Shown here piece after piece: positions 1 through 32,422 of a stretch of DNA of 32,422 nucleotides. A program made the position numbers and the translations under genes. The DNA comes from Gammaproteobacteria bacterium (lineage in GTDB: Bacteria > Pseudomonadota > Gammaproteobacteria > Xanthomonadales > Rhodanobacteraceae). The stretch is from the NCBI GenBank assembly GCA_004295005.1, contig SHNG01000053.1, positions 1 through 32,422 on the forward strand, written 5' to 3'. Position 1 is the stretch's first letter; every line of letters begins with the position of its first letter. The notes under the pieces were generated by a model. It saw only the letters and a list, made by a program, of their open reading frames with translations. It did no database searches and was not told the DNA's origin.

Positions 1-128
1 CGATTTCTCCGAGATGGCTTCTTCCACGCCGTGTCCTCCGGCGGTCACTGTATCGCGTTTGCGGGCGGGTTCGCTGCCCTGGGACGCAGGGCTGGGCGTT
101 GTGCGCCGAGCCGGATGTCGGTGGATGT

Positions 129-148
129 CGCGAAAGCACGTCGATGCT
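129..148 (+). promoter_or_regulatory. Candidate cis element, copy 1
   Basis: CGCGAAAGCACGTCGATGCT recurs upstream of the paralogous gene at 3451-3470 with 18 of 20 bases identical. Here it belongs to an inverted repeat, GAAAGCA (132-138) and TGCTTTC (145-151), separated by 6 bases. It ends 25 bases before the chosen start at 174. It could be an operator or a leader hairpin, or simply leader sequence kept after duplication. No function is known to me. Confidence 0.4.
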
Positions 149-173
149 TTCAAGCCACCCACTGGAACCTGCC

Positions 174-3100
174 ATGCGCCACCTTACTGTTTGTCTAGCC
201 CTTGCGGTTGCCCTGAACGCCACTTCGGCGCTCGCCAACATTTACACGGTCGGCAGCGGTGCCGGCTGCACCCATGCGACGATCCAGGCGGCGATCAATG
301 CCGCCGATGCCGCCTCCAGCAACGTGGCCGACGAGATCCGCCTTTCCGGAGGCTCCTTTACCGGGCAGCAACTCGTTGTATCCGTCGAAGCCGCGCATGG
401 CGCGCTGGCGATCAGCGGCGGGTTTTCCGACTGTTCCAGCCCGACGCCAGTCGCTGGGGCACGGACCGTTGTTTCGGGGCCCTCGGAATTGAACGGCAAT
501 CCGGTGTTACGTGCTGCAGACACCGCGGACCTGACCCTGCGCAACCTGGAAATCAGTGATGGCTATGCCGGCGGACTCGTGTTGGAAACCGGAGCCGGCA
601 CGGCGACCAGTCGCATCACCCTGGACAACACCCTTGTGGTCCGCAACAGCGCAACGGAAGGTGGTGGAATCCGGCTGGCCAACGTGAATCTGGCCACGCT
701 GCCGTCGCGACTGCGCCTGGAACTCATCGGCAATTCGAGCGTGGCATTCAATGTCGCATCCGTGCGCGGCGGCGGCATTGCCTGCAACAACGCGCGCCTG
801 GAGATGCGCAACTACGCCATCGTTCGCGAAAACATCGTCGGGACAGCCGGATTTTCCGGCAGCCTGGATGGCGGCGGCATCCATGCAATCGACTGTGAGC
901 TGGATATCTCGGCCATCGGCCCGGCAGGGATTGGCGCCCTGTACCGCAACACCGCGGCACTGCAGGGGCGCGGCGGCGGACTGTACCTTTCCGGCGTGCG
1001 TGCCCGTGCGGATTTCTATCCGGTGGTCGCTGGCGAAAGCGTGGTCGTGCAGGGCAATCGGGCGCGCGAAGGTGGTGGAATTGCCGTGGCCGATGGCGCG
1101 CGCCTGAACATGTATGGCAACAGCTTTCTGCTCGACAACCTGGCCGATGTGTCGGGCGGTGCACTCTGGGTGGCACCGGCCAGCGCGCTCGGAGCTGAGA
1201 CGAGTGTGCTCGTGCAAAGTGCACTGGACGGCGCGCCGGAAGGCGCCGCTGCGTGCCCCAGTCCGGAATTCTGTGCAGGCATCTATTTCAATCGCGCCAT
1301 TGATCCGGCCGGCAATGCCATGTCCGGTGGCGTGCTGGAGGTTGCGGCCGGCGGCGAAGGAACGGCGCAGGTGGATCTTCGTGGCGTGCGCATCATGTCC
1401 AATCGTGGTTTTAGCCTGGTTTCTCAGGAATCCACGCCGAGTCGGGTTTCCATCAACGGCAGCCTGATCGCCGAAAATCGCGTCGATGGCAGTTTTGCTG
1501 CGTTCATTTCGGCGTCCTCAAGCAATGGCCTGGTGCTTTCAGCCAGCACGGTAGTCAACAACCTTTTCACGAATCCCTCGTCGCTGGTGTTTGGAACGGG
1601 CACAACCTGTGATCCGCAGGACGATGCGGTCGGTGTCCATTTGCGGCGCAGCATCATCTGGCAGCCAGGACACGGCTTGTTGTTCACCCTGTTCGATCCA
1701 CCCCAGGCCAACTGCTTCACTCATCTGATCGCCAATGACTTCGGTTGGCTCGATACGGCACCCGACCGGCTCGCCATCGATCCGCAGTTCGTCAACGTGT
1801 CGAGTGGTGACTATCACCTTGCATCGACCTCTCCGGCGCTCGACTTTGCACCTGCCTTCCCGGATGACGTGGTGCTTGGCCTCGGTCCTCGGGCGATCAA
1901 TCTGCCTGCCGTCTCCGACCGTTTCGGACCGCAGGATCTCGGCGCCTTCGAGCAGACGTTCCTGACAACAGTAACGGCTGGACTCGGAACATCGGGTGGC
2001 AGTGTCAGTCCGCCAACGCAAACGGTGTCCTATGGCCAGAGTGCGGACATCGTGGTCACGCCGGCCACCGGCTGGAGCGCGGTGATGCCACCGGCGGGTA
2101 CTTGCCCGACCGGTTCCTTCAATGCGCCGACCTACACCACCGGAGCGGTGCTGGCTTCGTGTGATGTGGTGGTTTCCTTCATTCACCAGACCAACCTCAA
2201 TCTTGGCGTCAACGCCAATCCAGCGGTTTTCGGACAGACGCTCATCATCAGCGCCAACCTTGTGGAGGGTGCATCGCCTACCGGCAGCATCACCTTTCGC
2301 GATGGAGCAAGCGTGCTGGGCAGCGCGCCGATCAGCGGCCTTTCGGCCAGCATTGCGACCGACACATTGGAACCCGGAACGCATGTCATCACCGCCGAGT
2401 ACGCCGGTGACGCGATGAACACGCCGGACACCTCGCAGGCGATCAATCTGGTCGTCAATCGCGCCGCCACCACCACCACCGTTGCACCCATTCCGGCGAT
2501 CCGTTTTGGCCAGGGCGCCACGGTGACGGCGACGGTCGGCGTGCCACCTCCAGGCAGTGGTGCGCCCGGTGGAACGCTTGTCGTCAGCGCGGGCAGTGCA
2601 CAGTGCAGCTTCACCCTGCCGGCCACCAGTTGCGTACTGACGCCGACCGAATTCAGCGCATCATTGGGCGTTACAGCGGCCTATGCCGGGGATGCGCGTT
2701 TCCTGCCCAGCAGCGGCACGCAAAATCTGCAGGTCATCCCGCAGTTTGTCGGCGGAACGGTGAGCGGCCTTACCGCTTCCGGGTTGAGTTTGCGACTTGC
2801 GCTCAATGGCGAACTGGCCGGTACCTACAACGTGCCCATGGGGGCCACCAGCTTCAGTTTCAGCCAGGCGGTGGCGGTAGGTGCCAGCTACGCGGTAACC
2901 GTCGTGTCCCATCCGCCGGGATTGTTCTGCACGGTCAACAATGGCAGCGGCACCATGCCCGCCGACGATGTTGGCAGTGTCGCGGTGAATTGTTCCAACG
3001 CCCCACACGCCGTGCTCTCGGGCAGTCTCGACAACGGCACCGGCTTCGTGCGCTACGGCGAGACGCTGGTTTACACCGCCATCGTGCGCAACACCGGCAC

Positions 3101-3401
3101 GGCGCCCGCCAACGCAGTGCCGGTGGCTGGCGTTGCCAACGCCGCGCTGGATTCGGCTGGCATGACCTGGACCTGCACCACCCAGGGTGGCGCCACCTGC
3201 GGCAACGGCGGCAGTGGCGGATTCAACGACAGCGCAGGGCTTCCCATCGGCGGGCAGGTGACCTACATCGTGCAGGTTCCGGTCCGTGCGGCTACTCCGG
3301 AAACAACAGCCACCTTCGACATCGATGTCAACGCGGGCGAGGTCAGCGAAAGCGACATCGATGTGCTGGTGCTGTTCCGCAGCGGGTTTGAAACGGAATG
3401 A
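174..3401 (+). CDS. Secreted beta-helix protein with Ig-like/DUF11-like domains and C-terminal GFE motif
   Basis: This 1075-residue protein starts with a signal peptide (about residues 1-21, cleavage after ALA). A right-handed parallel beta-helix region follows (about 22-595), rich in GGGI turns and with the helix-start pattern TIQAAINAA. The helix part ends in a choice-of-anchor-Q-like segment (SGDYHLAS...SPALDFAP...FGPQDLGAFE). Next come a bacterial-repeat-like domain (about 599-669), two Ig-like domains of the Big_3 type (about 676-854), a small beta domain (859-941) and a DUF11-like domain (942-1062). The last residues are VLFRSGFETE. ATG 174 was chosen because the signal peptide begins there; the frame is open upstream to 99, but those residues are not signal-like, and no strong Shine-Dalgarno sequence is seen. 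The neighbour at 3499 is a shorter paralogue without the Ig/DUF11 part. It is probably an extracellular or surface protein; substrate or partner unknown. Confidence 0.85.
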   Translation: MRHLTVCLALAVALNATSALANIYTVGSGAGCTHATIQAAINAADAASSNVADEIRLSGGSFTGQQLVVSVEAAHGALAISGGFSDCSSPTPVAGARTVVSGPSELNGNPVLRAADTADLTLRNLEISDGYAGGLVLETGAGTATSRITLDNTLVVRNSATEGGGIRLANVNLATLPSRLRLELIGNSSVAFNVASVRGGGIACNNARLEMRNYAIVRENIVGTAGFSGSLDGGGIHAIDCELDISAIGPAGIGALYRNTAALQGRGGGLYLSGVRARADFYPVVAGESVVVQGNRAREGGGIAVADGARLNMYGNSFLLDNLADVSGGALWVAPASALGAETSVLVQSALDGAPEGAAACPSPEFCAGIYFNRAIDPAGNAMSGGVLEVAAGGEGTAQVDLRGVRIMSNRGFSLVSQESTPSRVSINGSLIAENRVDGSFAAFISASSSNGLVLSASTVVNNLFTNPSSLVFGTGTTCDPQDDAVGVHLRRSIIWQPGHGLLFTLFDPPQANCFTHLIANDFGWLDTAPDRLAIDPQFVNVSSGDYHLASTSPALDFAPAFPDDVVLGLGPRAINLPAVSDRFGPQDLGAFEQTFLTTVTAGLGTSGGSVSPPTQTVSYGQSADIVVTPATGWSAVMPPAGTCPTGSFNAPTYTTGAVLASCDVVVSFIHQTNLNLGVNANPAVFGQTLIISANLVEGASPTGSITFRDGASVLGSAPISGLSASIATDTLEPGTHVITAEYAGDAMNTPDTSQAINLVVNRAATTTTVAPIPAIRFGQGATVTATVGVPPPGSGAPGGTLVVSAGSAQCSFTLPATSCVLTPTEFSASLGVTAAYAGDARFLPSSGTQNLQVIPQFVGGTVSGLTASGLSLRLALNGELAGTYNVPMGATSFSFSQAVAVGASYAVTVVSHPPGLFCTVNNGSGTMPADDVGSVAVNCSNAPHAVLSGSLDNGTGFVRYGETLVYTAIVRNTGTAPANAVPVAGVANAALDSAGMTWTCTTQGGATCGNGGSGGFNDSAGLPIGGQVTYIVQVPVRAATPETTATFDIDVNAGEVSESDIDVLVLFRSGFETE
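3369..3398 (+). other. C-terminal GFE motif (VLFRSGFETE)
   Basis: These are the last ten codons before the TGA stop. The motif directly follows the DUF11-like domain, with no hydrophobic segment or basic tail after it. It matches the tails of the proteins encoded at 3499-5268, 5296-8184, 8250-9014 and 31700-32422. Confidence 0.7.
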
Positions 3402-3450
3402 ATCCGTGCACGACAACGGGCGGCGACGGTCGCCCATTGTCGGTGTCGCC

Positions 3451-3470
3451 CGCGAAAGCACGTCCTTGCT
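3451..3470 (+). promoter_or_regulatory. Candidate cis element, copy 2
   Basis: CGCGAAAGCACGTCCTTGCT matches copy 1 at 129-148 in 18 of 20 bases. It ends 28 bases before the chosen start at 3499. The inverted repeat is weaker here (AGCA-N6-TGCT). Similar position before both paralogues suggests a shared operator or leader, but common descent of the leader would also explain it. Confidence 0.4.
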
Positions 3471-3498
3471 GGCAGACATCCACGACGAGGACATGATC

Positions 3499-5268
3499 AT
3501 GTTGCGCACCGCTTCCCTGTTGGCCGCAGTGACTGGCCTGCTGCTCTCCCTGCCGGCCGCTGCTGCACTGTATCGCGTCGGCAGCGGCGCAGGCTGCACG
3601 CATACCAATGTGCAATCGGCAATCAATGCGGCCGTGGCCAGCTTCGAGGCCGACGAGATTCGCATCACCCAGTCGCAGAGCTACCCCCAGCAAGCACTCC
3701 TGATCGACCAGGCACAAGGGGGGTTGATCCTGGCCGGCGGATTCGCGAACTGCCAGAGCAATGCACCCACGCCAGGCGTGCGCACCGTGCTTGATGGCAA
3801 CAATGTGCAGCCCGTACTGCGTATCCTCGACAGTGCCAACGTGTTTCTTTTTGATCTGGACGTGCAGGGCGGCAGGGCCAACCCGAGCGGCGGTGGCATC
3901 TTCGCCGCGGGCACTGGCGGAGAGATTCTGAGCCTGTCCAGTACCCTGGTTCGCGGCAACCAGGCAGTCTCGGGCGGCGGCATATCGATCATCAACACCA
4001 GCGCCCAGAGCGAACCCAACGCGATGCAGTTGCTGCTGTTCGGCAATTCCGCAGTCAGCAACAATGGTGCGGACATCGGCGGCGGCATCCAGTGCACCGG
4101 AGCGACGGTGATGCTGTTTGACAACAGCCATGTATCGCTGAATTCGACCAGCGGCAACGGCGGCGGCATCCACGCAAAGGATTGCCTGTTGCAGATTCGA
4201 TCCAGCGGCGTCAACGGCGCTGTGTTGTGGGGCAACAATTCCGGCGGAAGTGGCGGCGGCATTTACCTGACCGGTACGGATGGACTGGTCGACATGTACA
4301 CGATCGATCCCTTCTTTCCAGCACGCATCACCACCAACAGTGCAGTGCGCGGCGGTGGCGCTGCGGTGACGGATGGTGCGCAAATGTACATGTACAACGC
4401 GAATATCGAGAACAACACCGCCAGTGCCGGTGGCGGCGGCGTGCTGGTGGTTGGCAGTACGCAAGGCGATTCGCGCTTGCGCATGCAGAATCTGCGCGAG
4501 GGCGGCCCTTTGGCTGCCGTGGCATGCGCTGACCCCGAAGCGTGCAACCTTGTGCGTGGAAACCGTGCCATTGACGATGACGACGGCGAGCGCGCCCCTG
4601 GCGCCGCCGTCATCGTCGATGCGCCGGTTGCGTATTCGGCACACGCCAGCTTTGCCGGCACCCGCATCGAATCCAATACCGGCACTTCGCTTTCGCGCCA
4701 TGCGGGCAACTTCGGACAAGTACTGTTCGACGGCGCGCTGCTGGTGCGCAATGACGCCAGCGGCGTGTTGCTGGATGCGCCGGGATCAGCGAATTCTCTG
4801 CTGCTGGTGGCCAGCACGATCGCATCCAACCTGTTTGGCCAGGGGCGCGGCGTGATCAAGGGCGCCGGCGGTTGCGACCCGAACGATGACGTGCGCGGCA
4901 GCTATGCCTGGCGCAGCATCATCTGGCAGCCATCGCATCCCCTGATCGAAGCCTCCTCGGCGCTGGTGTCGGGCTGTTTTCGCTATCTCATCGGCAACGA
5001 CTTTTCCGGACTGCCGGCGTCAAGCGAGCGCCTGCTCACCGATCCCGTGTTCACCGACATCAACTCGGCCGACTTCCGCCTTTCGCTTGGTTCGGCCGCC
5101 ATCGATTTCGCGCCTGCGGCGTCGATCAACAGCACGCGCGATGCCGGGCCGCGCGTGTTCGACTTCGACGGCAGGGTCAACCTGTTCGGCCCGCAGGACC
5201 TCGGCGCCTACGAGTTCGCAATTGACCGAATCTTCGACGACAGCTTCGATGGCAATGGTGATGAGTGA
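3499..5268 (+). CDS. Secreted beta-helix protein with choice-of-anchor-Q-like end and GFE-type tail
   Basis: This 589-residue protein is a paralogue of the one at 174-3401. They share the mature N-terminus (YRVGSGAGCTH here, YTVGSGAGCTH there), CDPxDD, RSIIWQP and FGPQDLGA. A signal peptide covers about residues 1-23 (MLRTASLLAAVTGLLLSLPAAA). The rest is a right-handed beta-helix with many GGGI turns. The choice-of-anchor-Q-like end is followed at once by DRIFDDSFDGNGDE. ATG 3499 was chosen because GAGG at 3487-3490 sits 8 bases upstream; ATG 3493 is in frame but only 2 bases from it. The Ig and DUF11 domains of the neighbour are missing. The stop lies 27 bases from the convergent stop of the minus-strand gene. 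Likely secreted or surface-attached; biochemical role unknown. Confidence 0.85.
   Translation: MLRTASLLAAVTGLLLSLPAAAALYRVGSGAGCTHTNVQSAINAAVASFEADEIRITQSQSYPQQALLIDQAQGGLILAGGFANCQSNAPTPGVRTVLDGNNVQPVLRILDSANVFLFDLDVQGGRANPSGGGIFAAGTGGEILSLSSTLVRGNQAVSGGGISIINTSAQSEPNAMQLLLFGNSAVSNNGADIGGGIQCTGATVMLFDNSHVSLNSTSGNGGGIHAKDCLLQIRSSGVNGAVLWGNNSGGSGGGIYLTGTDGLVDMYTIDPFFPARITTNSAVRGGGAAVTDGAQMYMYNANIENNTASAGGGGVLVVGSTQGDSRLRMQNLREGGPLAAVACADPEACNLVRGNRAIDDDDGERAPGAAVIVDAPVAYSAHASFAGTRIESNTGTSLSRHAGNFGQVLFDGALLVRNDASGVLLDAPGSANSLLLVASTIASNLFGQGRGVIKGAGGCDPNDDVRGSYAWRSIIWQPSHPLIEASSALVSGCFRYLIGNDFSGLPASSERLLTDPVFTDINSADFRLSLGSAAIDFAPAASINSTRDAGPRVFDFDGRVNLFGPQDLGAYEFAIDRIFDDSFDGNGDE
5224..5265 (+). 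other. C-terminal GFE-type motif (DRIFDDSFDGNGDE)
   Basis: The final 14 codons carry IFDDSFD in place of IFxxGFE, so Gly is replaced by Ser and Glu by Asp. It directly follows the choice-of-anchor-Q-like segment, the place where that domain class normally carries a sorting signal (family knowledge from memory). Confidence 0.6.
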
Positions 5269-5295
5269 TCGGGCGCATGCGGGATTCGCAGGCTC

Positions 5296-8184
5296 CTAGT
5301 CAAAACCATCGGCAAAGATGATGTCACTCGGTTCGTCGTCGATGATGTTGACGGTGAGCGTAGTGATCACACCGGGCAGCACCGTGCTGTAGCTGTCCAG
5401 GGTCAGGGTGAAGGTTTCGGTGCCCTCGGCCAGCGCATCATCGAGGATGGGCACATTGCGCGCGATGCTGCCATCCACGCCATTGCCCCAGTTGGTCAGG
5501 ATGCCTGCGCCAGAAACATTGAAGTCGGAGCCGTTGCTTGCGCTTCCATCCTGGCCGAATACACGGACGCTGGCAGAGAAGGCCTGGCCATGGTGACGGA
5601 TCACCTCGAAGGCCACGTTGCCGGCGTCTTCGGCCACGTCGATGGAGCCGATATTGAACTGCGCATAGCCGAAGCCCGAATACAGTTCGGCAACATCGAA
5701 CTCGCGGTTGTTGTCGGTCGTATCCAGGGCCCAGTTGTAGCCGAGGAACACGGCTTGATCGGTGCTGACCCGAAGCCCGGAGTTGTTGCTGAACGTGTAG
5801 TCGAAAAACAGCGGAGTGGGGCTGATCGGTGCCGAGTGAATCGGATCGGTGCCGCCCAGATACTGGCGGTAGAGAACCGGTTCCACGAGATACGGATCGC
5901 TGTTTTCGTCCACGGTGTAGAGATATCCACCGGCATCATCCGGCACGAATGCGACCGGTTCGATCAGTGCGCCGGGGACGCTGGTCAGCAGCGAGGACAG
6001 GGCAGAAACCTGATTGACGCTGCGTGTCCACTGGAACAGGTTTTCGTTGAATGGATCGGTGAATTCCCCTGCCGACGAGGTGAACAGCAGGCGCTCGCCG
6101 TCGGCGGAAAATTCCAGCAGGGCAGAGCCTGCCGTGGTCTGTGTGCCGGGCTGCGCGACGCGCACGAGGGTGTTGGCGGCGACGTTGCGCAGGAACAGGT
6201 CGACATCACCGTTGGTATCACCGGCAACCAGCGTGCTTGCGGAATGATCGAAGACGATGAGGTTGCCATCATCGGAGATCTCGGCAGCGCTGAAGTCGTT
6301 GCTATTGGCCTGGGTGCCGCCGCTGCTCACGTTGATGCGGCGAATGCCGGTGCTGGCATCCCACAGGAATACATCGGCAAAGCCGTTGGTATCACCGCTC
6401 ACCAGGGTGGACGCAAAGGACGAGAACACCACGCGATTGCCATCGAAGCTTGCCGAGGGTGGATCGAAGGAAAGCACTCCCTGGGCGGCAGGATCACCCG
6501 CCGTGTCGCGGCTAAGAAGATCCACGCTGCCGGTTTGCAGATTGCGGCGGAACAGTTGATCAAAGACCACCGGGCCGCTCGGCATGTCCGGATGCACATT
6601 GGATCCGTTGCTGACGAAGAACACGTACTGGCCATCACCGGACAGCGCGGCGATTGGGCACGAACCGTTGGTGGCTTCGCCCTGCGCGTTGCGGCAGGGC
6701 GTCTCCACCGCGTTGTCGAAACGATCGACGAGATAGGCGCGCTGACCGGGGCTTTCGCTGAGGCCGGCGAAAGTCTCGCTGTCCGGTTGCGGGCCGTAGG
6801 AGCGGATCACGGCCAGGGTTCCGGCATGGTCGATGCCGAGCAGTTCGCTGAATTCCTTGGTCACCGCGGCAGCGATGGGGGCATTGCGCTCGCCTTCGCG
6901 GTTGATGGTGACGGCATCATTCGCAGCAACATGCACGCGATAGAGATCGCCACGCGCATTGCGATCGCTGGCCGTGAGGTCCGTAGCCATTGCGTCGGCA
7001 AGCACGCAGGCATCATCACCGTCTGCATCGACATCGAGTTTCTGCACGATGGCGCCACTGGTGGTGGTCAGTTGCAACAGGGCGTTGTTGGCCATGTTCT
7101 TGCGCCACAACTCGGCTGTGGGATCACCGATGGGGCGAACAACGAACCAGACCTGCGCGCCATCGCCGGAGATGGCTCCCGCCAGGGAATCCTGGGTGAA
7201 CTGGTCGCCGTTGGCCTGCTTGGAGGCACGTCGCGTGTTGCCCGTGCCCAGGCTGTGCCGGTACACATCCTTTGCACCGTTGGTGTCGGCATCACTGCTG
7301 TCCAGGTTGGTGGCCTGTGAAAGGAACAAGGTATGCAGGCCGTCGTCGGAAAGATCCAGCAAGGAACTGGAGCCATCGGCCTGATTGCCATTGCTGCGCA
7401 CGCTGACGCGCGTGGTGGCGGCGGCGCTTATTCCGCGAACGAATACATCGGTGAATCCATTGGTGTCGTTGGCGACCAGATCGGCCTCGCTGCTGTCAAA
7501 GGCAATCACGTCTCCGCTGCCATCCATGGCTACCCTGAACGCCTCGCCATTGGATCCATTGACGCCCTGATCGACGCTGACCAGGATGGTGTTGCCGGTC
7601 TGCGCATCGTAACGATAGGCATCGTTGTAGCCGTCCGTATCTGCGGCGGCCAGATTCTGGTCGCTGATGAATGCGATATAGCGACCATCGTTGCTGATCG
7701 CCAGGCTTTCGTAGCCGGCACCGCCGACAGGCCAGATGAAATCGGCTACCTGCAAAAGCGCGCCGCTGCTGCGGTTCAATCGGTAGATCTGGATTTCTCC
7801 TGCGGCCGGGACCGGACTGGTCAGGGGCGGAGTGCTCACCCGGAACGCGACAAACTGGCCGTTGTCGCTGACTGCCACCGCATCGGTTCCCACCGGCAGT
7901 TCGGCATTGGAAGCATCACGAGAGACCCGGAGCACGTTGACGGGTGTATCCACAAACGCATCGGCCAGACCATTCAGGTCGTTGGGCACCAGATTGGTGG
8001 CATCGGACAGGAAGCCGATGACATCGCCATCGTCAGACATCGCGCACGCCGTAGGCGCGGAATTGCCTTGTACGCCGAGTATCAGCGGATCCTCGACGCG
8101 ACTGAGCCGGGCAAGGTCGTAGGCCATGGCCTGGCTGCAAGCGGCCACACTGACGGCTATCCAGAAGATCTTCCCGAGCCTCAT
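5296..8184 (-). CDS. Secreted TolB/PD40-like beta-propeller with Calx-beta domain and GFD tail
   Basis: This 962-residue protein has a signal peptide (about 1-21, cleavage after QAMA). A long series of propeller-like repeats follows, of the pattern S-D-D-G-x-x-I-x-F-x-S then D-T-N-G-x-x-D-x-F, about 30-60 residues apart, as in TolB/PD40 proteins. Near the C-terminus is a Calx-beta-like domain (about 855-950) with VAEDAGNVAFEV and ILDDALAEGTETFTLTL, a calcium-binding fold. The protein ends SDIIFADGFD. The start is well supported by GGAGG upstream (minus strand, GGAGGAAAACC then ATG). The gene lies 65 bases downstream of the gene at 8250-9014, probably in one transcript. A scaffold or binding protein is likelier than an enzyme; no catalytic motif was seen. 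Confidence 0.85.
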   Translation of the reverse strand: MRLGKIFWIAVSVAACSQAMAYDLARLSRVEDPLILGVQGNSAPTACAMSDDGDVIGFLSDATNLVPNDLNGLADAFVDTPVNVLRVSRDASNAELPVGTDAVAVSDNGQFVAFRVSTPPLTSPVPAAGEIQIYRLNRSSGALLQVADFIWPVGGAGYESLAISNDGRYIAFISDQNLAAADTDGYNDAYRYDAQTGNTILVSVDQGVNGSNGEAFRVAMDGSGDVIAFDSSEADLVANDTNGFTDVFVRGISAAATTRVSVRSNGNQADGSSSLLDLSDDGLHTLFLSQATNLDSSDADTNGAKDVYRHSLGTGNTRRASKQANGDQFTQDSLAGAISGDGAQVWFVVRPIGDPTAELWRKNMANNALLQLTTTSGAIVQKLDVDADGDDACVLADAMATDLTASDRNARGDLYRVHVAANDAVTINREGERNAPIAAAVTKEFSELLGIDHAGTLAVIRSYGPQPDSETFAGLSESPGQRAYLVDRFDNAVETPCRNAQGEATNGSCPIAALSGDGQYVFFVSNGSNVHPDMPSGPVVFDQLFRRNLQTGSVDLLSRDTAGDPAAQGVLSFDPPSASFDGNRVVFSSFASTLVSGDTNGFADVFLWDASTGIRRINVSSGGTQANSNDFSAAEISDDGNLIVFDHSASTLVAGDTNGDVDLFLRNVAANTLVRVAQPGTQTTAGSALLEFSADGERLLFTSSAGEFTDPFNENLFQWTRSVNQVSALSSLLTSVPGALIEPVAFVPDDAGGYLYTVDENSDPYLVEPVLYRQYLGGTDPIHSAPISPTPLFFDYTFSNNSGLRVSTDQAVFLGYNWALDTTDNNREFDVAELYSGFGYAQFNIGSIDVAEDAGNVAFEVIRHHGQAFSASVRVFGQDGSASNGSDFNVSGAGILTNWGNGVDGSIARNVPILDDALAEGTETFTLTLDSYSTVLPGVITTLTVNIIDDEPSDIIFADGFD
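5299..5325 (-). other. C-terminal GFD motif (DIIFADGFD)
   Basis: These are the last nine codons, right after the Calx-beta domain. IFADGFD is the cleanest form of the shared tail in this window, and no residue follows it. Confidence 0.7.
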
Positions 8185-8249
8185 GGTTTTCCTCCGATTG
8201 TTTCGGTCAGCCCCACAATCTTGCCTGGCAAGGTTCCGTCGTCGAGCGC

Positions 8250-9014
8250 TCAGAACGGATTGCTTGCTTCAAATCCGGCGGCGAAGATCCGGTCGGGCAG
8301 CACGCTTGCCTCGACCACGACGTTGTCGATCAGCACCCGCGTTGGCGGCTGTGCAAATTCGAATTTCATCATGAACTTGCCAATACCCTCGCCGACCACG
8401 CCGTGCGCACGATCATCCAGCAGGAGCGTGTCATTGAGCAGCACGTCATAGGTACCGGCATCGAGGTCGTGTTCGATCGAGATACGCAGGATCTGGCCGG
8501 CGGAATAGTTGCCGATCTGGCCGGCGGGTCCGTTCTCGTCGTTGGCGCTGATGGTGCCGTTATTGCTCAGCACGAGCGTGGTGAAGTTCTGCGCGCTGGA
8601 GTCGGATTCGCGCACGTACAAATTGAAGGAGCACAGCGACGGGAACGCGAGCGCGACGCTCATCACAGCCAGGCCTTCCTCGATTTCGGTGCCACCAAGC
8701 AACTTGAAAACAGCGCCGCCAGCGCTTTGCAGCATGTCTGCTTCCAGGGCCAGCACCCGGTTGACGCCCACGGGCTGCTCTACGACTGCCGATACTCCGG
8801 CATCGATGTATGTGGGTTCTCCCACTGCGGCACCACCGCTACCAATGGGTTGGCCCACCGTTTTGTCATTGAAATCGGCCAGCAGAAGGGTGATGGCGCC
8901 CTCGGGCTCATGCCAGGGCAGAGCGGCGGCCGGAACATCCTTGGGCAAGGCGAGCAGCCCCAGCAGCAGGGGCAAGGTGCCGGCGAAAAGCCAGTCAAGC
9001 GTGCGTCGGTTCAT
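8250..9014 (-). CDS. Secreted jelly-roll-like protein with C-terminal GFE motif
   Basis: This 254-residue protein starts with a signal peptide (about 1-31, hydrophobic LFAGTLPLLLGLLALP, cleavage near PAAA). A single beta-rich domain follows, with features of concanavalin-like jelly rolls: LLADFNDKTVG near the start, a two-residue-periodic strand pattern, and RVLIDNVVVEA near the end. The tail is LPDRIFAAGFEASNPF. ATG 9014 was chosen because AAGGAG lies 7 bases upstream on the minus strand; the frame is open further upstream but without signal-peptide character. It is probably the first gene of a unit with the propeller gene at 5296-8184, and it is divergent from the CadC-like regulator at 9256. 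Ligand unknown. Confidence 0.8.
   Translation of the reverse strand: MNRRTLDWLFAGTLPLLLGLLALPKDVPAAALPWHEPEGAITLLLADFNDKTVGQPIGSGGAAVGEPTYIDAGVSAVVEQPVGVNRVLALEADMLQSAGGAVFKLLGGTEIEEGLAVMSVALAFPSLCSFNLYVRESDSSAQNFTTLVLSNNGTISANDENGPAGQIGNYSAGQILRISIEHDLDAGTYDVLLNDTLLLDDRAHGVVGEGIGKFMMKFEFAQPPTRVLIDNVVVEASVLPDRIFAAGFEASNPF
8253..8294 (-). other. C-terminal GFE motif (DRIFAAGFEASNPF)
   Basis: The last 14 codons encode IFAAGFE plus five residues. It resembles the DRIFDDSFD tail of the protein ending at 5268, although the two proteins have different folds. Confidence 0.7.
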
Positions 9015-9255
9015 GGTTCCACTCCTTGGGGCAGAAGCAGGAGGCCGTGGCGGTGCTGCCACCTCTCCCCTGCGTGCTGCATCCCACGCAATCTGCCCGG
9101 AGCACGAAAAAAGGGGATGCACAAACCCTGAAATTTCGGTGAAACTCTCATGCGCAACCTGCCTTTGCGCGGGCGACCTGCCGAATTCAGGACGAATCGA
9201 CAGGAAAACGACGCAAAAGCCACCGAAAGGAACAAGGACATCCAGCCTCCTCGCC
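9015..9255. other. Divergent intergenic region
   Basis: These 241 bases separate the minus-strand gene starting at 9014 from the plus-strand regulator starting at 9256, so they must hold at least one promoter for each direction. I see the AAGGAG ribosome site of the minus gene but no convincing -35/-10 pair or long palindrome. The sequence GTCGCCCGCG occurs here on the minus strand and also at 3445-3454, next to the upstream element at 3451, which may be chance. Confidence 0.5.
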
Positions 9256-11913
9256 ATGCGCTACCGAATCCACGAATTCGAGCTTGACGTAGAGGGTGGC
9301 CAGTTGATCGGGCCGGCAGGTGCCGTGCCGCTGCGTCGACAGGTGTTGCTGACCTTGTGCCACCTGGTTCAACGGGCGCCGGACCTGGTGCCGAACGACG
9401 AGCTTCTCGATGTGGTCTGGGGGCGCCAGGCGATCTCGCCGAACGTCGTGCCACAGGCCATGCGTGAGCTGCGCCGCGCCTTCGGCGACGACGCGCGTGA
9501 GCCGCGTTTCATCGAGACGCGACATCGCCTGGGCTATCGACTCATTGCGCCGGCCCAGCGCATCAACGGCGGTGTGCCCGGCGCCACGGCGGACACCGCG
9601 CCATCGCCCTCGACGGTGGCAGAGGCCGATTCCGTCCGCTCCGTGCCGACGCGCAGCTCGGTGGCACTTCGCGGGGCGCGTTCGGCCTGGCGCAAAGTGC
9701 TGCTGGCCTGCACGGTCATTGTCATGGCGGGCGTCACGGCGACTCTGCTGTTGCCGGGTCGGCAGCTTGCGGACGCATCCGCGCCGGTACTGGCCGAGGT
9801 GCTGCCGCGCGACGCCGAGGCGCGCCAGGCTTTTCATGCCGCGCTGATCGCGCGCGACCATGGCGACCTTGCCGCGGCCGAACGCAATCTGCGCAACGCG
9901 ATCCGGCGCGAGCCGCAGAGCGTTGCCAGCAGCGCCGATCTCGCCCGCGTACTCGCCGAGCAAGGCCGCTTCGACGACGCGCGGCGCGAAGCGGCACGCG
10001 CAGCCGGACTCAACGCGCCCCTTTCGCGCAGCGATGCGATTCGCCTGGCGGCGCTGCAGGCCGAACTCGATTTTGACTGTAGCCGCGCCGCCGAGCTGTA
10101 CCGTTCGGTATTTGCATTCGAACCGGGCGATGTGGAATCCGCCTATCGCTTGTATGAATGCGAACTCGCGCTGGCCGACCGCTCCGCCGCCGAGTCCACG
10201 CTCGCTGCCATCACCAGGACCCTGGGTAATCGCGATGCGCAGAGCAATCCACGCCTGCTGCTGGCGCGCGCGCGCCTGGCTGCGGACAACGGCCAGCCCG
10301 AGGAGCAGCGCAAGTTCGCGCAGCGTGTCCTGCAAGGCTGCAACGACAACCCGGCTTGCGGTCGGCTTGGCGCGGCGGCACGTCGCCAGCTCGCAGCCGC
10401 GCAACTCAAGCTGGGTGCGGTCGATACGGCATTGGCCGAAGCTGGGCGCGCAGCGCAGGAGGCCGAAGCCGGCGGCCACGCTTCAATTGCAGCCTCGGCG
10501 ATGCTGCTCAAGGGCGTGATCGCGCGCGAGCAGGGACGTCTTGATGATGCGGACCGCGACATCCGCGAGGCGCAGCGTCGATACATCCTGCTCGGCGACG
10601 AGACCCACGCGACCGAAGCCGAGCGCGAATCCAGCGTGGTGATGCGGGTGCGTGGCGATACGGCCGGTGCACTCAAGCGGCTGGCACAGATCGAGCAGAC
10701 CGCCGCCTCGCGCGGGGACTTGCGTGCACGCGCGAGCACCCTGCTTGCGCGCGGCATGACCGAACTGCCTGCGGGCCAGCCCGAAGCCGCGCGAGTTTCG
10801 CTGGAACAGGCACGCGAATTCTTTGTCAGCTCGCGCGATGTGGTGGGTGAAGCGGCCGCGCAAGTCAATCTCGGCAGCCTCTACGGTCGTCTTGAGCGCC
10901 ACGCGGAAGCAAAGCAGGCCAATGAACGCGCACTGCTGCTGTTTCGCCAGCTCGGCGACAAGCGTGGGCAGGCATTTGCACTGGGCAATCTCGCCATCAG
11001 TGCCGGCATCGAGGGCCAGGCTGAACGCAAGCGCGAGTTGACCGAGCAGTCACTCGCCTTGTTCCGCGACATCGGCGCGCGCATGGAAGTGGGCCGCATC
11101 CAGTTCAACCTTGCCATTCAGGATCGACGCGACGGCAATCTGGCCGTGGCGCGTACGCGCTTTGCCGAAGCCTGGTCTGCATTCGACCAGTTGCAGGCGT
11201 CCACCTGGAAACAACGTGCGGCTGCGAGTCTGGCCATGATCGATCTGGATCGCGCCGACCTTGATGCCGCTGCCGCTTTGCTCGACAAGTCGCCTGCCGA
11301 TGCGGCGGGTGGCGAACCCCTGCATGCGGCCGCGTTGCATGCCACCCGCGGACGCCTGTTCGAATTGCGTGGCGACCTGCGCGCTGCGCGCCTCGCCCAT
11401 GAGAAAGCGCTTGCGCTGCGCCAGCAATCTCAAGTCGCTGCCTGGGTTGACGTGAGTGAACTCGATCTCGCCCGCATCGACTTGTTCGAAGGTGAGTTGA
11501 CCCGGGCGGAAGTCACCTGTCGTCGACTGGTGCAGCGCATGGAAGACCCGCGCGATGCGGCAGCCGCCGAACTGTTGTTGGCGCAAGTGCTGATTGCCCG
11601 CGATCGCCGCAGCGAAGCCGCACGCCTCCTGGAAAGTTCGACGCTGCGCCGCCTCGACCGACATCCGGATGCCGCGCTCGCGCTCGAGTCGGAATTGATG
11701 CTTGCCCTGGCGCTCGGCGCCGACCGTGAGCGCCTGGCGATGATGCGTGAAGCCGCCGAGCGCGGCGACTTCCAGTTGCTTGCGCTGCGTGCCCGCCTGG
11801 CCGAATCCGCCAGTGCACCGTTGCCGCCGGCTTTGACCGAAGCCCTGGACAAACGCGGACTGGTCGCGTGGTCGGTTCGCGTGCGCTCCTTGTCGGCGTC
11901 GCGCACGGATTGA
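9256..11913 (+). CDS. CadC-like transmembrane transcriptional regulator with TPR-like C-terminal region
   Basis: This 885-residue protein has three parts. Residues 1-100 form an OmpR/PhoB-type winged-helix DNA-binding domain (Trans_reg_C): FELDVEGGQL, PLRRQVLLTLCHLV, NDELLDVVWG, a recognition-helix region at SPNVVPQAMRELRRAF, and the wing FIETRHRLGYRL. After a Ser/Thr/Ala-rich linker, one membrane segment lies at about 147-167. From about 185 to the end the protein is helical and Ala/Arg/Leu-rich with TPR-like repeats, for example AAERNLRNAIRREPQSVASSADLARVLAEQGRFDDARRE broken over two helices. There is no receiver domain, so this is a one-component membrane regulator of the CadC type, with the TPR part probably periplasmic. 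ATG 9256 is the first start consistent with the domain; its ribosome site (AAGGAC) is distant. The divergent GFE-tailed genes are plausible targets. Confidence 0.8.
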   Translation: MRYRIHEFELDVEGGQLIGPAGAVPLRRQVLLTLCHLVQRAPDLVPNDELLDVVWGRQAISPNVVPQAMRELRRAFGDDAREPRFIETRHRLGYRLIAPAQRINGGVPGATADTAPSPSTVAEADSVRSVPTRSSVALRGARSAWRKVLLACTVIVMAGVTATLLLPGRQLADASAPVLAEVLPRDAEARQAFHAALIARDHGDLAAAERNLRNAIRREPQSVASSADLARVLAEQGRFDDARREAARAAGLNAPLSRSDAIRLAALQAELDFDCSRAAELYRSVFAFEPGDVESAYRLYECELALADRSAAESTLAAITRTLGNRDAQSNPRLLLARARLAADNGQPEEQRKFAQRVLQGCNDNPACGRLGAAARRQLAAAQLKLGAVDTALAEAGRAAQEAEAGGHASIAASAMLLKGVIAREQGRLDDADRDIREAQRRYILLGDETHATEAERESSVVMRVRGDTAGALKRLAQIEQTAASRGDLRARASTLLARGMTELPAGQPEAARVSLEQAREFFVSSRDVVGEAAAQVNLGSLYGRLERHAEAKQANERALLLFRQLGDKRGQAFALGNLAISAGIEGQAERKRELTEQSLALFRDIGARMEVGRIQFNLAIQDRRDGNLAVARTRFAEAWSAFDQLQASTWKQRAAASLAMIDLDRADLDAAAALLDKSPADAAGGEPLHAAALHATRGRLFELRGDLRAARLAHEKALALRQQSQVAAWVDVSELDLARIDLFEGELTRAEVTCRRLVQRMEDPRDAAAAELLLAQVLIARDRRSEAARLLESSTLRRLDRHPDAALALESELMLALALGADRERLAMMREAAERGDFQLLALRARLAESASAPLPPALTEALDKRGLVAWSVRVRSLSASRTD

Positions 11914-11977
11914 GGTCACGACCACGAAACGAAGGCGCCGGTTCGTTGTCGCCGGGCTCTTGATGGGGTGAGTGCCA

Positions 11978-14143
11978 ATGCGTCGAATCGTGCGTCGAGT
12001 CGCCATCGGCCTGCTGGCTGTGCTGGCGGTTTACCTGGTTGCCGGAAACGTGTTTTTGAACACCGGCATCGGGCCGTGGGCGATCAATCGCAAACCCGAG
12101 CGCTTCACCTTGCAATGGTCGCATGGGCTGACCTGGTGGCCTGGGCAGGTTGCGCTGTGGAAGGTGGAAGCGCGTGGTCAGGTGCGCCGCGTGCAATGGA
12201 GTGCAAGGGCCGATCACGCGCGCGGGCGCATCGCGTTGCTGCCGCTGTTCTCGCGCGAGTTGCGCATGCCGTCGATTGCCGCGGACAACGTGGATGGCAC
12301 AGTCGATCGGGTTGACACCGAGCTGGCGCCACCGCCAGCGCGCGACGGCGGCTGGACCCTGCGCTTCGACCGCATCGCCACGACTTCGCTTACCGGTTGG
12401 CGCATCGCGCAATTGAGCCTGGCTACCCGCGGTGAGGCCAGCTTCGGCATCATCAAGCAGTTGCGTGGCGGGCCGCTGGAAGTGCTGCCCTCGCAGGCGA
12501 AGCTGGCGGATCTGCGCATAAGCCAGGGGGAGCAGGTGCTGCTGAAGGACGCACGCGCCGAGGCCACGCTGGCCATTGCGCGGCACCGGCGCGAGGAGGC
12601 ACCGGGCCTAGCGCGGCTCAAGTTCACCGACGCGCGGGTGCAACTGCAAGGCACCCCATCGGGCATGGGCGTGGATCTGGATTCGAGTGGCCAGTGGCGT
12701 GGACGCTTGGCCGATCTTGCGGGCGGAACCCTGGCGCTGGATCTGCACTGGCGGCGCGGCGAGTTCCAGCCGGGCGGCCACCTTGATTTGAGTTTGCCGC
12801 TGGATGCCAGCCGCGGCGCGACGCATGTCAGTGATCAAGCGCGACTGCGGGCGCAGGTGAATGATGCCGACATTGCCGTGCAGCTGGAACTGCCCGCTCC
12901 GCCTGAAAGCCACGGCTCCGTGCATGCCGATCTTGCGGTCAGTGGTCGCCAACTGATCTTGCCGTGGCAAGCGAATACCTTGTTGCCGCGTGTATCCGGC
13001 ACTGTGGATCTCGATTGGCGGTTCGATTCGCTGTCCTGGCTGGGTCCACTGCTGGCGCGCGCGCCCTGGCTCACGCTCAACGGAGCGGGTCGGGTTGACG
13101 CGGAGCTCAAGGTCGCGGGCGGACGGTTGCAGGCGGGATCGAAGGTCGAGATTCCCGATGTGCAATTGTCTGCACTGCTGGCCGGTCACCAGTTTCGCGG
13201 ACAGGCGCGCGCGCTGGGTCGCATCGACGAGGTCGACGGCACGCCACGTGCGCGTGTCGAACTGGTGTTGCCGAGTTATGAGGCAACCGCTGCCCAGGCT
13301 GCGGATCAGGTGCTGGTGCAAGGCAAGGATCTGCGCATCGACATGGATGCGCCCGACACCCTGCATTCCTTCCGCGACTCGGCGCAGGTGCGCGTGCGCT
13401 TCGCTGACGCAAGCGTTCCAGACCTGCGCACCATCAATGCCTGGCTGCCCACCGCAACACTTGAACTGAAAGGTGGGCGAACCTCGGTCGGTGTCGATCT
13501 GGAACTGGATGCCACCGGCGGCATTGAACGCGGTCGTATCGGCATCAAGGGTCGTGCCACCCGCATTCGCCTGGGCGAGATTGCACTGGCCGGCGACTTC
13601 GATCTGGATGCCGATCTGGACAACACGGACCTCGCCAAACGCCATTTCAATCTGGACGGCACGCGCCTGGCGTTGCGCAATGTTTCGATGGCGGACGCGG
13701 ATCGCGCAGCAGGTGAGAAGTGGTGGGCGCGCATGCATTTGAAACGTGGTCGCATCGACGCCGCCGCACCGTTCAGCGTGAACGCAAATGTCAATCTGGA
13801 AATGCAGGACGTCGGCCTGCTGATGGCCCTGTTCATGCGCCACAAGGAGTACCCGGGCTGGGCGATCAAGCTGGCCGACAAGGGCAACCTGCAGGCCAGT
13901 GGACTGCTGCGCGCGGCGCAGGGCGCGATCATTATCGACCACATCGAGGCCAGCAACGACCGTTTCGATGTCAAGGCGCGCCTGCATCTGGCCAACAAGC
14001 GAGCCAAGGGTGACCTGCTGCTGGGCTGGCACGCGCTGGCGCTGGGTCTGGAAGTCGATGGCCAGCAGCACAAGGTGCACCTGCTCAAGTCTCGTCAATG
14101 GTATGCGTCGCGTCCGCCGCTCATCGACAAGTCAATGCCCTGA
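11978..14143 (+). CDS. AsmA-like envelope protein
   Basis: This 721-residue protein has an N-terminal Arg-rich stretch and a membrane anchor (VAIGLLAVLAVYLVAG, about residues 8-23). A long beta-rich, repeat-like region follows, of the sort seen in AsmA/TamB-type proteins, which span the periplasm and are linked to outer-membrane lipid or protein traffic. The assignment rests on overall build: single anchor, then strands of the form xVDLELDATGGIERGRIGI and DLDADLDNTDL. No catalytic motif was seen. ATG 11978 was preferred because GGGGTG at 11965-11970 is 7 bases away; an in-frame GTG at 11972 is possible. It follows the regulator by 64 bases and may share its transcript. It could also be called a DUF-type hypothetical protein. 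Confidence 0.6.
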   Translation: MRRIVRRVAIGLLAVLAVYLVAGNVFLNTGIGPWAINRKPERFTLQWSHGLTWWPGQVALWKVEARGQVRRVQWSARADHARGRIALLPLFSRELRMPSIAADNVDGTVDRVDTELAPPPARDGGWTLRFDRIATTSLTGWRIAQLSLATRGEASFGIIKQLRGGPLEVLPSQAKLADLRISQGEQVLLKDARAEATLAIARHRREEAPGLARLKFTDARVQLQGTPSGMGVDLDSSGQWRGRLADLAGGTLALDLHWRRGEFQPGGHLDLSLPLDASRGATHVSDQARLRAQVNDADIAVQLELPAPPESHGSVHADLAVSGRQLILPWQANTLLPRVSGTVDLDWRFDSLSWLGPLLARAPWLTLNGAGRVDAELKVAGGRLQAGSKVEIPDVQLSALLAGHQFRGQARALGRIDEVDGTPRARVELVLPSYEATAAQAADQVLVQGKDLRIDMDAPDTLHSFRDSAQVRVRFADASVPDLRTINAWLPTATLELKGGRTSVGVDLELDATGGIERGRIGIKGRATRIRLGEIALAGDFDLDADLDNTDLAKRHFNLDGTRLALRNVSMADADRAAGEKWWARMHLKRGRIDAAAPFSVNANVNLEMQDVGLLMALFMRHKEYPGWAIKLADKGNLQASGLLRAAQGAIIIDHIEASNDRFDVKARLHLANKRAKGDLLLGWHALALGLEVDGQQHKVHLLKSRQWYASRPPLIDKSMP

Positions 14144-14365
14144 CGGGCTGGGCAGCATGCGCAGTGCATACCTCGCAGGCGGGTAGTCCATTCTGCAAGG
14201 TTCAGGTGTGGCGGGATCGCCGATGACCTCGCCTGCGCGACCGCGCGGCTTGCTCGCGACGAATGGGTTCCGTAATTGTTCAGGGTTTCCCTTGGGTTTC
14301 AGCCCGACACGGCAGCACGTCAGCTCCCGCAGTTCCGGCTGGATAGCCGATACACAACAGCAAGC

Positions 14366-14395
14366 TTGACCCGTCACCCAGTCCGCGCCTATCAT
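14366..14395 (+). promoter_or_regulatory. Predicted sigma-70 promoter of the his operon
   Basis: TTGACC at 14366-14371 and TATCAT at 14390-14395 are separated by 18 bases. Both are close to the sigma-70 consensus, and this is the best such pair found upstream of the regulator. Transcription would start at about 14401-14403, inside the palindrome that follows. Confidence 0.6.
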
Positions 14396-14400
14396 TGCAA

Positions 14401-14420
14401 CGTATTAGCGCGCTAATACG
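14401..14420. promoter_or_regulatory. Perfect 20-bp palindrome, probable TrpR-family (HisR/YerC) operator
   Basis: CGTATTAGCGCGCTAATACG is a perfect 20-bp palindrome just downstream of the predicted -10 box and 43 bases before the regulator gene. Its length and its TTAG/CTAA half-sites recall the E. coli trp operator (CTAG half-sites). Binding here would block transcription initiation. The natural ligand is the TrpR-family protein encoded directly downstream, giving autoregulation plus control of his. The palindrome is seen; the binding is inferred. Confidence 0.7.
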
Positions 14421-14462
14421 CTGACACGAAGGTTCCACCAACCCGCAGCCTTGCGAGATGCC

Positions 14463-14780
14463 ATGAAGATCCGCCCCATCAATCCACGCAAACGCGAATC
14501 CGATGCCGACTTCCGCGCGTTGGCGCGTGCATTGGCTGCGCTCGGCGAGCCGCAGCAGGTTGCCGCGTTTCTGCGCGACCTGTGCACACCGGCCGAACTG
14601 GAGGCGATGTGTGACCGTTGGAAAGTGGTGCCCTTGATCGAGTCCGGCGAGCCCTACCGGGCAATCCACGAGAAGACCGGAGTCAGCGTGACCACCATCG
14701 GTCGGGTGGCGCGCACGCTCAGCGAAGGGGCCGGTGGCTACTCGGCGGCGTTGGAAGCCGTGGCAGCAACAACGGCCTAG
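14463..14780 (+). CDS. TrpR/YerC-family transcriptional regulator of the his operon
   Basis: This 105-residue protein matches the YerC/YecD branch of the TrpR family. The segment [16 protein letters not shown] (about 44-59) followed by a helix-turn-helix ([20 protein letters not shown], about 62-81) is the family signature. TrpR-like proteins are all-helical dimers that bind palindromic operators, often with an amino-acid corepressor. Its position 13 bases before hisG, and the perfect palindrome at the promoter, point to control of histidine synthesis; I recall a TrpR-family HisR being described for this role. ATG 14463 was chosen by family N-terminus length; an in-frame TTG at 14451 is the alternative. 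No strong ribosome site is visible. Ligand not shown by the sequence; histidine is the obvious guess. Confidence 0.8.
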
Positions 14781-14793
14781 CGAACACACCGGC

Positions 14794-15696
14794 ATGAACC
14801 TGATATCTGCGTCGCCGCGTCGCGACCGCCTGCGCATTGCCATCCAGAAAAACGGCCGCCTCAGCGAGCCGGCACGCGCGCTGCTGGGCAGTTGCGGCCT
14901 GTCCTGGCGCGAAAGCCCGGACAAACTTTTCTGCTACGGCGACAACGCCCCGGTCGACCTGTTGCTGGTGCGCGACGACGACATTCCCGGCCTGATCGAC
15001 AGTGGCCTGTGCGACCTTGGCATTGTCGGTCGCAACGTGTTGTGCGAGCAGGCCAGTGAGCGTGAGAGCGCAAACTTCCGCGAATGGCGTGCGCTCGGAT
15101 TTGGCCTGTGTCGGCTGGCCCTGGCGGTACCGCAGGAATGGGATTGGCACGCACCGACGCAGTTGCTGGGCAAGCGCATTGCAACCTCGTATCCGGCCTT
15201 GACCCGTGCATGGCTGCGCGAACAGAAGGTGGACGCCGAAGTGGTGGTGCTCAACGGTTCCGTGGAGATTGCGCCGCGGCTCGGACAAGCCGATGCAATC
15301 TGCGACCTGGTGTCCAGTGGCGCAACCCTGTCCGCCAATCAATTGAAACCGGTATGCGACCTGTTGCAAAGCGAGGCGGTGCTGACTGGACCGGTGACGG
15401 AACTGGATCCGGAACTGGCCGAGACCGCGCAAATGCTGCTGCGCCGGATCGACGGCGTGCTGCGCATCCGCGACAGCAAGCTGCTGATGTTCCAGGCCCC
15501 GCGTAGCGCGGTGGCCGACGTGCTGCGGCTGCTGCCGGACGCAGAAGCGCCAACCAGCTTTCCGATGGATGGTGGCGAGGTGCTGGCGATGCAGGCGCTG
15601 TGCCATGGCGTGGTCTCCTGGCAGCGGCTGGAAGAACTCAAGCGTGCCGGTGCGCGTGCCCTGATGGTGTTGCCGGTCGAGAGGATGCTGGCATGA
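14794..15696 (+). CDS. hisG: ATP phosphoribosyltransferase, long form
   Basis: This cytoplasmic enzyme joins ATP and PRPP to form phosphoribosyl-ATP, the first and feedback-controlled step of histidine synthesis. It has 300 residues, the length of the long HisG form, which carries its own C-terminal ACT-like regulatory domain and needs no HisZ. The start [16 protein letters not shown] is typical. The PRPP-binding segment reads [18 protein letters not shown] (usual form DxVxTGxTLxANxL). The C-terminal regulatory part includes [10 protein letters not shown] and [14 protein letters not shown]. The gene begins 13 bases after the regulator and its stop overlaps the hisD start (ATGA). The ribosome site is poor, so translation may depend on the upstream gene. 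Confidence 0.95.
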
Positions 15697-16991
15697 AGCC
15701 GGTCGACTGGAACGCGCTGGATGCCGCAGCACAGGCGCAGGTGTTGACGCGGCCGACACGCGCGCTGGCGGCCGGTGTGCGCGGGCGCGTGGAAGAAGTG
15801 ATGGCTGATGTCGGTCTGCGTGGCGACGTCGCCTTGCAGGTGTTGACCGAAGCCTATGACGGTGTGCGCCTGGATGCCTTCGAGGTCAGCGTAGCGGAAC
15901 GTCGCGCCGCGCACGCGGCGATCGGGCCGGAGTTGGCAGATGCGATCGCACAAGCGGCGGAGCGTATCGAGGCATTCCATCGTGCCGGCATGCCACGCGG
16001 CTATGCGTTGCATACGGCGCCGGGCATGTGTTGCGAACGGGTGCTGCGGCCGATCAGTCCGGTTGGCCTGTACGTGCCCGCAGGCAGCGCGCCGCTGCCC
16101 TCGACGGCGCTGATGCTGGCGATTCCGGCGCAACTGGCTGCTTGCGAACAGATCGTGATGTGCACGCCACCTCGCCGCGACGGCAGCGCCGATCCGGCCG
16201 TACTGGTCGCCGCGCAATACGCGGGCAACGCTCGCATATTCAAACTGGGTGGTGCGCAGGCCATCGCTGCGATGAGCTTCGGTACTGCCAGCGTGCCGCG
16301 TTGCGAAAAACTGTTCGGTCCTGGCAACGCCTATGTCGATGAAGCCAAGCGCCAGGCGGCGGAACGCCACGATGGTCCGGCCATCGACATGCCGGCCGGT
16401 CCATCGGAAGTGCTGGTGATTGCCGATGGCGGCGCCAATGCCGCGTTCATCGCCGCCGACCTGTTGTCGCAGGCCGAACACGGCCCGGACTCGCAGGTGA
16501 TCCTGTTCAGCGATGATTGCGCGTTGCTGGATGCCACGGCCAGCGAAGTCGAACGTCAGCTTGTCGGCCTGCCGCGCGCGGATATCGCCCGCCGCGCACT
16601 TGAACACGCGCGCCTGGTCCGCGTCGCAGACATTGCCCAGGCGATCGCGCTGAGCAACGACTACGCGCCGGAACACCTCATTTTGAGCGTGCGCGAGCCG
16701 CGCAAGTGGCTGGAGGCGGTGCGCAGTGCCGGTACCGTGTTCATGGGTGACTGGACCCCGGAATCGCTGGGCGACTATTGCTCGGGCAGCAACCATGTGT
16801 TGCCCACCGGCGGAGCAGCCCGCGCCTGGAGCGGCTTGTCGGTATCCAGTTTCGTGAAATCGCTGACCGTGCAGACGGCCAGTCGAATCGGCATCGGCGC
16901 CATCGGTCCCTGTGCCGTCACCCTGGCCGAGGCCGAGGGATTGCATGCGCACGCACGAGCGGTGCAGTTGCGCATGGCGGTGCCGGCATGA
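15693..16991 (+). CDS. hisD: Histidinol dehydrogenase
   Basis: This zinc enzyme oxidises L-histidinol to L-histidine in two NAD-dependent steps, the last steps of the pathway. At 432 residues it has the usual length. Key motifs are present: VGLYVPAG (about 124-131), [12 protein letters not shown] (209-220), [10 protein letters not shown] with zinc-ligand candidates Q260 and H263, and YAPEHL with the catalytic pair E327/H328. GLHAHA near the C-terminus supplies another zinc ligand in the family. The start overlaps the hisG stop as ATGA, with AGAGG about 8 bases upstream. Its stop overlaps the hisC start in the same way. Confidence 0.97.
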
Positions 16992-18079
16992 GCATCATGA
17001 CCACCGCACAAGCCCTGCTGCGTGCGGACCTGCACGACTTCGACGGCTACCGATCGGCACGCAGCACGGAAGCGCTCGGCGAGATCTGGTTGAACGCCAA
17101 CGAATCGCCAACCACCGCTGCCAACGATGCCGACGACCTGTTGCGTCGCTATCCGGAGCCGCAACCGCAAGCCTTGCGCGAGGCGATGGCTGCGCTGTAC
17201 GGCGTGCAGGTGCCGCAGGTCCTGGCGACGCGCGGCAGTGACGAGGGCATCGACCTGCTGTTGCGTGCGTTCTGCGTACCAGGAAAGGGCGCGATCGTCA
17301 TTGCGCCACCGGTGTTCGGCATGTACGCCGTGTGTGCGCGCCTGCACGGTGCGCACGTGCTTGCCGTCCCCGCACAGGACGGCGAGGCGGGCTGGCGCAG
17401 CGATCTCGGCGCGATGGGTCAGGCCGCACTGCGTGGCGGTGCGCGCCTGGTGTTCGTGTGCAATCCCGGCAATCCCAGCGGCGAGGCAATCCCGGCCGAT
17501 GCGATTGAACGACTGGCTTGCCGCCTGCGCGGCAAGGCCTTGCTGGTGGTCGATGGTGCGTACGCTGAATTTGCCGACAGCGATGATGGCATGGCGCTGC
17601 TGGCAGGCAACGAGAACCTGGTATTGCTGCGCACGCTGTCCAAGGCGCATGCCTTGGCCGGAGCGCGCATCGGTTGCGTGCTCGCCGCAGCGGAACTGAT
17701 TGACATGCTCAAGCGTTGCCAGGCGCCCTATCCGTTGGCACAGCCCGCCGTGGCGGCGGCGCTGGCGGCGCTGACCCCGCAGGCGTTGGCGCGTGCACGC
17801 AATGCGGTCGTGCAGGTCCGCAGTGAGCGCCAGCGCCTGCTGGCTGCCTTGCGCCAGTCGCCGGGCGTGCGCCGCGTGTATTCCTCGCAAGGCAATTTTC
17901 TGCTGCTTCGCTGCGACGATGCGCAGGTCACCTTTGCTGCGTTGCTGGCAGCGGGCGTGGTGGTGCGCGACATGCGTGCCACGCCCGGGCTCGAGGATGC
18001 GCTGCGGATCAGCATCGGCACGGTGCAACAGAACGAGCGTGTGCTGGCGGTGCTGGCGCGCAGCCGGGTGACGACATGA
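16988..18079 (+). CDS. hisC: Histidinol-phosphate aminotransferase
   Basis: This PLP-dependent fold-type I aminotransferase converts imidazole acetol phosphate and glutamate to histidinol phosphate. The 363 residues include LNANESP (substrate arm, about 35-41), RYPEPQP (54-60), CNPGNPSG (158-165), the PLP-ring Asp D189 in VVDGAYAEF, and the Schiff-base lysine K219 in [14 protein letters not shown]. The start overlaps the hisD stop; an in-frame ATG lies nine bases later (MSIMTT), but the ATGA overlap favours the first. Confidence 0.96.
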
Positions 18080-19158
18080 GCGCGCCCACGCCAGTGCTGT
18101 TCATCGACCGCGATGGCACCCTGATTGCCGAACCGGACGATTTCCAGGTCGATGCATTCCACAAGCTGCGCTTCATCGAGGGCACGATTCCGGCGTTGCT
18201 GCGCCTGCGCGATGCCGGCTGGCAGTTCGTGATGGTCAGCAATCAGGACGGTCTCGGCACGGCGGCGTTTCCGCAGGCGGCGTTTGACGGTCCGCACGCC
18301 TTGATGATGCAGGTGTTCGCCAGTCAAGGCATCGCTTTTCGCGAGGTGTTGATCGACACCAGTCTTGCGATCGAGCATTCACAAAGACGCAAGCCGAACA
18401 CCGGCATGGTTACCCACTTGCTCAAGGATCGCGGCATCGACTGGACGCGCAGCGCAGTGGTCGGTGATCGCGATACCGACATGCAGTTTGCCGCCAACCT
18501 CGGCATCCGCGGATTCAAGCTGCGCAGTGAGCAGTTCGGCGACGGCACGGATTGGCCGGCAATCGCCCATGCGCTGGTGGACTTGCCGCGCACCGCAAGC
18601 GTGCGGCGCAAAACCAGGGAAACCGACATCGCGGTCGACGTCGATCTGGATGCCGCAACCCAACCGGAGATTGCCACGGGACTTGGATTCTTCGATCACA
18701 TGCTGGAGCAGCTCGGCACCCACGGCGGCTTCGGCCTGCGCCTGCACTGCCGCGGCGACCTGCATGTCGACGAGCACCACACCATCGAAGACTGCGCCCT
18801 GGCGCTGGGGCAGGCGCTGCGCGAGGCGGTCGGTGGCAAGCGCGGCATCGCCCGCTACGCCTTCGTGCTGCCGATGGATGAGGCCCAGGCCAGTGCGTCC
18901 CTCGACCTGTCCGGGCGGCCCTACTTTGCATTCGATGGCGAATTCACCCGTGATCGCGTCGGTGGTTTGGCAACCGAGATGGTGACCCACTTTTTCCATT
19001 CCTTGTGCCAGGCGGCCGGCATCACTCTGCATCTGGCGGTGCGCGGCGACAACGCCCACCACCAGGTCGAGGCTTGTTTCAAGGTGGTGGCGCGAGCATT
19101 GCGCGCGGCACTGCGTCGCGATGGCGACGCGCTGCCGAGCAGCAAGGGCATGCTGTGA
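18076..19158 (+). CDS. hisB: Bifunctional histidinol-phosphatase / imidazoleglycerol-phosphate dehydratase
   Basis: The 360-residue fusion carries two steps. The N-terminal HAD-type phosphatase (about 1-165) has the catalytic Asp pair in FIDRDGTL (D11, D13), SNQDG and GDRDTD. The C-terminal IGP dehydratase (about 167-360) has [42 protein letters not shown] and the terminal SSKGML. The E. coli enzyme holds a structural zinc through three Cys and one His before RKPK; here the matching loop (about 94-106, [15 protein letters not shown]) has no Cys, so the phosphatase half probably lacks that zinc. I recall Xanthomonas HisB looking similar. Start and stop both overlap neighbouring genes. Confidence 0.96.
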
Positions 19159-19757
19159 GCAGCCTGGTCATCATTGATGCCGGTGGCGCCAACCTGGGCT
19201 CGGTGCGCGCGGCTTTTCAGCGCCTTGGCGTTGAACCCGAAGTCAGTCGCGATCCGGCGCGCATTGCCGCAGCCGACCGCCTGGTGCTTCCGGGTGTTGG
19301 CGCCGCGGCACCGGTGATGGCGAACCTGCGCGCGCTTGGCATCGACGGTTTTCTGCGCGAAACCCGCAAGCCCCTGCTCGGCATCTGCATCGGTATGCAG
19401 GTGTTGTTCGAGCGCAGCGATGAAGGCGATGTGCAAGGACTCGGCATCCTTCGTGGCGAGGTACGCAGGTTGCCGATGGCCGAGGGCATTCGCCTGCCGC
19501 ATATGGGATGGAATCGCTTGCGCAAGTGCATGGTCTCTCCCTTGCTGGACGGCATCACCGACGCAGCGTATGCGTACTTTGTGCACAGCTATGGCGTCAT
19601 CGACAGCGCCAACACGATGCTCGAAACCCGCCACGGCAGAGCGTTTGCCGCTGCGGTCACCCACGGCAATGTGGTCGGCGCGCAGTTCCATCCGGAGCGC
19701 TCCTCCGCGCTTGGTGCGCGTTTCCTGCGCAACTTCCTGGAATGGCAACCGACATGA
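19155..19757 (+). CDS. hisH: Imidazole glycerol phosphate synthase, glutaminase subunit
   Basis: HisH hydrolyses glutamine and channels ammonia to HisF. The 200 residues show the class I glutamine amidotransferase triad: C78 in [10 protein letters not shown]179 and E181 in [16 protein letters not shown] (115-121) is the HisH-specific segment at the HisF interface. The start is GTG at 19155, overlapping the hisB stop (GTGA); no ATG fits the conserved N-terminus [13 protein letters not shown]. The usual Asn in D-Y-G-x-G-N-L is kept, though Y-G-x-G here reads AGGA. Confidence 0.95.
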
Positions 19758-20500
19758 GCTTCACCATCTATCCCGCCATCGACGTGCGCCATGGTCGCGT
19801 GGTGCGCCTGGCCCAGGGTGACTACGCACGCGAAACACGCTATGCCGCTGATCCGTTTGAACTGGCCATGGCCTACGCCGACGCCGGTGCGCGCTGGTTG
19901 CACCTGGTCGATCTTGCCGCCGCGCGCAGCGGAGGCTACACCCTGTCGGCCCTGCTGGGCCGAATTGCTGCCGATGGCCGCCTCAAGGTGCAGACCGGCG
20001 GTGGTGTGCGCAATGAAGGCGAGGTCGCACGCATCCTTGAAGCCGGTGCGTCACGCATCGTGGTCGGATCATTGGCCGTAAAACAACCACAGCGGGTGAT
20101 TGGCTGGTTGCAGCGCTTTGGCGTGGAACGCATCGTGCTGGCGCTGGATGCGCGCTGCGATGCGCAAGGCGTGTGGCAGTTGCCGGTGCACGGCTGGACC
20201 GAGGGCAGTGGAGTCGCCCTGGACGCTTTGCTCGATGTCTATGCCAAGGCCGGTGCGCGCCATCTGCTGTGCACCGATATCGCGCGCGACGGCATGTTGC
20301 AGGGACCAAACCTCGCGCTGTACCGGCGCCTCGTTGCCGACTGGCCGGGGTTCGCGCTGCAAGCCTCCGGCGGCGTGCGGGAAGCAGGTGATGTGGAAAC
20401 AGCGCGCAGCGTCGGCTGCAACGGCATCGTGCTCGGGCGTGCCCTGCTTGAAGGACGCCTTGCCCTGAGCGAGCTGTTGCCACAGGCGGTCTCGTGCTGA
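19754..20500 (+). CDS. hisA: ProFAR isomerase
   Basis: This (beta-alpha)8-barrel enzyme performs the Amadori rearrangement of ProFAR to PRFAR. The 248 residues include [15 protein letters not shown] with the catalytic base candidate D10, LALDAR with D132, the phosphate-binding segments TGGGVRN and [10 protein letters not shown], and [10 protein letters not shown]. The two halves resemble each other, as in the HisA/HisF family. ATG overlaps the hisH stop, and the stop overlaps the hisF start. Confidence 0.96.
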
Positions 20501-21267
20501 GTCGTCGCATCATTGCCTGCCTGGACGTGCGCGATGGCCGTGTGGTCAAGGGCATACGCTTTCGTGATCATCGCGACATGGGCGCAATCGAGGATCTGGC
20601 ATTGCGCTATCGCAATGCCGGTGCCGACGAATTGGTTTTCTATGACATCACTGCCAGCACGCAGGTGCGCGCAGTGGATGTGGACTGGGTGCGCCGCGTG
20701 TCCGATCTGCTCGACATTCCATTTTGCGTGGCCGGTGGCATCGACAGCGTGGAACGCGCTCGCGCGGTGCTGCACGCTGGCGCCGACAAGATATCCATCA
20801 ACACGCCTGCCTTGCTGCGCCCGCATCTGGTCAATGAACTGGCGGGTGAATTTGGCAGCCAGTGCGTGGTGGTCGGCATCGATTCCTTGCGCGATGCCGA
20901 CGGCGAATGGCGGGTGCGCAGCCATACCGGTGATCCTTCCGCAACGCAGGCGCACGCACGACGCACCCTGGACTGGGTGGTCGAGGCGCAGCAGCGTGGT
21001 GCGGGCGAGATCGTGGTCAATTGCATGGGCAGTGACGGCGTGCGCGGTGGCTACGACATCGCGCAGTTGCGCGCGGTCCGTGCGGTCTGCGAGGTGCCGC
21101 TGGTGGCTTCCGGTGGCGCCGGTTCCTGCGCACATTTCGTCGAGGTGATCCAGCAGGCCGACGTGGATGCGGCGCTGGCCGCCAGCGTGTTTCATTCCGG
21201 CGCGATTGCCATCCCCAGGCTCAAGACCGTGCTGTACGCCAACGGCATTGCGGTGCGCCATGCCTGA
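20494..21267 (+). CDS. hisF: Imidazole glycerol phosphate synthase, cyclase subunit
   Basis: HisF is the (beta-alpha)8-barrel partner of HisH; it uses ammonia to convert PRFAR to IGP and AICAR. The 257 residues have the catalytic aspartates at the family positions, D11 in [13 protein letters not shown] and D130 in VVVGIDS. GGID (81-84) and the late GGAGS segment bind phosphate. The start is GTG 20494, overlapping the hisA stop by 7 bases; the protein begins [12 protein letters not shown] as expected. It is followed by a short overlap with hisI. Confidence 0.96.
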
Positions 21268-21874
21268 CGCCATTGCGTTCACCATCGACACCCTGGACTG
21301 GGAGAAGCAAAACGGCCTGCTGCCTGCCATCGTGCAGGATGCCGTCAGTCTGCGCGTGCTGATGCTTGGGTATGTGTCGCGGGAATCGCTGGCACAGACC
21401 CTGGCCAGTGGACGGGTAACCTTCTACAGCCGCAGCAGGCAACGACTGTGGACCAAGGGCGAGAGCAGCGGACACTCCCTGGCGTTGGTGTCGCTGCATG
21501 CCGATTGCGACCGCGACACCGTTCTGATACTGGCGCGTCCACATGGGCCGACCTGCCATACCGGGGCGATCAGTTGCTTCGCCGAGGCTCCAGCCGACGC
21601 GCTTGCAACGCTCGATGTACGGATCGCGCAGCGCAAGGCTGGCAGCGGCGCATCGAGCTACACCCGTGAACTGTTCGAGGCGGGTTTGTCGCGAATCGCG
21701 CAAAAGGTCGGCGAAGAGGGCGTGGAAACCGCGTTGGCGGCGGTGACTGCCGACGATGCCGCGCTGCGTGGCGAAGCTGCCGATTTGGTCTATCACTTGT
21801 TGGTGCTGCTGCGCGCGCGCGGCCTGGGCTGGAACGATGTCTGTGCCGAACTGGCACGTCGCGCCGCTGCTTGA
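21260..21874 (+). CDS. hisI: Bifunctional PRA-CH / PRA-PH (HisIE)
   Basis: The 204-residue fusion does steps two and three. The N-terminal HisI half (about 1-115) opens the adenine ring of PR-AMP; its metal motif DCDRD (82-86) and cysteines C83, C99 and C106 ([12 protein letters not shown]) are present. The C-terminal HisE half (about 116-204) removes pyrophosphate from PR-ATP, with [13 protein letters not shown] and [14 protein letters not shown] as its acidic helices. The start overlaps the hisF stop by 8 bases. This is the last his gene. No clear terminator follows in the 75 bases before the sigma-factor gene. Confidence 0.95.
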
Positions 21875-21949
21875 GTCTGGCCTGTCCGATGCCGGCAATT
21901 GCCAGCCGCAAAGGCGCGTGGCACTGTCCGCATCACGGCGGAGGGCTGC

Positions 21950-22507
21950 ATGTCGGACATCACCGAGCTGATCGGCAAGGCGCGCGAGGGCGATGTGCAG
22001 GCCTCGGAACACCTGTTCTCGACCCTGTACGACGAACTGCGCCGCCTGGCCGCAGGTCAGTTGCGCGGCGACAACGTGATGCGCTCCACCTCGCTGGTGC
22101 ATGAGACCTGGCTCAAGCTGGCCAACCACGGCACTCTCGAAGTCACCGACCGCAGTCACTATTTCGCGATTGCCGCGCGGGTCATGCGCCAGATCGTGAT
22201 CGACCATGTGCGTGCACGCGGCGCGCAGCGTCGCGGTGGGGATGTCCCGATGGCTTCGCTGGATACCACCGCAATGAATGTTGCGAGTCAGGGGCGCGAC
22301 GGCGACGTGCTGGCCCTGGACGATGCCCTTCATCGCCTGGGTGAAATGGATCCGGCCCTCGCCTCGCTGGTCGAGATGCGCTTCTACGCCGGACTGGAGC
22401 TGTCGGAGATATCGGCTGTGATCGACCGCTCGGAACGATCACTCAAACGCGACTGGCGCCGCGCGCGCGCCTTCCTGCAACGTGAACTGGGACACGCCCA
22501 AGCATGA
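21950..22507 (+). CDS. ECF sigma factor of the kinase-linked type
   Basis: The 185-residue protein has sigma region 2 (about 18-90) and region 4 (about 125-180, with LELSEISAVIDRSERSLKRDWRRARAFL as the HTH, listed over two helices). It resembles the acidobacterial/planctomycete-type family with the motif S/T-x-LVHExxLKL. Where classical ECF factors have acidic residues (DAEDLVQE), this one reads RSTSLVHE (S46, T47, S48). In ECF factors linked to Ser/Thr kinases, such as EcfP of Vibrio parahaemolyticus and EcfK of Xanthomonas, missing acidic residues are replaced functionally by phosphothreonine. The start is well supported by GGAGGG 6 bases upstream. The stop overlaps the kinase start, so the two are very likely co-translated. 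Confidence 0.88.
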   Translation: MSDITELIGKAREGDVQASEHLFSTLYDELRRLAAGQLRGDNVMRSTSLVHETWLKLANHGTLEVTDRSHYFAIAARVMRQIVIDHVRARGAQRRGGDVPMASLDTTAMNVASQGRDGDVLALDDALHRLGEMDPALASLVEMRFYAGLELSEISAVIDRSERSLKRDWRRARAFLQRELGHAQA

Positions 22508-25413
22508 CCACCAGCGAGCAATGGCGAAAGATCGGCGAGTTGTTCGACGAACTGGTGGAACTGGATGCCTGGCAACGCAATGCGCGCCTGCAAGCGCTGC
22601 GTGAAGTCGATGCGGAACTTGCACGCGAAGTGGCGACCCTGCTGGCTGCCGACGATCACTCGCATCCGCTGCTGGATGGGGATGCCGCCGATGCGTTGCC
22701 GGATATCGCTGGCGACGAACGGGATCGCTCCGGCGAGGGCGGCGTGATCGGGCCCTACCGATTGCTGCGCATCCTTGGCGAAGGCGGCATGGGTGTGGTC
22801 TGGCTGGCCGAGCGCACCGACGGCACCTACGAGCAAAGGGTCGCGCTGAAGCTGCTCAAGCGCGGCATGGATTCGCAGGTGATCCTGCGCCGCTTCCTGC
22901 AGGAACGCCGCATCCTGGCGCGCCTGCAGCATCCGAACATCGTGCATCTGCTGGATGGCGGCATGAGTGCCGATGGCCGCCCGTACTACGTGATGGACTA
23001 CGTTGAAGGCGACTCCATCACGGGGCATGCACAACAGCAGCACCTGAGCCTGTCCGCCCGCGTGGAACTGATCGCCAGGGTAGCGGACGCGGTTGCGCAT
23101 GCGCACACCCAACTGATCGTGCACCGTGATCTCAAGCCCTCCAACGTGCTGGTGGATGCGCGCGGTGAACCGCGCGTGCTGGATTTCGGCATTGCCAAAC
23201 TCATCGAGGAGAGCGGCAACCAGACCGTCACCCGCACCGGCATGCGTGTGTTGTCTCCCGCCTATGCCGCGCCCGAGCAGATCCTCGGCGGCACCATTGG
23301 CACCGCAACTGACGTCTACGCGCTCGGCCTGCTGTTGTGCGAGCTGCTGGTTGGCACGCTTCCGCACAAGCGCGGCAGCGGACCCGCACGACTCGGTGAG
23401 GACGCCAGCGTGGAAGCAGCGCGCGCCAGCACCCTGGCCGAACGGCTGTCGGTAGATCGTGTGCGCGAGTTGTACGGCGCATTGATGGACCCGGCCAAAC
23501 TCTCGCGTCGCATTGGCGGCGATCTCGACATCATCATTGCCACCGCCTTGCAGGTGGATGCCGCGCGACGCTATCCCACCGCCACTGCGTTTGCGCGTGA
23601 CCTGCGCAACTGGCTGCGTGGCATGCCGATCAGCGCGCGCGCCGACTCCGGCTGGTACCGCATGCGCCGGTTCGTACGCCGCCATCGCCTTGGCGTCGCA
23701 GCGGCGGCGGCGGTGTTGCTGGCCTTGGTGATCGGCTTGGGTGCTGCACTGTGGCAGGCCAGGCAGGCGCAGCTTGCCGCCACCCGCGCCGAACAGGAGC
23801 GCGACATTGCCGAACTGCAAATGAAGCGTACGCAAAGGGTCAAGGATTTCATGCTGACCCTGTTTCGCGAGCAGGATCCGTTCAGCCGGGCCAAGGCACA
23901 AGGCCGCAATGCCAGTCAGATCATTGCCGAGGGCGTCACCCAGGTGGACGCCACCCTGTCTGCTGATCCGGCATTGCAGGCGGAACTGCGCAAGGATCTG
24001 GGCGAAATCCAGCTCAGCCTGGGTGATCGCGGTGCGGCGGTAGTCACCCTCAAAAACTCCTGGGAGCAGCAGCGCGCCTTGTCCGGTGCAAACAGCGCGG
24101 CCACTGCGGATGCACAGGCAACCTACGCCAACGCGTTGCTGCAGTCCGGCGAAGCGACGCAGGCCGAGCCGCTGCTGCGCCAGGCGCTGGATCAACTGCG
24201 CAGCACCCTGGGGCCCGAGCATTTGCGCACCGTGGAGGCCGAGATTGCCCTGGCGCGGCTTGAATTGCTGTTTTCCCGCAGCGAAAGCGCATTGCAGTTG
24301 TTGCAGCACGGGGCGGATGTCTATGCCCGCGTGTATGGGGAAGATGCCCCCGAGCTGGTGCCACGACTTACGGCATTGTCCTCGCAGTATGTCGGGATGT
24401 CGCAATTTGACAAATCCAACGAGACCAGTCGGCGTGCCTTGCGCATAGTCGAAAGGAACAACGGTGCCGATCATGTGCTGGCCATCGTCCCGCATACGCA
24501 AATTGCCGACGCCTTGCGCTACCAGCAGCACTACGAGGAGGCCCTTCCGGAAATGCAGGCGGCCGTACGCATTGCACGCAACCAGTTGCCGAAAAAGCAT
24601 CCGATCATGGCAGGTGTGCTTGTGCGTTACGGCGACCTGTTGCGGCGCATGCAGCGTTACGATGAAGCCGAAGCGGTGTTCGCCGAAGGCGTGGCCATGG
24701 TCGAAGGATCGAAGACCGGCGAGTATGCGCAGATGCTGCAGGTGTACGGGACTCTGGCCTCGGCACGTGGCGAGTACGCCTTGGCCAGTGAGCGCTTCCG
24801 CAAGGCCGCCGATGTATTTCGCCAGGCCACGGGTGAAAGCAGCTTCACCTGGCTGACCAACCTGTTGCTGGTGGAAAGCCTGGGCAAATCCGGCCAGTTG
24901 GCCGAAGCCGATCAACTGGCTGCCGAATCAGCCCGCGCATTCGAAAAGATCAGCAAGGAAGACTCCTACGAGCGCGCCTACCTGGCCGGAACGCTGGGCT
25001 ATTTGCGCTGGCGCCAGGGACGCTGGGTCGAGTCGGTCACTGCGTTCCGTCAGGCGTTGCCGATACTGATCAAGACCTATGGCGATACCCACGCGGAACC
25101 GGCAGGCATCCGCACTGCCTTGGCTCGCAGCCTGTTGGCCCTGGGTGATGCCGACAGTCGGGCCGAGGCCGGCGAGTTGATTCGGCAAGCGATGCCCATC
25201 ATGGAGAAGGCGCAGGCAGGCAAGCCCGATCTGGGCGTGGCCCTGCTGGTGCGCGCAGAGGTCCGACTGGATGGCGCAGACCCGAATGGTGCGAAGCAGG
25301 ACATCGCGGCGGCATTGAAACTACTGCCGGACAAGAGCCTGGATCGTGAGCGCGCACAACTCCAAGCGCAACGGCTTTCGAGGCGTGCCGAGCGGATGCC
25401 GGCCATCCGTTGA
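22504..25413 (+). CDS. Transmembrane Ser/Thr protein kinase with TPR region
   Basis: The 969-residue protein has an N-terminal helical segment, a eukaryotic-type kinase domain (about 83-372), a membrane segment (about 398-417) and a long TPR-like region to the end. The catalytic set is complete: glycine loop GEGGMG (92-97), K116 in VALKLL, HRDLKPSN with D209, DFG (227-229) and APE (256-258). The coiled-coil-like stretch after the membrane leads into ATQAEPLLRQAL and EEALPEMQAAV type helices. ATG overlaps the sigma-factor stop, so the sigma factor is the prime substrate candidate. The kinase is probably cytoplasmic and the TPR part periplasmic, sensing a signal. Xanthomonas PknS/EcfK, which controls type VI secretion, is the closest known arrangement; no secretion genes lie here. 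Confidence 0.92.
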   Translation: MTTSEQWRKIGELFDELVELDAWQRNARLQALREVDAELAREVATLLAADDHSHPLLDGDAADALPDIAGDERDRSGEGGVIGPYRLLRILGEGGMGVVWLAERTDGTYEQRVALKLLKRGMDSQVILRRFLQERRILARLQHPNIVHLLDGGMSADGRPYYVMDYVEGDSITGHAQQQHLSLSARVELIARVADAVAHAHTQLIVHRDLKPSNVLVDARGEPRVLDFGIAKLIEESGNQTVTRTGMRVLSPAYAAPEQILGGTIGTATDVYALGLLLCELLVGTLPHKRGSGPARLGEDASVEAARASTLAERLSVDRVRELYGALMDPAKLSRRIGGDLDIIIATALQVDAARRYPTATAFARDLRNWLRGMPISARADSGWYRMRRFVRRHRLGVAAAAAVLLALVIGLGAALWQARQAQLAATRAEQERDIAELQMKRTQRVKDFMLTLFREQDPFSRAKAQGRNASQIIAEGVTQVDATLSADPALQAELRKDLGEIQLSLGDRGAAVVTLKNSWEQQRALSGANSAATADAQATYANALLQSGEATQAEPLLRQALDQLRSTLGPEHLRTVEAEIALARLELLFSRSESALQLLQHGADVYARVYGEDAPELVPRLTALSSQYVGMSQFDKSNETSRRALRIVERNNGADHVLAIVPHTQIADALRYQQHYEEALPEMQAAVRIARNQLPKKHPIMAGVLVRYGDLLRRMQRYDEAEAVFAEGVAMVEGSKTGEYAQMLQVYGTLASARGEYALASERFRKAADVFRQATGESSFTWLTNLLLVESLGKSGQLAEADQLAAESARAFEKISKEDSYERAYLAGTLGYLRWRQGRWVESVTAFRQALPILIKTYGDTHAEPAGIRTALARSLLALGDADSRAEAGELIRQAMPIMEKAQAGKPDLGVALLVRAEVRLDGADPNGAKQDIAAALKLLPDKSLDRERAQLQAQRLSRRAERMPAIR

Positions 25414-25494
25414 GAATGAAGCCAGTGGTGGCTGCCAGGCCATGAGCCGGGGCCAGCCGACTGCAGGCGTTTCGGAATCAAATTGTCGGCTTGC

Positions 25495-27027
25495 TCACCA
25501 GCCCGGTGGCAAATCCACGTTGGGAAACGTGCAGTTGGTGAATTGACTGCGCAGCACCTGCTCGGCGTAGCTGCCGCCACGGAACCAACCTTGGGAAAAC
25601 CCCGTGCCTTCGGTGCCGCCGAAGACGGTGTCCTGATAGCGCATCTGCTGTACCGGCCGCATGGCGATGAACATGAAGCGAACCAGATTGAAATTGGAGT
25701 CGATGATGGTGTTGTCACCCGCGTCACGACCGGCGGCGTAGTAGTCGGTGAACATCAAACCAATGTAACTGCGCTGGATTTCGGCAGCGATGATGCGATT
25801 TCCACTGGCCGCAAGCAGCGGCGTGGGGGATGCCTCGTCCTCGCTGGAATCGCCGATCACGATGGCCTCGCAGGTGTTGACCATGTGCACATTGATGAAG
25901 TCATTGGAGTGCGCGCCATCGCGCAGCACGATGCCGTTGCCTGAGCCACAGGATTCGCTGAAGCCGTCGTAGTTTCCGTAAGCCGTACCGTTGATGAAGG
26001 TATTGTGGTGCACACCGCGATGACGCACCACGAAGCCTTCGCCCATGAACACGGCGACGTTGTTCTCGAAAATGTTGCCGGTGGGTTCGATCAGGGGGCC
26101 GCCTGCCAATTGGTCCGCATTGTCCTTGATCGTGTAGCCGTGCCCGGAATGCGCGGATTCGGGCTTGCGCCAGATATAGGAGTCACCCACCCGGTTGTAA
26201 CGGCCGGTGACCAGCACGTAGTAGTCGGTGGAGGATTCCTCGGTATCACCCTCGGTGCTGTAGACGCGGATGTTGCTGGCCTCGTTGCCGTCGCCATTGA
26301 GCTTGAGGCCCTCCGCGGCGGCATTGATGATGAGTGCGTTTTGTACCCGGCTGCCATTGGAGAACTGCGTGCTCATGGAGCCCAGGCCGATACCGATACC
26401 CGAATACTCAGCGGTGATATCGCCAATGGTCGATACATTCACGTTGTCGAGCAGGTGGCTCTCGATGAATGCAGGGTCTTCGCTGCCTGCGATCAAGCCA
26501 TAGGCATAGTTGCGCACGTTGAAGTTGCGCACGTTGATGCCGCGACGGTTGCGCAGGTTGATTCCAATTCCGCTCGCGCGATTGCCGCCATCGAGCAGGG
26601 GCATCTGGTTTGGATCAAAAGCCGGAAATACCGGATTGCCGTTGTCGGGATTGATCGGCGCATTGGCGAGGATGGGTGGCTGGTCGCCGGGAACGCTGGT
26701 GTAACCGATCAACTGGATGTCGTCACGCTCGATGATGACCTGTTCGTGGTAGGTGCCGGCCTTCACGTACACGATCGAGCCTGCGGGTGCGCCATTGCCA
26801 TCGCGCACTGCACGGTTGATGGTTTTCCAGGGTTGGGCAAGCGTTCCCGGGTTGGCATTGTTGCCGTTGCCGGCCACGTAGAAGGTTGGCGTGCTTTCGA
26901 AGCCTGAGCGCAGGATCGGATCGTAGACCGCGTGCGCCAATACAGGGACAAGGGCCAGGACGAAGCCGACGATGATGTTTCGGTAGCATGCGGGCATTTG
27001 CACAAATGCCAAGGTGCGTAATTTCAT
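25495..27027 (-). CDS. Secreted right-handed beta-helix protein with N-terminal GFE motif
   Basis: This 510-residue protein has a long signal peptide (about 1-33, hydrophobic IIVGFVLALVPVLAHA). The mature part starts VYDPILRSGFES, then YVAGNGNNANPGTLAQPWKTINRAV, a DUF1565/pectate-lyase-like start of a parallel beta-helix that runs to the end. Repeats of N-x-x-I/V-x-x-N-x are frequent (GNIFENNVAVF, HHNTFINGTAYGN). ATG 27027 was chosen because of GGTGAG/GGAG just upstream; in-frame alternatives are 27063 and 26997. No catalytic residues could be fixed, so a glycan-binding or lyase role is only a guess. It converges with the kinase gene (81 bases between stops). Confidence 0.8.
   Translation of the reverse strand: MKLRTLAFVQMPACYRNIIVGFVLALVPVLAHAVYDPILRSGFESTPTFYVAGNGNNANPGTLAQPWKTINRAVRDGNGAPAGSIVYVKAGTYHEQVIIERDDIQLIGYTSVPGDQPPILANAPINPDNGNPVFPAFDPNQMPLLDGGNRASGIGINLRNRRGINVRNFNVRNYAYGLIAGSEDPAFIESHLLDNVNVSTIGDITAEYSGIGIGLGSMSTQFSNGSRVQNALIINAAAEGLKLNGDGNEASNIRVYSTEGDTEESSTDYYVLVTGRYNRVGDSYIWRKPESAHSGHGYTIKDNADQLAGGPLIEPTGNIFENNVAVFMGEGFVVRHRGVHHNTFINGTAYGNYDGFSESCGSGNGIVLRDGAHSNDFINVHMVNTCEAIVIGDSSEDEASPTPLLAASGNRIIAAEIQRSYIGLMFTDYYAAGRDAGDNTIIDSNFNLVRFMFIAMRPVQQMRYQDTVFGGTEGTGFSQGWFRGGSYAEQVLRSQFTNCTFPNVDLPPGW
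26893..26922 (-). other. N-terminal GFE-type motif (DPILRSGFES)
   Basis: Residues 36-45 of the beta-helix protein, directly after the predicted signal-peptide cleavage. It matches ILFKDGFES and VLFRSGFET at the C-termini of other exported proteins here, but sits at the opposite end of the chain. Confidence 0.6.
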
Positions 27028-27223
27028 GAGCTCACCCACTCCGGTTGACCCTTGGCTCGCCATCGGTACCGTCGCAGGAACCTGGCGGCAGGGATATGGG
27101 CAAGCGGCTGGTGCGGGATTCTAGGTCGGGTGTTTCGGCTGCGCGTCGGCAAAGCGTGATTTTGCGCACGCTGCGCTTATGCGGGTTTTGGATATTGATC
27201 GCTTGCGGATGGGATGCCGTGGA

Positions 27224-27508
27224 TCAGCGCCTCCGGGAGCGTGTCATGCGCGCCATGTTGCGCTCGTACTTTCTGCGTTGCTGCGGCGTGCAGGTGGCCA
27301 GCCAGGCTGTGTTGCAGGGCTCGCAATAGAAATCGCGTTCGCCATGCCGCCAGGCAAAGATGGTTCGATCATCGTGAGCGGTGTGGGCACCGCAGCGCTG
27401 GCAGTGGAACACCTTCTCCTTGGGGGCCTTCGGAATTGCCAGCCGCAGCACGATCTGCAAGACGATGACTGCGATGATGAGGGCAATGAACCATGCAAAT
27501 GCCGACAT
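27224..27508 (-). CDS. Small membrane protein with zinc-ribbon motif
   Basis: This 94-residue protein has one N-terminal membrane segment (about 4-26) and then two CxxC pairs, C36/C39 (CQRC) and C62/C65 (CEPC), spaced as in a zinc ribbon. The C-terminus is strongly basic (RRKYERNMARMTRSRRR). AAGGTGA lies about 6 bases before the ATG. It lies 51 bases downstream of deoD on the same strand, so it may be the last gene of that transcript. I do not recognise a named family and cannot assign a function. Confidence 0.7.
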   Translation of the reverse strand: MSAFAWFIALIIAVIVLQIVLRLAIPKAPKEKVFHCQRCGAHTAHDDRTIFAWRHGERDFYCEPCNTAWLATCTPQQRRKYERNMARMTRSRRR

Positions 27509-27559
27509 CGTTGTTCACCTTGATCGGGAAATGGGTGTCCGATGCAAGCACGGACGGGA

Positions 27560-28267
27560 TCATGCGCGCAAGGCACACTCCAATGCCAGGCGCGCCATCT
27601 GGCCAAGGCCGGTCTCGCGCTCCTCGCCCGACAGGCGGGCACCGCTTTCGAGGTGATCGCTGACGGTGAGTATGGCCAGCGCCTGCACGCCTTCGCGCTG
27701 GGCCAGGGTGTAGAGCCCGGCCGCTTCCATCTCCACACCCAGGATTCGCTGACGGCGCAAATGCCCGAGGATGCCCGGATCACCGTCGTGGAAACTGTCG
27801 GTGCTGAAGATCGGTGCCACGCGTACCGGCAGGTGCCGGGCTTCGGCGTATTCGACTGCGGCCCGCAGCAGGGAAAAATCGGCGCAGGCGGCCAGGTCAT
27901 GTCCGCCGAAACCGATGCGATTGATACGCGAGTCGGTACTGGCCGATTGCGCGAGCAGGATCTGGCCAAGTTTCACCTCGCCCACGCCGCCACAGGTGCC
28001 GACGCGGATGATGCGACGTACGCCGTATTCGCGGATGAGTTCCGTGCAGTAGATCGTGCACGAAGGAATGCCCATGCCGCTGCCCATCACCGACACCCGC
28101 CGGCCCTGGTACTGGCCGGTGTAGCCCAGCATGTTGCGACGGCGGTTGACCGGCTGAACGTCTTGCAGCAGGGTTTCGGCGATGTGTCGGGCGCGCAGCG
28201 GATCACCGGGCAGCAGGACAGTCTGCGCAAAGGCACCGGGTTTGGCATCGATATGTGGCGTGTTCAT
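27560..28267 (-). CDS. deoD: Purine-nucleoside phosphorylase, DeoD type
   Basis: This enzyme splits purine (deoxy)nucleosides with phosphate into base and (deoxy)ribose-1-phosphate. At 235 residues it has the length of hexameric DeoD. Residues known from E. coli are at nearly the same positions: H5, G21 and R25 (LLPGDPLRARHIA), VEMEA with E179 and E181, and the catalytic D204 in SDHLESG. ATG 28267 overlaps the deoB stop (ATGA), with GAGG 7 bases upstream; an in-frame TTG at 28273 is less likely. Confidence 0.95.
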   Translation of the reverse strand: MNTPHIDAKPGAFAQTVLLPGDPLRARHIAETLLQDVQPVNRRRNMLGYTGQYQGRRVSVMGSGMGIPSCTIYCTELIREYGVRRIIRVGTCGGVGEVKLGQILLAQSASTDSRINRIGFGGHDLAACADFSLLRAAVEYAEARHLPVRVAPIFSTDSFHDGDPGILGHLRRQRILGVEMEAAGLYTLAQREGVQALAILTVSDHLESGARLSGEERETGLGQMARLALECALRA

Positions 28268-29469
28268 ACGCAAGCCTCATCGAGAAAATGGACGCCTGCA
28301 CCCAGCCTCGGCAAGCGCAGGTGGTGGGCAAGGCTCTGGCCAATGTCGGCAAAGCTCATGCGCTGGCCAATGGCGCGTGCTGTCAAGGTGCGACCGAAGG
28401 CCAGTACCGGGCTGGCTTCGCGGGTGTGGTCGCTGCCGGGCCAGGTCGGGTCACAACCGTGGTCGGCGCTGAGCACCAGAAGATCTTCGGCTTGCATGAC
28501 CTGATACAGCTGCGGCAAGCGTGCATCAAAGGCTTCCAGGGCTGCGGCGTAGCCAAACACATCGCGGCGGTGGCCATAGACGCTGTCGAAGTCGACGAAG
28601 TTGGTGGCGATCAGTGCACCATCGGCTGCCGTGTCCATTGCCGCGAGGGTGGCGTCGAACAGTGCATCGTGGCCGTTGGCCGTCACGCTGCGGCTGATGC
28701 CGCGATGGGCGAAGATGTCGGTGATCTTGCCGATACCGACAACCTCGCGTTCGTGTTCGAGGGCGATGTCAAACAGCGTGGGTGCAGGGGGAGGCAGGCT
28801 GTAGTCGTGACGATTGCCGGTCCGCTGAAATCCCGAGGCCGGCGTGCCGATGAAGGGTCGTGCAATCACCCGGCCGATGTTCCAGCGGTCGCACAGGCGG
28901 CGCGCAATCGCACAGGTGTCATACAGGTGTTGCAGGCCGAAGCATTCCTCGTGGGCGGCAATCTGGAACACCGAATCGGCCGAGGTGTAGACGATGGGCT
29001 TGCCGCTGGCCATGTGCTCGGCTCCCAGGCGCGCGATGATTTCGGTGCCGGGGGCATGGCAGTTGCCAAGAACGCCGGGCAAATCGGCTTCGCGGATCAG
29101 GGCGGCCAGGAGTTCCGCTGGAAAAGCGGTGTCGCCGGGCGGAAAGAAACCGAAGGGTTCATGCAGGATCACGCCCATCGATTCCCAATGCCCGGATGGA
29201 GTGTCCTTGCCGGCGGACTGTTCGATTGCGTGTCCCCAGCAGCCATGCGGCCACGCCAGCTTGGGCGCAGGCAAGCCGTGTGCCTGGGCGTGGGCATGCG
29301 CCAGGCCCAATTGATCCAGGTTCGGCAAGCGCAAGGGACCACGGCTGGCTTGCGCACAGGCCGCCACGATATGGCCGTAGGTGTCGGCACCTTCGTCACC
29401 AAACAACGCGGCATCCGGTGCTGCGCCCAGACCAAAGGAGTCCAGCACCAGCCAGATCGCGCGCCTCAT
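28264..29469 (-). CDS. deoB: Phosphopentomutase
   Basis: DeoB interconverts (deoxy)ribose-1-phosphate and (deoxy)ribose-5-phosphate with two manganese ions. The 401 residues fit the alkaline-phosphatase-like superfamily: D10 in WLVLDSFGLGAAPDA, the phosphorylated threonine T90 in KDTPSGHWE, TSADSVFQIAAHEE, and the late metal motifs DFDSVYGHRRD and SADHGCDPTWPGSDHTRE. The start overlaps the deoA stop (ATGA). The longer open frame upstream is not family-like. Confidence 0.96.
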   Translation of the reverse strand: MRRAIWLVLDSFGLGAAPDAALFGDEGADTYGHIVAACAQASRGPLRLPNLDQLGLAHAHAQAHGLPAPKLAWPHGCWGHAIEQSAGKDTPSGHWESMGVILHEPFGFFPPGDTAFPAELLAALIREADLPGVLGNCHAPGTEIIARLGAEHMASGKPIVYTSADSVFQIAAHEECFGLQHLYDTCAIARRLCDRWNIGRVIARPFIGTPASGFQRTGNRHDYSLPPPAPTLFDIALEHEREVVGIGKITDIFAHRGISRSVTANGHDALFDATLAAMDTAADGALIATNFVDFDSVYGHRRDVFGYAAALEAFDARLPQLYQVMQAEDLLVLSADHGCDPTWPGSDHTREASPVLAFGRTLTARAIGQRMSFADIGQSLAHHLRLPRLGAGVHFLDEACV

Positions 29470-30803
29470 GCAAAGTCGCCTTGCGTACGCGAAGGCAGCC
29501 ATCGGCACAGGGGTGCCAGGGCAGGCTCTTGCGAACCGATGCGAAACGCCGAGCGCACACGAGCAGCGATTCCCTCGGCCTGCGATCGGCTGCGTGCGTG
29601 CACGATGGCCAGGGCTTCACCACGATGAACAAGCGCACCGCGGCCACGCACTTCAGCCAGGCCGGTGGCGTGGTCGATGGGTGCATCGGTAGAGCGTCGC
29701 CCGCCCCCCAGATCGACCACGCATTCACCCAGGGCGCGCACGTCGATGGCCTGGATGATGCCGTCCTGTTCGGCCCGTACCGGAACCTGCAACGGTGCCA
29801 GCGGCAGGTGCAGCGCCGGATGTTCGAGCAGATCATGGGGTCCGCCCAGCATCGCCACCATGCGCGCAAAACGTTCGGCCGCAGCGCCCGAGTCCAGCGC
29901 GCCTTGCAGTCGCGTCAGCGCCTGCTCCCGATCGATCGCACAGCCGCCCATGCAGAGCAGGCGTGCCGACAGTTCCAGCGTGAGTTGGCGCAGGCGTGGA
30001 CAGGTTGGACGCTGGCACAGCAAGTCGAGGATGCCGCGCACCTCCAGCGCATTGCCGGCGCAACGGCCCAGCACCTGGCCCATGTCGGTGAGCGCGGTGG
30101 CAAGGTGCAGACCACTGCCTTCGGCCACCTGTTGCATGCGCCCGGCCAGGGCGATGGCGGTGCTTTCGTCGGGCGTCTGCGCACCGCTGCCGGTCTTGAT
30201 GTCCAGTACCAGGGCCTGTGCGCCGCCGGCGAGCTTCTTGGACAGAATCGAAGCCACCATCAGCTCGGGTACGTCCACCGTGGCGGTGACATCGCGGATT
30301 GCGTACAGGCGACGGTCGGCCGGAACCAGATCGGTGCTCTGGCCGACGATGGCACAACCGACTTGTTCAACCACGCGCCGCAGGAGCCCGGGAGCGGGAT
30401 TGACCGTGTAACCGCCGAGGCTTTCGAGCTTGTCGAGGGTGCCGCCGGTGTGACCGAGTCCGCGGCCGGAAATCATCGGCACATACGCGCCGCAGGCGGC
30501 CAGCAAAGGCGCCAGGGCAAGACTGACGCAATCGCCCACGCCGCCGGTCGAATGCTTGTCCAACACCGGGCCGGGCAGACCTTCCCAGCGCAGGTGTCGG
30601 CCCGAGTCACGCAAGGCGAGGGTGAAGTCACGACACTCGCCATCGTTCATGCCGCGACACGCCACCGCCATGGCGAAGGCACCGATCTGGGACTCGCTCC
30701 AGACATCCCGGGCGATGGCGTTCGCGATCTCGGTGCACTGCGCGGCATCGAACGAGATGCCCTCACGCTTCAGACGGATCAACCGAGTGGCAGATCCGTT
30801 CAT
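29466..30803 (-). CDS. deoA: Thymidine phosphorylase
   Basis: DeoA splits thymidine with phosphate into thymine and deoxyribose-1-phosphate. The 445 residues have the usual length for the bacterial enzyme. The phosphate-binding signature DKHSTGGVGD lies at about 82-91, with MISGRGLGHTGGTLDKLES, ASILSKKLAGG and VLDIKTGSGA further on. A C-terminal alpha/beta domain (from about 340) includes the typical GGGR. ATG 30803 overlaps the deoC stop (ATGA). Confidence 0.96.
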   Translation of the reverse strand: MNGSATRLIRLKREGISFDAAQCTEIANAIARDVWSESQIGAFAMAVACRGMNDGECRDFTLALRDSGRHLRWEGLPGPVLDKHSTGGVGDCVSLALAPLLAACGAYVPMISGRGLGHTGGTLDKLESLGGYTVNPAPGLLRRVVEQVGCAIVGQSTDLVPADRRLYAIRDVTATVDVPELMVASILSKKLAGGAQALVLDIKTGSGAQTPDESTAIALAGRMQQVAEGSGLHLATALTDMGQVLGRCAGNALEVRGILDLLCQRPTCPRLRQLTLELSARLLCMGGCAIDREQALTRLQGALDSGAAAERFARMVAMLGGPHDLLEHPALHLPLAPLQVPVRAEQDGIIQAIDVRALGECVVDLGGGRRSTDAPIDHATGLAEVRGRGALVHRGEALAIVHARSRSQAEGIAARVRSAFRIGSQEPALAPLCRWLPSRTQGDFA

Positions 30804-31546
30804 TTCGCCCGCAACAGGGGAATCAGGGCGTCGTAGAGCGAACTGGCGCCGATGCGGAAATGGCTTGGGGTGATCCATGCGTCGCCTAGGCGCTCGCGTG
30901 CCAGCGCCATGTACAGTTCGGCGTCCGCGAGGCTGCGGATGCCGCCGGCGGCCTTGAAACCGCAAGCTCCTCCGTGCGCGGCAATCACGTCCAGCATGAT
31001 CGTGGCGGCTTGCGGCGTGGCATTGATTTTGACCTTGCCGGTCGAGGTCTTGAGGAAGTCCATGCCGCATTGGATACCCAGTTCGCTGGCCGCGCGAATG
31101 CGCTCGGGCGTGGCCAGTTCGCCGGTCTCCAGGATCAGCTTGACGGCTTGGCCTGCACTGCAGGCTTCGCGCGTGGCCATCATCACTGCACGCACGGATG
31201 CGACCTCATCCCGGCAGAATGCAGGCCAGGGCATTACCAAATCGATCTCATCGGCACCGGCCGCCAGTGCACGACGGGTTTCCCGTGCCACGCGCATTGG
31301 GTCACTGCCCGCGTCGGGAAAATTGACCACGGTGGCGATCCTGACCGTCGAATTCCCAAGCGCACGACGCGCCGTGGTGATGTGCTCCGGATACACGCAC
31401 ACCGCCGCCACTGCACCGTAGGCCTGGGCCCGGGCGCACAGGGCTTCGATCTGTTCGGGTTGGTCGTCCTCGCCGAGGCTGGTCAGGTCAAGCAGCGAGA
31501 GGACGCGCCTGGCCAGATCCTGCGGAGCCGATTCGGGTGGGGGCAT
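30800..31546 (-). CDS. deoC: Deoxyribose-phosphate aldolase
   Basis: DeoC cleaves deoxyribose-5-phosphate into acetaldehyde and glyceraldehyde-3-phosphate. The 248-residue barrel has the Schiff-base lysine K166 in FLKTSTGK, the second lysine K198 in GFKAAGGI, and D102 in EIDLVMPW, matching the E. coli aldolase. It is the first gene of the deoC-deoA-deoB-deoD unit. The ribosome site is weak. A structured sequence at 31627-31694 lies upstream. No DeoR or CytR gene is in the window. Confidence 0.96.
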   Translation of the reverse strand: MPPPESAPQDLARRVLSLLDLTSLGEDDQPEQIEALCARAQAYGAVAAVCVYPEHITTARRALGNSTVRIATVVNFPDAGSDPMRVARETRRALAAGADEIDLVMPWPAFCRDEVASVRAVMMATREACSAGQAVKLILETGELATPERIRAASELGIQCGMDFLKTSTGKVKINATPQAATIMLDVIAAHGGACGFKAAGGIRSLADAELYMALARERLGDAWITPSHFRIGASSLYDALIPLLRAK

Positions 31547-31626
31547 GGGGCAGTCCCGTTCACGAAATGCCCCATGCTAGCCGTTTCATCCCGCGCCTCT
31601 GGCAAATCGCCTTGCGGCGAGTGGTC

Positions 31627-31694
31627 GCGCCTGTGCCAACGGATCGGCATGTCCCCACGTTGGGTGCCGTCGGCAGCGTGCCGTGCACAGGCGC
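31627..31694 (-). other. Structured intergenic element, possible three-way junction
   Basis: On the minus strand, GCGCCTGTGC and GCACAGGCGC form perfect 10-bp outer arms separated by 48 bases. Between them lie a CGGCA-CGC-TGCCG hairpin (31671-31683) and a CAACG/CGTTG pair (31637-31641 with 58-62 of the same block). It begins five bases after the stop of the FG-GAP gene and ends 80 bases before deoC. It could be a transcript-end structure, a leader RNA of the deo operon, or a repeat-type element. No U-run follows, so it is not a standard terminator. Confidence 0.45.
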
Positions 31695-31699
31695 TCGAT

Positions 31700-32422
31700 T
31701 CAGTTGCTGGACTCGAATCCATCCTTGAACAGGATGTCGCTCTGGTACAGCACCTGCACGGCACCGGAGTCCGTGTCTCCGCCATCGTCGTAGAGATAGG
31801 CACCGATGGCCAGGTCATCACGACCATCGCCATTGAAATCGCCGATGGCGAGGCCGTTGCCGAACTGGTCGTTTGTATGTGGGCCGCCAATCTTGAGCGC
31901 TGCGCTCGGCAGGATGGGCTTGGCGCTTGAGACAAGCAGGCCTTCGGCATCGCTGCCGGAGTCAAACACCCAAACTGCACCGGCATTGTCCACGCCATCC
32001 ACCGTCGCAAACGGTGCGCCAACGACCAGGCTGTCACCCGTGCAGTCGAGACCATTGCATTCGTAGCCGAGGCGACCAACAGCCAGGGTGAATCCGAACC
32101 TTCCAGCGTCCGAAACAGCAGGTAGCGAAGGAGGCTGGATGAACTGATTGCCGGCGGCATCGAGTCCGCTATCGCTTCCGTAGATCACATGCACGGCACC
32201 CTGGTCGCCATTGCTGCCGTAGGCACCGATGGCGAGATCGTCATGGTTGGTTTCGAGGAAACCGCGGTCACCGAATTCGCCAGCGGCAAGGCTGCCACCA
32301 AAGCTGTCTGCGACTGCGCAATCACCCGCTATGCCCTGGGTGCCCGGACGCCAGACCTTGGAGCCTGTCGTGGTCAGTCCGGTGCTGGTGGTGGTTCCGT
32401 TCAACACCACCACGGCACCTCC
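31700..32422 (-). CDS. FG-GAP repeat protein with C-terminal GFE motif (5' end outside window)
   Basis: The reading frame is open to the window edge, so only the C-terminal 240 residues are visible. They contain FG-GAP/integrin-alpha-type repeats: DSFGGSLAAGEFGD, GRFGFTLAVGRLG and DQFGNGLAIGDFNGDGRDDLAIGAY, the last with a calcium-binding DxNGDGxDD loop. Each repeat is one blade of a beta-propeller, and such proteins are normally extracellular. The chain ends SDILFKDGFESSN. The N-terminus, with the expected signal peptide, lies outside the window. A position upstream of deoC is probably coincidental. Confidence 0.8.
   Translation of the reverse strand, partial: GGAVVVLNGTTTSTGLTTTGSKVWRPGTQGIAGDCAVADSFGGSLAAGEFGDRGFLETNHDDLAIGAYGSNGDQGAVHVIYGSDSGLDAAGNQFIQPPSLPAVSDAGRFGFTLAVGRLGYECNGLDCTGDSLVVGAPFATVDGVDNAGAVWVFDSGSDAEGLLVSSAKPILPSAALKIGGPHTNDQFGNGLAIGDFNGDGRDDLAIGAYLYDDGGDTDSGAVQVLYQSDILFKDGFESSN
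31703..31738 (-). other. C-terminal GFE motif (DILFKDGFESSN)
   Basis: The last 12 codons of the FG-GAP protein. ILFKDGFES is almost the same as PILRSGFES after the signal peptide of the beta-helix protein at 25495-27027, although the proteins are otherwise unrelated. Confidence 0.7.

Follow-up and report, generated by a model that had tools for sequence, protein, structure and literature searches.

Dockerin-type modules are docking elements of unrelated secreted proteins, namely calcium-binding domains with a cohesin partner, and the type IX secretion (T9SS) signal is a C-terminal folded domain of about 80 aa without a membrane helix. LPXTG signals consist of a motif, a membrane helix and a basic end, the same three elements make up GlyGly-CTERM, PEP-CTERM forms large families of helix-containing C-terminal tags on exported proteins, and MYXO-CTERM combines an invariant cysteine, a helix and an arginine-rich end. 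As far as the available parts of the sources go, MYXO-CTERM is carried by dozens of surface proteins in each genome, which depend on the type II secretion system (T2SS; PMC11980579), GlyGly-CTERM proteins still require a separate secretion signal (PMC13393428), and no subclass of T2SS is marked by rhombosortase (PMC3237569). Here we describe a short peptide that looks like an undescribed address label of exported surface proteins. No description of it was found in the open-access literature searched, among the matches listed; the strings DGFESG, FADGFE and FADGFD had no match there, and the matches listed for other exact strings look false.

Tails in the window

The window is the whole stretch of DNA analysed, 32,422 nucleotides of the source genome (G000), in which a first-pass annotation had placed a common tail on five exported proteins. 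All five tails are indeed present, in frame and before a stop codon (Table 1), but the second, DRIFDDSFDGNGDE, is a weak variant that fails the strict motif, and the four matches of that motif in the six frames of the window all lie among the five tails. A signal peptide is visible in four of the five proteins, the exception being the FG-GAP repeat protein, whose N-terminus is unseen because its gene extends past the contig end. The first protein has a beta-helix match below the cut-off, its gene and the next share partial DNA similarity, and the 254-aa protein has no match in Pfam or NCBIfam. When 10 other ORFs of the window were compared with Pfam, 8 matched, among others to families of histidine biosynthesis, nucleoside catabolism, kinases and regulators; the remaining 2 gave no match.

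Table 1. Tails in the window and the genes that encode them
Feature	Position	Strand	Remarks
Exported protein with VLFRSGFETE tag	174..3401	+	Big_3_5 domain; signal peptide MRHLTVCLALAVALNATSALA (heuristic)
C-terminal tag VLFRSGFETE	3369..3398	+	In frame, stop codon directly after
Exported protein with degenerate tag DRIFDDSFDGNGDE	3493..5268	+	Start chosen at signal peptide
Degenerate tag DRIFDDSFDGNGDE	5224..5265	+	S for G; in frame, stop directly after
Exported protein with DIIFADGFD tag	5296..8184	-	PD40 propeller and Calx-beta domains
C-terminal tag DIIFADGFD	5299..5325	-	Canonical form; in frame, stop directly after
Exported protein, 254 aa, with tag DRIFAAGFEASNPF	8250..9014	-	Start chosen at signal peptide
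C-terminal tag DRIFAAGFEASNPF	8253..8294	-	In frame, stop directly after
FG-GAP repeat protein with tag DILFKDGFESSN	31700..32422	-	
C-terminal tag DILFKDGFESSN	31703..31738	-	In frame, stop directly after

A conserved peptide on unrelated exported proteins

The pattern [IVLMF]F..GF[ED] matched 85 times in the two strands of the whole genome, while the reversed control pattern did not match at all, and 65 of the 84 unique matches in the fetched stretches lie at most six residues from a stop; a chance origin of the pattern was therefore rejected. The logo of 64 tails, each with at most six residues after the motif (row L038, an 8-codon frame, was left out), gives a tag of about nine residues with the consensus D-x-I-F-A-[D/N/H]-G-F-[E/D], which can also be written with x in place of the A. 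The D at -2 is present in 52 of these tails, though it is absent from the search pattern. The codon of the glycine varies freely (GGC 27, GGA 22, GGT 9, GGG 6), indicating that the peptide and not the DNA is conserved, and a conserved DNA element was rejected for this reason. Four proteins carry the motif just downstream of the signal peptide, with cleavage sites judged by eye, and the motif is sometimes internal and sometimes in tandem.

A signal peptide was called in 48/51 tail ORFs and in 85/189 other ORFs (p 2e-11), the calls being made with our own hydrophobicity rule rather than a trained predictor and on mechanically called ORFs. The first-pass annotation had set an excess of the motif at the C-termini of exported proteins, over internal or cytoplasmic positions, as the observation on which its claim depended, and this excess is what the 65 of 84 matches near a stop and the signal peptide counts show. 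In 50/51 tail ORFs no later membrane helix or hydrophobic segment follows. Across 63 tail proteins the mean column identity of the bodies is 7% and the F, G and F of the tag alone are invariant; no Pfam family occurs in more than 4 of them and no NCBIfam family in more than 8. Neither Pfam nor NCBIfam (best 25 of 47 families listed) yielded a tail model among these 63 proteins or among 10 more, of which 8 have acidobacterial or delta C-terminal tails, and since no model is common to many members, an existing tail family was rejected. In this genome the tag is thus a conserved peptide that ends dozens of unrelated proteins, most of them with a signal peptide. The earlier statements that the bodies differ and that a membrane helix and a basic tail are lacking (the tails have no arginine cluster) were borne out, as was, within Pfam and NCBIfam, the statement that no named family was known for the tail.

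Among the NCBIfam models matched by the bodies are several whose names refer to known anchors, namely choice-of-anchor Q (8/63), rhombosortase-dependent M36 (5/63), myxosortase-dependent M36 (4/63), and T9SS-dependent M36, a MYXO-CTERM-anchored family and choice-of-anchor D (1/63 each). Such anchor-named families are absent from the best 25 of 295 families listed for 47 neighbouring exported proteins that have no C-terminal tail, where each listed family occurs in 2 members, so that single-member matches could be hidden; this control includes L050, L061, L063 and L069, which have the motif elsewhere than at the C-terminus.

Comparison with known tag systems

Like GlyGly-CTERM, which occurs in T2SS-bearing bacteria, the new tag is found at the C-termini of unrelated exported proteins, and it too goes with T2SS genes in most of the tagged genomes examined. 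Rhombosortase-dependent M36 and rhombotarget A (2/63) bodies are common to both, but the new tag has neither the GlyGly-CTERM motif nor its helix nor its basic end. Some body families are likewise common with MYXO-CTERM, and so is the occurrence on dozens of proteins in one genome, but the new tag differs by the absence of a conserved cysteine, a helix and an arginine cluster. The lack of a helix also separates it from PEP-CTERM, which it resembles in forming a large C-terminal tag family. None of the three LPXTG elements was seen in the 64-tail logo or, as regards the helix, in 50 of the 51 ORFs. It resembles the T9SS signal in being C-terminal and helix-free, but is 9-20 residues long, and no T9SS tail model is among the best 25 of 47 NCBIfam families listed for the 63 tail proteins. 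Dockerin domains, which it would resemble as a docking element of unrelated exported proteins, are also much longer.

A protease or transpeptidase family tracking the motif, which the first-pass annotation had proposed to look for, was not found in either of the two families tested. Rhombosortase (TIGR03902, cut-off 84 bits) is over the cut-off in 2 of 60 genomes, the tail-rich G158 and the tail-poor G013, and not one of the panel's 26 tail-rich Lysobacterales reaches it; a rhomboid just below the cut-off occurs in the tail-rich G028 (82.7) and G150 (80.1). Exosortase (PF09721) is present in 13/26 tail-rich vs 6/28 tail-poor Lysobacterales (p 0.05) and in 6/6 acidobacterial or delta genomes, while it was not found in 13/26 tail-rich Lysobacterales, among them the source genome, G110, G012 and G150. 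Because of these absences, dependence of the tag on exosortase or rhombosortase was rejected.

Distribution among genomes

Pattern counts are bimodal across the order Lysobacterales, from 0 to 131 per genome, and genomes with at least 10 hits are here called tail-rich, the whole-genome counts being of pattern hits rather than verified tails; in the low-count genomes G095, G135, G018, G037 and G009, 0 of 8 loci inspected were tails. Seven Acidobacteriota MAGs have 91-175 pattern matches each, and their tails, where read, mostly have the longer form GFESGDTSAWSxTVP. The long C-terminal form was found in 13/16 loci fetched from G151-G158. The tag is thus not restricted to Lysobacterales, and many relatives carry it. 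In the DUF1501 family, 22 of the 30 homologues fetched have the tag or a variant of it at their end, and the homologues of the tail-poor G037 and G124 end directly before the tag position. The tag is absent from 6/30 although the genome is tail-rich, which counts against the reading that we favour below; the missing tail of the homologue L286 says little, because a stop lies inside the match.

Possible link to type II secretion

The tag had been suggested to mark T2SS substrates, and this suggestion gained correlative support. GspD of the c-type, which belongs to a T2SS lineage with a PDZ-bearing GspC, GspD and GspE adjoining rho-trxA-rhlB, is present in 61/68 tail-rich vs 21/83 tail-poor genomes, and in family f1 in 5/5 tail-rich vs 0/20 tail-poor genomes, while b-type GspD, the control, occurs in 63/68 tail-rich genomes vs 77/83 others and shows no association with the tags. 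The PDZ domain is present in the c-type GspC of the source genome. GspD of the c-type was scored present at E 1e-90 or better, with the exception of G061 (E 3e-91, 37% identity), which was moved to absent by hand; in G128 it was scored present on two pieces and in G118 (a 140 aa fragment, 47% identical) absent. In seven tail-poor f2 genomes (G023, G040, G047, G061, G081, G086 and G131) the GspD is of an intermediate form, at E 1e-82 to 1e-91 and with 37% identity or, in the C-terminal half, 45-46%; apart from that of G061, all six missed the cut-off. The main count treats this form as absent; counted as present, it raises the tail-poor figure to 28/83 (p 7e-13).

Fifteen of the 21 tail-poor genomes with c-type GspD belong to one genus (g23), which has kept this GspD with few tags or none; GspC and GspE were seen in the loci of its members G058 and G037. 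Conversely, 7 tail-rich genomes are without a clear c-type GspD. Four of them (G048, G059, G118, G123) are fragmented or incomplete assemblies, while G063, G097 and G122 (f8) may be true exceptions: of two loci fetched from each, one in G063 and one in G122 (a short frame) has a C-terminal tail, and one in G097 an N-terminal tag. In the Acidobacteriota, where tag-bearing genomes only were compared, the tag is present and c-type GspD absent; GspE and a secretin occur in 5/7 acidobacterial or delta loci read. At least three secretins are found in 26/26 tail-rich vs 15/28 tail-poor Lysobacterales of the panel, a difference that is suggestive only. G110 and G031 had suggested that tail genes are linked to gspC, which was rejected: there are 5 strict tails in 492 kb at 29 gspCDE loci, two of them from tail-poor genomes, a density not above that of the source genome (64 in 3.47 Mb), the mechanical ORF calling having missed some genes. 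The link between tag and T2SS is correlative, and since it rests on few independent changes (about four clade contrasts, by our estimate), shared ancestry could explain much of it.

Possible role of the tag

Our preferred reading, to which we give about an even chance, is that the tag is a terminal sorting or retention tag of T2SS-exported surface proteins. The tail proteins would cross the inner membrane by means of their signal peptides, would then probably be exported by the T2SS, and would be displayed or held at the cell surface, where the exposed peptide, possibly in the form of a beta-strand, may dock non-covalently onto a partner in the envelope. This partner would be either a part of the c-type T2SS or a surface receptor met after export, and the receptor appears more likely because one genus keeps the T2SS and is without tags. 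The earlier proposal of a C-terminal sorting or processing tag thus holds as far as the common tail of unrelated exported proteins goes, but the tag is not confined to C-termini; as the motif is also found after signal peptides, internally and in tandem, a docking motif fits better than a C-terminal cleavage signal. We consider it very doubtful that the tag serves processing or quality control, being removed or read by an envelope protease rather than acting as a surface address. The tag is short and terminal, and models of C-terminal processing peptidases match 2 of the 47 exported neighbours, but its occurrence at mature N-termini and in tandem is ill-suited to a C-terminal cutter, and the survey of rhombosortase and exosortase revealed no protease family that tracks it.

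The association with c-type and not b-type GspD raises the alternative that the tag itself is the recognition signal of the PDZ-type T2SS, whose GspC, GspD or pseudopilus would read it as a short exposed strand on a folded substrate, at whichever end it lies. Its use at either terminus suits the recognition of folded proteins, the PDZ domain of the source genome's c-type GspC is in keeping with it, and no conserved T2SS signal has been identified so far according to the available part of PMC11981180. On the other hand, genus g23 has c-type GspD with few or no tags, Acidobacteriota and perhaps some f8 genomes are tagged without it, and the analogous GlyGly-CTERM needs its separate secretion signal (PMC13393428, in the part available), so that we regard this alternative as unlikely. 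The broader claim, that the tag is a conserved linear signal at either end of folded substrates, read by a defined T2SS lineage, and hence the missing common T2SS substrate signal, is one that we would make with slightly more reserve still. It also seems rather improbable that the tag is the isolated first strand of a larger domain beginning with the same string, which would assemble or stabilise exported proteins by strand addition to a partner domain in which that strand is missing. There are six Chloroflexota domains, each about 200 aa long, that begin with IF[A/T]DGFE[S/A]G[N/D]...W, five of them with D at -2, and in the long acidobacterial tail the match continues to SG[DN]xxxW. But a profile search found no meaningful PDB relative of the domain (one chance-level match), L160 has no Pfam match, the AlphaFold models of the domain have pLDDT of 34 and 40, the strand nature of the string is a guess, no partner domain was found, and the common string could be convergence.

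If the sorting or retention reading is true, nine residues would identify many proteins that soil and sediment bacteria secrete or carry on their surface, among them otherwise unannotated ones, and the tag would represent a class of sorting tags without a membrane helix, a conserved cysteine or a folded domain that is usable at either terminus. If the tag were instead the T2SS signal itself, its presence in Acidobacteriota would make it portable for export. Because tag abundance tracks one T2SS lineage but not a second one present in the same genomes, the specification of T2SS substrates or of surface retention becomes directly testable, by tail deletions and transplants in cultured environmental isolates.

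Conservation and position of the tag

The first-pass annotation reported a short GFE motif at the end of five exported proteins in the window. All five tails lie where they were placed, in frame and adjoining stop codons, and the second, DRIFDDSFDGNGDE, is present as a weak variant of the motif; a signal peptide is visible in four of the five genes, the fifth leaving the contig. The strict motif is absent from the ten non-tail ORFs of the window submitted to Pfam, eight of which matched families there (including histidine-biosynthesis, nucleoside-catabolism, and kinase families). The source genome (3.47 Mb, 197 contigs, 87% complete), of which the window is the entire contig C34, holds 85 matches to the coding pattern [hydrophobic]-F-x-x-G-F-[ED] and none to the reversed control pattern.

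The logo of 64 tails has D at position -2 in 52, I in 51 or L in 12, F in 64, and A in 32, followed by D (31), N (15), or H (10), G and F in 64 each, and E (36) or D (28), with no residue after the motif in 26, one in 16, and two to six in 22. The search itself fixed both phenylalanines, the glycine, the closing E/D, and the maximum of six trailing residues, but neither D at -2 nor the preference for D, N, or H. The glycine and phenylalanine codons of the tails are variable, indicating that selection acts on the peptide.

The motif had been taken as C-terminal, which holds for 65 of the 84 unique matches read in fetched stretches, standing 0-6 residues before a stop, but not for all. In four proteins of the source genome (L061, L063, L065, and the DUF1800 protein L088) it lies 2-5 residues past the signal-peptide cleavage site, as we read that site from the sequence, and N-terminal tags also occur in L371 (genome G097) and in the Thermoanaerobaculia protein L172. 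Tandem tags were found in L178 and L225 (the second copy is degraded in L222), and a few copies are internal (L050, L069, L070). These placements weaken models that require a free C-terminus.

Features and endings of individual loci
Feature	Locus	Position	Observation
Start of the window	C34	1-837	Has a copy (90% DNA identity) closing contig C67 of the same genome, which suggests a recent duplication; C67 also carries a further tail gene, L054
Tail-like string	L038 (G000:C36)	~979-1000	LFANGFDP with an in-frame stop directly ahead, after ...RSPD; appears severed from its protein
Gene adjoining gspC, f1 genome	L314	11801-13522	Ends NDVIFADGFD
Gene adjoining gspC, f1 genome	L311	11926-13530	Degraded end, NDIIFRYGHE
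Tandem tag	L178	C-terminus	IIFKNGFEDFIFADGFE
DUF1501 homolog	L277 (G091)		...ALFQSG then stop, as though the tail were truncated

Proteins bearing the tag

The bodies under the common tail are indeed unrelated, as originally proposed. Alignment of 63 tail proteins gave 7% mean column identity, with no invariant columns besides the tag's F, G, and F, and Pfam at 1e-4 assigned them to 44 families, each with at most four members, including metallopeptidases, subtilases, RCC1, FG-GAP, PQQ propellers, glycoside hydrolase 44, zinc carboxypeptidase, and DUF1501. The NCBIfam matches included choice-of-anchor Q (eight proteins), choice-of-anchor D (one), rhombotarget A (two), a MYXO-CTERM-anchored family (one), and M36 models that bear the names rhombosortase-dependent (five), myxosortase-dependent (four), or T9SS-dependent (one). 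Because several may match long models only partly, these matches show that the bodies are akin, not that they are identical. A heuristic signal peptide was found in 48/51 tail ORFs vs. 85/189 others (coding filter applied), and 50/51 tail ORFs lack any membrane helix further downstream, as the annotation had stated for its five. For the 47 exported neighbors without a C-terminal tail, the 25 families listed (of 295) are those of TonB receptors, of TolB, and of peptidases for C-terminal processing.

Distribution among genomes

Counts of the pattern [IVLMF]F..GF[ED] in 151 genomes of the order were bimodal, with 68 tail-rich genomes (at least 10 matches, maximum 131) and 83 tail-poor ones. No tails were seen at 8 loci inspected in five low-count genomes; tails are real in f7 genomes (G006, G017) and in some f8 genomes. 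Among the named genomes listed, which were picked for already having a match, so that the counts are not a census, there were 122 in Dokdonella fugitiva, 71 in D. immobilis, 65 in Chiayiivirga flava, 69 in Marinicella marina, 37 in a Wenzhouxiangella MAG, 91-175 in seven Acidobacteriota/Thermoanaerobaculia MAGs, 115 in a Deltaproteobacteria MAG, 6-7 in two Chloroflexota, and 3 in Fermentibacteria. A long C-terminal form like IFADGFESGDTSAWSxTVP occurs at 13/16 loci of eight acidobacterial or delta genomes, and in Chloroflexota a similar string begins a domain of ~200 aa.

The tag or a variant ends 22/30 fetched homologs of the DUF1501 protein L087, with the canonical sequence in most Lysobacterales, the long form in five genomes of the acidobacterial or delta group, and a degraded one ([IV]..xGFE) in family f10. 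Two of the eight tagless homologs belong to the tail-poor genus g23 (G037, G124), where the body stops at the point at which the tag would start; among the six from tail-rich genomes, one gene counted twice ends LFQSG and one has a stop within the match. This comparison indicates that the tag is a separable appendix, its long and short forms sharing one place.

Sorting machines and secretins

Rhombosortase was above the cut-off in 2/60 genomes (G158, a tail-rich delta, and the tail-poor G013) and exceeded its 84 bits in 0/26 tail-rich Lysobacterales, G028 (82.7) and G150 (80.1) lying just under. Exosortase, present in 25/60 (13/26 tail-rich Lysobacterales, 6/6 acidobacterial or delta, 6/28 tail-poor), is only slightly enriched, and its absence from 13/26 tail-rich Lysobacterales rejects it as a requirement. 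At least three secretins were found in 26/26 tail-rich Lysobacterales of the panel vs. 15/28 tail-poor genomes (tail-poor range 0-5). Locus reading distinguishes a PilQ-like secretin, the b-type GspD, encoded last in a T2SS operon, and the c-type GspD within a gspC-gspD-gspE(-gspF) row, which in many genomes adjoins rho, trxA, and rhlB and whose GspC in the source genome has a PDZ domain. Eight other c-types are 43-74% identical to that of the source genome and the other secretins compared ≤35%. Outside this comparison, seven tail-free f2 genomes (G023, G040, G047, G061, G081, G086, G131) have an intermediate GspD, with E values of 1e-82 to 1e-91 and an identity of 37% along the whole match or 45-46% when only the C-terminal half is matched; it possibly belongs to a diverged c-type T2SS.

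At E 1e-90 or better, c-type GspD was present in 61/68 tail-rich vs. 21/83 tail-poor genomes (Fisher p 3e-16, relatedness ignored), and b-type GspD in 63/68 vs. 77/83. With the intermediate form scored as c-type, the tail-poor figure rises to 28/83 (p 7e-13, relatedness ignored). By genus, 29 were rich with c-type, 1 rich without, 4 poor with, and 30 poor without (6 and 28 for poor genera if the intermediate form is counted). Family f1 had it in 5/5 tail-rich vs. 0/20 tail-poor genomes, and in f2 it occurs in the sole tail-rich genome, G091 (coordinates same as G163, C. flava), vs. a strict form in 0/23 and the intermediate form in 7/23 tail-poor genomes; G019, with no secretin, has one pattern match. 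We estimate that about four independent contrasts (f1, f2, f8, G019) underlie the association. Three f8 genomes have 12-17 matches, some of them confirmed tags, without c-type GspD.

In Acidobacteriota c-type GspD was not found; 5/7 acidobacterial or delta loci read have GspE and another secretin in a similar row, and three have GspF. The rows with GspE, secretin, and pilin-like genes (L389, L391, L392, L393, L394) come from four acidobacterial genomes and one MAG labeled Deltaproteobacteria, and their small proteins end YSEW, YAEW, or YKDW. Tail genes do not cluster around gspCDE, and the adjacency to gspC in two f1 genomes therefore fails as a general linkage.

Possible role of the tag

The T2SS itself may recognize the tag; according to a published account, no conserved signal for the T2SS is known so far (PMC11981180). 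Genus g23, however, has c-type GspD yet few or no tags, which favors retention over export recognition. Most likely, by analogy, the tag would be an exposed strand docking a T2SS-exported protein onto an envelope partner; the sequence data show the tag's conservation and terminal position, the signal peptides, the body families in common, and the co-occurrence, and from these we infer that tag proteins leave through the T2SS, stay at the surface, and bind such a partner. GlyGly-CTERM and MYXO-CTERM, both working with the T2SS, are analogs: TraA without MYXO-CTERM is released into the medium via the T2SS (PMC11980579), and GlyGly-CTERM serves membrane association, export requiring a second signal (PMC13393428).

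The strings DGFESG, FADGFE, and FADGFD had no occurrence in the open-access papers searched, where the matches listed for other strings look false, and no model over the tail was found in NCBIfam 20.0 or Pfam, consistent with the annotation's view that the family is unnamed. The tag resembles known sorting tags and differs from them in having no helix, conserved cysteine, or folded domain and in that either end of the protein can be used.
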